Below are positions 1-64,000 of a DNA stretch of 64,000 nucleotides, in pieces. The DNA is taken from the NCBI RefSeq assembly GCF_000702325.1, contig NZ_KL370891.1:124001-188000 (forward strand). The letters are read 5' to 3'. This stretch comes from Thiomicrorhabdus sp. Milos-T2 (GTDB taxonomy: Bacteria; Pseudomonadota; Gammaproteobacteria; Thiomicrospirales; Thiomicrospiraceae). The position numbers and the translations under genes are program-made. The number at the start of each line of letters is the position of its first letter. Within the stretch, counting starts at the first letter, position 1. The notes below the pieces were generated by a model. That model was not told the DNA's origin. It saw only the letters and a list, made by a program, of their open reading frames with translations, and searched no databases.

Positions 1-131
1 TCTCAACCTAGGTAGTTCATTTAATTTACTTTGAAATTAATTGTTTTTATATAAATCCTCATGAACATAATAATATACAAAAATTTACTGCTAAAATGTT
101 TTTTGTATTTTTTTTGCAAAAAGGTAATTAA

Positions 132-452
132 GTGGCTCTGGTAAAGATAGGTATATTTGCAGCTTTAGTTTTGCTTTTTGGCGTAATTGGCTTTGATTAT
201 CAAGACGTAATAAAAACAATTTTTGCAATTGTGTTGGTTGTTGTTATTGGATTACTTAGTTTGTTTTTTCTAGCATGGGTTTTGAATACAGAGGTGACTC
301 CATTTTTTTTAATTAAGGCACACAAATTAAAAAAGTTGAAAAAAAAGAAGAATTTGAAGATAGTCATGAAGGAAAAATTAATGCCTTGCAAGAGAAGTAT
401 TCAACAAGGTCAGTTAAGTATGACAGCAAAATTCGAATTCGTTGGATTGTAG
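132..452 (+). CDS. N-terminal membrane part of a probable frameshifted pentapeptide-repeat protein
   Basis: This reading frame encodes 106 residues starting at GTG, seven bases after an AAAAGG ribosome binding site. It holds two hydrophobic segments (about residues 6-21 and 27-50) followed by a very basic Lys-rich stretch. After about residue 71 the translation stops looking like a protein, while the frame shifted by -1, open from about position 317, reads as an acidic, natural-looking linker joining directly to the next gene. The switch point is an A_AAA_AAG heptamer at 341-347, in the correct phase for -1 slippage. I read this as the first third of one protein of about 568 residues, made by programmed frameshifting, or broken by an indel in the eight-A run, or affected by a sequencing error. 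The DNA is more AT-rich than the rest of the window. Confidence 0.6.
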   Translation: MALVKIGIFAALVLLFGVIGFDYQDVIKTIFAIVLVVVIGLLSLFFLAWVLNTEVTPFFLIKAHKLKKLKKKKNLKIVMKEKLMPCKRSIQQGQLSMTAKFEFVGL

Positions 453-1837
453 TTTCAGGTTTTATTGCATTTATTGTTTTATTGATTATTTGGTTATTGG
501 TACCAAATGATTTTGATGATAGAGCTTTTTCACCTGTCATTGCATTGCTGGTTGGCGCGCCTGTTGGTCTAGTTATTTGGTATTTTAGAGACCAAAATAA
601 ATTAAGTGAACTAGAAAGGCATCATCATGATGTAACTCTTAAAGAGTTTCAAAAATTGCAAAAGTGGGCTACTGGCAATATAGAAAGTGGTTTCGATTCT
701 AACGGTAAACAACTGAAGCATGCCGAAACACTTCAAGTGTCAGCTTTACACTCATTAAGACCGTATTTGAGGGGTGAGTTTGGAGAGAACTTCAAGCGAA
801 GCGCTTATGAGATTTTTATAAGTGTTTTGAAAACTGAACACCGAAAAATTTTCGAAAAATTAGAATTAGAAAGAAGACCATTGATTTATGAAAATATCCA
901 AAGTGCCATCAATGAAGTTAGTTTGGTAAAGCAGGTTAACCAGATTGCTTCAGAAGAGTGGTTTTCATTATTAATTAACCATGATTATTCGACTAAGGGA
1001 ATAAGCCTCGTCGGAGTAGATTTAAGTCAAAAATATTTAATCAAATTTTCTGGTGAGGGAATTGACCTTAGTGCCTCTAAGTTGCAGGGGGCTAATTTAA
1101 GCTATTCGTTTATTCAAAAAGCAAACTTGTGGGATGCAAACCTTCAAGGTGCAAAATTGCGCAAAACTAGAATGCAGCAATCAGATCTTAGGTTAACTAA
1201 TTTTATTAGCACTGATTTGACTTTGACTTATTTTCAAGGATCCCGTTTTTATCGCAATGATTTTACAGGAGCAAATTTAGTAGGAGCTAACTTTACTGCT
1301 TGTTATCTATATTCGGTTGACTTTTTAGGTGCTCATCTAGTAGGAGCTAAATTTATCGGGGCTGCTTTTATGAATTGCGACTTTATTGGTTGCAATCTGT
1401 CTGGCTCAGATTTTTCTGGAGTTGGGAGCTTTCAGCTAAAGTTTTCAGGTTGCTGTTTAGGCGGAAGTAAGTTTTTTTGTGATGTTTCAGATATTAGCTT
1501 TAATGGTGTTAATTCTGATAACAATATTATGCCCTGTGACAATCCTGTCCAGTATTTAAAGTCAAATGTGAATACAAAAAGTGATTTAAGTTTTTTAACT
1601 AACATATCGGATAACTTAAATTATGAAGGGGCAATTAATGATTTTAATAAGTACGTCATTGATAAAGATAATGCCGGTGATGTGAGGCTTCTTAATGTCT
1701 TGAAAAAGCCTGCTGGTGAAGCAAAGTCTGGCGAATACACAGAAGCGAAAATGTTAAAGTGGATTGAACATATCAAGAAGTATGAATATGTATATAACTA
1801 TTTTGAAGAATTTACAATTCAGGATGATCATCTATAG
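386..1837 (+). CDS. pentapeptide-repeat protein with membrane anchor
   Basis: The listed start is a TTG (483 residues) without a convincing ribosome binding site, but the frame is open upstream to about 317, so it is probably the continuation of the preceding frame. Two hydrophobic segments lie near residues 21-37 and 48-66. A helical region follows, and about residues 205-375 form a run of pentapeptide repeats of the A(D/N)LXX type (for example GANLVGANF), expected to fold as a right-handed quadrilateral beta-helix. A non-repetitive C-terminal tail follows. Membrane-anchored pentapeptide proteins have no single known role, so no function is assigned. Nothing nearby suggests an operon: the next gene, metH, is convergent. 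Confidence 0.75.
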   Translation: MQEKYSTRSVKYDSKIRIRWIVVSGFIAFIVLLIIWLLVPNDFDDRAFSPVIALLVGAPVGLVIWYFRDQNKLSELERHHHDVTLKEFQKLQKWATGNIESGFDSNGKQLKHAETLQVSALHSLRPYLRGEFGENFKRSAYEIFISVLKTEHRKIFEKLELERRPLIYENIQSAINEVSLVKQVNQIASEEWFSLLINHDYSTKGISLVGVDLSQKYLIKFSGEGIDLSASKLQGANLSYSFIQKANLWDANLQGAKLRKTRMQQSDLRLTNFISTDLTLTYFQGSRFYRNDFTGANLVGANFTACYLYSVDFLGAHLVGAKFIGAAFMNCDFIGCNLSGSDFSGVGSFQLKFSGCCLGGSKFFCDVSDISFNGVNSDNNIMPCDNPVQYLKSNVNTKSDLSFLTNISDNLNYEGAINDFNKYVIDKDNAGDVRLLNVLKKPAGEAKSGEYTEAKMLKWIEHIKKYEYVYNYFEEFTIQDDHL

Positions 1838-1907
1838 CTGTGATTTTCATTGAATATAAAGTTTTATGTATAAAAGCCACTATAAAGCAGCTTTTTATTT
1901 TAGTAAA

Positions 1908-4900
1908 TTACTGCGAAAAATCTTCTGGGTCGTAACCTAGGTTAGGTGCTAACCATTTTTCGGTTTCTTCAATGCTCCAGCCTTTACGTTGTGCATAGTC
2001 TTCTACTTGATCTCGACCGACTGACCCCACACCAAAGTAGCGGGATTCTGGGTGAGCGAAGTAGGTGCCTGAAACCGCCGCAGTGGGATACATTGCATAG
2101 CTGCTGGTAATCTCTAATCCAATTTTTTCATCGGGTTTTAAGAGTTCCCAAAGTGTGCCTTTCTCAGTATGGTCTGGGCAGGCAGGGTAACCCGCGGCAG
2201 GGCGAATGCCTTGGTAACGTTCTTTAATGAGGTCTTCGTTCTCTAAGGCTTCATCTGGTGCATAACCCCAATCTTCTTTACGCACAATCTCATGCAAAGT
2301 TTCAGCAAAGGCTTCGGCAAAACGGTCAGCCAGTGCTTTAAGCATAATAGATTTGTAGTCATCATGATTGGCTTCAAAACGGTCGGTGTGTTCGTCAATC
2401 CCAATTCCTGCGGTGACCGCAAAGAATCCGATGTAATCTGCAATCCCCGATTCTTTTGAGGCAATAAAATCAGACAGGCAGTTATTCGCACCGCCACGTT
2501 TTTTCTCCGCTTGCTGGCGAATATGGTGGAAGGTGTGAATGACTTCTGAACGCGTTTCATCCGCATAGACTTCAATGTCGTCCCCCACGCGGTTTGCAGG
2601 ATAGAAACCATAGACCGCTTTGGCGGTTAACCATTTTTCTTCAACAATCTGTTTGAGCATGGCTTGCGCATCAGCATAGACTTTCTTGGCTTCTTCACCA
2701 ACCACTTTATCTTCTAAAATTCGTGGGAAAAGACCATGCAGTTCCCAAGATTGGAAGAAAGGTGACCAATCAAATTTTTCAACGAGGGTTTCAAGCGGAA
2801 AGTCTTCTAAAACTTTGGTGCCTAAAAACTTGGGTTTAACTGGGGTGTAATTTTCCCAGGCCTGGTCGGTTAATGATGGGTTCTCACGCGCTTTGTTAAT
2901 TGGGATGCGGCGAACTTCTTTGGCACGCGCTTTACGCTCTTCACGAACCGTTTCATATTCGGCACGAACTTTATCGGCAAAGTCGCCTTTTAAATCGGCT
3001 GAGATTAAACTTTGCGCCACACCGACTGCACGAGAAGCATCTTTAACATAGACAACAGGGTGCTTATATTGAGGTTCAATCTTAACTGCGGTATGCGCTT
3101 TGGAGGTGGTGGCGCCACCAATCAGAAGCGGTAAATCTAAATTGCGTTCTTTCATTAATTTGGCGACATTCACCATCTCTTCAAGAGAGGGGGTGATTAA
3201 CCCTGAAAGTCCAATAACATTAGCGCCTTCGGCAATGGCGGTGTCTAAGATTTTTTCAGCGGGCACCATGACGCCAAGGTCAACCACTTCAAAGTTATTA
3301 CACTGTAAAACCACGCCGACAATGTTTTTACCTATGTCGTGTACGTCACCTTTTACGGTTGCTATCACAATTTTACCTTGCACGCGGCCAGAAGATTTTT
3401 CTGCGGCGAGGAAGGGGTCAAGATAGGCAACGGCACGTTTCATTACTCGTGCTGACTTAACCACTTGCGGTAAGAACATTTTACCCGAACCGAATAAGTC
3501 TCCGACCACGTTCATGCCATCCATCAGCGGGCCTTCAATGACATTGATGGGCGCCCCTAATTTAACGCGAGCTTCTTCGGTATCGTCTTCGATAAAGTCG
3601 GTAATCCCCTTTACCAGAGAGTGCTCTAGGCGTTTTTCAACCGTGGTTTCACGCCAACTTAAATCGGCTTCTTTAGAGGCGGCTGAGCCATCCCCTAAAA
3701 ACTCAGCCGCCACTTCTAATAGACGTTCACCGGCTTCGGAATCCTTATTTAAAATAACGTCTTCCACGGCTAAGCGAAGTTTTTCGGGCAGGTCATCGTA
3801 AATGGCCATTTGCCCAGCGTTGACGATTCCCATGTCCATGCCTTCTTTAATGGCGTAATACAAGAACACAGAGTGAATCGCTTCTCGTACTGGGTTGTTG
3901 CCACGGAAAGAGAAGGAGACGTTAGACACTCCACCTGAGATTTTGGCGTGAGGTAAGTTGGCTTTAATCCAAGTGACGGCATTGATAAAGTCTAGGCCGT
4001 AGTTGTTGTGCTCTTCAATCCCCGTCGCAACCGCAAAAATGTTTGGGTCAAAAATAATGTCTTGTTGTAAAAAGCCCACTTTTTCAGTTAGTACTTCATA
4101 AGAACGCTGACAGATTTCGATTTTGCGTTCTAGAGTATCGGCCTGACCATCTTCATCAAACGCCATCACAATCGCCGCAGCGCCATATTTTTTAACCAAG
4201 GTGGCGTTTTTAATAAAGGCTTCTTCTCCCTCTTTAAGCGAGATGGAGTTAACGACCCCTTTACCTTGAATACATTTTAAGCCCGCTTCAATAACCTCAA
4301 ATTTGGAAGAGTCAATCATGATTGGGACACGAGACGCTTCGGGTTCAGAGGCCAATAGATTTAAGAAGCGTACCATGCATGCCTTGGCATCTAACATGCC
4401 TTCATCCATATTGACGTCGATAATCTGCGCGCCATCTTCGACTTGTTTCACGGCGATGTTGATTGCATCGTCGTAGTTTTCTTCGATGATTAGGCGTTTG
4501 AACAGGGCAGAACCGGTGACATTATTACGCTCACCGACGTTTACAAACAGGGTTTCTTCATCGATGTTTAATGGTTCTAGACCGGATAAGCGACAAGCCG
4601 GTTTTACTTCTGGAAGTGCGCGGGCAGGGTGTTTTAAGGCCGCCTCTGCCATGGCTTGCACATGGTCTGGCGTGGTTCCACAACAGCCACCAATAATATT
4701 AATCCAACCACGTTCAGCCCAAACAGCGATTTCTTCCGCCATTTGCTCTGGCGTTTCATCGTATTCCCCAAACTCATTAGGCAGGCCTGCATTGGGGTGA
4801 ATAGAAACATAGGTTTCACACACACGGCTAAGTTCTTGCACATAAGGGCGTAACTCTTCTGGCCCCAATGCACAGTTTAAACCGATTGATAAAGGTTCTG

Positions 4901-5618
4901 CATGGGCAACGGCATTGTAAAAGGCTTCGGTCGTTTGACCCGATAACGTTCGGCCAGAAGCATCGGTAATGGTGCCAGAAAGCTGAATGGGGACTTCATA
5001 ACCCACTTCATCTTGCACTTCTTTTACCGCAAAAATGGCCGCTTTGGCATTTAGCGTATCAAAGATGGTTTCAATTAGAATGGTGTCCACGCCACCTTCT
5101 AAAAGTGCGTGAGTGGCTTGTTTGTAGGCAATAACGAGTTCATCAAATGAGGTGTTACGGTAACCAGGGTCGTTAACATCAGGAGAGATAGAGGCGGTGC
5201 GATTTGTTGGCCCAAGAACACCAGTGACAAAGCGAGGTTTACCATCTTCGGCTTCGGCAATATCGCAGGCTTCACGTGCCACTTTGGCGGCCGCAATGTT
5301 AAGCTCTGTGACATGCTCTTGCATATCGTAATCGGCTTGGGCAATGGTGGTAGCGTTAAATGAGTTAGTCTCAAGGATATCCGCACCTTTTCGTAAAAAC
5401 TCTAGATGAATATCACGAATCACATCCGGTTTGGTCATCGCCAGGATGTCGTTATTGCCCTTGATATCCATATGATAATCGGCAAAACGCTCGCCACGAA
5501 AATCCTCTTCTGTCAGATTTAGGTTCTGAATCATCGTCCCCATTGCCCCATCAAGAACGACGACACGTTCTTTAAGGAGGTTACGAAGAGTTTGAATGCG
5601 TTGTGTACGAGTTGTCAT
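1908..5618 (-). CDS. metH: cobalamin-dependent methionine synthase
   Basis: Cytosolic enzyme that transfers the methyl group of 5-methyltetrahydrofolate to homocysteine through cob(I)alamin. All four modules are present in order: homocysteine-binding barrel with the zinc cysteines (Cys near residue 247 in GLNCALG and the pair near 309-310 in GGCCGTTP), pterin-binding barrel (about 355-620), the B12 module with DVHDIGKN near residue 757, and the C-terminal AdoMet reactivation domain. With the ATG at 5618 the protein has 1236 residues, close to E. coli MetH (1227). The frame is open to a TTG at 5642, which would add eight residues, but neither start has a clear ribosome binding site. No cobalamin or SAM riboswitch is recognisable in the short upstream region. 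The gene stands alone. Confidence 0.97.
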
Positions 5619-5882
5619 AAAGGTGCCGTTTTGCTGTGCCAAAAAATTAATCCGTTATTCTAACCGATTTAGTGGTTAAGCTCTAAATTTTGCTTGATTA
5701 AACTTATAGGTTAATCACTTGCTTATTTTAGGGTTAAATAGAGCTAACTTTATGGTTTGTTGGCATTTTTTAGCTAATTCAGTGATGGCTACTTATCGTG
5801 TTTGATTTGCAAAATTAATTAGTCAAAAATGGTTTTGGAGCTTATAATTCCTGCTCTTCTCTTAATAGCAAATGGAATTGAA

Positions 5883-6824
5883 ATGGCTTTTTTACCTTCA
5901 CTGAAAGAAACTTTAAACATAAAAACTTCAGCTTTTTTGTCAAAGATAGCGGTTTTTACAAGTCTTATTTTTACGTTTTCTGTACAAAATGTGCACGCTT
6001 CAGAATTTCAAATCGGTTCAGGTACGATGAGTTTAAAAGGTGGAATCTTTGGGCTTGAATCTCAAGTGGATTCTTCTGTTCAAGTCTTTACGAATCGAGA
6101 GCAACACGCTAATTTATTAGAGAGTAATGTTTTTTATAATTACAGTATAAGCACCTATCACTCTGGACAGTTTAGCAATGAAAGTAATAGTTTGACTACT
6201 CTAGGTGGAGGTACGGTTGAACTACCTAATACAAATTATGATTGGCAAGGTTTTGATGGACAAATTACCTTAGGGTATGACGTCTTTAAAAAAGGGCCTT
6301 TTGATTATTTTGGTGTTGGGCTTTCATTGGGTATTGCGGCTCCGTATATAGATAATACTGGGGATTCATCGGGTGAGCCTGCAAACAGTTACCCAAGTTT
6401 GCCATCAGGTTCATCGCAATCAGTAGACTTTTTTGCCTCTAAAACCGAGTTAACAGGTTATAAAATTGGCCCTAAAATCGTGTTTGGTAAAAGTTTAAAT
6501 CGCTTAGCTTCAGTTTATGGTGAAGTGAGTTATGCAACTCAGCGTGTTGATGTAAAAAACGATACGCTTAGAATTGCGACGAATATATCAGGTGATTATT
6601 TTTCTTACGAACTGGGTATGCGTTACCAACCCATTACCATTAAAAAAGACCTTGGATTTATGACAATTGAACCTAGTTTGTATTTTACTTTGGCAGTTAA
6701 TTACGCGGAATTAAATATGGATAACCTCAATGTTGATTTGTCTGGTTATAATTTTAATATTGAATCAGCCAATATGAGCGCCTCTTCAACAACGTTAAAT
6801 TTAGGTGTCGGTTACAATTTCTAG
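5883..6824 (+). CDS. putative outer-membrane beta-barrel protein
   Basis: A 313-residue protein with a signal peptide (about residues 1-40, hydrophobic core AVFTSLIFTF and an Ala-x-Ala-like cleavage site VHA-SE). The mature part has alternating hydrophobic/polar strands and many Tyr/Gly residues, and it ends in the terminal aromatic signature YNF of proteins inserted by the BAM machinery. I chose the ATG at 5883 because GGAATTG precedes it and it gives a normal signal peptide. The same frame is open to an ATG at 5829, which would put an extra hydrophobic stretch in front. It resembles Legionella-type major outer-membrane/Lpg1974-like barrels only in general architecture, so the substrate or role is unknown. 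It is transcribed divergently from metH. Confidence 0.65.
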   Translation: MAFLPSLKETLNIKTSAFLSKIAVFTSLIFTFSVQNVHASEFQIGSGTMSLKGGIFGLESQVDSSVQVFTNREQHANLLESNVFYNYSISTYHSGQFSNESNSLTTLGGGTVELPNTNYDWQGFDGQITLGYDVFKKGPFDYFGVGLSLGIAAPYIDNTGDSSGEPANSYPSLPSGSSQSVDFFASKTELTGYKIGPKIVFGKSLNRLASVYGEVSYATQRVDVKNDTLRIATNISGDYFSYELGMRYQPITIKKDLGFMTIEPSLYFTLAVNYAELNMDNLNVDLSGYNFNIESANMSASSTTLNLGVGYNF

Positions 6825-6996
6825 GGAATTTTTAGGCATCCATTTTGTTGTATAAAAAACCGCAAAAGAAAAACTAAATAACAACACAATAACAACATTC
6901 ATCTCCTTGTCATGAATCAACTATAATATGGCTTTTTATTAGACTGAGACCTTTACTTGAGTGTAGAGGTTTCGCAAACACAAAAAGCTTATAAAT

Positions 6997-8097
6997 ATGC
7001 TCTGCCAAGTTTTTCCTGAACAATACGATAGTCAATTAGCCGATAAAGTGGTTAGACTGAATCAACTTCTCCCGCAATCGGCGTTGAATAAAACACAAAC
7101 TGTGTTTGCGTCTAGTCCTACTCATTACCGTGCTCGTGCTGAATTTAGAATTTGGCATGAAGGTGATGAGTCTGACTACATTATGTTTGACCAAGAAACT
7201 AAAGAAAAAGTCGCCATTAAAGAGTGCCCAATGGCAATAGAATCGATTGCGGATTTAATGCCTAAATTGATGACCGAAATTTGCAAAGAACCTATTTTGC
7301 GTGAAAGACTATTTCAGGTTGATTTTTTAGCGACGTTAAGTGGACAAATGTTAGTGACGTTAATTTATCGTAAGTCTATTAAAGATGACCAGGCCTGGTT
7401 AAATGCCGCAAATTCACTTAAAGCCGGTTTACCCATAACGCATATAATTGGTCGAGCACGTAAGCAAAAGGTTTTGTTAGATGAAGACTTTGTGGTCGAA
7501 GAGTTGCAAGTGGATGGTAAGCCGTTTATTTACCAACAAATAGAGAATAGTTTTACTCAACCTAATGCCAAAATGGCTCAGAATATGTTGCATTGGGCGC
7601 GCAAAATGTCAGAGGATGCACAAGGTGATTTAATTGAACTTTATTGTGGAAATGGACATTTTTCAATTGCTTTAGCAGAGCATTACAATCGAGTATTAGC
7701 GACAGAAATATCGAAAACCTCAGTGGCTTCGGCACAATACAATATAGCGGCTAATCAGGTGGATAATGTTACAGTGATTAAAATGGCTGCTGAAGAGATT
7801 AGTGCCGCCTTGCAAGGCCAAGAGTTTTTTAGATTAAAAAATGTAGGATTGAAAGAGTACGATTTTAAAACCATTTTTGTTGATCCGCCGCGCTCTGGTT
7901 TAGATGATTTAACGCGCAAAATGGTTACTGAGTTTGAACGTATCATTTACATCTCTTGCAATCCAGAAACTTTGGCAGTCGATTTAGCCTCTATTCAGAA
8001 AACTCATGATATTGTTGAAACGGCTCTGTTTGACCAATTTCCCTATACCCATCACATTGAATCGGGTGTGTTTTTAAAAGGAAGGAAATGTAGATGA
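6997..8097 (+). CDS. trmA: tRNA (uracil-54-C5)-methyltransferase TrmA
   Basis: SAM-dependent enzyme forming 5-methyluridine at position 54 of the tRNA T-loop. At 366 residues it matches E. coli TrmA in length and can be aligned along its whole length, from [15 protein letters not shown] at the N-terminus to [15 protein letters not shown] at the C-terminus. The SAM loop LYCGNGHFS is near residue 214, [10 protein letters not shown] near 295, and the catalytic cysteine lies in ISCNPETL near 320. There is no iron-sulfur CxxC cluster, as expected for TrmA rather than RlmD. It overlaps the next permease gene by ATGA, so the two are probably cotranscribed. The gene carries one exact copy of the ACCAGGCCTGGT palindrome. 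Confidence 0.96.
7388..7399. repeat. dispersed palindrome ACCAGGCCTGGT
   Basis: Exact copy inside trmA, read Gln-Ala-Trp. Confidence 0.9.
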
Positions 8098-8861
8098 TAT
8101 TAGCTTGGATCGGAGCTTTATTTATTGGATTAACCCTTGGTCTATTAGGATCGGGTGGCTCAATTTTAACCGTGCCCGTTTTAACTTATCTGGTTGGGCA
8201 AGAGACCAAAGTGGCTATTGCGAGTTCTTTAATTATTGTGGGAATTATCAGTATTTTTTCGGCAATTCCGTATGCACGTCAACAATTGGTTAAATGGCGC
8301 ACCGTGTTTATTTTTGGCGTGCCAGGCATGGCGGGTGCGGTATTTGGTGCATGGTTAGCTCATTATGTGAGTGATGCATTGCAAATGTTAATTTTTGCAG
8401 GCCTGATGATTGTAGCTTCTTATTTAATGTTTAAGCCTGTAAAGCTTAATGAAGCAGAGGTGGAACAAGAAGAGCGTGCTATTTACAAAATTGCCTTAGA
8501 TGGATTTATTGTTGGAGGTATAACAGGCCTGGTAGGTGTTGGCGGTGGTTTTTTAATTATTCCAGCGCTGGTTTTATTAGGCGGTTTGTCTATGCGCTTG
8601 GCAGTAGGTACCAGTTTGGTGATAATTGCATTTAAATCCTTTGCAGGCTTTTTAGAATATTTGCATGTTTTGCAAGAGATGCAGTTAAGTGTAGACTGGC
8701 ATGTTATTGGTTTATTCTCAATTATAGGTATCGTTGGTGGCTGGTTGGGTCACAAGATTAGTAGCAAAATAAATCAGCATCAATTAAAACGTGGTTTTGC
8801 TGTATTTTTAGTGCTTATGGGGGCGTTCATTCTCTATAAAAACCTCCCAAATTTATTCTAA
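8094..8861 (+). CDS. TauE/SafE-family membrane permease
   Basis: A 255-residue integral membrane protein with about eight hydrophobic segments in two homologous halves, each starting with a Gly-rich loop ([15 protein letters not shown] near residue 17 and [15 protein letters not shown] near residue 141), the signature of the TauE/SafE family. Members are proposed exporters of sulfite, sulfoacetate or other organosulfur anions; the substrate here cannot be read from sequence. The start codon overlaps the trmA stop (ATGA), indicating translational coupling without an obvious functional link. A near-copy of the palindrome (AACAGGCCTGGT) falls in the second Gly-rich loop. Confidence 0.85.
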
Positions 8862-8981
8862 GAGACTTTTTGCACCAGACTAAATACCAATAAAATTTTG
8901 CCAAGTCCTCATCAAACTTGAAAGAAGATTCCAAATTTTTGCCTCTTTAATTTAAAAAAAGGCCAATTTAAAGGAAATGCC

Positions 8982-9665
8982 ATGAAAATTATCTCTCTTA
9001 ATATGGGTAAAGTAACTCCAAAACCTTGGCGTGATGGCGTCCCTTCGGGGATTTGCAAACAATCCGTTGAGCATAGTGTGCAATTGTCAAACACAGGGTT
9101 GGAGGGTGATGAACAAGCAGATTTAAAAAATCATGGTGGCGAGGATAAAGCACTCTTAGTATTACCTACCAGCGCTTATTTACGGTTTGAAATAGAACAT
9201 GATTATGGTTTTTTAGGTGAAAATTTAGCAATTAATGATTTAGATGAAGCCGATGTTTGTTTAGGCGATCGTTTTCAGATAGGCACCGTGCTTTTAGAAG
9301 TGTCTCAACCTCGTTCACCTTGCTGGAAGCTTGATGCTCAGGTTTCGACGCGAATTACTAAATGGCAACCTGGAGAATTTTTAAAAGCTTACAGTGATAG
9401 TGGACATGTTGGTTTTTATTGCCGTGTATTAACAACCGGTAAGTTACAAAAACAGCAATCTGTTAGATGGTTAACACTTAGTAATGAAGCGGCTAAGAAA
9501 TATCCCAAAATAAGCATTAAAGAGTTATATTTAGCCAAGTCAAACCCTTCAAGTCCTAAAGATTGGAAGAGGCTTAAACAAGCCATTAATCATCCCGCTT
9601 TGTCTTTAGCATGGCAAACCAGTATTAATCAATTGTTAGATAAACACGCTGCCAAACACTCTTAA
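8982..9665 (+). CDS. yiiM: MOSC-domain protein, YiiM type
   Basis: A 227-residue protein with the MOSC sulfurase fold. It opens with MKIISLNMGKV and contains the conserved Cys in QPRSPCWKLD (near residue 114), the molybdenum-cofactor/sulfur ligand of the YiiM group, plus a C-terminal three-alpha-helix domain. E. coli YiiM is a molybdenum enzyme that reduces 6-N-hydroxylaminopurine and so protects against mutagenic base analogues. A good ribosome binding site (AAAGGAAA) precedes the ATG. It stands as a single gene between the TauE gene and ttcA. Assignment to the family is firm; the physiological substrate is inferred. Confidence 0.85.
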   Translation: MKIISLNMGKVTPKPWRDGVPSGICKQSVEHSVQLSNTGLEGDEQADLKNHGGEDKALLVLPTSAYLRFEIEHDYGFLGENLAINDLDEADVCLGDRFQIGTVLLEVSQPRSPCWKLDAQVSTRITKWQPGEFLKAYSDSGHVGFYCRVLTTGKLQKQQSVRWLTLSNEAAKKYPKISIKELYLAKSNPSSPKDWKRLKQAINHPALSLAWQTSINQLLDKHAAKHS

Positions 9666-9680
9666 TACATTGTGCTTAAT

Positions 9681-9710
9681 TTGAGAGGTTCTTACTTTTC
9701 CGTGTAAAAT
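9681..9710 (+). promoter_or_regulatory. candidate sigma-70 promoter of ttcA
   Basis: TTGAGA (9681-9686) and TAAAAT (9705-9710) are separated by 18 bases and lie about 22 bases before the ttcA start codon. This is a match to consensus only. Confidence 0.4.
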
Positions 9711-9732
9711 AAGGGGATTGGTAAATTAAATA

Positions 9733-10587
9733 ATGACGACAATGACAGAACAAACGCAGAAAAAAATAACTAAAAAAGAGCGCACTAAAGATTGGATTAC
9801 GCCTCCTAAGTCTATTATGAAATTAGTAGGAAGGGCCATGGCACAATACAAGATGTTACGTGATGGAGATCGCGTATTACTTGGTCTTTCTGGCGGTAAG
9901 GATTCAATGGCTTTGTTGGTCATACTGAAGCATCTACAACGCCATGCTCCGGTTAATTTTGAGCTAGCGGCTTGTACTATTGATCCTGAAATTCCAGGTT
10001 TTGATCCTTCTCCACTAAAAGAGTGGTGTGCAAAAATGGATGTGCCATACTTTTATGAAAGTGAAGATATGGTTGGCTTGGCTGAAGAGCGTATGAAAGG
10101 AGATTCCTTTTGTAGTTTTTGTGCACGCCAAAAACGTGGCATTTTATACACAGTTTGTCGTCGAGAGGGGTATAACGTTTTAGCCTTAGCGCAACATTTA
10201 GATGACTTGGCTGAGAGTTTTATTATGTCTGCCTTTAATGCGGGTCAACTGCGTACGATGAAAGCGCATTATCTTAATGATGATGAAGACGTTCGCATTA
10301 TTCGTCCTTTAGTAAGAGTAAGGGAAAATCAAACACGAGACTTTGCCATTACAGCGGAATTACCGGTGATTGAAGATAACTGTCCAGCTTGTTATGCCAA
10401 ACCTCAAGCTCGTGCAGAAACTAAAGAATTACTATTAGAGCAAGAACAAAAAAACAAACATTTATACGCCAATTTATGGCGCGCTATGCAGCCGTTAATT
10501 GCGGATGATAATCATCAAGGAAAAGCAGATTTAACCGCTCTAAATCATGAAACCAATAACCTGCAAACTGATGAAATCGACTTGTAA
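9733..10587 (+). CDS. ttcA: tRNA 2-thiocytidine(32) synthetase TtcA
   Basis: ATP-dependent iron-sulfur enzyme that thiolates cytidine-32 of certain tRNAs. The PP-loop SGGKDS is at residues 53-58. The cluster-binding cysteines are in FCSFC near 126-130 and NCPAC near 217. The overall length of 284 is slightly short of E. coli TtcA (311). The stop codon overlaps the next ATG by one base (TAATG), so it is likely cotranscribed with the lipid A acyltransferase downstream. Confidence 0.94.
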   Translation: MTTMTEQTQKKITKKERTKDWITPPKSIMKLVGRAMAQYKMLRDGDRVLLGLSGGKDSMALLVILKHLQRHAPVNFELAACTIDPEIPGFDPSPLKEWCAKMDVPYFYESEDMVGLAEERMKGDSFCSFCARQKRGILYTVCRREGYNVLALAQHLDDLAESFIMSAFNAGQLRTMKAHYLNDDEDVRIIRPLVRVRENQTRDFAITAELPVIEDNCPACYAKPQARAETKELLLEQEQKNKHLYANLWRAMQPLIADDNHQGKADLTALNHETNNLQTDEIDL

Positions 10588-11537
10588 TGCTTGATAAATC
10601 AAAAAACCAATCGAAAACCCAATCATCAAATCAAACAGAGAAACAACAGCTTTGTTTAGGATGGTTTGTGAAAGGGTTAATTGTTTTATTAGGTTTGCTT
10701 CCTCTTAGACTTAGCCAAGGACTGGGTTCACTGCTAGGAAGTTTGTTTTATTGGATTCCAAACAGTAATAAGCGCATTGCTCAAATAAATATTCAACAAG
10801 CTTATCCCAACCTTTCTCCTCAACAGCAAAAAGCTCTGCTTCAGGCAAACCTTAAAGAGACTTCTAAGGCGCTAATTGAGTTAGGGGCGTTTTGGCGTTG
10901 GCGTAGTGATAAGTTACTGCGACTGGTTAAAGAGGTTCATGGGCAAGATTTGTTAGAACAGGCCATTGCGCAAAATAAAGGTGTGATTTTTCTAGCGCCA
11001 CATATTGGCGCTTGGGAGCTAATAGGGAGTTATTTATCAGCCGTTTATCCCTCTAGTTTTTTATATCGACCGCCCAATATCCCTTCAATTGAACGCTTTA
11101 TGGTAAATGCAAGAGGGCGTTTTGGTGCAACCTTAGCGCCGACGGATTCACGTGGTGTTAGATGTTTAATGAAGGCGCTTAAAAATAAAGAAGTGACGGC
11201 TATTTTGCCTGACCAAGATCCAGGTGAATCTGGTGGAGTGTACGCGCCATTTTTTGACCGTCCTGCAAGAACTATGACGTTGGTCAGTAAACTATTAAAA
11301 AAAACGGGTAGTCCTTGTTTGTTTGTAGTAATGCAGCGTTTACCAAAGGCTAAAGGCTATGCACTTCACTTTTTACAAGCAGATGAAAGCCTAGCTAGTA
11401 AAGAAACCAAAATCGCAACTCAAGCCCTCAATACAGGAGTTGAGCAGTGTATTTCAATTGCACCAGAACAGTATTTATGGTGTTACAAACGTTTCCGTAA
11501 ACCACCAGAAGGGATAACGGATATTTATAAAAATTAG
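10587..11537 (+). CDS. LpxL/HtrB-family lipid A acyltransferase
   Basis: A 316-residue inner-membrane acyltransferase of the bacterial lipid A late-acyltransferase family, which adds secondary acyl chains to Kdo2-lipid IVA. The N-terminal hydrophobic segment (about residues 27-52) anchors it. The catalytic H-x4-E motif is HIGAWE near residue 138, and the conserved PDQDPG block is near 208. The sequence does not let me decide between the LpxL, LpxM or LpxP roles. It is translationally coupled to ttcA. No terminator is visible in the 97-bp convergent gap to the CHAD gene, which instead holds one ACCAGGCCTGGT copy. Confidence 0.85.
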   Translation: MLDKSKNQSKTQSSNQTEKQQLCLGWFVKGLIVLLGLLPLRLSQGLGSLLGSLFYWIPNSNKRIAQINIQQAYPNLSPQQQKALLQANLKETSKALIELGAFWRWRSDKLLRLVKEVHGQDLLEQAIAQNKGVIFLAPHIGAWELIGSYLSAVYPSSFLYRPPNIPSIERFMVNARGRFGATLAPTDSRGVRCLMKALKNKEVTAILPDQDPGESGGVYAPFFDRPARTMTLVSKLLKKTGSPCLFVVMQRLPKAKGYALHFLQADESLASKETKIATQALNTGVEQCISIAPEQYLWCYKRFRKPPEGITDIYKN

Positions 11538-11613
11538 CTAGATTTACTATTTATACATTCATTAAATCTTGCAAAAGTCTCTATTCAATAAGTTTCATTA
11601 ATGACATGAATCT

Positions 11614-11625
11614 ACCAGGCCTGGT
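11614..11625. repeat. dispersed palindrome ACCAGGCCTGGT
   Basis: Exact copy in the convergent gap between the acyltransferase and CHAD genes. Confidence 0.9.
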
Positions 11626-11634
11626 ACCTTTTAT

Positions 11635-12381
11635 CTAATGACGCAATTCTTTTCTTAGCTCAACCAGTATTTGAGCTTTTTTATCGTTTAAAAATGTATT
11701 GCAGTGTTTAAACGTTTTGGGTGTTAACAAAGATTCGTTTTGTTTTAAAAGCTTTATTGCTTGATAAATATCGTGAAAATCACCCAGTTTTGCTTGTAAT
11801 AATTTAGTGGTTTTAATGAGTTTGGTTTCTTGTGGATAAAAGCGCATTAATTGGTAACGTAAACGTTTACTAACTAAGCGAATCTTGTGAAGATGTTTGT
11901 CTTCTATATCAATGCTTTTTACTTCTTTAAGAGCCTTTTTTAGCCGTTTCTCAATCTCTTTTAAATCCATCTGTTGGCGTTTTAATTGAGATTGGGAGGT
12001 TTCGTGTTCGCCTGATAATAAAATCTTTTCATCATTTAAATCACTCAGCCACTCTTCGGTAAGCGTGATTTTAAAATCATGGTTCATTTCAACCCGTCGA
12101 TTGTTTAAAACCCGTAATAGGTCTTTAAACTCACTATGCCACTTTTTTGGGAATTGCGGCAATATTTCGGTTATAAAGACATCTAAGTCACGAATTTTAT
12201 TGCTGGCCTGAATTAACTTTTTTAAATTTAATCCTATGAAATCTTCCGGATTCATTACCACAATGAGTTTACGTGCCGCAATACGCAGGTTATGAAGACA
12301 TTCGACTAACTTGGGGTCTTCGTCATCTAAATGGTTATAACAAGTGATTGTTTTATTGAGTTTTTTGAAATCAGCTTTCAT
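11635..12381 (-). CDS. CHAD-domain protein
   Basis: A 248-residue, Lys-rich helical protein. It has the conserved basic/histidine helices of the CHAD domain: CLHNLRIAARKL near residue 30 and HKIRLVSKRLRYQL near 165, with LGDFHDIYQAI near 203. CHAD domains bind inorganic polyphosphate and are often found near polyphosphate metabolism genes. Here there is no CYTH triphosphatase domain in the protein and no polyphosphate gene nearby, so the role is open. It is convergent with the acyltransferase gene and followed upstream by the repeat-rich gap. Confidence 0.8.
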   Translation of the reverse strand: MKADFKKLNKTITCYNHLDDEDPKLVECLHNLRIAARKLIVVMNPEDFIGLNLKKLIQASNKIRDLDVFITEILPQFPKKWHSEFKDLLRVLNNRRVEMNHDFKITLTEEWLSDLNDEKILLSGEHETSQSQLKRQQMDLKEIEKRLKKALKEVKSIDIEDKHLHKIRLVSKRLRYQLMRFYPQETKLIKTTKLLQAKLGDFHDIYQAIKLLKQNESLLTPKTFKHCNTFLNDKKAQILVELRKELRH

Positions 12382-12401
12382 TGTAATTTGTTCTGCTTAT
12401 T

Positions 12402-12433
12402 AAGACCTTTGCATAGCCTTCTGCAAAAGTCTT
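12402..12433. repeat. 32-bp hairpin with AAGACCTTTGCA ends
   Basis: AAGACCTTTGCA and its imperfect complement TGCAAAAGTCTT flank an eight-base loop. The arms resemble the ends of the larger AGAGACCTTTGCACGAG inverted-repeat elements, so this may be a minimal or collapsed relative. It sits just upstream of the CHAD gene start. Confidence 0.5.
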
Positions 12434-12503
12434 CAATTTAAAAATAATACTTAATTGTGACATAGAAATATAGCTAAGTATTTGAACAATTTATTAAATT
12501 TTT

Positions 12504-12559
12504 AGAGACCTTTGCACGAGATAGGTGCGAAAGAAAAATGAGGTAAAATTTGCCTGATT
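12504..12559 (+). repeat. truncated inverted-repeat element (left end only)
   Basis: These 56 bases match the left part of the elements at 42354 and 46390, from AGAGACCTTTGCACGAGATAG to TGCCTGATT, then diverge. There is no matching right end nearby, so it looks like a decayed or interrupted copy. It is part of the 0.8-kb gene-free stretch 12382-13188, which holds no supportable gene. Confidence 0.75.
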
Positions 12560-12637
12560 CTCGACTTACCCCTTCGGGCGTCGAGTTCTTGGTTTGCAGT
12601 GAATAACGTTTCAACTGAGTCTTGGTTACGTTAATTT

Positions 12638-12649
12638 ACCAGGCCTGGT
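12638..12649. repeat. dispersed palindrome ACCAGGCCTGGT
   Basis: Exact copy in the repeat-rich gap before the long repeat. Confidence 0.9.
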
Positions 12650-12710
12650 GATTTAAGTTTGTAATTGAGAAGTGATACAACACCGATAACAGATACTAGG
12701 CTGATAATGT

Positions 12711-13078
12711 GTAAAAATTAAACTTGATCCTAGATGACAAGACTTAACTACTAAACTAACTTGATAAAAAATCATTACCAGATTTGAGTTATTTTCCACT
12801 TTTTTGATGCTTAATATTGAAGCTTGGGCAAACGCCTTAAGTCCCCTTGTAATAAATGGTGCAAGGTTCTTAGTGTAGTGAACGGTAAAAAAAACGCTGC
12901 TGTTTGAGCGTAGCGAGTTCAGCGTTTTCAGTTCACAAGCTTAGAACTTGCCCATTTATGGAGTGGGGTTTGTTTTTTGGTTACTTTTTGCCAAATTGCA
13001 AAAAGTAACGGGAAGCCTGAGTGACCAAATTTAAGGCAAAGGTTTAAATTTAAAAAGGCTTCTCAATCGCTGCACTGT
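12711..13078 (+). repeat. 368-bp long repeat, copy 1
   Basis: This stretch is nearly identical to 63334-63702 in the same orientation. It is rich in hairpins: AAAACGCTG/CAGCGTTTT at 12891-12928 and GTTACTTTTTGC/GCAAAAAGTAAC at 12980-13009, the latter a perfect 12-bp stem. Neither strand carries an uninterrupted reading frame of useful length. It could be a structured RNA or a nonautonomous mobile element; no transposase is near. Confidence 0.85.
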
Positions 13079-13106
13079 GAAGTGACCCCAATAAGTTGGA
13101 CAGTTT
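13079..13106 (+). mobile_element. possible solo end of an IS3-family element
   Basis: The bases GAAGTGACCCCAATAAGTTGGACAG resemble the terminal inverted repeats of IS150-like IS3 elements (xxTGACCCCAAxAAGTTGGACA). No transposase reading frame adjoins. It abuts the end of the long repeat directly. Confidence 0.3.
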
Positions 13107-13188
13107 ACTTAAGTGGCACCTAAGGCCTAATTTCTATATTTTATCGGAGTTAGGCTTGGTTTATAGGTGGGTCTTGAGGTTGTAGACA

Positions 13189-13779
13189 TTACTTTTTACG
13201 GCCAATATACCAAGCATAACGATGTTTAGAAGGATTTTCTTGAGTCGCGTTTTCGCTATTTAACCAGCCTTCACCGTACACTAATGTTTGCAGCTTTGAC
13301 CAGGCCTGGTTAAATTCATTGGGCTGAATGTAGAAATTGGGGTTTTGGGGGGCATTGTCTTGAACTGGTGCAAGAAAGGTTTGATAGAACAATAGTCCAT
13401 TTGGTTTTAAGGCTTCTTCTATTGCTTTGAACTGGTTACGATCCAAATAACGGCTAACCACAATCACATCAAATTGTTGGTAGGGTAGAATCATTTGCTC
13501 TAAATCGGTCAGTAGTGGAGTAATAGGAAGTTGATTGAGGCTTGCCCAATTATTGAGTACTGTCAATGCACTGTCAGAGATGTCCCACGCATGCGTTTTA
13601 AGACCACATTGCGCTAAAAAACGGGCGTTGCCGCCTAATCCTGAGGCCAGTTCTAAAGCCTGACCATTAAAGGGAAGTAGTCTGCTATGTTCTTTTAAAA
13701 CAAAACTTGGGTTAGCTTGGGTGTTTAAGGTTGCCTGGGCGTATTTAGTATCCCATTTTTGAGCGGTTTTTGAGTTCAT
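13189..13779 (-). CDS. class I SAM-dependent methyltransferase, TehB-like
   Basis: A 196-residue single-domain methyltransferase. The SAM-binding glycine loop is LELASGLGGNARFL near residues 41-55, the acidic end of strand 2 is in HAWDIS near 66, and motif IV is FDVIVVSRYL near 103. The sequence around these motifs resembles tellurite-resistance/TehB-type small-molecule methyltransferases, but the substrate is unknown. It lies 19 bases downstream of trkH in the same direction, probably as the last gene of that unit. It contains one exact ACCAGGCCTGGT copy, read as Gln-Ala-Trp. Confidence 0.75.
   Translation of the reverse strand: MNSKTAQKWDTKYAQATLNTQANPSFVLKEHSRLLPFNGQALELASGLGGNARFLAQCGLKTHAWDISDSALTVLNNWASLNQLPITPLLTDLEQMILPYQQFDVIVVSRYLDRNQFKAIEEALKPNGLLFYQTFLAPVQDNAPQNPNFYIQPNEFNQAWSKLQTLVYGEGWLNSENATQENPSKHRYAWYIGRKK
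13299..13310. repeat. dispersed palindrome ACCAGGCCTGGT
   Basis: Exact copy inside the TehB-like gene, read Gln-Ala-Trp. Confidence 0.9.
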
Positions 13780-13798
13780 AATAATTTAATACAGTCCG

Positions 13799-15250
13799 TT
13801 ATGTACGCCAAAAAGCCGCGGTAAATAGCACAAGTAAGGTAAAGATTTCTAAACGCCCTAATAGCATTGCAAAAGTTAATACCCACTTAACAGGGTCACT
13901 CATGCTTTGAAAGTTCGCTGCCACTTCACCTAACCCAGGGCCAAGGTTATTCATCATCGCTGCAATAGCAGAAAAAGCAGTTACCTGGTCAACACCAAGA
14001 GCCATAATAATAAGCAAGAGAATCGCAAAGGTGAAAACGTACACTGAGAAGAATCCCCAAACCGCGGTCATGATTTTTTCTGGAATGCTTTTGCCACTGA
14101 GTTTTACCGGCATAATAGCGTTAGGGTGAAGCAAACCGGTGATCTCTCGTAAACCTTGTTTAAATAACAATATAAAACGAATGACTTTCATTCCTCCGGC
14201 TGTTGAGCCTGCACTTCCGCCAATAAAGCTCATTAAAATTAACATGACAGGTAAGAAACCAGGCCATTGTGAAAAATCGACATTGGCATAACCGGTCGTG
14301 GTGGCTAAAGAGACCGTTTGAAATAGACCATAGCGAATGGCTTCTTCCCAGCTTGGATAAACGTCTTGTAGATATAAATATAAAATAGCGACAATGGAGG
14401 CACCTAATAATAAACCTGCATAAGCTTTAAATTCAGGATCGTAAAAATAGGCGTAACCACTTAAGTGTCTAAAAGCGGTAAAGTGCAGCGCAAAATTAAT
14501 GCCTGATAAAAACATAAATAATATGGCAACCATTTCAATATTAATGTTATCAAAGTAACCAATACTGGCATCGTGTGTTGAAAAGCCACCAATTGCGACA
14601 GTAGAAAAACTATGGGTGATGGCATCAAACCAGTTCATTCCCGCGTACCAATAGCTGGTTGCACAGGCTACGGTTAAACCCAGATAAATATACCAAAGGG
14701 CTTTGGCTGTTTCTGAAATTCGTGGGGCAATTTTAGAGTCTTTTATTGGGCCTGGAGTTTCAGCACGATAAAGTTGCATGCCTCCAATGCCCAACATCGG
14801 TAAGATGGCAACCGCTAAAACGATAATTCCCATTCCGCCCATCCATTGCAGCTGTTGGCGATACCAAAGAATGGCATGCGGCAATTCATCAAGACCGGTG
14901 ATGACGGTGGCTCCGGTGGTAGTTAACCCTGAAAATGACTCAAATATAGCATCGGTTAAACTTAATGGAACTTCTTTCGCTAAGAAGAAGGGAAGTGCCC
15001 CAGCCAATCCAAGAATGGTCCAGAACATAACAACAACAAGAAAACCGTCACGAATTTTTAGTTCGCGGGAATGATTTCTAACCGGATACCAAATGATTAA
15101 GCCGGTTAATAAAACACCCACAAGTACTTTTACAAAGTCATAAAGCGTGCCATCTTGATAATAAAGGGCGATAAAAATAGGCGGAAATAGACTGATGCTA
15201 TAGACCATTAGGAGTAGGCCGAAGACTTTGAATATAATTTTTGAATGCAT
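13799..15250 (-). CDS. trkH: Trk potassium uptake channel subunit TrkH
   Basis: Inner-membrane K+-translocating subunit of the Trk system, 483 residues with about ten membrane segments. The four pore loops of the TrkH/KtrB fold are visible through their selectivity-filter glycines: TTTGATVITG near residue 111, STVAIGGFST near 215, TTTGYANVD near 318, and MNNLGPGLGEV near 435. A conserved arginine in the D3M2 gate region (GGMKVIR near 355) is present. It works with the NAD-binding TrkA encoded just upstream, separated by 133 bp that contain a small hairpin element. Confidence 0.95.
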   Translation of the reverse strand: MHSKIIFKVFGLLLMVYSISLFPPIFIALYYQDGTLYDFVKVLVGVLLTGLIIWYPVRNHSRELKIRDGFLVVVMFWTILGLAGALPFFLAKEVPLSLTDAIFESFSGLTTTGATVITGLDELPHAILWYRQQLQWMGGMGIIVLAVAILPMLGIGGMQLYRAETPGPIKDSKIAPRISETAKALWYIYLGLTVACATSYWYAGMNWFDAITHSFSTVAIGGFSTHDASIGYFDNINIEMVAILFMFLSGINFALHFTAFRHLSGYAYFYDPEFKAYAGLLLGASIVAILYLYLQDVYPSWEEAIRYGLFQTVSLATTTGYANVDFSQWPGFLPVMLILMSFIGGSAGSTAGGMKVIRFILLFKQGLREITGLLHPNAIMPVKLSGKSIPEKIMTAVWGFFSVYVFTFAILLLIIMALGVDQVTAFSAIAAMMNNLGPGLGEVAANFQSMSDPVKWVLTFAMLLGRLEIFTLLVLFTAAFWRT

Positions 15251-15306
15251 AGTTGAGCGCTTTTACCGACCGTTTTATGGGTGCTATCAGTAGATTGTTA
15301 TGGGTT

Positions 15307-15371
15307 AAGACCTTTATGCGAAAGTATGCGCTTAATATTTCTTTTGTAGCAATCTTCTGCAAAGAGGTCTT
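15307..15371. repeat. 65-bp inverted-repeat element between trkA and trkH
   Basis: The ends AAGACCTTTATGCGAAAG and CTTCTGCAAAGAGGTCTT are imperfect inverted repeats similar to those of the larger AGAGACCTTTGCACGAG family. It sits in the transcribed spacer between trkA and trkH, where it would form an RNA hairpin. Confidence 0.5.
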
Positions 15372-15383
15372 GTTAAATAATGT

Positions 15384-16784
15384 TTAGCTAAACCAACTGC
15401 GTTTCACTTCAGGTGAAAATAGTTTGGCAATTTCCGCAGCATTTTCAGAATTGCTTAAAAATAAAATGGCATGATCTTCAGCTTCAATTTCTAAATCACG
15501 GTGCGCGATAATAACTCTGTCTTCACGAATGATACAGCCCACAGTAATATCACTTGGCCATTTAATATCGCCGATTTTTTTACCAATAATTTCAGAAGTA
15601 TTTTCACTGCCGTGAGCAATTACTTCCATCGCTTCTGCCGCGCCTTTTCTTAAGGTAGCGACTTTAACGGTATCGCCTTTACGGGTGTAACGTAAAAGGT
15701 GACTGGTGGTAATGCTGTCGGCGGAGATAGCCACATCAATGCTGTTACGCTGAATGAGTTCAACGTAGGACTGATTGTTAACTAAAGCGATAACACGACG
15801 AACGCCAAGTTTTTTGGCAAGCATGCCTGAGATAATATTGGCTTCGTCACTATTCGTTACGGCTACAAACAGATCAATTTCATCAATATTTTCTTCTAGA
15901 AGTAAATCTTTATCTGATACATCACCATGAATGATAATGGTGTTATCTAAAGACTCGGCAATCTCGCGAGACTGCTGCATATTGCGATCAATTAATTTAA
16001 CTTGGTGTTTTTTCTCTAACGCTTGAGCTAAACTAAAACCAATGTTTCCACCACCACCAATCATAATACGACGTGATGGACGTAATCGACTACGCCGCAG
16101 TTCATTGACGATGATGGGTATATGATCGGCTTCGGCTAGAAAGAACACCTCATCACCCGCTTTAATCAGTGTATCCCCCGAAGGCATGACCACTTGATTG
16201 CGACGATAAATGGCAACAATACGAGTTTTGATATTTTTAGGTAAATGCTCTCGTAAGCTTTGAATTTTTTTGCCTACCAGCATTCCGTCCGCATAAGCTC
16301 GCATGGCAACTAATTGCACTTTGCCTTCCGCAAAGTTAATGACCTGAAGAGAACCCGGATAATCAATTAACTGTAAGATATAGTCTGTTACGAGAGATTC
16401 GGGACTGATTAAAACATCAATGGGAATGGCAGAAGTATTGGCATTACGATCAAAGAGTTCAGGGTGGTCTAGATAGGAACGGCTCCGAACACGAGCTATT
16501 TTTTTATCTGTTTTATACAAACTGTGGGCAAGGTGACAAGCAAGAATGTTGGTTTCATCGTTTTGAGTTGCTGCAATAAGCATGTCCGCATCTTCTAAGC
16601 CTGCTTGTTCCAAAATATCCGGATGAGAGGCATGTCCCATTACGGTGCGGATGTCCAATCGGTCTTGTAAACGTTGCAGTTGCAGTCTATCTAAGTCAAC
16701 AACGGTAACGTCATTATTCTCTTGGGCTAATAACTCAGCAAGCGAAGTACCGACTTGTCCTGCTCCTAATATAACGATATTCAT
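15384..16784 (-). CDS. trkA: Trk potassium uptake regulatory subunit TrkA
   Basis: Cytoplasmic gating subunit of the Trk K+ system, 466 residues made of two RCK modules. Each has an NAD-binding Rossmann motif (ILGAGQVGTSLAELLA at residues 4-19 and IGGGGNIGFSLAQALE near 235) followed by a TrkA_C regulatory domain. Length and arrangement match E. coli TrkA (458). The gene starts 335 bp after ntrX; that gap contains an inverted-repeat element (16856-17017) and a partial duplicate of its right side, so trkA probably has its own promoter near 16800-16850. Confidence 0.95.
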   Translation of the reverse strand: MNIVILGAGQVGTSLAELLAQENNDVTVVDLDRLQLQRLQDRLDIRTVMGHASHPDILEQAGLEDADMLIAATQNDETNILACHLAHSLYKTDKKIARVRSRSYLDHPELFDRNANTSAIPIDVLISPESLVTDYILQLIDYPGSLQVINFAEGKVQLVAMRAYADGMLVGKKIQSLREHLPKNIKTRIVAIYRRNQVVMPSGDTLIKAGDEVFFLAEADHIPIIVNELRRSRLRPSRRIMIGGGGNIGFSLAQALEKKHQVKLIDRNMQQSREIAESLDNTIIIHGDVSDKDLLLEENIDEIDLFVAVTNSDEANIISGMLAKKLGVRRVIALVNNQSYVELIQRNSIDVAISADSITTSHLLRYTRKGDTVKVATLRKGAAEAMEVIAHGSENTSEIIGKKIGDIKWPSDITVGCIIREDRVIIAHRDLEIEAEDHAILFLSNSENAAEIAKLFSPEVKRSWFS

Positions 16785-16855
16785 TGTGTTAGTGTCATCT
16801 CAATTATCAAGTTAACCCTGTTGATACCGGGCTTAAATTTTATTTTAGACTAAAT

Positions 16856-17017
16856 GAGACCTTTGCAAGAGTCGAAGAATGCTTAAAAAAGGCTATAATT
16901 CTCTATCTTCAGCTTAAAAAATCCGCCCAATAGCTCGCTATTATGCGTATTTTTTAAACTAAATCTAAAGAATTCTTTCACTTTTTTATTACATCCTCGG
17001 CTCGTGCAAAGGTCTCT
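16856..17017. repeat. inverted-repeat (MITE-like) element, subfamily II
   Basis: The 162-bp element runs from GAGACCTTTGCAAGAGTCG to CTCGTGCAAAGGTCTC. Its ends match the family at 26567, 42354 and 46390 but its interior is different and instead resembles the element at 29854 (shared TAAATCTAAAGAATTCTTTC block). A partial second copy of that block follows at about 17018-17060. No reading frame is inside. It occupies the ntrX-trkA gap. Confidence 0.8.
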
Positions 17018-17119
17018 AAATCTAAAGAATTCCATCACTTTTTTCTTACCCTCTCAAATCGTTTAAAGGTTTATCTAAACAGCCCTTTAAGGAGAGAGGA
17101 AAAGCTATTCATTTGGTTG

Positions 17120-18460
17120 CTATTGTGGGTTTTTAGGGTCAATGCCGAGAGTTTTTAATTTACGGTATAAGTTGGTTCTATCAACACCAGAACGCTTGGC
17201 CGTCTCAGAAACATTTCCCCCGGTTTCACGTAAAAGCTGACTTAAATAGCGGGCTTCAAATTGTTCTTTACCTTCTCTTAGAGGTAAGCTGGTATCTACA
17301 ACATCACCCAATGAGTTACTTGTTTGTGAGTTCATTAAAAGCTCTTTGACTTCTTCGTCACTCACGTCATCGCTGCCTAAAATGAGTAGGCGTTGTATCA
17401 AGTTTTTTAACTCTTTTAAGTTGCCAGGCCAGGTATGCTGGCGAAGAATATTTTGAGCAGAAACGCTAAAATGTCTATATTCCAAACCTTCATAGGTCAC
17501 AAAGTGGTTTACAAAGTATTCAATCAGTTCCGGAATGTCTTCTGTATGTTGACGTAACGCAGGTATGTGCATTGGCATAACCTTTAAGCGTTGATAGAGG
17601 TCTTCTCTAAAAAGATGTTTTTCTACTAAGTCTTCTAAATCACTTTTTGTTAAAGCAATCACTCGTATATCAATGCATACGGCATCACTTTTCGCATCTA
17701 GTTGATAGCACTGTTTCAGAACGATATTCGCCAACATGGATTGGGCTTCTTGCGAAAGCTCTTCAACGTTGGCAATGACAAGAGTGCCTTGATGAACTTC
17801 ACGCAAGGTTTTTTTTAGCTTGTCGATATTCTCAGGTTGGCAGAGTTGATTGAAATCTAATGCATAAAACTCAGATAGGGAATTTTTATTTCGTTGACTG
17901 GTTTTATGTATGGCTTCTGCAAAATGATGTTTACCCGTTCCTGGTTCCCCAGTCACTAAAATAGGCATGGTGAATTTAGAGAGTCTATCGAGGGTTTCTC
18001 TAAGTTGAATAACGGTTTTACTTTTTCCAATAGGTAGAAACTGGTCAGGTTGTTTTTGTTTAAGTTGGCGATTTTCTTGATTAAGTTGATTATGTTCTAT
18101 GGCGCGTTCAGCCGTCACAATTAATTTGGCTAACGACAGGGGTTTTTCTAGAAAATCATACGCACCTAATCGCGTGGCCTCAATAGCAGTTTCAATGGTT
18201 CCGTGGCCAGACATCATAATGACTTTGGTGTTTTCTAAAACCTCTTCTTCTTGCATCTGTTTGAGTAGCGAAATACCATCTATATCCGGCATCCAAACAT
18301 CTAAAAAGACAATATCGGGTAAAAAATTACGCCATGCTTGTTGGGCTTGAACCCCATTGGCAGCGGTTTCAACTTGATAGCCTTCTTCACTAAAAATTTC
18401 TTCCATTAAACTGCGGATATCGCGTTCATCATCCACAATTAATAATTTACCTGGTTTCAT
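17120..18460 (-). CDS. ntrX: NtrX-type response regulator lacking the GAFTGA loop
   Basis: A 446-residue protein with receiver, AAA+ and Fis-type DNA-binding domains. Asp54 (FLDVWMPD) is the likely phosphorylation site, a Walker A-like GEPGTGKH lies near 172, and a C-terminal helix-turn-helix (GGNVSETAKRSGVDRTNLYR) ends the protein. It overlaps ntrY by ATGA, forming the NtrY-NtrX two-component pair associated with nitrogen or redox and envelope responses. Unusually, the region that should carry the sigma-54-contacting GAFTGA loop is missing, and the Walker B segment reads GTLVIANVEEL where GTLFLDEI is normal. It therefore probably does not activate sigma-54 polymerase in the classical way and may be a simple DNA-binding regulator. 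Confidence 0.88.
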   Translation of the reverse strand: MKPGKLLIVDDERDIRSLMEEIFSEEGYQVETAANGVQAQQAWRNFLPDIVFLDVWMPDIDGISLLKQMQEEEVLENTKVIMMSGHGTIETAIEATRLGAYDFLEKPLSLAKLIVTAERAIEHNQLNQENRQLKQKQPDQFLPIGKSKTVIQLRETLDRLSKFTMPILVTGEPGTGKHHFAEAIHKTSQRNKNSLSEFYALDFNQLCQPENIDKLKKTLREVHQGTLVIANVEELSQEAQSMLANIVLKQCYQLDAKSDAVCIDIRVIALTKSDLEDLVEKHLFREDLYQRLKVMPMHIPALRQHTEDIPELIEYFVNHFVTYEGLEYRHFSVSAQNILRQHTWPGNLKELKNLIQRLLILGSDDVSDEEVKELLMNSQTSNSLGDVVDTSLPLREGKEQFEARYLSQLLRETGGNVSETAKRSGVDRTNLYRKLKTLGIDPKNPQ

Positions 18461-20643
18461 GCTTTCTCACTTGAGGTTATAGGTAGCTTTATTATAAAGC
18501 AGGTGCCACTGTTGGGTGAAGAGCTTAGGCTTATTTTGCCGTGATGTTCTTCAACGATTTTGCGAACCACCGCTAGGCCTAAGCCTGTGCCTTTAGGTTT
18601 GTCAGTTGCATAGGGTTCGAAAATCCAGTTTTGAGCTTCTTCAGGTATTCCTGGACCATTATCACAAATGGAAAGAGTCAGCCATTCTGGGTCTTCACTA
18701 AATACCTTAACGATAATTCTCGGTTTTATGGTTTCGGCAGTGGCTTCTATGGCATTTTTAATTAAATTATGCAGTAGTTGGCGCAATCTAGAGCTATCGA
18801 CTAGCGTGATTGGGCAAGGCTCTTCAATCTCGGCAGAGACTTTCCAGTCGGCATCTGGGTCACGATACATTTCTGTAATGTTTGAGACCAGGGTGTTGAT
18901 TCGTGTTGGAACCAACTCAACCTCTGGTGTATTGGCGTAGTCACTAAATGCCTGAACGAGTTTTTGCATGGTTGCAACCTGTTCAATAATGGTTTCAGTC
19001 ATTCGGTTAAGCAGGCTTTGATCGTTTTCATCTAGTTTCTTTAAGAGTTTAAATTGTAAACGTTCCGCTGAGAGTTGGATGGGGGTTAATGGGTTTTTAA
19101 TCTCGTGGGCAAGGCGGCGGGCTACATCGCTCCAGGCGGCATGCAATTGTGCTTGAACCAGTTCGGTAATATCATCGATAACAATGACATAACCACCAAT
19201 TTTTTTATCAATGCTGGGAAGCGTTGAGCCGTGAATTAAAAGAATTTTTTGTCCCTTTTTACAAGAGAAGTCAATTTGAGTTGACCAAGGTTTGGCACTT
19301 TGTTCGAATTTAGGTGCAATTTTGCTTACCAGTTCGCTAAGGTGAGCGGTATCTTCACGATCTGTAACCTCGGCAATTTTTTTGCCAATATGACGTTTTA
19401 AGTCAGCATTTAAGATTTCTTGAACGGCATCGTTAATGGTACGAATTCGGTAGTGCATATCCAGGGTTACCACACCGCTGGAGAGGTTTTTGATAATGGC
19501 TTGTAGATACAGTTTTTGTACTTCAGTTTGCTGGTGACCTAGTTTAATTTCATTTCGGGCTTGAGAAATTCGTTGAATCATATCGTTAAATGATTGAATT
19601 AAATCACCAAATTCATCATTTTCAGGTACGGACATTTTTACCGAATAGTCACCTTTTGATACGGCTCTAGTTCCTCTTGCAAGCGTTCTGATTGGGCGAG
19701 TGAAGTTTTTTACCGCGGTAATCGTAAACAGTACAGCGGTTACTAAGGTTAGCAGTAAAACCATCGATAAAATTAGTATGAAGCTTGCTGTTAATGGCCC
19801 TTTTAAATAAGAGAGTTCTTTGTATTGGCCGGAGGCGGTAGCAACTGAATCTGAGAGCAACGAAATATCCGCTGGAATAGGAAAAATAACTTGTAAAGCA
19901 TATTGCTTACTGAGTTGACTATCGGAAAAGGGAATCACAACCCGAATAAAATTTTCTTGTAAAGTGGCGCCTTCACGACTCTCTAATGCGGCGTAGGTCT
20001 TATTGTTACGAATTTGCTGAAAAAGGTTTGCTCCAGGTGCTTCAGGTAAGATTGCTGTGGCATACTCGCTACTAAATGCAATTAACTGTTGGTTAATGCT
20101 ATAAAATGCAACTTCTTGTGCGTTGAGTTGTTGCCTTAGAGTGTTAACCGCCAAGCTGGGAGATTCCGTTAATAAGGCTTTGTTGGCTTTTGATATGGAT
20201 TGAGTTAATTTTAGGCTGTCACGAGTTTTGGTATCTAAAGTAATACGCACTAAAGAGGTGGCATTGTCTAAAGCGACTTCAGTTTTTACGTCAAACCACT
20301 GGTTAATGCCTTGCTGAATAAAGTTTAACGAGAAGTAGAAGATAATGGCGGTTGGAATGCCAAGAACTAAACTTGCAATAAGCGTTAAGCGTACCGTTAC
20401 TTTTGAACCAGGAACTTTTTTGCGGTATTGAGAATAAAGCTTATATAGGGTTTTGAAAAGTAGAATGAGTAGAAGGGTCACGCCACCCACGGTAAAAAAG
20501 AGCAGGGTCGAGTAGCTGTCTGCAAAGCTAGATGCGTTTTGTAGGGTCTGGCTCATGACCACTAGAGCCATTAGCAGTAAGCTAGAGAGTAGCGTTAACC
20601 AGCCGTATTGTTTTATATAGCGCCAGGGTGAATTCATTGCCAA
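18457..20643 (-). CDS. ntrY: NtrY-type sensor histidine kinase
   Basis: A 728-residue membrane sensor kinase. Two N-terminal hydrophobic segments and a third near residue 90 precede a long periplasmic region. A further membrane segment (about 280-307) leads into HAMP (about 310-362), PAS (about 375-480), the phospho-acceptor helix (RRLAHEIKNP, His near 512) and an ATPase domain with N, G1 (DNGPGI) and G2 (GTGLGLA) boxes. It pairs with the overlapping ntrX gene. The start overlaps the end of the DUF4390 gene by ten bases, supporting one transcript with def-fmt-rsmB. Confidence 0.93.
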   Translation of the reverse strand: MAMNSPWRYIKQYGWLTLLSSLLLMALVVMSQTLQNASSFADSYSTLLFFTVGGVTLLLILLFKTLYKLYSQYRKKVPGSKVTVRLTLIASLVLGIPTAIIFYFSLNFIQQGINQWFDVKTEVALDNATSLVRITLDTKTRDSLKLTQSISKANKALLTESPSLAVNTLRQQLNAQEVAFYSINQQLIAFSSEYATAILPEAPGANLFQQIRNNKTYAALESREGATLQENFIRVVIPFSDSQLSKQYALQVIFPIPADISLLSDSVATASGQYKELSYLKGPLTASFILILSMVLLLTLVTAVLFTITAVKNFTRPIRTLARGTRAVSKGDYSVKMSVPENDEFGDLIQSFNDMIQRISQARNEIKLGHQQTEVQKLYLQAIIKNLSSGVVTLDMHYRIRTINDAVQEILNADLKRHIGKKIAEVTDREDTAHLSELVSKIAPKFEQSAKPWSTQIDFSCKKGQKILLIHGSTLPSIDKKIGGYVIVIDDITELVQAQLHAAWSDVARRLAHEIKNPLTPIQLSAERLQFKLLKKLDENDQSLLNRMTETIIEQVATMQKLVQAFSDYANTPEVELVPTRINTLVSNITEMYRDPDADWKVSAEIEEPCPITLVDSSRLRQLLHNLIKNAIEATAETIKPRIIVKVFSEDPEWLTLSICDNGPGIPEEAQNWIFEPYATDKPKGTGLGLAVVRKIVEEHHGKISLSSSPNSGTCFIIKLPITSSEKA

Positions 20644-21251
20644 CTCAGTGGGGTCTGTAAAGAGGTTTCAAACCATTGACTTTCTAATTGCCAAGTTGAG
20701 GTTGTTAACGCATCTAAAATTAAGGGAGCAGGGAGTTTCCAATAGTCTAAAGCGATTTTCATTCGTAAAGTATACCGCTGATCGGGATGTAATTCAGAGA
20801 GAGATGCTATTGGAAAAGCTTGCAGTGTCGATAAGGTTCTTAAGGCTTCTTGTAAAGTCGTAAAAGACTGTGCTTTTTTATTACGATGGTTATAAAGCGC
20901 ATAGAGCCGATTAACGCCGTAGGCATAGAGATCGGTTTGGTATTCAACAACATTTCGGATGCGCTCATGCTGAAATCCTAATGTTTGAGTTTTTTCAGTT
21001 AATTCTATGCGGGTAATAAAACTGAGTGAAATTTCGTGGTGAATTGCATCAATAACTTCTTGTGGAAGATTAAAACGGCTTTCTGAATCAATGAGGAGCT
21101 GTTTGTTTTTTTGATAATCTTTAACTTTAAGAATAATGATTTCATCTTCTGCTTGCACCACTGTTGGTATTACCAGGCCTGGTAGAATGCAAAACAAAAT
21201 CACTAACGGGCTTTGCAAAACGCTTTGGATTAATGCAATTAGCCAGCGCAT
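20634..21251 (-). CDS. DUF4390 family exported protein
   Basis: A 205-residue protein with an N-terminal hydrophobic signal segment (about residues 8-33). The mature part shows the pattern of DUF4390 proteins (LPQEVIDAIHHEISLSF and ALDYWKLPAPLILDAL). This family is commonly encoded immediately before ntrY in gammaproteobacteria, which suggests an envelope role linked to the kinase, but no biochemical function is known to me. It overlaps ntrY and follows rsmB by three bases. One exact palindrome copy lies within the signal-peptide codons (read as Pro-Gly-Leu). Confidence 0.75.
   Translation of the reverse strand: MRWLIALIQSVLQSPLVILFCILPGLVIPTVVQAEDEIIILKVKDYQKNKQLLIDSESRFNLPQEVIDAIHHEISLSFITRIELTEKTQTLGFQHERIRNVVEYQTDLYAYGVNRLYALYNHRNKKAQSFTTLQEALRTLSTLQAFPIASLSELHPDQRYTLRMKIALDYWKLPAPLILDALTTSTWQLESQWFETSLQTPLSWQ
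21172..21183. repeat. dispersed palindrome ACCAGGCCTGGT
   Basis: Exact copy inside the DUF4390 gene, read Pro-Gly-Leu. Confidence 0.9.
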
Positions 21252-21254
21252 AAT

Positions 21255-22595
21255 TTACAGATTCTTTTCTTTTTCTAGTAAGCAGTAAAAGAAACCATCC
21301 ATGCCTAAACGTCCTGGTAAGTATTGATTGCCCGGAGTTTCAAAGGTAAGTGTGGTTTCTAAATCAAGGGGAATAACCTTAGCACTTGGTTCACTTTCAA
21401 CAAACTCTTGAACCTGTAATGTGTTTTCTTGAGGTAATACTGAACAGGTGGCATAAAGTAGCTTTCCACCTGGTTTTAAGGTTGGCCATAGTGCTTTTAA
21501 AATAGCAGATTGAATCTCAACTAAGGCATTAATATCTTCTTCGGTTCGGTGCCATTTTATATCTGGATGGCGGCGTATGATTCCGGTTGCCGAGCAGGGT
21601 GCATCTAATAAAATTTTGTCAAAAGCCTTGCCGTCCCACCAATCTTCGGGGCATGAGGCATCGCCTACGGCATAGTTTGCATCTAGCTCTAAACGGTGAA
21701 GGTTTTCTGCTAAACGCTCCATGCGTTCAGGAGCTTTTTCTAAGGCAAAGACGTTTGCTTGATTGTTAGATAACTCTAAAAGATGGGTGGTTTTACCACC
21801 CGGTGCAGCACAAGCATCTAAGATGCGTTCTTGAGGTTTGGGTTGCAAGATATTAGCAGCTTGTTGCGCCGCGCCATCTTGAACACTAAACCCGCCTGCT
21901 TCGTAAGTAGGAAGTTGAGTGATGTCGGTGCTGCTTTCTAAAACAATGCCTTGAGGAGCGGTTGAATGCGCAAAAGCTTTAATGTCAGCTTCTGCTAGTT
22001 TTGTCAGCAATTCATCACGAGATTGTTGAATGGTATTAACTCTTAAGGTTAGGGGCGCAATTTCATTATTAGCTTGCATAATGCCTTGCCAATCATCTGG
22101 GTAACCTTTTCGTAATGCCTTGAACAACCATTGGGGGTGTGAATATTTTTGAGCAGGTTTAAGGTCAACTTCATCGCAGAGGGTTTGTTGTTCACGAATA
22201 AAGTTACGCAATACGCCATTTACTAATGCTTTAGCCCAAGGTTTTTTTAACTTTTGCACAACCGCAACGGTTTCCGAAACGGCGGCATGTTCTGGCGTAT
22301 CCATATACAGAATTTGATACAGACCAATTAAAATCAATTGGTTAATATCTTCATCTTTTTCTTTAAGTTTTTTCTTAAGTAATTGCGCGCGAATCGCCTC
22401 TAAACGTGCTTGCCAACGCAGAGTGCCAATTACCATATTTTGAGTAAAGTTACGTTCTCTGCGGTCATTAAATTGTGCCAGGCCTTCTGGAAGGCTTTGG
22501 CTCAAAGAACGCCCTTGTTCAATGACGGTTAAACAAATTTTAAGGGCAATAAAACGGCTATTTAATTTAGGCAAAGGGTTGGCAGACGAGTTCAT
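21255..22595 (-). CDS. rsmB: 16S rRNA (cytosine-967-C5)-methyltransferase RsmB
   Basis: SAM-dependent rRNA methyltransferase of 446 residues. The N-terminal NusB-like RNA-binding domain spans about residues 1-140. The catalytic domain carries the SAM motif DACAAPGGKTTHLLE near 260 and the two RsmB/NOL1 cysteines: motif IV DAPCSATGIIRRHPDIKW near 332 and motif VI YATCSV near 382. The stop codon of fmt overlaps the start by one base, so def, fmt and rsmB form the usual translation-linked operon. Confidence 0.95.
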   Translation of the reverse strand: MNSSANPLPKLNSRFIALKICLTVIEQGRSLSQSLPEGLAQFNDRRERNFTQNMVIGTLRWQARLEAIRAQLLKKKLKEKDEDINQLILIGLYQILYMDTPEHAAVSETVAVVQKLKKPWAKALVNGVLRNFIREQQTLCDEVDLKPAQKYSHPQWLFKALRKGYPDDWQGIMQANNEIAPLTLRVNTIQQSRDELLTKLAEADIKAFAHSTAPQGIVLESSTDITQLPTYEAGGFSVQDGAAQQAANILQPKPQERILDACAAPGGKTTHLLELSNNQANVFALEKAPERMERLAENLHRLELDANYAVGDASCPEDWWDGKAFDKILLDAPCSATGIIRRHPDIKWHRTEEDINALVEIQSAILKALWPTLKPGGKLLYATCSVLPQENTLQVQEFVESEPSAKVIPLDLETTLTFETPGNQYLPGRLGMDGFFYCLLEKEKNL

Positions 22596-23551
22596 TAAAA
22601 CTGATAACCTATTAAGTCACGAGATTGAGCAAAGTCATAAGCACTCATGGCTTTTTTACCTGCGGGTTGTACTTGTTGCAAACAAATAGGTTGGTCACCC
22701 GTTGCAACAATTAAACCTTGTTTGGTTAGGCCTATTACCAGGCCTGGTAGCTTTTGTTGGTCATTAAATTTAGCTTGTTCTTCGGTATTTAATTGACGTG
22801 CCTGCCAAACTCGTAAAGGCTTGTCTTGAAAGGGGGTATGAGCAACTGGCCAAGGGTTAAAGGCTTGAATTTTACGAATAATTTTTAAAGCGGGTTGATT
22901 CCACTGAATTAAGGCTTCTTCTTTATGCATTTTTTCAGCATAGGTGACTAAGTCTTCATTCTGTTTTTCAGGAACGATACTTTTATTTTGCAAGCCTTCA
23001 ATGGTTGCCATTAAAGCTTCACAACCTAAATCGCTTAAACGGTCGTGCAAGGTTTGCGCACTGTCTTCAGGCGTGATGTCAGTGGCTAATTTGTAAAGCA
23101 TGTCGCCGGTATCTAATCCGGCATTCATTTGCATAATGGTTACACCACTTTGCGGATCTCCCGATTCAATAGCGCGTTGAATGGGGGCCGCACCACGCCA
23201 TCTTGGTAATAGGGACGCGTGAATATTTAAACAGCCCATTTTAGGCATGTCTAAGACTACTTGTGGCAGTATTAAACCATAGGCCACAACAATCATAATG
23301 TCAGCGTTTAAATCATTTAAGTTTTTTTGAGCATCGCCATCCTTAAGGGATTCTGGCTGGTATACGCTAATATTATGCTCTAGAGCAACTTGCTTTACCG
23401 GGCTTGCAGTTAACTTACGACCACGCCCTGCAGGACGGTCTGGTTGGGTATAAACGGCAATCACTTCATGTTGTGAATTTAGTAAGGCTTTTAGTGGCGC
23501 TACCGAAAAGTCCGGAGTGCCCGCAAAAATAATGCGTAATGCTTGGCTCAT
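22595..23551 (-). CDS. fmt: methionyl-tRNA formyltransferase
   Basis: Formylates initiator Met-tRNA using 10-formyltetrahydrofolate; 318 residues against 315 in E. coli. The catalytic block HASLLPRWRGAAPIQ (His near 112) and the hinge DTGDMLYK are present, followed by the C-terminal OB-like tRNA-binding domain. It follows def by five bases. One exact ACCAGGCCTGGT copy lies in the C-terminal domain and is read as Pro-Gly-Leu. Confidence 0.97.
   Translation of the reverse strand: MSQALRIIFAGTPDFSVAPLKALLNSQHEVIAVYTQPDRPAGRGRKLTASPVKQVALEHNISVYQPESLKDGDAQKNLNDLNADIMIVVAYGLILPQVVLDMPKMGCLNIHASLLPRWRGAAPIQRAIESGDPQSGVTIMQMNAGLDTGDMLYKLATDITPEDSAQTLHDRLSDLGCEALMATIEGLQNKSIVPEKQNEDLVTYAEKMHKEEALIQWNQPALKIIRKIQAFNPWPVAHTPFQDKPLRVWQARQLNTEEQAKFNDQQKLPGLVIGLTKQGLIVATGDQPICLQQVQPAGKKAMSAYDFAQSRDLIGYQF
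22738..22749. repeat. dispersed palindrome ACCAGGCCTGGT
   Basis: Exact copy inside fmt, read Pro-Gly-Leu. Confidence 0.9.
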
Positions 23552-23556
23552 AAGGT

Positions 23557-24063
23557 TTATTGCTCTTGTTCTTCCATGGATTTACGAAACTTTTGTAATG
23601 CTCGAGTACGTTTTAAACCAGAAAGATGGTCAATAAACAACTTACCGTTTAGGTGGTCAATTTCATGTTGAATACAAACCGCAAGTAACTCATTGGCTTC
23701 CATCTCTATCATTTTGCCATCACGGTCCATACCACGAACAATAATGTCGCTGGGTCTTTTAACTTTAGCGTAAATACCAGGAATAGATAAGCAACCTTCT
23801 TCCCAAGTAATTTCTCCTGCGGAACGAATAATCTCAGGATTAATTAAGGCAATTGGCTGGTCTTTGGTTTCTGAAATGTCGAGCACAATTAAACGCTCCT
23901 GCACAGCAACTTGCGGAGCCGCTAAACCAATGCCAGGTGCGTCATACATTGTGTAAAACATGTCGTCGATGAGCTTATCAATCTCATCATTCATTTCAGG
24001 AATTGGCTTGCAGACTTCACGAAGTCCAGATTCAGGGTAGAGAACGATATCGAGTTTTTCCAT
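23557..24063 (-). CDS. def: peptide deformylase
   Basis: Metalloenzyme removing the N-formyl group from nascent proteins; 168 residues, as in E. coli. All three conserved motifs are present: GIGLAAPQV near residue 45, EGCLSIPG near 89 and the metal-binding QHEIDH near 132. It is the first gene of the minus-strand translation/Ntr block and is divergent from dprA across only 48 bp. Confidence 0.97.
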   Translation of the reverse strand: MEKLDIVLYPESGLREVCKPIPEMNDEIDKLIDDMFYTMYDAPGIGLAAPQVAVQERLIVLDISETKDQPIALINPEIIRSAGEITWEEGCLSIPGIYAKVKRPSDIIVRGMDRDGKMIEMEANELLAVCIQHEIDHLNGKLFIDHLSGLKRTRALQKFRKSMEEQEQ

Positions 24064-24111
24064 GGTGTCGTATATACTTCAGTAAATAATTGCAAACTAT
24101 TATAGCTGAAT

Positions 24112-25233
24112 ATGTCAAATTTTGCCGATTTACCCACAATGTTATCCCTACACTTGAGTCATGTCTCTTATGAACAGCTACAAGCAATTCAACAATATTT
24201 TGGCTCTTTAAAAACCGCCCTAGAGTCTCCAATGGTTGATTGGCAGCAGGGTGAATTAATAAACCAAGGTCAGTTAGATATTTTATTTGCGGATGAATTT
24301 CAAGCTCGTGTAGAAGAATCCTTGGCTTGGGGAGAAGAAGATAACCAGGCCTGGTTAGTTTTGGATGATAAACAGTATCCGAAAAATTTAACTGAAATTA
24401 CTGATCCTCCGATTGTGTTAGGGGTTCGTGGAAAGGTTGAATTGTTAAGTGATCCTCAAATTGCCATAGTCGGTAGTCGTCATGCCTCTAAACAAGGAAT
24501 AGAAACGGCTAAGGATTTTGCAAAACATCTTTCTCAACAAGGTTTAACGATTACCAGTGGTTTAGCGTTAGGTATTGATACAGCCGCGCATCAGGGGGCT
24601 TTACAAGGTATCGGTAAAACCATTGCGGTTGTCGCCACTGGTTTAGATCGTATTTATCCTGCGGCTAACCAAAAACTGGGGCATCAAGTAGTTGAAGAAG
24701 GCGCCATGATTTCAGAATTTCCTTTAGGCACTAAACCACTTAATTATAACTTTCCAAAACGAAACCGTATTATTAGTGGCCTCAGTGTTGGAACCTTAGT
24801 GGTGGAGGCAGCCTTAAAAAGTGGCTCTTTGATTACCGCTAGAACAGCTTTAGAACAGGGGAGAGAAGTTTTTGCTGTTCCTGGTTCAATACATAACCCA
24901 CAGGCTAAAGGCTGTCATCAGCTGATTAAACAGGGAGCTAAATTAGTCGAGTCTGGACAGGATGTTTTGGAGGAATTATCTGCCAACCTGCAAACCTCTT
25001 TAGCACTATTTGATGAACCAGAAAAGCACTCTAAAAAACAGACAACGACGCTATCTTCAACACAAAATCAGAGTAAGTTATTAGATTTGATAGGTTACGA
25101 CGCTACCGGCTTAGATGAGCTAGTGGTCGTGAGTAAAATGCCGGTTTCTAGTTTGCAAGGGGAGTTAATGTTGTTAGAGTTGTCAGGTGAAATTGAAGCC
25201 TTATCTGCGGCACGCTGGCGCAGAATTAAGTAG
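24112..25233 (+). CDS. dprA: DNA-processing protein DprA
   Basis: Binds incoming single-stranded DNA and loads RecA during natural transformation; 373 residues. The Rossmann-like DprA core begins near residue 105 (AIVGSRHASKQG, SGLALGIDTAAHQGAL, FPLGTKPLNYNFPKRNRIISGLS), with an N-terminal SAM-like region and a C-terminal winged-helix domain near 310-373. It is divergent from def, with little room for a leader. With comM in the same window it hints at competence, although dprA is widespread in non-competent bacteria. One exact palindrome copy is read as Gln-Ala-Trp. Confidence 0.95.
   Translation: MSNFADLPTMLSLHLSHVSYEQLQAIQQYFGSLKTALESPMVDWQQGELINQGQLDILFADEFQARVEESLAWGEEDNQAWLVLDDKQYPKNLTEITDPPIVLGVRGKVELLSDPQIAIVGSRHASKQGIETAKDFAKHLSQQGLTITSGLALGIDTAAHQGALQGIGKTIAVVATGLDRIYPAANQKLGHQVVEEGAMISEFPLGTKPLNYNFPKRNRIISGLSVGTLVVEAALKSGSLITARTALEQGREVFAVPGSIHNPQAKGCHQLIKQGAKLVESGQDVLEELSANLQTSLALFDEPEKHSKKQTTTLSSTQNQSKLLDLIGYDATGLDELVVVSKMPVSSLQGELMLLELSGEIEALSAARWRRIK
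24344..24355. repeat. dispersed palindrome ACCAGGCCTGGT
   Basis: Exact copy inside dprA, read Gln-Ala-Trp. Confidence 0.9.
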
Positions 25234-25330
25234 TTGTGGTTATAGTTGTCATTGTAATGGTTTAGACTCGACTAAGTAGGGTTTTAGGGGGGGATTAATA
25301 ACACTCTTGTAACGCTCTTGTGAAGAAGTT

Positions 25331-26260
25331 TTAATCAATATTGCAGCGACAAACGGCGGTAGAACCATTATTTTTGTATTCTAAAGAGTCGAAACTAATG
25401 CTTTTAGCTAGCATGATTCCTCGGCCATGTTTGTCCGCAGCACGATGTTCGGCATACTCTAAATAACGACTATAATTAAAACCTTCGCCATGATCAGAAA
25501 TGGTTATCTCAATATATTTTGGTGTGCGCTCAAAAACTACCTGTACGTGTTTGTGTTGATTTTCAGTCAGCGCTTGACGTTTTTCAATCTCTTGTTGCAG
25601 TCTAGATTCTTTAATTAATTGGCTTTTTAGCTCGTAACCTATACCAAGGTTACCGTGCTCAATGGCATTTAACATCAACTCAAATAAACCAATCCCAATA
25701 CGTTTCGGCTCCTTGATTATGTAAGCTAAAGCAGAAGATAAGGCATGGGCTTCTTCAACAGTTTTTATGAAAAAAGAGGCTTGTTGTATTAAAGGATGTG
25801 CGGTGTCAAAATTGTGAATTCGTTGTATCGCATCGCTATATTGCAAAAGATTCTTTGATGCGGTTTCGATAACCGACTGCAAAAAACGTCCACTGTATGG
25901 TTGAACTAAGTAAAAAGAAATATTCATTTCATAAGCTTTTAAAATCGCCTCTGACTCAGATGAATAAACATTAAGAATACATGGATACTGGCTAATATCA
26001 TGGCTTTTTAGAAAAGCTGCGATAAGTTGAGCGTTATCTGAATCAAACAGACTTTCATCTAACAAAATAACTGTGTTATCAAACCTTGTTGATTGTAGTA
26101 ATTGGTTTGCATTAGAAGGGCTTTCACAGAAAGAAATAGCAAAATGAGACGGTTTAAGATTTGCCAGCAATTGAGCTTGATGTTCATCGTTCATGCCTAC
26201 TACGATGATTGCCTGGCTTGCAAGAGATGAAAGTCCGGTTTGTTTTATTGGGCTTGCCAT
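25331..26260 (-). CDS. receiver-like domain fused to a serine-kinase-type ATPase domain
   Basis: A 309-residue protein. Residues about 15-140 have a CheY-like fold with an Asp in ILLDESLF, but the usual conserved Lys is replaced (FYLVQP). Residues about 165-309 form a HATPase domain of the anti-sigma/RsbW kind (ELMLNAIEHGNLG, SDHGEGFNYSRY, GRGIMLAKSISFD). There is no histidine phospho-acceptor domain. Such proteins usually act in partner-switching or as regulated kinases of an anti-sigma antagonist, but no STAS or sigma-factor gene is next to it. It is convergent with dprA and divergent from topA. Confidence 0.7.
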   Translation of the reverse strand: MASPIKQTGLSSLASQAIIVVGMNDEHQAQLLANLKPSHFAISFCESPSNANQLLQSTRFDNTVILLDESLFDSDNAQLIAAFLKSHDISQYPCILNVYSSESEAILKAYEMNISFYLVQPYSGRFLQSVIETASKNLLQYSDAIQRIHNFDTAHPLIQQASFFIKTVEEAHALSSALAYIIKEPKRIGIGLFELMLNAIEHGNLGIGYELKSQLIKESRLQQEIEKRQALTENQHKHVQVVFERTPKYIEITISDHGEGFNYSRYLEYAEHRAADKHGRGIMLAKSISFDSLEYKNNGSTAVCRCNID

Positions 26261-26566
26261 TTGTATTCTCTAATTTTGAGACGATAAATTTGGTTGGGTT
26301 ATAGATAATAAACTAAAGTATACCTAAAATAATCTTGTTTTAAATAGAGTTTTTAGTAATTGGGCGTACTTAATAAGTCTCTTTTATAATAAAACTTGAG
26401 TCAGGTCATCAATTAATACAGTCAAAATATTATTAATATAGTCAAAAATTAAATTAGTGATTGCAAATACAGAAAAAATTATGCATCTTGTAAAAAGAAG
26501 AATTTTTTTGTTTGTGTAATGGCCACGTTCTAAATTAAATTTAAAACACTAAATTTAAAACAATTA
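26261..26566. other. gene-free AT-rich stretch
   Basis: No gene, hairpin terminator or recognised site was found. The stretch is AT-rich with many possible but unsupported promoter-like hexamers, and it lies between two divergently oriented genes (25331-26260 and topA), followed by the inverted-repeat element. Confidence 0.5.
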
Positions 26567-26727
26567 AGAGACCTTTGCACGAGAGTATGTATGAGTAAAA
26601 ATGGTTAAAATCCACCTTATTTTTGTTGAAAAACTTGCGAATAGCTAGCTATTCCCTGCATTTTCCGCCGCAATAAGGTAAATTTTTCCTCATTTTTCTT
26701 TCGCACCTATCTCGTGCAAAGGTCTCA
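26567..26727 (-). repeat. inverted-repeat (MITE-like) element, subfamily I
   Basis: The roughly 160-bp element has AGAGACCTTTGCACGAG at one end and CTCGTGCAAAGGTCTC at the other. It matches the elements at 42354-42514 and 46390-46570 in reverse orientation over its full length, including a central TAGCTAGCTA. No reading frame is inside. It lies about 75 bases upstream of topA, where it may influence transcription. Confidence 0.88.
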
Positions 26728-26801
26728 ATAAAAAAATGGTCAGTTAAAGCATTAACTTTAAATTAATTAAAACAAACAAGTATGAAAGCTAGAGTAACTA
26801 T

Positions 26802-29336
26802 ATGACGAATTTGGTGATAGTGGAGTCCCCCGCTAAAGCAAAAACAATTGAAAAATATTTAGGTAAAGATTTTACTGTCCGTTCCAGTTATGGGCATATC
26901 CGTGATATTCAGAAAAAAGGTATGGGAATTGACCTTGAAAACGGCTTCTTACCTAATTATGAGATTTCGTCAGATAAGAAAAAAAATGTCACCGAACTTA
27001 AAAAACTAGCCAAGATGGCAGAAACGGTTTGGTTAGCAACGGATGAGGACCGCGAAGGGGAAGCGATAGCATGGCACCTAGCGGAAGCCCTAAATCTAGA
27101 TGTAAAAACCACTAAACGAATTGTCTTTCATGAAATTACCAAGCCAGCCATTCAGGCGGCTATTGCCAAGCCGAGAACGGTAGATTTAGACTTAGTTGAT
27201 GCACAGCAAGCTCGTCGTATCCTTGATCGAATTGTGGGGTTTGAGCTCTCGCCTATTTTATGGAAAAAAATTCGAACCGGGCTTTCAGCTGGTCGTGTTC
27301 AGTCGGTAGCGGTTCGTTTAATTGTTGAACGTGAAAGAGAAGTTGAAACTTATGAAGCAAATTTTGTTTTCAGAGTTCAAGGCCAATTACAGTTACTAGA
27401 TGCTGCTGGAAAAGCCGTGGCGGATTTGGATGTAAAACGTACCGCAAGTTTTGCTACCGAAGATGAAGCAACCGCTTTTTTAGAAGCGGTCGCTAAAGCA
27501 AATCTTTCAGTTATCTCCTTAGAAGAAAAGCCCGCAAAACGTTCACCAAAAGCCCCTTTTACGACTTCTACATTGCAACAAGAGGCCTCTTCAAAGTTAG
27601 GTTTTTCAGTAAAGCAAACTATGATGGTTGCTCAACGTTTATATGAGTCTGGAAAGATAACTTATATGCGTACCGATTCAGTGAACCTTTCTGAATTGGC
27701 CATTGAGCAAGCTAAAACGACAATTACCTCTGACTATGGTGCAGAGTATAGTGTGCCGCGCCGATATAAAACCAAGAATGCCGATGCGCAAGAGGCTCAC
27801 GAAGCGATTCGTCCAACTGATTTTGGAGTTGAGAATGTTGGTGGTGAACGAAATGAACAACGCTTATACCAACTTATTTGGCGTCGCGCAATCGCTTCGC
27901 AAATGGCTGACGCACAGTTAAAAAGAACCACGGTTGATGTCGGTATTGATCTGCTTCCAAATGATAAATTAACGGCTAAAGGTGAAGTGGTTAGTTTTGA
28001 TGGTTTTCTTAAGGTCTATGATTTTGATTCTAAAGATGAAGGCGGTTTACTACCTCCAATGACCATAGGGCAAGCTTTAAATGTTAAAGAGTTAGGGGCT
28101 AAGCAAAGTTTTAGTCGTCCACCTGCTCGTTATAACGAAGCAAGTTTAGTTAGAACGTTAGAAGAGATGGGGATTGGTCGTCCATCAACCTATGCACCAA
28201 CCATCGATACCGTTCAGCAACGTGGTTATGTGGTTAAAGAAGATCGAGAAGGTAAGCCTAGAGAATATCGTCAAATTCGTTTAGTTGACGGTAAGGTAAG
28301 TGCAGAGACTTTAACGGAAATGGCTGGAACTGAAAAAAACAAACTATTTCCCACCGATATAGCGGGGATTGTGACCAACTTCTTAACTAAACATTTTGGT
28401 GATGTATTGGATTATCAATTTACTGCTAAGGTTGAAGATAAGTTTGATGTTATTGCGGATGGGAAAATGCAGTGGCAGCAGATGTTGGCTGAGTTTTATA
28501 GTCAGTTTCACCCAAAAGTAGTTGCTGCTGAAGATGTTTCTAGAGAAGAGGCAGGACAAGCTCGTCCTTTAGGAAATCACCCTGAAAGTGGTAAACCTAT
28601 GTTTGTTAAAATTGGTCGTTATGGCCCTTATGTGCAAGTAGGTGACGGCGAAAATGATGAAAAACCCACTTTTGCGAGCTTGATGCCCGGCCAAAAAATG
28701 GATCTATTAACATTGGATCAAGCGTTAGAGCTATTTAAACTTCCTAGAGAAGTGGGTGAAATGCCAGAAACCTTTAAAGCAACCGCCGTAGATGGATCTG
28801 AATTTGGGGTTGAAAAAGGTCAGGTTATTATCGCAAAACAAGGGCCTTTTGGTCCTTACTTAGAATATGGCACTAAACTGTACGCACCGATTAAAGGATT
28901 TGATCCATTAAGCATTACGTTGGAAGAATCTGTAGCACTGGTGAAAAATAAAATACAGGCCGATGCGGATAAAATTGTTAAAACATTTGCAGGCACGGAT
29001 GTAAAAATTCTTAAAGGTCGTTGGGGGCCGTATATCACGGATGTGACAACCAAGAAAAATGCCAAAATTGCTAAGGATGAAGATGCACTAGAGCTCTCTT
29101 TAGAAGAGTGTATTAAACGTTTAGATGAAGCGCCTGAACCTAAAAAACGTGGTCGTGCTGGAGCCAAAAAAGCACCGGCAAAAAAAGCAACCGCTAAAAA
29201 GACCACCGCTAAAAAGGCGCCAGCTAAAAAAACAACCGCCAGAAAGACAACCGCTAAAAAAGCTCCAGCTAAAAAAGCGACGACTCGTAAAACTCCGGTT
29301 AAAAAATCGACCGCTAAAACGGCCGCAAAAGAATAA
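26802..29336 (+). CDS. topA: DNA topoisomerase I with histone-like C-terminal tail
   Basis: Relaxes negatively supercoiled DNA; 844 residues. The Toprim domain begins VIVESPAKAKTIEKYLG, and the catalytic tyrosine is in ITYMRTDS near residue 288. After the type IA core come Topo_C-like repeats (GRYGPYVQVGDG, GPFGPYLEYG, GRWGPYI) with no zinc-finger cysteines, unlike E. coli TopA. Residues about 780-844 are almost only Lys, Ala and Thr (repeated AKKxT/AKKAP units), like histone H1 or AlgP-type tails, and presumably increase DNA binding. The ribosome binding site is weak. The gene is followed immediately by a repeat element. Confidence 0.96.
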   Translation: MTNLVIVESPAKAKTIEKYLGKDFTVRSSYGHIRDIQKKGMGIDLENGFLPNYEISSDKKKNVTELKKLAKMAETVWLATDEDREGEAIAWHLAEALNLDVKTTKRIVFHEITKPAIQAAIAKPRTVDLDLVDAQQARRILDRIVGFELSPILWKKIRTGLSAGRVQSVAVRLIVEREREVETYEANFVFRVQGQLQLLDAAGKAVADLDVKRTASFATEDEATAFLEAVAKANLSVISLEEKPAKRSPKAPFTTSTLQQEASSKLGFSVKQTMMVAQRLYESGKITYMRTDSVNLSELAIEQAKTTITSDYGAEYSVPRRYKTKNADAQEAHEAIRPTDFGVENVGGERNEQRLYQLIWRRAIASQMADAQLKRTTVDVGIDLLPNDKLTAKGEVVSFDGFLKVYDFDSKDEGGLLPPMTIGQALNVKELGAKQSFSRPPARYNEASLVRTLEEMGIGRPSTYAPTIDTVQQRGYVVKEDREGKPREYRQIRLVDGKVSAETLTEMAGTEKNKLFPTDIAGIVTNFLTKHFGDVLDYQFTAKVEDKFDVIADGKMQWQQMLAEFYSQFHPKVVAAEDVSREEAGQARPLGNHPESGKPMFVKIGRYGPYVQVGDGENDEKPTFASLMPGQKMDLLTLDQALELFKLPREVGEMPETFKATAVDGSEFGVEKGQVIIAKQGPFGPYLEYGTKLYAPIKGFDPLSITLEESVALVKNKIQADADKIVKTFAGTDVKILKGRWGPYITDVTTKKNAKIAKDEDALELSLEECIKRLDEAPEPKKRGRAGAKKAPAKKATAKKTTAKKAPAKKTTARKTTAKKAPAKKATTRKTPVKKSTAKTAAKE

Positions 29337-29632
29337 GGGTATATGTATTTTATGATTGATTAAACAAACCTTTTAACCACGAAGACACGAAGACACGAAA
29401 GCACGAAGATTTCTAATATCTAATACCAACTTAAATTTAACGAATAACCAAACTAAACTTAATAAATTAATCGCAGTTAAACTTTACAAATACGGAGTTT
29501 ATAGGTGTGACTTAAGATTGTTAGGCTATGATTTTCGAATCACTTTTAATTGTTTTTTTAACCTTCGTGCCTCTGTGTCTTCGTGGTTAATTTTTACAAT
29601 ACTGGATAATCAATCATAAAATACGGATACCC
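29337..29632. repeat. CACGAAG-type inverted-repeat element, copy 1
   Basis: The 296-bp element starts on the base after the topA stop codon. Its ends, GGGTATATGTATTTTATGA and TCATAAAATACGGATACCC, are inverted repeats, and inside these lie AACCACGAAGACACGAAG and CTTCGTGTCTTCGTGGTT-like arms. A shorter relative is found inverted at 54166-54363. It is part of the 713-bp gene-free stretch between topA and argS. Confidence 0.8.
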
Positions 29633-29679
29633 AAGAATAATTAACTTTTTTCTGAGAAATTTCTCAGGATTCTAAAATT

Positions 29680-29702
29680 TAACCCGCGTACATGCGGGTT
29701 TT
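29680..29702 (+). terminator. possible terminator downstream of topA
   Basis: AACCCGC and GCGGGTT form a seven-base stem with a six-base loop followed by only four T residues. It would end topA transcription that has crossed the repeat element; the short T tract makes it weak. Confidence 0.4.
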
Positions 29703-29784
29703 AAACTAAATTGAAACAACTCTTTCACTTTTTTCGTGCCTTTATGGCTTGTGCAACAGCCTCAAAAAAGCCTTTTTACAAACC

Positions 29785-29796
29785 ACCAGGCCTGGT
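29785..29796. repeat. dispersed palindrome ACCAGGCCTGGT
   Basis: Exact copy in the topA-argS gap. Confidence 0.9.
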
Positions 29797-29853
29797 AGTT
29801 TGAAATTAAACTCGTTTAGCGTCATTAATTTAGTAAAATATCCGGTTTTATAA

Positions 29854-30013
29854 AGAGACCTCTGTAAGAGTCGATGACGGTATAAAAAGTCTATAATTCT
29901 TTATCCTAAACCTAATGAATCCGGGGAATAGTTCACTATTAAACGGTTTTTTTAGACTAAATCTAAAGAATTCTTTCTCTTTTTTCTTACCTCCCCGACT
30001 AGTGCTAAGGTCT
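29854..30013. repeat. inverted-repeat (MITE-like) element, subfamily II
   Basis: The 160-bp element runs from AGAGACCTCTGTAAGAGTCG to CGACTAGTGCTAAGGTCT. Its interior resembles the element at 16856-17017 (TATAATTCT and TAAATCTAAAGAATTCTTTC blocks) rather than subfamily I. It ends 36 bases before the argS start codon, so it must lie in or next to the argS promoter region. Confidence 0.75.
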
Positions 30014-30049
30014 GATGAAATATATCAGTTCAAGTAAAGAGACGTTCGC

Positions 30050-31813
30050 ATGAAGCAGCAAATCGCGCAGATTTTGACCGAAGTTGTTCAAAAACTAAAG
30101 CAACAGGGTGTGATTCCTGAAGACACAAACCCACGTATCAATGTGGAAAATACCCGAGATAAATCCCATGGTGATTTTGCGACCAACTTGGCGATGATGA
30201 TGACTAAGCAAGCTGGAATGCCGCCAAGAGACTTAGCACAGAAAATTGTAGAGTTAGTTTCAGATGCTCCGATTGTGCAGAAAGTTGAAATTGCAGGCCC
30301 AGGTTTTATTAACTTTTTTGTAGATGATTCCGCTAAGTTTGATGTCGTTTCAAGCGTATTTGAACAAAAGCAAGATTTTGGTAAGTGCAATGTAGGTCAG
30401 GGCCGTTCAGTGCTGGTTGAGTTTGTTTCTGCTAACCCTACGGGGCCTTTGCATGTGGGGCATGGTCGTGGTGCGGCTTATGGTGCTAGTGTTGCTAATT
30501 TACTTGAAGTAGCCGGTTTTGAGGTTGCTAAAGAGTATTATGTGAATGATGCTGGCCGTCAAATGGATATTTTAGCCACCTCCGTTTGGTTACGATATTT
30601 AGAACAATGTGGTGAAGCGTTTACCTTTCCAAGTAATGGCTATAAGGGTGATTATATCTATGCTATTTGCGAGAGTTTACAAGCTGAGTTTGCTACAACC
30701 CTACAAAAGCCAGTGTCTGAGGTTTTTGCCGGCGTAACTCCAGATGAAGGTCAAGAGGGTGGCGATAAAGAAAAACATATTGATGATTTGATTGTTAAAG
30801 CAAAAAATCTTTTAGGTGCGCAGCATTATGAAGCGGTTTTTAGCGCAGCAATTAATTCTATCTTGTCTGATATTAAAGAAGATTTAGCCGGTTTTAATGT
30901 GACGTTTAATGAGTGGTTCTCTGAACGTTCTTTAATGGATTCAGGTGTCATTGATGCGGCGATTGCCAAGCTACAAGAAGCGGGCAAAATCTATGAGAAA
31001 AATGGGGCTTTATGGTTTAAATCCTCTGAATATGGTGATGAAAAAGACCGTGTAGTAGTGCGTGATAATGGTATCAAAACCTATTTTGCTTCAGATATTG
31101 CCTATCACTTTAATAAGCTTGAACGTGGCTTTGATATCTTGATTGATATTTGGGGCTCAGATCACCATGGTTATGTTCCACGAGTGAAGGCAGCGATGAA
31201 TGCAATGGGCACAAATTCAGAGGCCTTACAAGTTCTTTTAGTTCAATTTGCGGTGTTATATCGTGGTGGTGAGAAACTTGCCATGTCTACCCGAAGTGGT
31301 CAGTTTGTCACTCTACGTGAGCTTCGTGAAGAGGTGGGTAGTGATGCCGCACGTTTCTTCTATGTACAACGTAAGTCAGAACAGCATATGGACTTTGATT
31401 TAGATTTAGCTAAGTCTAAGTCTAATGAAAACCCAGTCTATTATATTCAGTATGCTCATGCTCGTATCTGCCGAGTACTGTCTCAGGCGGAGGCTAAGGG
31501 TTATACTCTTGATACCCAAGTGGGGCTAGCTAATTTAGATAAACTTGTTGAAGAGCAAGAAGTTCATTTAGCCACTGAATTGGCAAAATACCCGGAAATT
31601 GTTGCTCGTGCAGCAGGGGTTTATGAGCCACACCAAATTGCTTACTATTTAAAAGACCTAGCGCATGGGTTGCACTCTTACTACAATGCAAGCCAATTTA
31701 TTGTTGAAGATGAAGCAACCCGTCAGGCTCGTTTAACGCTGATTTGTGCTGTGCAGCAAGTATTGCAGAATGGTTTGGCAATTATTGGTGTGTCTGCTCC
31801 AGAGAAAATGTAA
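30050..31813 (+). CDS. argS: arginyl-tRNA synthetase
   Basis: Class I aminoacyl-tRNA synthetase, 587 residues. It has the N-terminal Add-1 domain, a HIGH-type signature ANPTGPLHVGHGRGA near residue 130, a KMSKS-type loop read as AMSTRSG near 411, and the C-terminal DALR anticodon-binding domain ending in SAPEKM. Lengths agree with other ArgS proteins (about 577). The SPOR-domain gene begins on the base after its stop codon. Confidence 0.97.
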   Translation: MKQQIAQILTEVVQKLKQQGVIPEDTNPRINVENTRDKSHGDFATNLAMMMTKQAGMPPRDLAQKIVELVSDAPIVQKVEIAGPGFINFFVDDSAKFDVVSSVFEQKQDFGKCNVGQGRSVLVEFVSANPTGPLHVGHGRGAAYGASVANLLEVAGFEVAKEYYVNDAGRQMDILATSVWLRYLEQCGEAFTFPSNGYKGDYIYAICESLQAEFATTLQKPVSEVFAGVTPDEGQEGGDKEKHIDDLIVKAKNLLGAQHYEAVFSAAINSILSDIKEDLAGFNVTFNEWFSERSLMDSGVIDAAIAKLQEAGKIYEKNGALWFKSSEYGDEKDRVVVRDNGIKTYFASDIAYHFNKLERGFDILIDIWGSDHHGYVPRVKAAMNAMGTNSEALQVLLVQFAVLYRGGEKLAMSTRSGQFVTLRELREEVGSDAARFFYVQRKSEQHMDFDLDLAKSKSNENPVYYIQYAHARICRVLSQAEAKGYTLDTQVGLANLDKLVEEQEVHLATELAKYPEIVARAAGVYEPHQIAYYLKDLAHGLHSYYNASQFIVEDEATRQARLTLICAVQQVLQNGLAIIGVSAPEKM

Positions 31814-32500
31814 ATGGCACGTGATTATCGTCATGGGCACGCTAGCCAAAAACAAACCTTTCAACGGAAGTCTCAAACGGTAACCAAGCCTTCTTCTGGT
31901 GCGCGCCCGTCTGTTTCCATGATTTGGGCAGGGGGGTTCCTTGTATCTGCGATTTTATTAGTTGGTTTTTTTGTGACTCAACATTTTGTTTCACATGGAG
32001 TGCAGTCTGACAAGTCCGATAAATCTGGCGAACCGTCCATTTTTAAAGCCGCTAAAGACCTTAAGCAACAAACAGTTGAGACAGTACAAGACGTTTCTAA
32101 AAAACTACAGATTAAGCCGGTTGTTGTTGAAGCGGTTGATGTAAAGTCGAATCAAACACAATCAGAGGCTGACGAAAAACCCTCATTTAGTTTTTATGAA
32201 GGCTTGGGTAAGATGGAGGTGGTTGTTGATGCTGTACCAATATCGGTGGAGTTAAAACAACCTTACTATATTCAAGCCGGTACATTTGGCTCTGAGAGAG
32301 TGGCTAAACAGGAGCAGAAGCGTTTAGAGCGTCTTGGTCAAAAGCTTCAATTATCTGTTTTAACCACCAAGAAAAGAGTTTACTATCGATTACGCGTAGG
32401 GCCTTTTAATGATCGATTAGTGTTAAATAAAAAACGTAATGAATTAAGGCGTTTAGGGCTTGGTACATTATTAGTTAAAGCGCCAAAACAGAGTCATTAA
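31814..32500 (+). CDS. SPOR-domain cell-division-type membrane protein
   Basis: A 228-residue bitopic protein with a basic cytoplasmic N-terminus, one membrane segment (about residues 36-56), a polar periplasmic linker, and a C-terminal SPOR domain (YYIQAGTFGSERVAKQEQKRL near 155 to the end) that binds denuded septal peptidoglycan. This architecture is that of FtsN/DedD-like proteins, and an SPOR gene directly after argS (ftsN-like) is a common gammaproteobacterial arrangement. The start abuts the argS stop, so translation is coupled. Convergent with the cyclase gene 16 bp away. Confidence 0.85.
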   Translation: MARDYRHGHASQKQTFQRKSQTVTKPSSGARPSVSMIWAGGFLVSAILLVGFFVTQHFVSHGVQSDKSDKSGEPSIFKAAKDLKQQTVETVQDVSKKLQIKPVVVEAVDVKSNQTQSEADEKPSFSFYEGLGKMEVVVDAVPISVELKQPYYIQAGTFGSERVAKQEQKRLERLGQKLQLSVLTTKKRVYYRLRVGPFNDRLVLNKKRNELRRLGLGTLLVKAPKQSH

Positions 32501-32516
32501 CACCTGTTTTTAACGC

Positions 32517-33578
32517 CTATTTTTCTTGCGTATTTTTTTCAGGAAGTTCGGTTTCTAAAACTACTCGATTTCGACCATCATTTTTTGCCTTATACAAAGA
32601 TTCATCTGCACGCGCTATAAAATCGTCACTGCTTTCAATCTCTCCTTTATAGCAAGCAATACCAAAAGAAGCTGTTATGGTAGAAATGGGTTCAACTTCA
32701 TTTTTACGTTTTAGGTGCGCGGCTTCGATGGTTGCACGAATTTCTTCAGCACGCTTTTGAGCTTCCTCTAATGAAGAGTTAGCAAGTAAAATAGCAAATT
32801 CTTCTCCGCCATAACGACATACCGTCTCGTTATCCCCTTTGGTTTTTTTCATAATGCTAGCAAAATACCGTAAAACACTGTCGCCAACTAAGTGACCATA
32901 ATTGTCATTAAATTTTTTAAAGTGGTCAATGTCACTGATAATTAAACAGAGAGAACTTGGGTTGTCTTTTGCATCAAATAGCAGTTCTTCCATGGCATTG
33001 TTAAATGCTTTACGGTTACCTAGCTCGGTTAGCTCATCTTGCATGGCTTGGGTTCGAGCTTCAATTAACTGTTTGCGAAGTTCCTTAACTTCTAATGAGC
33101 TTTGAGTCATCTCTGCTTGAAATGCTTGGCTACTCTCTTTCATTGAGGATGCCGCATTTAAGACGTTATTAGTAATGACCTTAACTTGTGCCGCATCTAA
33201 ATTGGGGTCTGATAACTGAGTGGTGCAGTCATCAAGCTCTTTGGTATGAGTTTCTAACTTGTCACTCCAGGCATTCATTTTTTTGACCATTACGTCAATT
33301 AAACGCCTAAAAGCTCGGTCAAACTCTGAGTCTGATTTGTCTTCTTCTGTAAGGTATTCATCATACAATCGTCGTCCAACACGATCATTGTAACCAAAAG
33401 GATCATTTAAAATGGCATCCATCTCTTGTCTGAATTTTGGAATGTCACCTTTAAAATACTGATACCAAACAAAATAGTTAAGAGGGGTTGGATTGATATT
33501 TTGTTCTTCAAAAGCTTCCGTTATCGTTTTAAAGATTCGTCTAGCTTTATCTGGAGTGTCTTGAATATCAATTAGCAC
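32517..33578 (-). CDS. GGDEF diguanylate cyclase
   Basis: A 353-residue cytosolic protein. The C-terminal half is a GGDEF domain with an intact active-site GGEEF (RYGGEEFAILL near residue 252), so it should make c-di-GMP. The RxxD inhibitory site expected five residues earlier is absent, suggesting no product inhibition. The N-terminal helical region (about 1-180) ends in a predicted coiled coil and is similar in arrangement to uncharacterised sensory modules that precede GGDEF in other gammaproteobacteria. It could feed the LapD receptor encoded about 11 kb away, but this link is only inferred. Confidence 0.9.
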   Translation of the reverse strand: MLIDIQDTPDKARRIFKTITEAFEEQNINPTPLNYFVWYQYFKGDIPKFRQEMDAILNDPFGYNDRVGRRLYDEYLTEEDKSDSEFDRAFRRLIDVMVKKMNAWSDKLETHTKELDDCTTQLSDPNLDAAQVKVITNNVLNAASSMKESSQAFQAEMTQSSLEVKELRKQLIEARTQAMQDELTELGNRKAFNNAMEELLFDAKDNPSSLCLIISDIDHFKKFNDNYGHLVGDSVLRYFASIMKKTKGDNETVCRYGGEEFAILLANSSLEEAQKRAEEIRATIEAAHLKRKNEVEPISTITASFGIACYKGEIESSDDFIARADESLYKAKNDGRNRVVLETELPEKNTQEK

Positions 33579-33761
33579 AGTGATGATTCCTCGTTTATTA
33601 GCGCTTTTAATAATAAAATTCTACCACGAAATATATTCAGAAATAGAGGTTTAGTTTGATGTTTTGAATCAAATTTAATTGAACTTAATATAGAGAAAAT
33701 AAGTATAAAGCGTTATAGTTTGGTTTTAAGTAAATCATTATAAATTTTAGAGGTTAATCTA

Positions 33762-34013
33762 ATGTTAAATCCTTCTCAACTTGAATCGATGGCTAAAAAA
33801 ATTGCTGAAATTGTTCCTGAAGGTTTTGGAGAGATGCCATCCGGTCTGCAGTCTCAGGTTAAAAGTGTATTAACGAGTGCATTTGATAAGATGGACTTAG
33901 TTTCTCGTGAAGAGTTTGATATTCAAACCGCGGTTCTGACAAAAACTCGCGCTAAGTTAGAGCAATTAGAGAAGCAGGTTGCTGAATTAGAGCAACATCT
34001 TGATCAACATTAA
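33762..34013 (+). CDS. ubiK: ubiquinone biosynthesis accessory factor UbiK
   Basis: An 83-residue protein of the BMFP/YqiC family (UbiK). The N-terminal amphipathic region (SMAKKIAEIVPEGF) and a C-terminal coiled coil (DIQTAVLTKTRAKLEQLEKQVAELEQHL) are typical. In E. coli UbiK binds UbiJ and aids aerobic ubiquinone synthesis. It is next to comM in the same direction, as often seen in this class. Confidence 0.88.
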   Translation: MLNPSQLESMAKKIAEIVPEGFGEMPSGLQSQVKSVLTSAFDKMDLVSREEFDIQTAVLTKTRAKLEQLEKQVAELEQHLDQH

Positions 34014-34031
34014 TACTCATTTTTCATTTTA

Positions 34032-35561
34032 ATGTTTTTAGCCTCTCTTTCTACGCGTGCTGTTTTGGGGATGGAGTCTCCTCTTGTTATGGTAGAAGTT
34101 CATGCCAGTAATGGCTTGCCGGCTTTATCTATTGTTGGTCTCCCTGAAGCCTCTGTTAAAGAGAGTAAAGACCGTGTTCGTAGCGCACTAATTAGTTCTG
34201 GCTTTAAACTCCCTCCTAAAAGAATTACGGTTAATCTTGCCCCTGCCGACTTACCTAAAACGGGAGGTCGCTATGACTTACCGATAGCATTAGGCATCTT
34301 AATTGCAACAGAACAAATATCCGTTGAAACAAGTCAATCATTTGAGTTTTTTGGAGAGCTAGCCCTAACCGGTGAGCTTAGAGGCGTTAAAGGCATTATT
34401 TCTAGCTTGTTGGCCGCTTACAAAGCCGGTAAAAAAGTCATTATCCCAACTGAGAATGATGACGAAGCGCAATTGGTTCTCCAAACCTATCCTGAATTAC
34501 AAGGTACTTTGTTTGCCATCTCTAATTTAAGAGAAGCTTGTCGTGTGTTAATGAATGACTATTCTGCTGTAGAGCTTGTGAATAAAACGGACAATAAAGA
34601 AGCGCTTTATTCTGATGACTTAGCGGATGTTCAGGGGCAGTATCAAGCTAAACGAGCATTAGAAATTTGTGCAAGCGGGCATCATTCCATGATGATGGTT
34701 GGTCCGCCTGGAGCAGGGAAAAGCATGCTAGCTTCTCGTTTAGTCACCATTCTTCCTTCATTAAGTGCTCAAGAAGCGGTTGAAGTGGCAAGTATTCGAT
34801 CTCTTTCTGGGCAAGCGATTACCCCCGAGACCTTTTACCAACGCCCCTATCTCCACCCTCATCATACCGCTTCGGCTGCGGCAATGGTTGGTGGGGGAAC
34901 CACACCTAAACCTGGCGCTATGTCATTAGCGCATCATGGTGTTTTATTTTTAGATGAGTTACCTGAGTTTAACCGTGCGGTTTTAGAGGCATTACGTGAG
35001 CCTCTTGAAACAAAGAGTGTCAATATCTCTAGGGTGAACCAACATATTACCTATCCTGCAAATAATCTATTAATTACGGCAATGAACCCTTCACCAAGTG
35101 GGTATTTTCCCGATGATCCAAAGGGGCGTTGTAAAGATACTCCTGACCAAATTTTACGTTATCAAAAGAAAGTATCTGGTCCTTTATTAGACCGAATAGA
35201 TTTACATCTGGAAATTCCGGCTGTGGATGTTTTAGATTTACAGAAAAAATCCTCTTCAGCAGAATCGAGTGCGGAGGTAAGACAAAGAGTTTCACAAGTT
35301 AGAGAGGTTCAATTGCAAAGACAAGGTTGCTTTAATTCAGAGTTACCATCAAGTGAACTGTTAAACGTTATTGAACTTGATGACATGAGCCAATCCTTAA
35401 TTGAAAAGGCGGTTAATGAGCTAGGTTTATCTGCACGAGGGTATCACCGTGTGTTAAGACTTGCCAGAACTATTGCTGATATGGCATTAGCAGATAATAT
35501 TCAAGCACAGCATGTCGCTGAAGCTTTAAGTTATCGAGCAACGTCTAAGGCATTTGTTTAA
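34032..35561 (+). CDS. comM: YifB/ComM-family Mg-chelatase-like AAA+ ATPase
   Basis: A 509-residue ATPase. The N-terminal Lon-protease-like domain (about 1-170) contains no protease dyad that I can place. The AAA+ domain has Walker A GPPGAGKSML near 223, Walker B GVLFLDELPEF near 308, and the C-terminal Mg_chelatase_C region. ComM is a hexameric helicase that promotes branch migration during natural transformation in Vibrio cholerae. It starts 18 bases after ubiK, and its stop codon directly precedes the next ATG. Confidence 0.93.
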   Translation: MFLASLSTRAVLGMESPLVMVEVHASNGLPALSIVGLPEASVKESKDRVRSALISSGFKLPPKRITVNLAPADLPKTGGRYDLPIALGILIATEQISVETSQSFEFFGELALTGELRGVKGIISSLLAAYKAGKKVIIPTENDDEAQLVLQTYPELQGTLFAISNLREACRVLMNDYSAVELVNKTDNKEALYSDDLADVQGQYQAKRALEICASGHHSMMMVGPPGAGKSMLASRLVTILPSLSAQEAVEVASIRSLSGQAITPETFYQRPYLHPHHTASAAAMVGGGTTPKPGAMSLAHHGVLFLDELPEFNRAVLEALREPLETKSVNISRVNQHITYPANNLLITAMNPSPSGYFPDDPKGRCKDTPDQILRYQKKVSGPLLDRIDLHLEIPAVDVLDLQKKSSSAESSAEVRQRVSQVREVQLQRQGCFNSELPSSELLNVIELDDMSQSLIEKAVNELGLSARGYHRVLRLARTIADMALADNIQAQHVAEALSYRATSKAFV

Positions 35562-36248
35562 ATGGATTCTATTTATATTACTGCTTTTATTGTTGGGGTT
35601 TTAGGTGGCGTACATTGTTTAGGTATGTGTGGTGGTGTGGTCGGTGGTTTAACCTTTAGTTTAGAGAGTAGAGTGCAAACAAGTTGGTGGAAGATGATGC
35701 CGTACCAATTACTCTATAATTTAGGTCGAATTAGCAGTTATATGATTATTGGTGCTTTGTTTGGTGCTTTTGGCGCCACATTGGGAACTTTAGCGGCTTT
35801 TCTCCCTGCGCAGCAGATGTTACAGACTGTTGCTGGATTATTTATGATTGCATTAGGGTTGTATTTGGGTGGCTGGTGGTTTGGACTTGTTAAAATTGAA
35901 AAAATTGGACAATCGGTATGGAGTAAGTTATCCCCGTATGCATCCAAATTTACTCCGGTAAAACATTATCACCAGGCCTGGTTATATGGATTGGTTTGGG
36001 GGTGGTTGCCATGTGGTTTAGTTTATAGCATGTTAATTATGGCCATGTCTGCCGGTAGCGCGGTGAATGGTGCAACGGTTATGTTGGCCTTTGGTTTAGG
36101 AACTTTACCTAATTTAATGTTAATGGGAGTGTTTGCTTTTTATTTTACTCGGTTGTCTCGAATGATATGGGTAAAACGAATTGCAGGTACGAGTGTTATG
36201 TTGATGGGCGGATGGCAACTCTATTTAGCTTATAGCGTTACGGTTTAG
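35562..36248 (+). CDS. TauE/UreH-like membrane protein with HCxGMCGG motif
   Basis: A 228-residue membrane protein with about six hydrophobic segments. The first begins GVLGGVHCLGMCGGVVGGL near residue 14, the HCxGMCGG signature of the DsbD-like / urease-accessory-type TauE group, sometimes found near cytochrome cbb3 oxidase maturation genes and thought to bind metal or thiols. A second similar loop is GLVWGWLPCGLVYS near 143. No cbb3 genes are in this window, so its role is open. The stop is followed by a bidirectional terminator. One palindrome copy is read as Gln-Ala-Trp. Confidence 0.8.
   Translation: MDSIYITAFIVGVLGGVHCLGMCGGVVGGLTFSLESRVQTSWWKMMPYQLLYNLGRISSYMIIGALFGAFGATLGTLAAFLPAQQMLQTVAGLFMIALGLYLGGWWFGLVKIEKIGQSVWSKLSPYASKFTPVKHYHQAWLYGLVWGWLPCGLVYSMLIMAMSAGSAVNGATVMLAFGLGTLPNLMLMGVFAFYFTRLSRMIWVKRIAGTSVMLMGGWQLYLAYSVTV
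35971..35982. repeat. dispersed palindrome ACCAGGCCTGGT
   Basis: Exact copy inside the TauE/UreH-like gene, read Gln-Ala-Trp. Confidence 0.9.
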
Positions 36249-36324
36249 TTTTATATAAAGCCTTAGTATTCCTCAATACATTACTCAATACGAAAACAGC
36301 TTATATAACCGTGTCTTAAATACA

Positions 36325-36354
36325 AAAAAAGCCAGGTTTAAACCTAGCTTTTTG
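36325..36354. terminator. bidirectional terminator between TauE-like gene and lapE
   Basis: AAAAAGCCAGGTTT pairs with AAACCTAGCTTTTT with one mismatch, giving a stem flanked by A and T runs. It can serve both the plus-strand permease and the minus-strand TolC-like gene that converge on it. Confidence 0.75.
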
Positions 36355-36405
36355 TTTTGTAGTTCAAGTTTTAGTTAACGTATTTTTAGTTAATACCTAT
36401 AGCTT

Positions 36406-37749
36406 TTATTGATTTGAATAGTCTTCTTCAACTTGAGCGTATTTTACGTTGACTTGCAGCGTATCTAATAAGGTGCCCATGCCATCTAAAATTCGGTATT
36501 CAGCAATCATGTGTTCACTTTCGCTTTCAACCAGGGTTCTAAGCGCACTGTTATATTCATCTTCGGTATTAAGTAAATCAAGTAAAGAGCGTCTACCTAG
36601 GCTAAATTGTTTACGATAACCTGCTAAAGTTTCGTAAGTTAATTTAATATGCTGCTTAATGTAAACTAACTGCTCCCCTACATATTTACGAGCATCCCAA
36701 GCGTAACGTAAATTTTCAATAGTCTGGCGTCTGGTATTGTTACGAATTTCGGCAGATTGTTGAACGGCTGCTGCCGTTCTGTCTCGGTTAGCTGAATCTT
36801 TACCGCCGTTGTATAGGTTATATCTCAAACGAAGCATCGCTTGAAGGTTTTCATCTGTACCTTCAATACCGTTAATGTCTTCATCCCAGCGTTTTTCAAT
36901 TTCAATATCAACACGAGGATAGTATGGACTTTTAGCACTTCTGTGTTGAGCCTGTGCTTCAGCAATGTCGGCATTGGCTGAACGTAAAGTTGGGTGCTTT
37001 AACAGAGCAATTTCCGTTGCTTCTTGAAGTGTTTCTGGAAATTGAAATTGCATATCAGGTTTTATGAGATCATTATCAGGCATTCTCCCTAAAACTCGCT
37101 GAAAACGACTTAAGGCATCATTATAATTATTATGAGCAGCTCTTTCATTTGAGTTTGAAAGTGCTAAACGCGCTTTGGCCTGGTCTACTTCAACTTGGTT
37201 ACCAATTCCAGCTTCACTTCTTTGCATAATTTGGTCAAGGATACGTTCGTGAGTTTTTTTACTCTCAGACTCTAAGCGAAGTAATTCCTGTTGTTTTAAC
37301 AAATTAATGTAAGCTTCTGTCATGTCTAGAGCAACTTGACTAGCTTTAGCTTCAGCACTATAAGCTGCCGCATCCATTTTGGCTTGCTGGCGATCAATTT
37401 CATTTTCTGTTTTGAAGCCTTCAAATAAGTTCTCTTTAAGGCTAATAGAAGATTCTTTACGTGTCAGGCTAGTGCTTTTCCCAGTAGATTCCTTTTTGGT
37501 TTCTTCTAGACCAACCCCCGCAGCAATATCAACTGTTGGAAGCCAGCTACCTTCTGCGGAATCAAGTTCCGCTTTAGCACCTTGATGAATTTTTAATTGC
37601 TCTCTAAATTCAGGATTGTGAATAATGGCGTCTTCAATTGTAGGCACCAGTTCCATAGCAAAACTTGGTGTACTTAGTGTTGCCTGTAATAACGCGACGG
37701 TTATTATTTTTTTTATCCATATTGGTTTTTGGTGATGTCGTTTCATCAT
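36406..37749 (-). CDS. lapE: TolC-family outer-membrane channel, LapE-like
   Basis: Outer-membrane trimeric channel subunit of a type I secretion system, 447 residues. A signal peptide (about 1-29, ending PSFAMEL) is followed by two OEP repeats of long helices with heptad character (SGSSWLP-like insertions LPTVDIAAGVGLEE and YYPRVDIEIEKRW), typical of TolC. Context places it with LapB and LapC as the export channel for a large adhesin. The LuxR-type gene lies between it and lapC, 64 bp upstream. The symbol rests on context. Confidence 0.85.
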   Translation of the reverse strand: MMKRHHQKPIWIKKIITVALLQATLSTPSFAMELVPTIEDAIIHNPEFREQLKIHQGAKAELDSAEGSWLPTVDIAAGVGLEETKKESTGKSTSLTRKESSISLKENLFEGFKTENEIDRQQAKMDAAAYSAEAKASQVALDMTEAYINLLKQQELLRLESESKKTHERILDQIMQRSEAGIGNQVEVDQAKARLALSNSNERAAHNNYNDALSRFQRVLGRMPDNDLIKPDMQFQFPETLQEATEIALLKHPTLRSANADIAEAQAQHRSAKSPYYPRVDIEIEKRWDEDINGIEGTDENLQAMLRLRYNLYNGGKDSANRDRTAAAVQQSAEIRNNTRRQTIENLRYAWDARKYVGEQLVYIKQHIKLTYETLAGYRKQFSLGRRSLLDLLNTEDEYNSALRTLVESESEHMIAEYRILDGMGTLLDTLQVNVKYAQVEEDYSNQ

Positions 37750-37813
37750 AATTCCTGAAAAGTAGCTGATTTATTTATTAGTGTTATCTAATATTTTGAT
37801 TTAATTATCTTTT

Positions 37814-38410
37814 TTAAGACCAGTTTTTTATTTTTAATACTAACCCAAGACGGTCTGACACTTCAAGTTTTTCAAACACATTGTGTAAGTGTGCTTTTAC
37901 CGTACGTTCAGTAATCTCAAGGGTCTGGGCAATTTGTTTGTTGCTTTTACTTTGTAAAACAAGCTCTGTGGTTTCTTGTTCTCTTTCAGTCAAATGTAAT
38001 TTCCAATCATCATTAGATTGATTGTGTATCACTAAAGACTGAATCATCGCTTGCATCACACTTTGGCCAAGCCAAACACTTCCGGCATTAATCGTTTCTA
38101 GGGCTTGCTCAATACGCTCAACGGAAGAGAATGTATTTAAATACCCTTTAATTCCACTCTGAAAGAGTTGCAATCCCTCTAAATCATTGGGTTTATTCGC
38201 AAAGGCGACGACATCAAACTGTTTTGCAATTTTGATAATCATTTCAATGGGCGAAGAGGGGGATATTTGAATAAGGACCATGTGAGAGCTTGGGTCAAAG
38301 CGATTCCCTAGATCATCTAAATCATAAAGTACTTTTGCATCTGTACCGCAGGCATTTAACCAGTTTTTCAATGCATTTGGATCTTGTACAAATATTAATG
38401 GTCGTTTCAT
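37814..38410 (-). CDS. LuxR-family regulator with degenerate receiver
   Basis: A 198-residue protein. The C-terminal third is a clear LuxR/FixJ helix-turn-helix (LTEREQETTELVLQSKSNKQIA and TVKAHLHNVFEKL). The N-terminal 120 residues follow the receiver fold, but the acidic pair near the start reads VQD and the phospho-acceptor position falls in LIQISPSSP with no Asp, so it is probably not phosphorylated. It sits inside the type I secretion cluster between lapC and lapE genes and may regulate it. No partner kinase is adjacent. Confidence 0.8.
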   Translation of the reverse strand: MKRPLIFVQDPNALKNWLNACGTDAKVLYDLDDLGNRFDPSSHMVLIQISPSSPIEMIIKIAKQFDVVAFANKPNDLEGLQLFQSGIKGYLNTFSSVERIEQALETINAGSVWLGQSVMQAMIQSLVIHNQSNDDWKLHLTEREQETTELVLQSKSNKQIAQTLEITERTVKAHLHNVFEKLEVSDRLGLVLKIKNWS

Positions 38411-38539
38411 TCTTGTTCAGAAACCTTTTGTTATAAATTCAATAAACTTAATAGCCATTAGGAATTTATCCTTATTATGCTGCAAACTCAGGAAGTCTGT
38501 AACTTTATTGTTGAAAAAGTTGTTATTGTTAATTAAGTT

Positions 38540-39922
38540 TTATGACTCTCTTAAGGCGGTATCTTTTGCTTTAATAATAGGCTTAAGTAAATAGTCTAGT
38601 ACGGTATGTTTTCCGACAATAATATCAACCGAACTCGTCATTCCAGGAAGTAGGTATAAAGGTTTTTCTTTAGTCCCTAAATGGTTTTTATCTGTTTTTA
38701 TGCGTGCGATGTAAAAGCTATTCCCTTCCTCATCCGTAATAGTATCGGCCGAGATTCGGTCAACTGTACCTTCTAAACCACCATAAATTGCAAAATCGTA
38801 TGCAGTAAATTTTACTTTTGCTTTTAAGCCTTGGTAAACAAAACCTATATCAGAAGGTAATATTTTAGTTTCTAAAACTAATGAATCATCTTCAGGAACA
38901 ATTTCTACAATATCACTACCTGGTTGTACAACGCCACCGATGGTGTTTACAAACATTTGTTTAACTGTACCGTTTACGGGTGATTTTATATCAGTTCTTT
39001 CAACTCTGTCCTGTAAAGCTTCTTTGGATTTTATAAGTTGCTCTTTTTCTGCTAAAACATCAAGTAGTTTCTCGTGGGAGTCATTGGCAAAGGTTTCTTT
39101 AGAATCGTCTCTTTTTGAACGAGCTTCTGTAATGGAAGATTTTAGTTTGGGTATTGAAAATTGAACGCCTTTTAATTTTGATAAGGCATCGTTCTCTTCG
39201 CGTTGCAATTTTAATAAATCAACTTGGGATGCAATACCTTGTTTAACCAATGGCTTTAAGAAGCTAACTTGTTTTTTCAAGAGGTTTAATGACCGAGTTA
39301 ATTGTGATTTTTGACTATACGCATCTTTTAGTTCTAGTTTTTTCTGTTCGATTTGCTCAACTAGAATGCTGTCACTGGTAAGGAGTTGCTTCTGATGAGC
39401 TTGGTATAAACGATATTCGCGATCATATAGTTTTTGAATTTGAGGATCAGAAATTTTCTTTTTATTCACAATAAAGGGTTTACCAAACGCTTCAGCAGCT
39501 AAACGCTGAGCTTTGGCGGTAAGTTCGGCTTCTTTAAGCTCACTTTCACCATAAGAACTGGCAAACTGAGTGTTATCTAACTTGAGTAAGATTTGACCTT
39601 TTTTGACTTTATCCCCAGAGTGAATAAATAGCTTTTCTACAATTCCACCTTCTAGGTTTTGAATAATTTGAATTTGTGAGGAGGGAACGACTTTTCCTTC
39701 TCCACGAACAATTTTATCTAATTCGGCGTAGTTCGCCCATACAATTAACCATACAGCCACCAGTAAAATCACCCAAACAACCAGCTGAGATTTTACGGTA
39801 GGCTTTTCTAGCGCCGCTTGGCTTAAACTAGACATATAGGCAATATCCTGTTCTAGAATACGCTCTTTACGAGATGTCGTTTCAGCCTTGGGTATTAGAT
39901 TGTCTTTATCCTGATCAGTCAT
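38540..39922 (-). CDS. lapC: type I secretion membrane-fusion protein, LapC-like
   Basis: A 460-residue HlyD-family adaptor linking the inner-membrane ABC transporter to the outer-membrane channel. One membrane segment (VVWVILLVAVWLIVWANYAEL, about residues 48-66) is followed by a lipoyl half-motif (GKVVPSSQIQIIQNLEGGIV), a long coiled-coil hairpin (about 120-300), the second lipoyl half (RTDIKSPVNGTVKQMFV) and the beta-barrel domain. It begins two bases after lapB ends, and both genes are surely cotranscribed. Confidence 0.92.
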   Translation of the reverse strand: MTDQDKDNLIPKAETTSRKERILEQDIAYMSSLSQAALEKPTVKSQLVVWVILLVAVWLIVWANYAELDKIVRGEGKVVPSSQIQIIQNLEGGIVEKLFIHSGDKVKKGQILLKLDNTQFASSYGESELKEAELTAKAQRLAAEAFGKPFIVNKKKISDPQIQKLYDREYRLYQAHQKQLLTSDSILVEQIEQKKLELKDAYSQKSQLTRSLNLLKKQVSFLKPLVKQGIASQVDLLKLQREENDALSKLKGVQFSIPKLKSSITEARSKRDDSKETFANDSHEKLLDVLAEKEQLIKSKEALQDRVERTDIKSPVNGTVKQMFVNTIGGVVQPGSDIVEIVPEDDSLVLETKILPSDIGFVYQGLKAKVKFTAYDFAIYGGLEGTVDRISADTITDEEGNSFYIARIKTDKNHLGTKEKPLYLLPGMTSSVDIIVGKHTVLDYLLKPIIKAKDTALRES

Positions 39923-39924
39923 AA

Positions 39925-42111
39925 TTAATTATTCTTATTGATTTTGCCAGTTTTAAGGGCTTCTAATACAGTTTGTTTTGCACCGTCAGCAATGAGTTTA
40001 CCGTTTTCTAGAACCATGAGTCTCTCTGTTAACTGCAACAAACTCATTTTATGAGTCACGACCAATGTCGTGTTATTTAACGTTCCTTTTTGTAAACGAT
40101 TTATCATTAATTGCTCGGTTTTTGCATCCATCGCATTGGTGGGTTCATCAAATAAATAGATTGGCGCATCCAATAATAAGGCTCTGGCTACCCCAATACT
40201 TTGTCTTTGACCGCCTGATAGAGAGCTTCCACCTTCATTAACCTTGAGGCTGTAACCGGAAGGGTGTTGTTTAATAAAGTCATCTACACCAGCAAGTTTA
40301 GCAGCGGTAAGAATTGTAGAGTCTTCAACATACGGCGCTCTATAAGAGATGTTGTCTCGAACATCTCCACTAAAAAGAGTCACATCTTGTGGTACATAGT
40401 TAATATTTCGTCTTACTTCTGCAGGGTCTAGCTGAGTAATATCAATACCGTCAATTAAAATTGAACCTTCATTGACTTGATAAAAACCGAGAATCAATTT
40501 TTCTATAGTTGATTTACCTGAGCCAATTCTACCGATAATCCCCACTTTTTCACCAGGTTCAATAACAAAGCTAACGCCATCAAGAGCGGGTTTACTTTCA
40601 TCTGGATAGGTAAAGCTTACATTATTAAATTCAATTCGCCCCTCAAAGACAGGGTGCTGTATAAAACGTTTATGTAATGGACGCTCAACCGTTTTGGCCA
40701 TTAATTCATTAAGAGACGTTAAAGCGGTTTTGGTTTGTTGGTAACTCGTAATTAGGTTGGCAAATTGTCCCATAGGACCAATGGCTCTTTGACTTAACAT
40801 AACGGTAGCAATAAGCCCCCCCATGGTTAAGTCGCCTTCTTGAATAATATAGACACCGGCAAGAACTATAATGACCGTGCTTATTTGTTGCATAAAGCCG
40901 GTCATTCTTCCAAGCGAACTTTGTAACATTTTAGATTTTAAACTGGCCTTAGCAATCTCGCCAATGGCTTGTTCCCATCGCCATTGAGCTCGAGCTTCTA
41001 CACCGAGTGATTTAATGGTTTCCATTGCGGTTAAGGTTTCAATTAAAACGGCATTTTTTTGGCTGCTGGCTTCATAGGTTGCTTCAATGGCTCTTCTAAC
41101 GGGTCCTTTAAGTAAGAAGCTATAAAATAAAATAAATAAAATAATCGCAATAGGTACCAAAACAATGCTGCCGGCAATATAAAAAATCACCAGTAAGAAT
41201 ATTATGGTAAAAGGTAGGTCGACTATGGTTGCAACGGTTCCAGAAGTAAAGAAACTGCGAATACTATCAAACTCTTTAAGTTGGTTAGCGAGTACTCCAA
41301 TAGAGCCTCCGCGGTTATCCATTGTCAAGCCTAAAGTTTGTTCAAACAGTTTGCCTGACATAATGACATCACTCTTTTTCCCTGCAATTTCCAAGAAGTA
41401 GGAGCGTAAATATTTCAAAATGATGTCAAACATATAAACAACACTTACCCCAATAGCCAGTACCCATAAAGATTCAACGGCATTATTGGGAACAATTCGG
41501 TCGTAAACGTTCATTACAAAAAGCGGGTTTGCCAGAACAAAAAGGTTAATAACAATAGAGGCTATAAGAACATCGCGATAAACTGATTTGGATGCCCATA
41601 ATGTGCCCCAGAACCAGTGGCCTTCTTGAAAGCCCATTAAGTTTTCTGTTTTTTGTTCATTAAAGCTTTTGGTTGTTAAGTAAATTGCAAAGCCCAAATA
41701 ATCTTCTTCTAATTTTTTTAACGAGACCTCTTTAGCGCCTTGAGGGGCATCCGGTAATATAATTTGAGCAGAATTGTTATCAAGGTCTATGGTTTCAAGT
41801 ATGCAGGCCTGGTTGTTAGATAAGGTTAAGATACAAGGCAATACTAAATTAGAGATTTCTTCTAATTTACGTTCTTTAAATGAAGCTTCAATATTGGCTC
41901 TTTGAGCGGCGCGTTTGAAAATCTCTGGTGAAATGTGATTGGGGTCAATGGGCAGACCAGCGATTAAAGAATCTTTGGAGTAAGGATGGCGATTTAGTTT
42001 GGTATAAATAACCAGACAATCAAGCAACGGACTATTTAGTTCAGTGTGAGGTGATGATTCCTCCTGAACAGCTTGTTGATTGATTGTCGTGTCTTCTGTT
42101 AAATCTTGCAT
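39925..42111 (-). CDS. lapB: type I secretion ABC transporter, LapB-like
   Basis: A 728-residue inner-membrane ATPase. The N-terminal ~140 residues resemble a C39-type domain lacking the catalytic cysteine (the corresponding position reads SPLLDCLVIYTKL), as in LapB-type exporters. Five or six membrane segments span about 170-440, and the nucleotide-binding domain has Walker A IGRIGSGKST near 527, signature LSGGQRQ near 632 and Walker B LFDEPT near 655. It exports a large RTX-type or LapA-like adhesin, not encoded here. A near-copy of the palindrome is in its N-terminal domain. Confidence 0.9.
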   Translation of the reverse strand: MQDLTEDTTINQQAVQEESSPHTELNSPLLDCLVIYTKLNRHPYSKDSLIAGLPIDPNHISPEIFKRAAQRANIEASFKERKLEEISNLVLPCILTLSNNQACILETIDLDNNSAQIILPDAPQGAKEVSLKKLEEDYLGFAIYLTTKSFNEQKTENLMGFQEGHWFWGTLWASKSVYRDVLIASIVINLFVLANPLFVMNVYDRIVPNNAVESLWVLAIGVSVVYMFDIILKYLRSYFLEIAGKKSDVIMSGKLFEQTLGLTMDNRGGSIGVLANQLKEFDSIRSFFTSGTVATIVDLPFTIIFLLVIFYIAGSIVLVPIAIILFILFYSFLLKGPVRRAIEATYEASSQKNAVLIETLTAMETIKSLGVEARAQWRWEQAIGEIAKASLKSKMLQSSLGRMTGFMQQISTVIIVLAGVYIIQEGDLTMGGLIATVMLSQRAIGPMGQFANLITSYQQTKTALTSLNELMAKTVERPLHKRFIQHPVFEGRIEFNNVSFTYPDESKPALDGVSFVIEPGEKVGIIGRIGSGKSTIEKLILGFYQVNEGSILIDGIDITQLDPAEVRRNINYVPQDVTLFSGDVRDNISYRAPYVEDSTILTAAKLAGVDDFIKQHPSGYSLKVNEGGSSLSGGQRQSIGVARALLLDAPIYLFDEPTNAMDAKTEQLMINRLQKGTLNNTTLVVTHKMSLLQLTERLMVLENGKLIADGAKQTVLEALKTGKINKNN

Positions 42112-42353
42112 TTTAGCCTTAGTTTACAAAGTACTTGCTGAGTATTGAGAAATTAAGTTTCTCTGTTGTTATGAGTAGATGTAGATCATTAACCAATGTA
42201 AGCCAATAAATTCTTTAAATCATATTACCATAGCAAAAAAGCTTATTTAATGGCTTTAGCCATAAAACAGCCTAATATTATGCTATAAAATTACTCAATG
42301 CGAAGTGTTAATAAGGAAAAATAAGGTAAAAACCAGGTAATTTGTAATGTATT
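42112..42353. other. lapB promoter region, no gene
   Basis: This AT-rich stretch before lapB (minus strand) holds no supportable gene. It presumably carries the lapBC promoter; no regulator-binding repeat was recognised. It is followed by the inverted-repeat element at 42354. Confidence 0.5.
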
Positions 42354-42514
42354 AGAGACCTTTGTACGAGATAGGTGCGAAAGAAAAATGAGGGAAAATT
42401 TGCCTGATTGCGGCGGAAAACGCAGGGAATAGCTAGCTATTCGCAAGTTTTTCAACAAAAATCAGGTGAATTTTAACCATTTTTACTCGTGCATATTCTC
42501 GTGCTAAGGTCTCT
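42354..42514 (+). repeat. inverted-repeat (MITE-like) element, subfamily I, right of lapD module
   Basis: The 161-bp copy runs from AGAGACCTTTGTACGAGATAG to CTCGTGCTAAGGTCTCT, nearly identical to 46390-46570 and in the same orientation. It has a central TAGCTAGCTATT and no reading frame. It begins 10 bases after the end of the minus-strand binding-protein gene, so it may act as a transcript-ending hairpin there. Confidence 0.88.
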
Positions 42515-42523
42515 ATTAGCCTT

Positions 42524-44329
42524 TTACGGTTCTTTTAATTGGCATTTAAGCGTTTCTAATGTCTGAGTTTTAGGATGCTTAGGAAAGGTTCTAATCATAA
42601 AATTTGCGGTATTTAATACATTTTTCCAGCGTGGGTTTTGTGGAATGGTGTTTATGGATAGATATTTATCTAAGGTTCGTGTCTTGGCCGTGCTGCCATC
42701 TAAGCTAACCCGCCAAAGATTACTTTCTGTGGCAAATTGAACTTTAGATTTTAATGTCTCTTCTTCCCAAATCGTTATGCTGAGCTGCATAATTTCTACT
42801 AGAAGTGCCAAAAAAGAATTCTGTTTTTCGGTTGGTTCAAGTTGTAACCTGGGTGAGTGGCTTTTTTGCATAGACAGTGCTTTAAGATCTCGAAGCTCAG
42901 AAGTGTCTAAAGCCATACAAATAATATAGTTATGTTTGTTTAAGTTAAAAGGCGCATTTGACCAATTACAACTAATTTCTGAACCAGATTTGGTGTAGTT
43001 TTTATTTTCTAAGTGAATGGTTTGCTGTTTGCTTATTACATTTAATAGGGTTTGGTTTACTTTGTCTGAGTGTGGTTTAACCACTAAAAAATCAAATATA
43101 TTTTTGTTTTTGACTTCTTTAAATTCCCAGCCAAAGATTTTAGTGGCTTGTTTATTCCATTCAATAATTTCCAGCGAATCATTTAGCAGAATAATCGCCA
43201 TAGGAGATTGATTAACCATCGTTCTTAACTGAACTTTTAAGCGATAAAAATATCTTGCCAGCAGCAGAGTTAAAATGATAAATCCTGTCGCTAAGAGGAT
43301 GGTAATAAGCAGAGTGCTAAGTTTATGATTAAGCCGGTTTACGGTTTCTTGACTGTTATAAAGAAACTCATTCATTGGCTTGGCATGTTTTAGAAGCCCA
43401 AGTTCTTTATAAACAGAGGCTATATGTTGCCATCTTCTTTCTGACATATGGCCCGGTTCAATTAAATCAGTGCGCATTAAAGCCTGCATTGCATTGGCTT
43501 CAAAGCGTAATGCATCGGTGGTTTTCAATCCTGGATAGGTGGTTTGAATATAGTCTATGGCTTCTTCAGTGTGGTCCATGGCATATTTCCAACCTTTTAT
43601 AGTTGCTTGACGAAATGCTTCCACTAAAGCTTGATTGTGTTGATAATAAGATTGCGTTGTAAAAAAGTTATCACCATAAAAATCAATGCCTCCCATTCTA
43701 GGGGATAAAATTCGGTAGGGAATATTTTTACTGGTAAGCTCAAAAGTTTCTGAGGTTGTGTAGACGGTCATGGCATCTACTTTTTTATCGATTAAGTTTT
43801 GAATATTAAATTCATGAGGAAGTATCTGTAAATTCTTTTCTGATAGATTTGATTGCTGCAAAAAAGCATAAATTTCAGAGGAGTTTTCCTCAATCATGAC
43901 CTTTTTACCTTTAAGGTCAGCAATGGTGTCTATGTTGGAAGATTCGAGCGATACTAGCGCTAGTGGGGAGTGCTGAAAAATAACCCCAAGAACTTTAATG
44001 GGTTCTCCTTTGTCAAAGTGCAATAGGAGTTCGCTGGTTCCAACGCCAAATTCTGCTTTACCATTTAGTACTTGTTGAATAGGGTCTTCACCAGGCCTGG
44101 CAGGTTTAATCGTGATGTTTATTCCGGCATCTTTATAAAAGCCTTTTGCCTGAGCCATGTAGTAACCGGCAAATTGAAATTGATGAGACCATTTCAGTTG
44201 CAAGGTAATGTTGCTTTCATCCTGTAATGGATTTTTCCAGTTGTCGGCGGCAAATAAGCTAGTGGGTAAACAAAATAATATAAGGCTGTATATTAGTCCA
44301 TATAGGGTTTTATTCATTAAGGCAGTCAT
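42524..44329 (-). CDS. periplasmic-binding (NMT1/THI5-like) domain fused to membrane segment and PAS
   Basis: A 601-residue membrane protein. It has a signal peptide (about 1-27), an SsuA/THI5-like periplasmic binding domain (about 40-300; FAGYYMAQAKGFYKDAGI), one membrane segment (about 338-360), a cytoplasmic PAS domain (about 365-480) and a C-terminal region (about 505-601) with WRVSLDG and RTLDKYL blocks that I cannot assign to a named family. No kinase, GGDEF, EAL or HTH is present. It follows lapD by three bases and is probably cotranscribed, so it may sense a ligand and signal to LapD. The ligand is unknown; THI5/SsuA relatives bind pyrimidine precursors or sulfonates. Confidence 0.75.
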   Translation of the reverse strand: MTALMNKTLYGLIYSLILFCLPTSLFAADNWKNPLQDESNITLQLKWSHQFQFAGYYMAQAKGFYKDAGINITIKPARPGEDPIQQVLNGKAEFGVGTSELLLHFDKGEPIKVLGVIFQHSPLALVSLESSNIDTIADLKGKKVMIEENSSEIYAFLQQSNLSEKNLQILPHEFNIQNLIDKKVDAMTVYTTSETFELTSKNIPYRILSPRMGGIDFYGDNFFTTQSYYQHNQALVEAFRQATIKGWKYAMDHTEEAIDYIQTTYPGLKTTDALRFEANAMQALMRTDLIEPGHMSERRWQHIASVYKELGLLKHAKPMNEFLYNSQETVNRLNHKLSTLLITILLATGFIILTLLLARYFYRLKVQLRTMVNQSPMAIILLNDSLEIIEWNKQATKIFGWEFKEVKNKNIFDFLVVKPHSDKVNQTLLNVISKQQTIHLENKNYTKSGSEISCNWSNAPFNLNKHNYIICMALDTSELRDLKALSMQKSHSPRLQLEPTEKQNSFLALLVEIMQLSITIWEEETLKSKVQFATESNLWRVSLDGSTAKTRTLDKYLSINTIPQNPRWKNVLNTANFMIRTFPKHPKTQTLETLKCQLKEP

Positions 44330-44332
44330 ATT

Positions 44333-46276
44333 TTAATCATCAAGGGTACTCGGTGCGCCATAGTAATAGCCTTGTGAATAATTAACCCCTTGTTCATTAA
44401 AGGCTTTTAACTGCTCTTCATTTTCTACGGCCATGGCAATGACTTCAATGTCTAAGCTATCGGCTAATTCACATAAGCTAGAAACATAGCTACGAGTTTG
44501 TTCATCGTTTTCAATGGCTTTGGTAAATGCAGAATCTAGTTTTATGTAGTCAGGTTTAAGGTCTTGTAAATATCTAACATTTCCTAATCTTGTACCAAAG
44601 TGATCTAAACCAATATTAATCCCAAATTGTTTTAATTCACTAATTAGAGACCACGTTTTAGCTTTTTGTTCCGTTACTAAGCGTTCAGGCAGCTCAAATG
44701 CCATTCGGTGAGCTAATTTTGCATTATTGGCCAGTGTTGCTAACAGCGTTTTGTGGAAATAATCATCATCTAAAATAGCTTTAGATAGGTTGATCGATAA
44801 TAGTGGGGTTTCTGGGTGTGTTTTGAGATGCTCAATGGCTAAGTCAATAACCAATTGGTCGATTTCAGCCATTTTGTGAAACTGTTCAACGGCAGGCATA
44901 AAATAGGCGGCTGAACGAATTGTGCCATCGGTGTCTTTAAGTCGAAGGAAAATTTCTTGGTCGTGAACGCTTCGTTTAGCGTTATAAGCACTTTGTTGGA
45001 AAAGTAAAAAACGTTTTTCATCAATCGCATCATTAAGCGTTTGTTCCCAGCTGTCTGTTGAATCAGTCTGATCTTCATCGGTATTATAATAGTAGGCGGA
45101 ATTACTTCCTAGTTCTTCTGCTTGTTCGATTGCAAAATCAAGATTTCCTAATAGAGGGCCACGACTTTGCCCCGGCTTGTAATCTGTATAGGCTAAAGAA
45201 ATTGAGGTTGAGGCAGAGTCCGCTTTTAATGTCTGTAATATTTTTGGCATCGCCTGCGTAATGCATTCACTTGGTTCATTAATTTGTTGAGCTACCAGGC
45301 CTGGTAAAACCGCAATTAGCTCAGTTCCGTTTAAACGTGCGAACACACTTTTTTCATGGTGTAATTGCAATTTCATTTCATCGGCTAATGACTTCATAAG
45401 TTTATCACCCACTAGGTAACCAAACTGGTCATTGAGCGCTTTTAATTCATTAACGCGAATTAGGCAAATAATTCCAGGTGGTACATCTTCATTTGGGTCT
45501 AAGAGGCTATCCACAATCATTTCAAAATGTCGGCGATTACTTAGGCCTGTTACGCTATCTTGATAGGCCATTTTTTGCAGTTTTTCAGCGGTATTGGCAT
45601 CTCTTTCAAATACCGCTTTTAGTTTAGTTACCATACCGTTCATTGCGGCAACTACTTGTTTAAATTCGGTTGTAGAAGGAATGTTTTCTTGAATTAAATA
45701 CTCTTTTTTAACAATTGCTTCAGCTTGTTTTTCCATATCTTTTAATGGTTTTAATAAAACCTTGAGCGTATATATGGCAATAAGTATGGCGATTGCGGCG
45801 GCGAGACTAAACCAAATTAGTAAGTTGGTTGCGGCTTTCCAAAGTTCTATATAGGCATAACCCGCATGGCTTGAAACGCTTAAGGTTCCGATAGGAATCC
45901 ATCCAGCTTGCACCAGGGCTTGAGCTTCTGGAGTTTTTAACTCAATAGCATTGATAAACCAGTCAGGAACGGCATCCATCGACTTTGAATTTTTACGCTC
46001 ATATAGTGGAGCATTTTCCATATCAATTAAAGAGATTTGAGAGTAATAACCCCGGTCAAAAACCGCATTAATCATGGTTTCCATACTGGAAATATCTTCG
46101 GGGTCTTCAATGCTGCTTAAAGATAATCCAAGAGATGTTGCGGTATCTTGTGCATGAGATTGCAGCTGGTCTTGTAGAAAGTTTTTGGTGTTATTAAGAT
46201 TTAAGGCAAAAGTACCTAGCAGTAAAATGATTACCATTGAGGTAATAAAAAGAATCATTTGTTTGTTTAAACTCAT
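44333..46276 (-). CDS. lapD: c-di-GMP receptor LapD
   Basis: Inner-membrane c-di-GMP effector of 647 residues that holds the periplasmic protease LapG inactive when c-di-GMP is bound. It has two membrane segments (about 7-27 and 152-173) around a LapD_MoxY_N-type output domain, HAMP (about 174-225), and degenerate GGDEF and EAL domains. The GGDEF site reads RLNGTEL, EAL reads EIFLRL, and the later DDFGT motif is DHFGTR, all consistent with a receptor that neither makes nor degrades c-di-GMP. One palindrome copy is read as Pro-Gly-Leu. Confidence 0.93.
   Translation of the reverse strand: MSLNKQMILFITSMVIILLLGTFALNLNNTKNFLQDQLQSHAQDTATSLGLSLSSIEDPEDISSMETMINAVFDRGYYSQISLIDMENAPLYERKNSKSMDAVPDWFINAIELKTPEAQALVQAGWIPIGTLSVSSHAGYAYIELWKAATNLLIWFSLAAAIAILIAIYTLKVLLKPLKDMEKQAEAIVKKEYLIQENIPSTTEFKQVVAAMNGMVTKLKAVFERDANTAEKLQKMAYQDSVTGLSNRRHFEMIVDSLLDPNEDVPPGIICLIRVNELKALNDQFGYLVGDKLMKSLADEMKLQLHHEKSVFARLNGTELIAVLPGLVAQQINEPSECITQAMPKILQTLKADSASTSISLAYTDYKPGQSRGPLLGNLDFAIEQAEELGSNSAYYYNTDEDQTDSTDSWEQTLNDAIDEKRFLLFQQSAYNAKRSVHDQEIFLRLKDTDGTIRSAAYFMPAVEQFHKMAEIDQLVIDLAIEHLKTHPETPLLSINLSKAILDDDYFHKTLLATLANNAKLAHRMAFELPERLVTEQKAKTWSLISELKQFGINIGLDHFGTRLGNVRYLQDLKPDYIKLDSAFTKAIENDEQTRSYVSSLCELADSLDIEVIAMAVENEEQLKAFNEQGVNYSQGYYYGAPSTLDD
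45294..45305. repeat. dispersed palindrome ACCAGGCCTGGT
   Basis: Exact copy inside lapD, read Pro-Gly-Leu. Confidence 0.9.
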
Positions 46277-46389
46277 ACCTAAGTCCTTTTAACACAGGGT
46301 GATGTTCTGTATTTTAGCTTAATAGATGACTGTGCACGAGGTTCACTCGAACAAAATGCTCTATTTATTTAAGCTATGTTTTGGTTATT

Positions 46390-46570
46390 AGAGACCTTTA
46401 CACGAGATAGGTGCGAAAGAAAAATGAGGTAAAATTTGCCTGATTGCGGCGGAAAACGCAGGGAATAGCTAGCTATTCGCAAGGTTTTCAACAAAAATCA
46501 GTTGAATTTTTACCCTCAAGGGGCATCTAAAACCATTTTTACTCGTGCATACTCTCGTGCAAAGGTCTCT
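46390..46570 (+). repeat. inverted-repeat (MITE-like) element, subfamily I, left of lapD module
   Basis: The 181-bp copy runs from AGAGACCTTTACACGAGATAG to CTCGTGCAAAGGTCTCT. It equals the 42354 copy except for an about 20-base insertion containing CTCAAGGGGCATCTAAAAC near its right side and a few substitutions. It fills most of the gap between lapG and lapD and starts one base beyond the lapG stop codon. Confidence 0.88.
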
Positions 46571-46571
46571 G

Positions 46572-47249
46572 TTAGTTGTTCAATCTTTTAAGTAGACTGT
46601 TCCAATTTTTTAGTTTTGACGTTCCGCCCGAGACCGATCTGCCTTTACCACGTTGTTTCGCTAACCATAATCCGTCACCATTAAAGCTGTAAATAGGGAC
46701 TAAGTCTTTTCTTCGTGTCGCTTTTAATATTCTTTTATTGATATTGTCTAGAACGACAGGAATTGATTTAGGTGATTTAAAATAGGTTAAAACCATATGA
46801 GCTTGATTGTAACGAATTGCTTTAACGTAGGTGATATAGAGTTTACTTTCGGGGACGCCAAGAGCTTTTAGAGTAAAGTATTTGGCGATTGAGTAATCTT
46901 CACAATCTCCTCCATCGGTTGCTAACATTTCAAGCGGAGTTGCCCAGTAATCTTTTTTACGCCAATGAACAATATCGTCTATAAACCGAACACGGTTAAA
47001 AAAGTCGTTAACAATTTCAAGCTTATCCTCTTCGGATTCGTTTTGATTTTCATCAACTAATTCTTGCCACTGAACTAATCTGTCCGCCGCTCGGCCTCCA
47101 TATTTGACTTTAGTCATCTCAATTTCAAGTTTAGTGACAACTTGTGGTGAACCATCCGCAACAACAAACACCGCGATTGAAGCGGTTAACAAAATCAGCA
47201 AAAAAGTTTGCCAGGTTTGCCATGTCTTTTTAATTAAAGGTAAGTTCAT
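46572..47249 (-). CDS. lapG: periplasmic adhesin protease LapG
   Basis: Transglutaminase-like cysteine protease, 225 residues, that trims the LapA-type adhesin from the surface when LapD releases it. An N-terminal membrane/signal segment (about 14-33) leads to the DUF920 fold with the catalytic triad visible: Cys in GGDCEDYS near residue 115, His in AHMVLTYF near 152 and Asp in VVLDNIN near 170. It is a few bases from the inverted-repeat element that separates it from lapD. Confidence 0.93.
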   Translation of the reverse strand: MNLPLIKKTWQTWQTFLLILLTASIAVFVVADGSPQVVTKLEIEMTKVKYGGRAADRLVQWQELVDENQNESEEDKLEIVNDFFNRVRFIDDIVHWRKKDYWATPLEMLATDGGDCEDYSIAKYFTLKALGVPESKLYITYVKAIRYNQAHMVLTYFKSPKSIPVVLDNINKRILKATRRKDLVPIYSFNGDGLWLAKQRGKGRSVSGGTSKLKNWNSLLKRLNN

Positions 47250-47275
47250 GATGACAGTTTATCTACTCAAAAAAT

Positions 47276-47299
47276 AAAGGCAACCATCGGGTTGCCTTT
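47276..47299 (-). terminator. terminator of the OmpA/TSP3 gene
   Basis: AAAGGCAACC and GGTTGCCTTT form a ten-base stem with a four-base loop. Read on the minus strand it is followed by ATTTTTTG, giving a good intrinsic terminator downstream of the 47372-48310 gene and just before lapG. Confidence 0.8.
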
Positions 47300-47371
47300 G
47301 TTAAAGATTTGACTAAATAGTAAAAGAGAGTTCATTTCCTTGTCTAGGTGCAAAGGTCTCTAAAATTATTT

Positions 47372-48310
47372 CTAACGCACTAACATTTCTTTTGGAATGG
47401 TTGTTTTAGCATCGCTTGGCAACTCGCTTTTTAAAATAATTTTCATTTCAATGCGACGATTTTTCTGACGACCTTCAGCGGTTTTGTTATCGGCGATAGG
47501 TTCCATTTCACCTTTACCGTCAATGTAGATACGTTCAGGGTCAAATTGAAGTTGCTCTTGTATAAAAGCTTTAGCGCTATTTGCACGACGCCAAGATAAG
47601 CGCTCATTTACTGGTGCTTTTGCTTGCCAATCAGTATGACCCGTAATCAGTAATACTTGGTCATCTTTAAGTTCGCTTAGTACACCAATATCATTTTGTA
47701 AGATTTTAACTTGGTCATCACGAATATTATGTTGATATGAATCGAACACAATATTGCTTAACGCAAAGGTTTTAGGCTCACAGCCATGTGAATTAACCGT
47801 AGTGCCTTCAGGCGTATTTGGACATAAATCATCCGCATTGTTCACGCCATCTTTATCCGTATCACCAATAAGTTTACAACCCACTTCATCTACTTGTGTT
47901 CCTTCAGGCGTTCCAGGACATTGGTCTTTACTGTCGACTACGCCATCATTATCTTCATCGCCTTCACAACCAAAGCGATTAACTTTAACACCAGGAGGTG
48001 TTCCTGGGCATTGATCTAAACGGTTAAATACGCCATCTTGATCTGTATCCAACTCACACCCTCTAGAATCTACGTCTACATGCAAAATGGTATTAGGGCA
48101 TTGATCGAGTTTATCTAAAACACCGTCTTGATCTAAGTCTTGATAGGCGTTTTCAACAATGCTCGCATCTTGGCTTGGAATACTTTTTAACGCCTCGGTT
48201 TCTTGGCCTGCAGGGTTATAGTCTAAAGGAATCGGTTTCGCATCCTCTGCTTGAGCATTGGTTAAAACGCTTGCTAAACAAAGGGCTAGTAAAGGGATTA
48301 AATGTTTCAT
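47372..48310 (-). CDS. OmpA-family protein with thrombospondin type-3 repeats
   Basis: A 312-residue envelope protein with a signal peptide (about 1-21, cleavage after NAQA), a calcium-binding stretch of four DxDxDGV/I...CP(N/G)T TSP3 repeats (about 55-185) with paired cysteines, and a C-terminal OmpA-like peptidoglycan-binding domain (TGHTDWQA, NERLSWRRANSAK, KNRRIEMKI; about 185-300). It anchors the outer membrane to the wall. Being encoded upstream of lapG on the same strand, it may share the biofilm role, but a terminator separates them. Confidence 0.88.
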   Translation of the reverse strand: MKHLIPLLALCLASVLTNAQAEDAKPIPLDYNPAGQETEALKSIPSQDASIVENAYQDLDQDGVLDKLDQCPNTILHVDVDSRGCELDTDQDGVFNRLDQCPGTPPGVKVNRFGCEGDEDNDGVVDSKDQCPGTPEGTQVDEVGCKLIGDTDKDGVNNADDLCPNTPEGTTVNSHGCEPKTFALSNIVFDSYQHNIRDDQVKILQNDIGVLSELKDDQVLLITGHTDWQAKAPVNERLSWRRANSAKAFIQEQLQFDPERIYIDGKGEMEPIADNKTAEGRQKNRRIEMKIILKSELPSDAKTTIPKEMLVR

Positions 48311-48525
48311 TTTCTTTTCTCAATGTCTCTAAAAGGTGACGGGAAAGTTTTTTTATGCCTAATAATAACCTTTTTTTAAGACGTATTACTAGCTTTAGAC
48401 TATCTTTAGCAGGTAAAAATAGGCAAAAATGACAGATTTAAGAGTAGGCTTGAATTTATAGTTGGCTAGCCGCTTAGTCTTAGGTTAGTTCTAATCAGTC
48501 TTTGCTTTGTGTTTGCTTAGTTTAA

Positions 48526-49716
48526 CTAAAGGGCTTGGTGAATCGCTTCAATTAATTGGTCATCACTCAAAGTGACAACATTCCCCAGCATACTGCCGCT
48601 TCGGCAGTTTTTAATGACTGGGGTTATGTTGTCTTTAGTTAATCCAAATTCTGCAAGGCCTTGTGGAGTGTATTGATTGGCATATTGTTTTAATAATGTG
48701 ACCAGGCCTGGTAGTAATTGATTGTGATCTTGTTGAGGATTAAGCATTTGGCTTACTTTTTGGTACTTTTCAAGCGTTACTTTTGCTTGAGGTGTGTCTA
48801 GTGTTTGTAAGCTTTTAATATTGGCTTGGGTAATGGGGGCTAACAGGCGTGCACAAACTATTCCATGTGGAGCGTCAAAAAATGCTCCAATTGGTCCGGC
48901 TAAACCATGTACCGCACCCAGTCCCGCATTGGCTAAAGTGGTGCCTGATAGTGAAGCCGCAAGCATTAAATGGCTGTATCCGTTTTGTTGGTCTATTGGG
49001 TTGGTGCTATTAATGTCTTTAAACGCCCCTTTAAAAAGGGTCATGCCTTGCCAAGCTAAAGCATCAGTCATTGGGTTAGGTTTTAAGGTGGTGTAAGACT
49101 CAAGTAACTGAGTAAAAGCATCCATTCCGGTTGAGTACAGGACTTCTTTAGGGCAAGAGGCTAGTAGTTCTGGATCTAACCAGGCCTGCTTGGCTAGGAG
49201 TTTGTTATCTCTAAAAGACTTTTTAAATTCGCCAATTCTAGATAAAACCGCATTTTTGGTGGTTTCACTGCCCGTTCCTGCCGTAGTGGGTATGGCAATA
49301 AAAGGACAGGTTTTCACGTGAAACGGCTTACCTTTTCCAACGCCTTCTAAATAGTCCATAACCGACGTTTGGCTTGGAATTAATCCGGCAATGGCTTTAG
49401 CTGCATCTAAAACACTTCCGCCACCTAAGCCAATGACCATGCCGCTGTCTGCCTCACAGTCGGTCACGATATTATCAACTACCTCTGGAGAGGGCTCGCC
49501 GGAGACAATAAAGTGTTTAACGTTACAAAATGCGGAGAGTGATTGATAAAGAACATCCCCAAACTCTCCTGGATGAGCTAAGGTTTTACCAGTAATTAAG
49601 ACGATGGAGTTGGGAGGGGTTTGTTGCAGGCTTTCAATTAGTTTATGGCGAATCCCTAAGCCAAAATGAATATGTGGCATTGGGGCAAATTCAAAAGGGT
49701 TAATCACTGTGTTCAT
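48526..49716 (-). CDS. iron-containing alcohol dehydrogenase
   Basis: A 396-residue NAD(P)-dependent dehydrogenase of the group III (Fe-ADH) family. The dinucleotide-binding GGGSVLDAAKAIA is near residue 96, and the metal ligands are in the region HGLAGPIGAFFDAPHGIVCARLL near 268-290 (His residues) plus an upstream Asp. The substrate cannot be told from sequence. It begins 10 bases after rep, so both genes are likely in one transcript. One palindrome copy is read as Pro-Gly-Leu; a near-copy also lies in the gene. Confidence 0.87.
   Translation of the reverse strand: MNTVINPFEFAPMPHIHFGLGIRHKLIESLQQTPPNSIVLITGKTLAHPGEFGDVLYQSLSAFCNVKHFIVSGEPSPEVVDNIVTDCEADSGMVIGLGGGSVLDAAKAIAGLIPSQTSVMDYLEGVGKGKPFHVKTCPFIAIPTTAGTGSETTKNAVLSRIGEFKKSFRDNKLLAKQAWLDPELLASCPKEVLYSTGMDAFTQLLESYTTLKPNPMTDALAWQGMTLFKGAFKDINSTNPIDQQNGYSHLMLAASLSGTTLANAGLGAVHGLAGPIGAFFDAPHGIVCARLLAPITQANIKSLQTLDTPQAKVTLEKYQKVSQMLNPQQDHNQLLPGLVTLLKQYANQYTPQGLAEFGLTKDNITPVIKNCRSGSMLGNVVTLSDDQLIEAIHQAL
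48701..48712. repeat. dispersed palindrome ACCAGGCCTGGT
   Basis: Exact copy inside the alcohol dehydrogenase gene, read Pro-Gly-Leu. Confidence 0.9.
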
Positions 49717-49726
49717 TGAAAACTCG

Positions 49727-51760
49727 CTAATTCTTTTTTAGAAATGATTTTAGATTCGCAATATGGGCATTTCCGGTTTCTAATTGCTCTTCTTTAGAAA
49801 CGACCACACCAGGTTTGCCTTCCCATTGTAATGATTCTGGAGGAAGTTCTTCTAAGAAACGACTCGGTTCACACGCCATATCTTCACCATATTTACGACG
49901 TTTAGTCGCATAGGTCATGGTTAAAGAACGTTGTGCACGCGTAATTCCTACATAGGCTAATCGGCGCTCTTCTTCCAGGCCTGGTGATTCTAAATTTTGT
50001 TTGTGCGGTAACAGCTCCTCTTCCATACCAATTAAAAACACATGAGGAAACTCAAGTCCTTTAGAGGCATGCAGTGTCATTAGGCTAACCATATCGTGCT
50101 CTTTTTCTGACTCGTTGCGTTCCATCATATCCATTAAGGCCATATGAGTCACAATTGTTTCTAGGCGCTTTTCTTCACCGTCTTCTTGTAGGGCTTTATT
50201 GACAATGCGTTCAATCCATAAAATTAGATCACGTACATTATTAATTCTACGTTCGGCACTTTTAGGATTGCTTGCGTTTTCGTGTATCCAGTTATCATAC
50301 TCAATTTTTTCAACTAGCTGGCGAACAAAAGAGGGCACTTCTTCACCTTGCGCGCCATCGGCTTCCTGAATCCAGCTTAATAGTTGTTCACCAAAGTGCT
50401 GCACACGTTTTAGAGCCTTGTCTGACAATATGGTGGTCAATCCAAATTCTTGGGTAGCGTCAAATAAACTAATGCCACGCCCTGTTGCGTAAGTGGCTAA
50501 TTTCTCAAGAGTAGAGGCACCAATTTCGCGGCGCGGTGTATTTACAATTCTTAAAAATGCGGCATCGTCATCAGGGTTAACAATGATGCGTAAATAACTC
50601 ATGATATCTTTGATTTCTGCATGGTCAAAAAATGATTTACCCCCAGATATTACATAAGAGATATTCTGTTCACGTAAAGCGCGCTCCATCAAACGTGCCT
50701 GGTGATTACCACGATAGAGAATGGCATAATCACGGTTTTTGGTTTTGTATTTAAACTTATGCACAATAATTTCAGAAACCACACGCTCAACTTCCTGGTT
50801 TTCATTGGCGCAAGCAATGACTCGTAACGGATCACCTGCTCCCATTTCACTCCATAAGCTTTTTTCAAATACGTGAGGGTTATTTGCAATTAATTGGTTA
50901 GCTGATTTTAATATTCGATTGGTTGAACGATAATTTTGCTCAAGCTTTATCAGTTCTAATGCCGGAAAATCTTCTTTAAGCATTGCCAAGTTTTCTGGCT
51001 GTGCACCACGCCAAGCGTAAATGGATTGGTCATCATCACCTACCACAGTAAAACGCGCTTGCACGCCCACTAACTGTTTAACTAAAGCATACTGTGAAGC
51101 ATTAGTATCTTGATACTCATCCACCAATAAATAACGAACTTTATTTTGCCATTTCTGCAAGATTTCAGGGTTTTCATTAAACAGCTTAACGGGTAAACCA
51201 ATTAAGTCATCAAAGTCCACCGCATTGTAGGCTTTAAGCTGTTTTTGATACGCTTGATACAGTATGGCACGAGCCTGTTGTTGAGCATCTTCAGCTTGGT
51301 TAATCGCCTCCTCGGGTGAAACGTGCGCGTTTTTCCAGCCTGAAATATCCCATTGCACCCCGTCCAAAACCTCTGGGTCAATAGTTTGTTTAAGCATAAG
51401 CTCTTTTAAGATTTGCCCACTATCAGCTGCATCCATAATTGAAAAGTTAGACTTATAGCCCAAGGCTTTGTACTCTCGGCGAATAATATTTAAGCCTAAA
51501 TTGTGAAAAGTGGAAACATTTAAACCGCTAGTATTTTCATCTTTAAGCAGTTTTGTTACACGCTCCTTCATCTCTTTAGCCGATTTATTGGTAAAGGTAA
51601 CCGCATAAATATGGTGTGATTTAACGTCACATTGACGAATTAAGTAAGCGATTTTCTCGGTAATAACACGAGTTTTACCCGAGCCTGCTCCAGCAAGAAC
51701 CAGTGCAGGGGTATCAATGTGCTTTACAGCTTGGCGTTGTCTTTCATTTAAACTGTGCAT
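49727..51760 (-). CDS. rep: ATP-dependent DNA helicase Rep
   Basis: Superfamily 1A 3'-5' helicase, 677 residues, equal to E. coli Rep (673). Motif I is LAGAGSGKTRVITEKIAYL near residue 20, motif II DEYQDTN near 215, motif III GDDDQSIYAWRGA near 240, motif V ASKGLEFPHVF near 563 and motif VI YVGITRAQ near 605. Rep accompanies the replication fork and removes protein roadblocks. It is divergent from the methyltransferase gene at 51862. Confidence 0.95.
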   Translation of the reverse strand: MHSLNERQRQAVKHIDTPALVLAGAGSGKTRVITEKIAYLIRQCDVKSHHIYAVTFTNKSAKEMKERVTKLLKDENTSGLNVSTFHNLGLNIIRREYKALGYKSNFSIMDAADSGQILKELMLKQTIDPEVLDGVQWDISGWKNAHVSPEEAINQAEDAQQQARAILYQAYQKQLKAYNAVDFDDLIGLPVKLFNENPEILQKWQNKVRYLLVDEYQDTNASQYALVKQLVGVQARFTVVGDDDQSIYAWRGAQPENLAMLKEDFPALELIKLEQNYRSTNRILKSANQLIANNPHVFEKSLWSEMGAGDPLRVIACANENQEVERVVSEIIVHKFKYKTKNRDYAILYRGNHQARLMERALREQNISYVISGGKSFFDHAEIKDIMSYLRIIVNPDDDAAFLRIVNTPRREIGASTLEKLATYATGRGISLFDATQEFGLTTILSDKALKRVQHFGEQLLSWIQEADGAQGEEVPSFVRQLVEKIEYDNWIHENASNPKSAERRINNVRDLILWIERIVNKALQEDGEEKRLETIVTHMALMDMMERNESEKEHDMVSLMTLHASKGLEFPHVFLIGMEEELLPHKQNLESPGLEEERRLAYVGITRAQRSLTMTYATKRRKYGEDMACEPSRFLEELPPESLQWEGKPGVVVSKEEQLETGNAHIANLKSFLKKN

Positions 51761-51861
51761 GAGGTAATGGACTACTTACGGTTTTTAAATTCAGTGTTTG
51801 AGAAAAGGTACAATATGATAATTCAAAACGCACTAGATTTAGAACATTATTAGGAAATACC

Positions 51862-52446
51862 GTGGCAACCATTGAAGAATTAAAACAAGATTTACATATA
51901 CAAGCGAATTTGGCCGGTAAAGAATTAACCTTTGCGACAACCTGGGGAATTTTTAGCCCGCGCGAAATAGATTCAGGAACAGACCTTTTTTTAAAGTACC
52001 TTGACATTAAAGAAGATGAAATCGCTTTAGATATTGGTTGTGGTTATGGGCCAATTGGTTTAGCCATTGCGGCGAATGCACCTAAAGGACAAGTGCATAT
52101 GGTGGATAAAGATTTTGTAGCGGTTGATTATGCCAATACTAATGCCGGTATTAACCGTTTACCAAATGCCAAAGCGTATCTATCTAACGGCTTAAGTGCG
52201 GTGCCTAAAGATATTCAATTTACCACGGTGGTCTCTAATATTCCTGCTAAAGTGGGTAAAGAGATGCTAAGTATTCTATTAAATGATGTACACGACCAAC
52301 TTGCACCAGGTGGGCAATTTGTAGTGGTCACCATTAACGGTCTAAGACAATATATGAAACGGAATTTTATGGAAGTTTTTGGTAATTACGAGAAAGTGAA
52401 GCAAGGAAAAGATTACACTATTTCTCGTTGTGTAAAACAATCTTAG
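51862..52446 (+). CDS. RsmC-like class I methyltransferase (MTS domain)
   Basis: A 194-residue SAM-dependent methyltransferase of the MTS family that includes RsmC and RlmG. The N-terminal FATTWGIFSPREIDSGTDLFLKYL and SAM loop LDIGCGYGPIGLAIA near residue 54 match that group. The NPP(F/Y)H-type motif expected near 125 is read as SNIPAKVG, so the target residue or specificity may differ from RsmC. The protein is shorter than RsmC because it lacks the second N-terminal domain. Function is not assigned beyond methyltransferase. Confidence 0.8.
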   Translation: MATIEELKQDLHIQANLAGKELTFATTWGIFSPREIDSGTDLFLKYLDIKEDEIALDIGCGYGPIGLAIAANAPKGQVHMVDKDFVAVDYANTNAGINRLPNAKAYLSNGLSAVPKDIQFTTVVSNIPAKVGKEMLSILLNDVHDQLAPGGQFVVVTINGLRQYMKRNFMEVFGNYEKVKQGKDYTISRCVKQS

Positions 52447-52533
52447 AGACTTTTATAATACCTGTTCAATTACAACTAAATTAAAAACTGTAAACATAAA
52501 AATAAACCAAAAATAAACGCTAGGAGTTTATAA

Positions 52534-53541
52534 ATGAAATCCTTAATTAAATTTAAGTCTGTTTCGGTAATTATGCTGAGTCTGTTCTTTACCCTTATGT
52601 CGGTAACGCAAGTTGCTGAGGCTAAACGCTTTGGAATGGGTAAAAGTTTTGGTTACAACAAACAAGTCGCGCCAAAGCAATATAACAACGCACCCAAAGC
52701 GGCTCCTAAATCTGCGCCATCTAAAACGGGTGCGGCTGGGCGTCCAGCTTCTGGTGCATCAAAGTGGTTGGGGCCTTTAGCGGGTTTAGCTGCGGGCGGT
52801 TTGTTGGCGGCAATGCTATTTGGTGACGGCTTTGAAGGCCTGCAATTTTTTGACATTTTACTCTTTGCTCTGATTGCCTTTGTATTATTTAAGTTGTTTG
52901 CACGAAAGGCACAAAGCCATTCGCAACAAGCGTATCAAAGTGGCTATACCGAAAATACTGACCAACAAACTTCTGACCAACAAACGGCTAATCAATATAG
53001 AACAAATCAAGATTCATTAAATCATCAGCAAAATGCATTTCGTCAGGCCAATGACAACTCTGCAATGGAGAGTGCGTCATCTAATACAGGTTCAATTCTT
53101 GGCGCTGATTTAGAAGATGGCATTGGGCAGGGCACCAGTCACAATGCCCAGTTTTTAAATGAAATTCCTGCATGGTTTGATGAGCAAGGGTTTGTTGAGG
53201 GCGCTAAATCTCATTTTGTTACTCTGCAAAAGGCTTGGGATAATGTTGATTTAAGTGAGATTGAATCTTACTGCACAGCAGAATTATTTAGTGAATTACA
53301 AAAAGAATTAAGAGGGGTACAAGCCGGAGATAACCAAACGGTTGTTGATACCTTAGATGCTGAAATTGCTACGATGGCGGTTGATGGTGAGTTCTTTGTT
53401 GTTAGTGTCCGTTTTACCGGCTTTATTCAAGAAGATGCGGTTAAAGGGGCTCACGCTTTTAATGAAATTTGGCATATTCGTCGTTTAGCGAGTGACGAAG
53501 GTAATTGGCAAGTTGCAGGTATTCAACAGGTAAACGCCTAA
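52534..53541 (+). CDS. Tim44-domain membrane protein
   Basis: A 335-residue protein. It has a signal-like segment (about 1-31), a low-complexity Ala/Pro/Lys region, two hydrophobic segments (about 76-95 and 103-120), a Gln/Ser-rich linker with DQQTSDQQTANQY-like repeats, and a C-terminal Tim44-like domain (about 210-335; FFVVSVRFTGFI). Family members are common in proteobacteria but poorly characterised. An AGGAGTTTATAA ribosome binding site precedes the ATG. Confidence 0.82.
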   Translation: MKSLIKFKSVSVIMLSLFFTLMSVTQVAEAKRFGMGKSFGYNKQVAPKQYNNAPKAAPKSAPSKTGAAGRPASGASKWLGPLAGLAAGGLLAAMLFGDGFEGLQFFDILLFALIAFVLFKLFARKAQSHSQQAYQSGYTENTDQQTSDQQTANQYRTNQDSLNHQQNAFRQANDNSAMESASSNTGSILGADLEDGIGQGTSHNAQFLNEIPAWFDEQGFVEGAKSHFVTLQKAWDNVDLSEIESYCTAELFSELQKELRGVQAGDNQTVVDTLDAEIATMAVDGEFFVVSVRFTGFIQEDAVKGAHAFNEIWHIRRLASDEGNWQVAGIQQVNA

Positions 53542-53681
53542 ATAAGTGCTTTGCCTCCAAGTGTATAAAACGGGCAAGGTGCAAAATATCTCAATCTGTT
53601 ATGATTTATTTGAAGTTTGTGCTTTTGTACCGATTTGTGCAAAAGTCTCTAAATATTAAAACGTTTAAAGGTGAGGTGGTT

Positions 53682-54137
53682 ATGCAAAATTCATGGTTTA
53701 AATTTCCAATCTTAGGGGCAATATTAATTAGTTTGCTCACCTTAGTTGGTTGCAGTAAAGATCCGGTTAAAATTACCTCGGCTAAAGTCGTCAGTGGTTT
53801 GGATAAAGGGTCGGGCAACTTTGATAGAGTGTTGCAAATCTGTTTTGATAAGCCTTTAACTTCAAACTACTATCATAAAATTGCCATTATCACCAAAGAG
53901 AACGTAAAAATTACCGGGTTTGGAACTTTACGCCCGCTGGCTTCTGATCCAGACAACAAATGCCATTTACGTAATGTTTATTTGTACATTCATAAAGATT
54001 CGCCGGTGGATGCTCGTCAATTGATTAAAGATTATGTCTTACCCGGCAATATCAAACAGGTTCTAGTACAAATTTACAATGAAAAGCCTGAAGGTAAAGA
54101 GTTACCGATTGCGGAAAAGATTTTTACCGGTTTGTGA
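53682..54137 (+). CDS. putative small lipoprotein
   Basis: A 151-residue protein with a type II signal peptide and lipobox LTLVGC-S near residue 24. I chose the ATG at 53682 because AAAGGTGAGG lies just upstream and the lipobox is then well placed; the frame is open further upstream to 53505 without such support. The mature part is a compact domain of unknown family (KITSAKVVSGLDKGSGNF, VLPGNIKQVLVQIYN). It has no clear operon partner. Confidence 0.7.
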   Translation: MQNSWFKFPILGAILISLLTLVGCSKDPVKITSAKVVSGLDKGSGNFDRVLQICFDKPLTSNYYHKIAIITKENVKITGFGTLRPLASDPDNKCHLRNVYLYIHKDSPVDARQLIKDYVLPGNIKQVLVQIYNEKPEGKELPIAEKIFTGL

Positions 54138-54165
54138 TTGCTGGTTTGTAATTGCCAGTTTGTGA

Positions 54166-54363
54166 ATGATTATCCAGTATTGTAAAAATTAACCACGAAG
54201 ACACAGAGGCACGAAGATAAAAAATAAATAAAAGCGCTTAGAAAATCATAGCTTAACGATCTTAAGTTATGCCTATAAGCTGGTATTAAATATTAAAAAT
54301 CTTCGTGCTTTCGTGTCTTCGTGGTTAAAGATTTATTTAATCAATCATAAAATACATATACCC
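54166..54363. repeat. CACGAAG-type inverted-repeat element, copy 2
   Basis: These 198 bases repeat the element at 29337-29632 in reverse orientation, from GATTATCCAGTATTGTAAAAA through AACCACGAAGACACAGAGGC to CTTCGTGTCTTCGTGG and TCATAAAATACATATACCC. The terminal repeat on the left is not intact, so this copy is shorter. It lies between the lipoprotein gene and truD. Confidence 0.75.
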
Positions 54364-54388
54364 ATTTAAAATTGTTAAAAACTAAACT

Positions 54389-54400
54389 ACCAGGCCTGGT
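54389..54400. repeat. dispersed palindrome ACCAGGCCTGGT
   Basis: Exact copy upstream of truD; half of it forms the left arm of the terminator-like hairpin. Confidence 0.9.
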
Positions 54401-54420
54401 TAATACCAGGCTTTTTTATT
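54394..54420 (+). terminator. hairpin and T-run just before truD
   Basis: GCCTGGT and ACCAGGC form a seven-base stem with a four-base loop, followed by TTTTTT. Part of the hairpin is the ACCAGGCCTGGT palindrome at 54389. It ends only about 12 bases before the truD start codon, which is an unusual place for a terminator. Confidence 0.6.
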
Positions 54421-54431
54421 TTGAGATTTTT

Positions 54432-55685
54432 ATGTTACCACCCTCTATTGCCGAAACCTTACCCAATTTTTCTTGCTTTGCTTATGTGAATGGACAGCCT
54501 TCATTTCAGGGGTTACTTAAATCTATTCCACAAGATTTTAAGGTCACAGAACAGATTGATTATGAATTTAGCGGTGAAGGTGAACATCTTTGGTGTTGGG
54601 TAGAAAAAATTGGGCAAAACACGGATTGGGTAGCCGGTATGTTAGCAAGTTGGGCTGGTACGGCTAAAGCCAATGTTGGATTTGCAGGGCAAAAAGACCG
54701 CCAGGCCGTGACCCAGCAGTGGTTTAGTATTCAATTACCCGGCAAACCTAACCCGAATCCAGAAGATTTAAAGGTTGATGGTGTAAAAATTTTAAAAATG
54801 GTACGCCATAACCGTAAGTTACAACGTGGTGGCTTGGCAGGAAATACCTTTGAATTATTGATTAGAGATATTAAGCCTTTAACCTCCCCAACTGAAACTG
54901 GATTTGATAATGTTGAAAACAGTAAGCAACAATTAGAAAAACGTTTACAGAAAGTATTAGAGCAGGGCGTTCCTAATTATTTTGGCGAGCAACGTTTTGG
55001 TAATAATGCCAATAATTTAAGAGAGGGTGAAAAGTTACTGGCAAGTGACTCTCGCCATGCATCTAAAAAGCGTGGTAAAAATTACCGGGGGCGAAGCCGA
55101 GGTAACCATAACCAACAAAGTTTATATATTTCGGCACTGCGTTCTTGGATGTTTAACGATTTATTAAGCCAAAGAGTACAACAGCAAAACTGGAATAAAG
55201 TACTACCTGGGGATATTCTGCAACTAACAGGTTCAGACAAATGGTTTGCAGCTGACGGAACCGAAGTTTTAGCTGATTTACAGCAACGAGTGACTGAGGG
55301 CTATTTAAGTCCAACAGGTGGGCTTTTTGGTGATGGAGAGCTGCCAACAAAAGCGGATGCTTTGGCATTAGAAAGTCAAATTGTGCAGAGTTACCAGGCC
55401 TGGTGTGATGCCTTAGCTAACAATAGAGTAAAGCAAGATAGGCGTTCTTTAGTTCTAGGTGTACCTGATCTTGAATGGGCGTTTGAGTTAATAGAACCAT
55501 CTCAATCGGTGTTAACGGATGAAAGTTTACTCAATGAAATTCAATCCCCTGAAATGCAATCCCCTGGAATGCAATCCCCTGGAATGCAACCCAACATGAC
55601 GACGCTTAATTTAAGGCTTAAATTTACTTTGCCAGCCGGGAGTTTTGCAACAATGGTATTGCGAGAGATTCTAGTGGCAGTTTGA
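54432..55685 (+). CDS. truD: tRNA pseudouridine(13) synthase TruD
   Basis: Pseudouridine synthase for tRNA position 13, 417 residues with this start (E. coli TruD is 349). Catalytic Asp is in GFAGQKDRQAVTQQWFS near residue 90, and the TRUD insertion domain follows (YFGEQRFGNNANN near 185). The ATG at 54432 is preceded by GAG and fits the family start; the frame runs 60 bases further upstream through the terminator hairpin. Between about 370 and 386 the protein has three QSPxM repeats from a 15-bp tandem repeat at 55542-55586, not shared with the enzyme core. One palindrome copy is read as Gln-Ala-Trp. Confidence 0.93.
   Translation: MLPPSIAETLPNFSCFAYVNGQPSFQGLLKSIPQDFKVTEQIDYEFSGEGEHLWCWVEKIGQNTDWVAGMLASWAGTAKANVGFAGQKDRQAVTQQWFSIQLPGKPNPNPEDLKVDGVKILKMVRHNRKLQRGGLAGNTFELLIRDIKPLTSPTETGFDNVENSKQQLEKRLQKVLEQGVPNYFGEQRFGNNANNLREGEKLLASDSRHASKKRGKNYRGRSRGNHNQQSLYISALRSWMFNDLLSQRVQQQNWNKVLPGDILQLTGSDKWFAADGTEVLADLQQRVTEGYLSPTGGLFGDGELPTKADALALESQIVQSYQAWCDALANNRVKQDRRSLVLGVPDLEWAFELIEPSQSVLTDESLLNEIQSPEMQSPGMQSPGMQPNMTTLNLRLKFTLPAGSFATMVLREILVAV
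55393..55404. repeat. dispersed palindrome ACCAGGCCTGGT
   Basis: Exact copy inside truD, read Gln-Ala-Trp. Confidence 0.9.
55542..55586 (+). repeat. 15-bp tandem repeat in truD
   Basis: Three in-frame copies of CAATCCCCTGGAATG (the first with GAA for GGA) encode a repeated QSPxM unit. Repeat number can change by slippage without shifting the frame. Confidence 0.85.
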
Positions 55686-55708
55686 TGGTTTTTAGTGATT
55701 GATAAATA

Positions 55709-55749
55709 AAAAAACACCGCCAAGGTATAAAGCCTGAGCGGTGTTTTTT
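55709..55749. terminator. bidirectional terminator between truD and the chemoreceptor gene
   Basis: AAAAAACACCGC and GCGGTGTTTTTTT pair around an 18-base region, with A and T runs on either side, so both converging genes can use it. Confidence 0.75.
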
Positions 55750-55825
55750 TTGGTTATTAGTCTTTTACGTTAACCTTTGACCTTAATCCTAGATAGGCTA
55801 GTATAGGCTTGGCTAGGCGTTAAAG

Positions 55826-58570
55826 TTAAAACTCAGACCATTCATCTTCTTGATTGGTAGGCGCTTGAAGTGTTGGGGTTTTAATTTCACTTTGCACGGG
55901 GGTTGAGTTGCTTGGTGCAATTAACTTTGGTTGTGCTTGAGTGTGAGTTATCGTTTTTGGTTTTTCTTGCGGAATGTAGCCGCCACCATGGGCAATTTCA
56001 GTTTCTAAAGCCGTAATTAATTCAATGACTTTAGTGCTCTTCGCCTCTAGTTCAGACATTTTGTTGTTTGCGGTTTCAATGTCACCAATGTCTTTTAATT
56101 GTAGGATTTCCCCAATAAAACTATGCAAATCTGCATGGTTGCGTTCTAAGTTGTTAAAAGAGCTTAAGCTTGCGTATTGATTACCAGCGCCATAAATCCA
56201 TGAACCTAACGCACATTTACTTCCATCGCTTGCGGTTGATCGGTCAAAATTAACATCAAAATCATTGATATAAGCTCTGACTTTAACACGCCATTGTCTA
56301 TGTCCGCTTCGAGCTTTGGTAAAGTCAAAACTATCATCACCAGAAGCAAGGTTTGTTGTGGCAACCGCGGGGTTAAGCGTAAACATATCTATATTGGATG
56401 TCATTAAATTAGACATTTGCCCAAGTTCTTCGGCAGTTGCTGCCGTTTCTTCAACTAAGGCGGCATTTTGTTGTACGGCCGTATCAATTTGAGTAATGGA
56501 TTGGTTTATGAGTCCAACCCCTTCACTTTGTTCTGAACTCGAGTTTGCCATCTCTTCAATAATTTGATTTACGTTGTTAATCGATTCCACAATATTGTGT
56601 AAAGACTCTCCCGAATCTTTAACATGATGTGTTCCTTCAGACACTTTTTTAACCGTGTCTTCAATTAATACTCGAATATCTTTAGCAGCATCCGCTGATT
56701 TTTGTGCCAAGGTTCTTACCTCACCGGCAACTACGGCAAAGCCTCGACCATGCTCGCCAGCTCTTGCCGCTTCAACCGCGGCATTAAGCGCAAGTAGGTT
56801 GGTTTGAAAGGCAATACTGTCGATTAGACTAATAATGTCATTAATTTTACGGCTAGAATCGTTAATCTCTTCCATGGCAACAATGGCGTTATCCATTACG
56901 GTCACGCCCGATTGAGCCAATTGTGCGCTACTCTGGGTAAGATCAGATGCATCACGTGCATTGTCTGCATTTTGTTTAACGGCAGCAGTAATTTGTTCCA
57001 TGCTAGAAGCGGTTTGTTCTAAAGAGGCGGCTTGGTCTTGGGTTCTGTTGTTTAGGTCTACGCTGCCTTGAAAGATTTGTGATGAGCCATCTTGTACGTT
57101 TTCAATAGCTAATTTTGTTTGCGACATCATCGCACTTAAGTTATCTACCGCCACATTAAGGCTGTCTTGCACTACTGCAAAACGTCCAAGATATTGACCT
57201 TCTACATGGTCATTTAACTTACCTTCTGAAATTGCCATGGCAATACCGACAGTGGCATTTATCGGTTTTTCAATGTTTTCTATTAAATCATTAAGCGATT
57301 CGCTTAACTGTCGTGCAATACCGTCGGTTTTTGAAATGTCTATTCTTTCGCTTAATAGTCCCGCTTTGGCACTGTTTATGGCTGATTGAACATCCTCAAG
57401 GAGTTGAACTTCTGAGGTTTTGTCTTGCCATTCAACAATCGTCGAGGTTTTAATGCCTGCGCGGTTAGTTACGGGTACAACGTTTAGGTCAAGGTGATAG
57501 CCAGCAACAATAATTTGCGCTAAGGTAGGTTCTGTAATTTTTTGGAGCATTGCTCGGTTGTGAGCGGGGTTTTTATGAAAAATATCAATATTAGATCCAA
57601 TAATCTCATCGGTTTTTAGGTTGGGCAGTGCAGTTTTTAATCGGCTTTCACGCTCCTCAAAGAATGTGATCATTGATTTATTCATGTAGACGATATTGAG
57701 GTTTTGATCGGCAATCATGACATTAGAATTAATTTCATCCAAAGCCAGTTTTAAACGGTTTGCTTCATCTAACTGAGACTCTGTCTCTTCTTGCCGCTCT
57801 CTTGCCGCTAAAGCCGCAGATTTAATGGTTGCAGTCATTTTGCCATTAAAAGTCGTTGGGTCAAACCATTGGTCTTGGTAAGGTTCATTACTGGCAATCC
57901 CCCTCATGATTCTGCGCATAGTTCGACCTGATCTTAATTGAACCATCCCAAATAAATAAGGTGGAACTAAGCCGAGTGTGCCCACTAAAACCATTTCGAG
58001 TAAAGAATGACCTGTCATATCAGCATAAACGATGTAAGGGATTAGGTACAAAAACGCAACTAAAATGGTAATTTGTAACGGGGGATTGAGTCTAAAGAAA
58101 CTATTGCTAATGGGTAGAAAATCTAGGCCTCTAGTAACCCGGCCATTTTTCATTTTAGCACGACCCTGTTTAATGGCTTTATAGGCTTCTTCGGCGGCAC
58201 TAATTTCATCACGCTCAACCCGAGAGCGAACCGACATGAAACCTGTAATCTTGTTATTGGTATATAATGGCGTTGCATCTGCTCTTACCCAATAAAAACC
58301 GCCATCTTTTCTACGGTTCTTAACAACTTGAGTCCAAGGAAAACCCGCATTTAAAGCGTTCCACATATCCTCAAAAACCGCTTCAGGAACATCGGGATGA
58401 CGAACTATATTGTGAGGTTGACCAATCAACTCTTCTCGGCTAAACCCACTCGAAATCTCAAATGCATCATTACATTCAAGAATAGTTCCGTTTAAATCGG
58501 TTTTAGAAACTAAGGTCATGCCTTCAGGTATGACAAATTCTTCATTAGTTATAGGCTGATTATTGCGCAT
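55826..58570 (-). CDS. PAS-containing chemoreceptor with CZB domain
   Basis: A 914-residue methyl-accepting chemotaxis protein. An Aer-like N-terminal PAS domain (about 15-115) is followed by two membrane segments (about 165-185 and 190-210), a second PAS domain (about 268-350), HAMP-like helices, the coiled-coil signalling domain with the conserved hairpin tip [20 protein letters not shown] near 585, and a C-terminal CZB zinc-binding domain (about 790-860; [23 protein letters not shown] keep its His/Cys ligands). It probably senses a redox or oxidant signal and reports to CheA, which is not in the window. Confidence 0.9.
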
Positions 58571-58871
58571 TTATGTGGCTCCATTCAGCGACTTTCTTCT
58601 TAAAACTCTTTAATAAAAAGTCGTTCTAATCGATATGTTTATTTACATTACATTTTAATATTAATTTGAATCTAGCAATATACTTACCAATGTTAAGGTT
58701 TTATTTTATTTTATGATAAAAGTTAAACCCTATAGGCAAGCAAATTTATTGCGGTTAAAATGGTTTTTATCCATTTTTATGCAATTAATCATAACTTATG
58801 AATATAGTTGATTAATGATAATTAAACATAATTTTGATTCACAATAACTAAATCATAACTAAACCATAACT
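58571..58871. other. divergent promoter region without a gene
   Basis: Strongly AT-rich stretch between the chemoreceptor gene (minus) and the hybrid kinase (plus). I see no terminator, repeat-family member or palindrome copy in it. Confidence 0.5.
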
Positions 58872-61805
58872 ATGACTAAATTTCGTCAACAATCATTACT
58901 GTCAAAAAAAGCACGTATGGCTATTTTTAATTTGCCATTAACCTTTTGGTTAAGCATGCTGAGCGCAGCGGTTTTAGTCATTGCGTTGGTCTATTACATC
59001 GTCTTACAAAATGAATCTAGAGTAACTCAGGCAGCCCAACTTTCTGCTAATGGATTAGCCTCTTATGTTGGTGATTATGTTGAAAAGCATCAGCTGTTAG
59101 TTAAATCGATTGTTTCACATCATCAAGACCGTATTTTACAACTCTCTAAAGGGGGCGGTTACCCTTACGACTTGGCCGAAATTAGCGATGATGTTGATTC
59201 CCTTTTTCCAAAAAATACAGAATTTGCCATTGTTAATCAAAAAGGGGACGTGATTGTTGCCAGTCATAATGATGGTATAGGAAAAAAATGCCGCGACTTA
59301 ATTAAATTTACAATGAATGCAGGAGTGCCGTCAGTCTCTAATGTACGTTCCCATCATTTTCAAAGTGGTCTAAATCACTTTGATATCTTTCAACAAATTA
59401 TCGTTGGGGATGAAATAGCCGGTTTTTGGGTAAAACTTTCTTTTAAGCCTTTAGAGCCTTTTATTAATAGTCCAAACTTCAAAGAGTATGATTTGGTGAT
59501 TGCTCAACAAGCTCCTCTTAACAATATTTTGCTAGGTAAAAATAGAGTGCAGACTGATGAGGGTAATACACATTTTAAATTCATTAACCAAATGTTAAAA
59601 ACAGATGATGGTAAAGATGTACTTGCGATTGTTCCAGTTGCAAATATAGGTTGGCAAGTTAGAGCTTTAATAAATGCTAGTGAGCATCAAAAATATGTTC
59701 AGCATATTGTTTTAATTGCTCTTGCTTTATTTATGGCTTTCTTTGTTGTTGTTGCCATTGTGGTTTTTTTAGTGAGAACGTTACAGCAGGAAAAAGAAAA
59801 GATTCGTCAAGATGCGGTGCATGATGAGATGTTTAATGCTGGGCCTACAGTATTATTAGAGAAGCAGATAGATCAAAAAATGTTGGTCTTATATGCCTCA
59901 CCTAATGCTGAATTGTTGTTTGCTAAAACGAGTAAGGCATTAATCAATAAACCCTATTTAGATTGGATTTTTCCTGAAGACGCGATAATGGTTCGCCAGA
60001 CGTTAATTAATGCTTATAAAAATCAACTGCCTAGTGTTGAGATGGTTTACCGAATTAGAAAAGCCAATAATAAAGGCTTTAAATGGATTTACGATCTGAG
60101 TCATATTCTTTATAACTCGTCGGGTCAACCAGACAGTATTCGTGGTTATATCACCTCGGTTCATGCTCAAAAAACAGCCGAAAAAAATGCGACAGATCTT
60201 ATTCAATCGGTTCCTGAGGCAATTTTTGTTTTAGATTTAAACGGTAAAATACTAAATACAAACCGCGCAGCTGAGAGTTTATTAGGTTGCAATAAAACAC
60301 AATTGGTTAATGCCGTGTTTAGGGATTGGTTAGATACTGAAAGCTTAGCCCATTATGAAAGTTTAAAACAGGCTTTTATTGAGGCGTTATCGTTAAACAC
60401 TAATGCCGTCTCGGAGATGGATAAATTGTATCTAAAAAGTGCCAATGGAGCTTTAGTTGCCGTTGAAATTAGTTTAAATAGTATAGAGCTCAATGCTAAG
60501 CCCTTATTAGTGCAGGTGGTTCGTAATGTCACCCTGCAGCAACAAGCTCAAAAGCAGTTAAGTCTTGCCAAAGAGGAAGCTGAGGATTTAGCGAAAGCTC
60601 GTAGTCGTTTTGTGGCGACGATTAGTCATGAAATTAGAACGCCAATGAATGGTGTTTTAGGTATGGCAGACCTGCTTTTTGATACGCCATTAACTCCAAT
60701 TCAAGAAGAATATTTGCAAGCGATTAAGCAAAGCGGCGATGTTTTGCTCAATATCATTAATGAAGTGTTAGATTTTGCCAAATTAGATGAAGGCAAGGTG
60801 GTGTTAAGCCATGTTAAATTTAATTTAAAACAGGCTGCAGAGGAGACGCTTCATCTCTTGTCGCCAATGGCTGAAGAAAAAGGCTTAGCCTTAACGTTAC
60901 ATTACAGCGATGAATTACACGAAACCTTTATGGGTGATGTATTACGTATACAACAATTGCTTTTTAATTTAGTGGGCAATGCCATTAAATTTACCGAACA
61001 AGGCCATGTTCAAATTAAAGTCACTCCTGCAAAAGCAGATGCAGATACAGGTGTAGATGCAGGGGCAGATGAAGATGACAATTATCCGGTGCAGGGGTTG
61101 TTAATTGAAGTTGAAGATAGTGGTATCGGTATAGCTAAAGAACATTTAAATAGACTATTTGATTCTTTCACTCAGGCCGATGAATCAACTTCAAGAAAGT
61201 TTGGCGGTACCGGTTTAGGTTTAGCGATTTGTAAGCAGTTAGTGGATTTGATGAATGGTCATATTGTTGTTTTGTCAGAGATAAATAAAGGCAGTACTTT
61301 TCAGGTTAGGTTGCCATTAGAGATACCTGCCTCAGAAGAAAAGGCAAAATTTACCGCATCTAATGCATTAATCTCACATGAAGACACTGTCATTCAAGAA
61401 GATATGGATTCTCTGCCGCTAACAGGCATAAATGTCTTATTAATTGAAGATAATACAATTAACCAAAATGTTATCAAGGCTTTTGTAAAACGCTTAGGAG
61501 CAAAAGTTGATATTGCTGAAAATGGTCTGAAAGGGGTGGATTTTTGGCGTTTAGGTGAGGGTAAATATCAATTAATATTAATGGATTGCCAAATGCCTGT
61601 TATGGATGGCTTTGATGCCACTAAAATCATTCGTAAAGAAGAGGCGCTGAGTTATCAGCAATCATCAGTTCCCATTATTGCGCTTACGGCTAATGTGTTG
61701 ACTGATGATCGAAGCCGATGTTTTCAAGTTGGAATGAATGATTTTTTAGCCAAACCGATTAATAGAGAGCAGTTTGATGCAACTTTAATAAAGTGGGCGC
61801 AATGA
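58872..61805 (+). CDS. hybrid sensor histidine kinase
   Basis: A 977-residue membrane kinase. Two membrane segments (about 22-45 and 280-302) enclose a periplasmic Cache-type sensory domain. Two PAS domains follow (about 330-440 and 445-560), then a HisKA helix with ISHEIRTPMNGVLG (His near 588), a HATPase domain (DSGIGI, GGTGLGLAIC), and a C-terminal receiver with Asp in LILMDCQMPVMDG near 905. The start codon has no clear ribosome binding site; an ATG at 58917 is an alternative. The stop overlaps the mobA ATG. Confidence 0.92.
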   Translation: MTKFRQQSLLSKKARMAIFNLPLTFWLSMLSAAVLVIALVYYIVLQNESRVTQAAQLSANGLASYVGDYVEKHQLLVKSIVSHHQDRILQLSKGGGYPYDLAEISDDVDSLFPKNTEFAIVNQKGDVIVASHNDGIGKKCRDLIKFTMNAGVPSVSNVRSHHFQSGLNHFDIFQQIIVGDEIAGFWVKLSFKPLEPFINSPNFKEYDLVIAQQAPLNNILLGKNRVQTDEGNTHFKFINQMLKTDDGKDVLAIVPVANIGWQVRALINASEHQKYVQHIVLIALALFMAFFVVVAIVVFLVRTLQQEKEKIRQDAVHDEMFNAGPTVLLEKQIDQKMLVLYASPNAELLFAKTSKALINKPYLDWIFPEDAIMVRQTLINAYKNQLPSVEMVYRIRKANNKGFKWIYDLSHILYNSSGQPDSIRGYITSVHAQKTAEKNATDLIQSVPEAIFVLDLNGKILNTNRAAESLLGCNKTQLVNAVFRDWLDTESLAHYESLKQAFIEALSLNTNAVSEMDKLYLKSANGALVAVEISLNSIELNAKPLLVQVVRNVTLQQQAQKQLSLAKEEAEDLAKARSRFVATISHEIRTPMNGVLGMADLLFDTPLTPIQEEYLQAIKQSGDVLLNIINEVLDFAKLDEGKVVLSHVKFNLKQAAEETLHLLSPMAEEKGLALTLHYSDELHETFMGDVLRIQQLLFNLVGNAIKFTEQGHVQIKVTPAKADADTGVDAGADEDDNYPVQGLLIEVEDSGIGIAKEHLNRLFDSFTQADESTSRKFGGTGLGLAICKQLVDLMNGHIVVLSEINKGSTFQVRLPLEIPASEEKAKFTASNALISHEDTVIQEDMDSLPLTGINVLLIEDNTINQNVIKAFVKRLGAKVDIAENGLKGVDFWRLGEGKYQLILMDCQMPVMDGFDATKIIRKEEALSYQQSSVPIIALTANVLTDDRSRCFQVGMNDFLAKPINREQFDATLIKWAQ

Positions 61806-62428
61806 GCAAAGAAGGTAATCGTTTAACAGCGTTTGTAGCAACAAAAAAACTTAATGTTAATGACCTCTCTGGAGTTATTATTGCTGGAGGATTAGGTAGC
61901 CGGGTAGGTTATCAACAAAAAGCCCTGTTGCCATACAAAGGTGAACCTATTCTTAAGCCGATTATGGCGATATTACAAAATCAAGTAACATCCCTTTGGA
62001 TTAATGCCAACGCAGAGTTAGAACGATATCAGCCCTATTCTAAGCAGTTGTTTTCAGATGATTATGAAGGGTTTCTTGGGCCTTTAGCGGGTATGCACGC
62101 AGCTTGGAAATATATAGAACATGATTGGGCTGTGTTTGTGCCGTGTGATAATCCTAATATTCCCAATGATTTTGTTGAAAGGCTTATTTCGGCTTATCAA
62201 AAACAACCTAATCCTATCGTAGCGGTGAATGATGGAGAACGTTTGCAACCGCTGTATTTAATGATGCATCGTTCTATGATGCTATCACTCGGCAAAGCCA
62301 TTGATATGGGACATTTGAGCGTGCATCGGTGGGTAAAAGAAAATGCATTTACTCAAGCAAATTTTGCAGACTGTTGCCCGCATGCATTTAAAAATATGAA
62401 TACACTTGAGAGTTTTGATAGTCATTAA
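61802..62428 (+). CDS. mobA: molybdenum cofactor guanylyltransferase MobA
   Basis: Attaches GMP to molybdopterin to make the bis-MGD cofactor; 208 residues from this start. The nucleotide-binding loop IIAGGLGSRVGYQQKALLPYKG near residue 20 and the DN metal site in FVPCDNPNIP near 115 agree with MobA. I chose the ATG at 61802, which overlaps the kinase stop codon (ATGA); a GTG three codons earlier is possible. The N-terminus is about 20 residues longer than usual before the nucleotide loop. Confidence 0.9.
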   Translation: MSKEGNRLTAFVATKKLNVNDLSGVIIAGGLGSRVGYQQKALLPYKGEPILKPIMAILQNQVTSLWINANAELERYQPYSKQLFSDDYEGFLGPLAGMHAAWKYIEHDWAVFVPCDNPNIPNDFVERLISAYQKQPNPIVAVNDGERLQPLYLMMHRSMMLSLGKAIDMGHLSVHRWVKENAFTQANFADCCPHAFKNMNTLESFDSH

Positions 62429-62495
62429 ATTAGTTGAAGTTCAATGACTCTATTTATTTGAAATGTATTTTACATTTATTTGAAAAAAACAACTG

Positions 62496-62507
62496 ACCAG
62501 GCCTGGT
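62496..62507. repeat. dispersed palindrome ACCAGGCCTGGT
   Basis: Exact copy between mobA and higB. Confidence 0.9.
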
Positions 62508-62583
62508 AAATACTTTGGTCATTAATAGTTTGTGGGTAAGCTCTTATTTTTGTATGGATATTCTGAATAGTGCGAGTATAGCC

Positions 62584-62611
62584 TTGACAACGATTAAAAA
62601 ATTCCCATAAT
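62584..62611 (+). promoter_or_regulatory. higBA promoter
   Basis: TTGACA (62584-62589) and CATAAT (62606-62611) are separated by 16 bases. Transcription would start near 62618, almost at the toxin start codon. Confidence 0.6.
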
Positions 62612-62616
62612 GGGAA
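62602..62616 (+). promoter_or_regulatory. candidate HigA operator
   Basis: TTCCCAT-A-ATGGGAA is a perfect seven-base inverted repeat around one base. It covers the -10 box and the first possible ATG. Operators of this shape and place are typical for autoregulating antitoxins; binding by HigA is inferred. Confidence 0.55.
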
Positions 62617-62618
62617 AT

Positions 62619-62918
62619 ATGAGAATTATTTCACGTGCAACACTTCGAAGTTTTTGGGAAAATCCTAAATATTTGGATTCTGAACAAGCATTAAAGTCTT
62701 GGTTTGATGAGGCTAAACACGCGAATTGGCAAATACCTCAAGATATTAAAAGAAAATATCGAAGCGCTAGTTTTGTTGGAAATAATAGAGTTGTTTTTAA
62801 CATTCATGGCAATAAATATCGGCTTGTCGTTGCTGTTAATTATAAGTTTTCAATGTGCTATATTCGTTTTGTTGGAACTCACAAAGAATATGATGCGATT
62901 GATGTAAGCACTATTTAA
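62619..62918 (+). CDS. higB: HigB-type mRNA interferase toxin
   Basis: Toxin of a type II toxin-antitoxin pair, 99 residues from the ATG at 62619 (the frame also has an ATG at 62610, inside the operator). The sequence MRIISRATLRSFWENP, SASFVGNNRVVFNIHGNKYRLVV and CYIRFVGTHKEYDAIDV matches the HigB_toxin family of the RelE superfamily, ribosome-dependent mRNA endonucleases. There is no ribosome binding site, and the predicted transcript starts within a base or so of the ATG, so it may be leaderless. It is followed by higA. Confidence 0.9.
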   Translation: MRIISRATLRSFWENPKYLDSEQALKSWFDEAKHANWQIPQDIKRKYRSASFVGNNRVVFNIHGNKYRLVVAVNYKFSMCYIRFVGTHKEYDAIDVSTI

Positions 62919-62930
62919 GGAGAGTGAGAA

Positions 62931-63299
62931 ATGCATATTAAACCTATCCGAACCAATCAAGATCATCAAAATGCATTAAACCGAATTGATGCTTTATTTG
63001 ATGCAGAGCACAATACTCCAGAAGGTGATGAACTTGAAGTGCTAGTTGAATTGATTCATGCCTATGAAGAAGTGCATTTCCCAATTGAAACGCCTGATCC
63101 AATTGAAGCCATTAAGTTTCGTATGGAGCAACAGGGTATGACGGATGCAGACCTAGTTCCATATCTGGGGCAAAGAAGCCGAGTAAGTGAAGTTTTAAAC
63201 CGAAAAAGAAGGCTGTCGCTTCAAATGATTCGTAAGCTGCATTCAGGCCTGAATATTCCTATTGAAGCCCTTATTACTGAATACAGACTGACGGTTTAA
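62931..63299 (+). CDS. higA: HigA-type antitoxin
   Basis: Antitoxin, 122 residues, with an XRE-type helix-turn-helix near residues 68-110 (MTDADLVPYLGQRSRVSEVL). The N-terminal part should bind the toxin. A strong AAGGAGAGTG ribosome binding site precedes the ATG, unlike higB, so antitoxin should be made in excess from the shared transcript. The long repeat copy 2 begins 34 bases downstream. Confidence 0.92.
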   Translation: MHIKPIRTNQDHQNALNRIDALFDAEHNTPEGDELEVLVELIHAYEEVHFPIETPDPIEAIKFRMEQQGMTDADLVPYLGQRSRVSEVLNRKRRLSLQMIRKLHSGLNIPIEALITEYRLTV

Positions 63300-63333
63300 T
63301 TTTTCCCACGAAATATTCCGGCGGTTTTTAACT

Positions 63334-63702
63334 GTAAAAAATTAAACTTAATCAGACAAGACACCAGTTAATTACTAACCTAACTTGATAAAAAATCATT
63401 ATTAGATTTGAGTTATTTTCCACTTTTTTGATGCTTAAAATTGAAGCTTGGACAAACGCCTTAAGTCCCCTTGTAATAAATGGTGCAAAGTTCTTAGCGT
63501 AGTGAACGGTAAAAAAACGCTGCTGTTTGAGCGTAGCGAGTTCAGCGTTTTCAGTTCACAAGCTTAGAACTTGCTCATTTATGGAGTGGGGTTTGTTTTT
63601 TGGTTACTTTTTGCCAAATTGCAAAAAGTAACGGGAAGCCTGAGTGACAAAATTTAAGGCAAAGGCGTAATATTTTAAAAGGCTTCTCAATCACTTCACT
63701 GT
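63334..63702 (+). repeat. 368-bp long repeat, copy 2
   Basis: Nearly identical to 12711-13078, same orientation. It contains the same perfect hairpin (63603-63632) and has no gene. It fills most of the 456-bp gap between higA and hisI; the last 50 bases before hisI hold CGTCTCGTTCAAAGG, a decayed end of the AGAGACCTTTG element family. Confidence 0.85.
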
Positions 63703-63755
63703 CTGATTAAATCTAAGCTTTTACATTTTAACCATTTTTTTTGCAGCCGTCTCGT

Positions 63756-64000
63756 TCAAAGGTTTTTATATAAATCTTCGGGCTTAATGATTGGGTTTGT
63801 AGTGATTACCGCTTTATTATTATGTATTTCAGTATAAAAACAGCTTCTACGACCAGAGTGACAAGCTGGGCCAGTTTGATCTACTTGCAGTAAAATCGTA
63901 TCGCCATCACAGTCAAAACTTAATGATTTTAATACTTGAATTTGTCCAGACTCTTCACCCTTGCGCCAATAATTTTGACGTGAGCGAGACCAATAGCAAA
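63756..64000 (-). CDS. hisI: phosphoribosyl-AMP cyclohydrolase, C-terminal part (runs off the window)
   Basis: Eighty codons and a TGA stop are present; the N-terminal part lies beyond the window. The metal- and substrate-binding signatures [17 protein letters not shown], the FDCDGD motif and the [13 protein letters not shown] cysteines are those of HisI, which opens the purine ring of PR-AMP in histidine biosynthesis. It carries no HisE extension. The coding strand is minus, so the rest of a his operon may lie to the right. Confidence 0.93.

What the first reader, a model, noticed from the sequence alone, without database searches (positions are those of the whole stretch)
7388..62507. A 12-bp perfect palindrome, ACCAGGCCTGGT, is scattered 14 times through genes and gaps
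Exact copies start at 7388, 11614, 12638, 13299, 21172, 22738, 24344, 29785, 35971, 45294, 48701, 54389, 55393 and 62496. One-mismatch or edge variants are near 2855, 8523, 41803, 44090, 49179 and 49974. A random 12-mer is expected about 0.004 times in 64 kb. Nine exact copies are inside unrelated genes, five read as Gln-Ala-Trp and four as Pro-Gly-Leu, on both strands, so selection or spread acts on DNA and not on protein. The motif contains two overlapping CCWGG sites and an AGGCCT core. Possibilities are a HIP1-like iterated palindrome, a nucleoid or segregation protein site, a methylation target or an unusual uptake signal (dprA and comM are present). None copied in the first 7 kb is exact, including the AT-rich island.
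Basis: partly seen in the sequence, partly recalled or inferred. Interest (0 to 1): 0.88.

Follow-up and report, generated by a model that had tools for sequence, protein, structure and literature searches.

The report
Palindromic DNA-uptake-like genome watermark
Sulfur-oxidising bacteria of the Thiomicrorhabdus group carry a 12-letter DNA palindrome hundreds of times across the genome, with species-specific spellings, in a pattern that looks like the self-recognition tags two other bacterial families use when they take up DNA.

Summary
ACCAGGCCTGGT occurs 14 times exactly in the window and 498 times in the 2.66 Mb genome. In 504 kb sampled, 99 copies stand against 0.01-0.03 expected. The host belongs to the Thiomicrorhabdus group. 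None of 365 class genomes outside the family has more than 5 copies. Within the family it is patchy and has dialects: AGCAGGCCTGCT, relaxed CAGGCCTG forms, an asymmetric AACAGGCCGGGT, and ACCGGCCGGT (1025 copies in one relative). One clade lacking it carries a different iterated signal, a G8+ tract followed by an AT tract. Perfect copies outnumber singly mismatched ones in 11 of 13 motif-rich genomes. Sites in genes mostly arise by substitution, avoid divergent promoters, and are kept as DNA in close relatives. Neither methylase family tested is found in 6 of those 13 genomes, against a HIP1-type origin. Best explanation: a DNA uptake signal for natural transformation, which would make a third family beside Neisseriaceae and Pasteurellaceae, with a palindromic tag. 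No uptake assay exists and the receptor is unknown.

The parts
7388..7399 (.). exact ACCAGGCCTGGT, inside trmA
   Evidence: gene by NCBIfam
11614..11625 (.). exact copy, intergenic between convergent genes
12638..12649 (.). exact copy, intergenic
13299..13310 (.). exact copy inside a SAM methyltransferase gene (Asn-Gln-Ala-Trp); the CAGGCCTG core is at the same alignment column in 12 of 17 genomes compared, including another genus
21172..21183 (.). exact copy inside the DUF4390 gene
22737..22748 (.). exact copy inside fmt (reader gave 22738)
24344..24355 (.). exact copy inside dprA; core present at this column in 5 of 17 genomes compared
29785..29796 (.). exact copy, intergenic
35971..35982 (.). 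exact copy inside a DsbD_2-family gene
45294..45305 (.). exact copy inside a LapD-like GGDEF/EAL gene
48701..48712 (.). exact copy inside an iron alcohol dehydrogenase gene
54389..54400 (.). exact copy at the 5' end of, or just before, truD
55393..55404 (.). exact copy inside truD
62496..62507 (.). exact copy, intergenic
2855..2866 (.). one-mismatch copy
8522..8533 (.). one-mismatch copy
44090..44101 (.). one-mismatch copy
49179..49190 (.). one-mismatch copy
49974..49985 (.). one-mismatch copy
24112..25233 (+). dprA, part of the transformation machinery that the explanation needs
   Evidence: Pfam PF02481
34032..35561 (+). comM-like (Mg chelatase family) gene

Best explanation
ACCAGGCCTGGT, with its weaker symmetric flanks (AAANYT before, ARNTTT after), is most likely a DNA uptake signal. 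A surface DNA receptor of the competence pilus, still unidentified, would bind it, so that kin DNA is taken up and recombined more often than foreign DNA. Shown here: genome-wide excess, a strict consensus in most motif-rich genomes, birth mostly by substitution within genes, conservation as DNA in close relatives, placement away from divergent promoters, random spacing, dialects that share an inner core, absence from some clades, a G-tract plus AT-tract signal in one clade that lacks it, and ComEC and DprA genes. Inferred: that biased uptake followed by recombination makes and keeps the copies, that dialects follow changes in the receptor, that the G-tract is a replacement of the same kind, and that the palindromic form reflects a symmetric reader in most lineages.
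For: 498 exact copies genome-wide; 99 in 504 kb against 0.01-0.03 expected. Exact copies outnumber one-mismatch copies in 11 of the 13 genomes with 80 or more exact copies, the trait that PMC1626085 gives as shared by USS and DUS and unlike regulatory sites. Symmetric flank extension with A/T-rich positions. Dialect words found by unbiased word counts share C at -4 and GG at -2,-1, including 1025 ACCGGCCGGT in G023 against at most 15 in each of 37 other genomes. Intergenic density about 4 times coding (44 of 99 outside ORFs in 17% of the sample), and 12-15 sites in 12.6-19.2 kb of convergent gaps against 1-2 in about 13.5 kb of divergent gaps. Two sequenced close pairs in G023 can form stem-loops followed by T runs. 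Exact sites are kept in 15 of 16 pooled comparisons with each of G000, G015, G009 and G021, against about 5% of 12-bp windows (few distinct sites). ComEC in 33 of 37 genomes, dprA in the window, pilin-like N-termini in 20 of 20 genomes searched (these include type II secretion pseudopilins). G8+ plus AT tract, the layout of USS, in a six-genome clade that lacks the palindrome.
Against: No uptake or transformation assay for this family was found in the searches made. ComP is not detectable (0 of 37 over cut-off) and no receptor was identified. Known uptake sequences are not palindromic (recalled, and as quoted in PMC12616744). Copy density, about 1 per 5 kb, is lower than the roughly 1 per kb quoted for USS and DUS (PMC1626085), although G023 reaches 1 per 2.8 kb. 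Spacing is random, not more even than random as quoted for USS and DUS. Four relatives (G005, G017, G025, G035) have only a relaxed core with mixed outer bases, without a dominant 12-mer, and in G035 one-mismatch copies exceed exact ones. ComEC is present in most genomes without the motif, and was not found in one fragmentary motif-bearing genome (G006, 82% complete), so competence alone does not predict the motif.
Confidence: 0.7

Rival explanations
1. A chromosome-organising or segregation protein binds the palindrome (as SlmA, Noc or MatP bind theirs).
For: A symmetric 24-bp extended site suits a homodimer. Sites avoid divergent promoters.
Against: No regional bias seen: 18 samples of 20 kb along C1 have mean 4.0 and variance 3.5, spacings of the first 100 sites fit an exponential (KS p 0.97), and four samples of contig C2 hold 13 sites in 80 kb. 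About 500-1000 copies, wholesale dialect change, absence from several clades and an unrelated G-tract in one of them are hard to square with an essential organiser. One lineage (G020) has an asymmetric form.
Confidence: 0.12
2. A HIP1-like by-product of DNA methylation and methyl-directed repair.
For: A highly iterated palindrome with deviations mostly at the outer positions (38 of 46 single mismatches in the outer two), as described for HIP1 in PMC4390886; patchy with alternate palindromes. 7 of the 13 genomes with 80 or more copies do have a PF00145 or PF01555 hit.
Against: PF00145 (over cut-off) and PF01555 are both absent from 6 of the 13 genomes with 80 or more copies (G000, G010, G015, G021, G027, G033) and from the dialect genomes G017, G020, G023 and G025. 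G000 has one sub-cut-off PF00145 match. Single mismatches show no C>T excess. HIP words in the sections read are 5-8 bp; this one has 12 strict bases and flanks. PF02086 and other methylase families were not tested.
Confidence: 0.05
3. A recombination hot-spot word of Chi type, read by a RecBCD-like enzyme.
For: Iterated, in genes, family-specific; the G-rich signal is Chi-like in composition.
Against: Palindromes are not oriented. G-tracts occur in both orientations in 9 of 11 loci that hold them. The thousands-fold over-representation and strict consensus exceed what is recalled for Chi.
Confidence: 0.07
4. A mobile or copy-number element (tiny insertion repeat).
For: Scattered exact copies; 14 of 87 type-I and 3 of 18 type-II comparisons do show an indel at the site, mostly in dprA and DUF4390.
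Against: No shared flanks. Coding sites align to motif-lacking relatives without indels in 73 of 87 type-I and 15 of 18 type-II comparisons, so most copies arise by substitution.
Confidence: 0.02

Closest known systems
DNA uptake sequence (DUS) of Neisseriaceae
   Same: Hundreds to thousands of copies, dialects with an invariant inner core that follow phylogeny, permissive intragenic places, intergenic inverted pairs associated with terminators (PMC3630211, abstract and passages).
   Different: Palindromic; other family; ComP not found; lower density; some relatives lack it entirely.
Uptake signal sequence (USS) of Pasteurellaceae
   Same: Strict consensus with perfect copies outnumbering singly mismatched ones, AT-rich flanks, arises by mutation, subclade types (PMC1626085, background section and passages). 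The G-tract/AT-tract signal of one Thiomicrorhabdus clade has the same one-sided layout.
   Different: Core sequence unrelated; the palindrome has flanks on both sides; several spellings, against the two USS types listed in PMC12616744.
HIP1 of cyanobacteria
   Same: Highly iterated palindrome, alternate palindromes in some genomes (PMC4390886: abstract, one section, and the first part of another).
   Different: In 6 of 13 motif-rich genomes no methylase of the two families tested; longer, stricter word.
SlmA/Noc/MatP sites
   Same: Palindromic protein sites on a chromosome (recalled).
   Different: Those are tens of copies with regional bias (recalled); here about 500-1000 with none seen.

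Membership tests
DNA uptake sequence (DUS/USS type) | hundreds to thousands of copies, far above expectation | tested here: met
DNA uptake sequence (DUS/USS type) | perfect copies outnumber singly mismatched ones | tested here: met
   11 of 13 genomes with 80 or more exact copies; exceptions G010 (197 vs 200) and G035 (181 vs 374). The relaxed-core genomes G005, G017, G025 have no dominant 12-mer
DNA uptake sequence (DUS/USS type) | enriched between genes yet many copies within genes | tested here: met
   54 in, 44 out, 1 straddling of 99; coding 83% of the sample
DNA uptake sequence (DUS/USS type) | dialects within the family with a conserved inner core | tested here: met
   words from unbiased counts; the half-site table presupposes the core
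DNA uptake sequence (DUS/USS type) | copies arise by point mutation, not by insertion | tested here: met
   73 of 87 and 15 of 18 comparisons without indel, over 7 and 6 distinct columns
DNA uptake sequence (DUS/USS type) | inverted pairs acting as terminators | tested here: inconclusive
   two close pairs with T runs among 49 spacings in sampled G023; none closer than 207 among 76 in sampled G000, though one 25-bp pair is in the list of its first 100 places; transcription not testable
DNA uptake sequence (DUS/USS type) | distribution somewhat more even than random | tested here: not met
   spacing CV 1.01, fits exponential; a descriptive trait, not a functional definition
DNA uptake sequence (DUS/USS type) | natural transformation machinery present | tested here: met
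   ComEC in 33 of 37, dprA in the window, pilin-like N-termini in 20 of 20
DNA uptake sequence (DUS/USS type) | the motif raises DNA binding or uptake (the functional definition) | not testable with these tools
   needs an uptake assay; so it is not filed as a proven member
Neisseriaceae DUS | ComP receptor | tested here: not met
   PF16732: 0 of 37 genomes over cut-off, one weak match in G019 (none of 14 control genomes rang, so there was no positive control)
HIP1-like iterated palindrome | cognate orphan DNA methyltransferase in the genome | tested here: not met
   PF00145 over cut-off and PF01555 both absent in 6 of 13 genomes with 80 or more copies and in G023; PF02086 and others not tested
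SlmA/Noc/MatP-type chromosome site | regional bias along the chromosome | tested here: not met
   from samples and the first 100 places
transcription factor operator | concentrated in promoter regions | tested here: not met
   1-2 sites in about 13.5 kb of divergent gaps against 12-15 in 12.6-19.2 kb of convergent gaps

The most novel reading that the evidence does not exclude
Thiomicrospiraceae are a third bacterial family with sequence-marked DNA uptake, evolved independently. The signal is palindromic, has several spellings around a shared C-N-GG core, became asymmetric in T. cannonii, was lost in some clades, and in one clade was replaced outright by an unrelated directional signal (a run of eight or more G followed by an A/T tract). 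That makes the family a natural experiment on how uptake specificity is lost and rewritten genome-wide.
Probability: 0.6. Interest if true: 0.92.

Novelty: new variant of a known kind. Interest (0 to 1): 0.86.

Why it matters
[quoted passage not shown] A third family, of free-living sulfur oxidisers, would show that the trait is not tied to host-associated life. Its palindrome, dialects, losses and apparent replacement would allow direct tests of why uptake specificity evolves and of what the receptor is. It would also give a practical tag for transforming chemolithoautotrophs, which are, as far as recalled, hard to engineer.

Tried and rejected
C5-methylase (PF00145) and N4/N6-methylase (PF01555) as writers: rejected as a general cause. 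ComP (PF16732) and GspH/FimT (PF12019): no hit that tracks the motif. PF12019 rang only in G011, G019 and G026, all without the motif; the hit position in G019 lies in a four-pilin cluster whose counterpart in G000 (L139) reads by eye as type II secretion genes, so it is no receptor candidate. Loss of ComEC as the cause of motif loss: rejected, ComEC is present in most motif-lacking genomes (G031 lacks it). Asymmetric recognition in the window genome: EM orientation gave no gain over shuffled halves (real 1838 against 1832, sd 7.6). Chromosome gradient: none seen. Viral spread: TACCAGGCCTGGTA is found at one place in each of 36 IMG/VR stretches, never at two. Words or 4+4 dyads with gaps 0-12 in G003, G013, G014, G019, G024, G026 and G031: none stands out as in the controls; the other motif-lacking genomes were sampled only at 20-45 kb. 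The first RsmB tree was wrong because loci on the minus strand were not turned; one search replaces it. One search's printed output was cut in the middle. In some searches some genomes had a 4.3-kb locus inside a 20-kb one, so it was counted twice; one search recounts without overlap (G008: 17 of 39 instead of 18 of 41). The stretches (L202-L210) were fetched but not analysed.
Full report
OBSERVATION. One search confirms 14 exact copies of ACCAGGCCTGGT in the window (one start is off by one in the finding) and five copies with one mismatch; 100 shuffles gave a mean of 0.04 for all of these together. The whole genome (2,655,367 bases, two contigs) holds 498 exact copies and none of the reversed control word. 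In 504 kb of it (window plus 22 stretches of 20 kb) there are 99 copies against 0.012-0.027 expected by Markov models of order 1-5 trained with the sites masked; it is by far the commonest 12-bp palindrome, the next being ATAGCTAGCTAT with 38. The window's copies share no longer flanks.

HOST AND SPREAD. So the window is from that genus group; in NCBI taxonomy T. chilensis is in Thiotrichales, Piscirickettsiaceae. The name Thiomicrospiraceae used here is recalled from GTDB. Among the window's genome and 31 congeners, exact copies range from 0 to 718; three of five other genera of the family in that search have 181, 289 and 400 and two have none. A further genus of the family, G331, has none. 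In 369 genomes of the class, 365 of them outside the family, no genome outside the family has more than 5. G+C content does not explain this: G036, 56% in a 20-kb sample, has 400 copies, while genomes at 42-50% in such samples have 0-2.

DIALECTS. Word counts against Markov models on samples of 104-424 kb and 9-90 kb per genome show related words in relatives that lack the canonical one. G008: AGCAGGCCTGCT (12 in 86 kb; 17 of 39 core sites have GCAGG on both sides). G005, G017, G025: a relaxed CAGGCCTG core (45, 36 and 48 copies in 124 kb each) with mixed outer bases, GAACAGGCCTGTTC being only 3-4 of them. G035: mixed CCAGG and GCAGG halves. G020 (T. cannonii): an asymmetric word AACAGGCCGGGT (13 in 104 kb; 17 of 61 core sites are ACAGG/CCCGG, none of the nine commonest types homotypic) with A/T-rich flank positions on one side. 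G023: ACCGGCCGGT, 1025 copies genome-wide against at most 15 in each of 37 other genomes. Read from the centre, all these words have C at -4 and G at -2 and -1; the table presupposes that core, the word counts do not. In the window genome the flanks extend symmetrically as AAANYT-core-ARNTTT, and G023 has A/T-rich positions on both sides.

HISTORY. On an RsmB tree of 35 genomes (one gene, some long branches; G004 and G035 not in it) motif-bearing lineages surround motif-free groups: {G001, G012, G016, G022, G028, G029} (support 100/96), {G002, G003} (97/94) and {G011, G013, G014, G019, G024, G026, G031} (weak, 83/31, next to G023). At least 5 changes of state are needed, with G002 counted as lacking. 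G002 has 6 exact copies and 32 with one mismatch, the reverse of the ratio in maintaining genomes, as expected of decay.

A SECOND SIGNAL. In the six-genome clade {G001, G012, G016, G022, G028, G029} runs of eight or more G occur 10-38 times per 100 kb (both strands), against 0-4.9 in the other 31 family genomes sampled, where nonzero values rest on one run each (some samples are small). The pooled profile of 82 runs of seven or more G is one-sided: A before, then A-R-A-A-W-W-T-T after. Of 52 runs of eight or more, 43 lie in ORFs, and both orientations occur in 9 of 11 loci. At aligned places, relatives outside the clade lack the run; within the clade runs are often shared but not always (for example L162 lacks it at L161:10055, and several places align with gaps). 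In one case what reads as a glycine stretch is all GGG in three of four clade members and mixed codons in T. arctica, G007 and G015. These are metagenome assemblies; that the runs are internal, mostly within reading frames and often shared at the same place argues against a sequencing artefact. This is the layout of the Pasteurellaceae USS (core, then AT tracts on one side, PMC1626085), though the sequence is unrelated. That it replaced the palindrome is inference.

WHAT KIND OF FORCE. (a) Strictness: exact copies outnumber one-mismatch copies in 11 of the 13 genomes with 80 or more exact copies; G010 (197 vs 200) and G035 (181 vs 374) are the exceptions. (b) Place: 54 of 99 sites in ORFs, 44 between, 1 straddling, with 83% of the sample coding; the reading frames give PGL (29), QAW (20) or TRPG (5). 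Gaps between convergent genes hold 12-15 sites in 12.6-19.2 kb, tandem gaps 25-29 in 39.8-44.1 kb, divergent gaps 1-2 in about 13.5 kb (ranges for ORF cut-offs of 60 and 100 aa). So it is not an operator. (c) Origin: in 12 orthologous genes, coding sites line up with the motif-free relatives G003, G019 and G024 without indels in 73 of 87 and 15 of 18 comparisons, over 7 and 6 distinct columns; the indels are mostly in dprA and DUF4390. Residues at the sites agree with those relatives less often (0.45) than whole genes do (0.65). (d) Retention: sites of five type-I genomes are kept exactly in 15 of 16 pooled comparisons with each of G000, G015, G009 and G021, 12 of 16 with G030, 10 of 20 with G010, G018 and G033, 5 of 20 with G027, and 0 of 20 with each of the other eight (G003, G005, G017, G019, G023, G024, G025 and G036, the last itself a type-I genome), against 1-6% of ordinary 12-bp windows. 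These pool few distinct sites and are not independent. (e) Spacing: exponential for the first 100 sites, CV 1.01; no gradient over 18 samples of C1; similar density on C2. (f) In G023 some copies come in pairs 18-25 bp apart; the two whose sequence I hold can form a stem-loop followed by T runs.

MECHANISM. Methylation: PF00145 over cut-off and PF01555 are both absent in G000, G010, G015, G021, G027 and G033 among the 13 genomes with 80 or more copies (the other 7 have a hit to one or both), and in the dialect genomes G017, G020, G023 and G025. Single mismatches show no C>T excess. That removes the basis of the HIP1 model (PMC4390886) for these families; PF02086 and others were not tested. Uptake: ComEC is found in 33 of 37 genomes, dprA and a comM-like gene lie in the window, and pilin-like N-termini occur in all 20 genomes searched, type II secretion pseudopilins included. 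ComP was not found. Of the traits listed for USS and DUS in PMC1626085 (background section read) and PMC3630211 (abstract and passages), those I could test are met except evenness and density. I therefore hold an uptake signal as most likely (0.7), acting through a receptor that remains to be found. The step from statistics to uptake is inference.

PRINT. Searches of the held library for the 12-mer, for its core with 'palindrom', for Thiomicrorhabdus with 'palindrom', for Thiomicrospira with 'DNA uptake sequence' and for the genera with transformation terms (15 of 126 papers listed) showed no title or abstract start describing this; the papers listed were not opened. Subscription papers are mostly not held. 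PMC12616744 (introduction) states that only Neisseriaceae and Pasteurellaceae are known to discriminate DNA in this way.

Noticed in passing
L161, L162, L165, L166, L169, L183, L191-L195 (G001, G012, G016, G022, G028, G029): Iterated directional signal: G8-G12 preceded by A and followed by an A/T tract, in genes and gaps, in the clade that lacks the palindrome.
   Followed up: partly
window 12495-12559, 16952-17077, 26557-26732, 42345-42519, 46381-46575: Family of intergenic repeats with AGAGACCTTTGCACGAG-like ends, MITE-like; at least one copy contains an ATAGCTAGCTAT palindrome, a word that numbers 38 in 504 kb of the genome.
   Followed up: no
window 12713-13056 and 63337-63679: A repeat of about 340 nt in two copies 50.6 kb apart, 91-95% identical.
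   Followed up: no
window 29337-29642 and 54159-54373: Inverted copies of an intergenic repeat rich in CACGAAGACACGAA.
   Followed up: no
G000:C2 (443,452 bases): Second contig of the genome with similar motif density to C1 (13 in 80 kb); it carries a cluster that reads by eye as type II secretion genes, some with motif copies.
   Followed up: no
G031: A 99% complete genome with no ComEC hit and one exact copy of the motif.
   Followed up: no
window 39925-42111: 728-aa protein whose C-terminal part matches the PADLOC model mad3 (E 9e-24, residues 623-704), probably a shared domain only.
   Followed up: no
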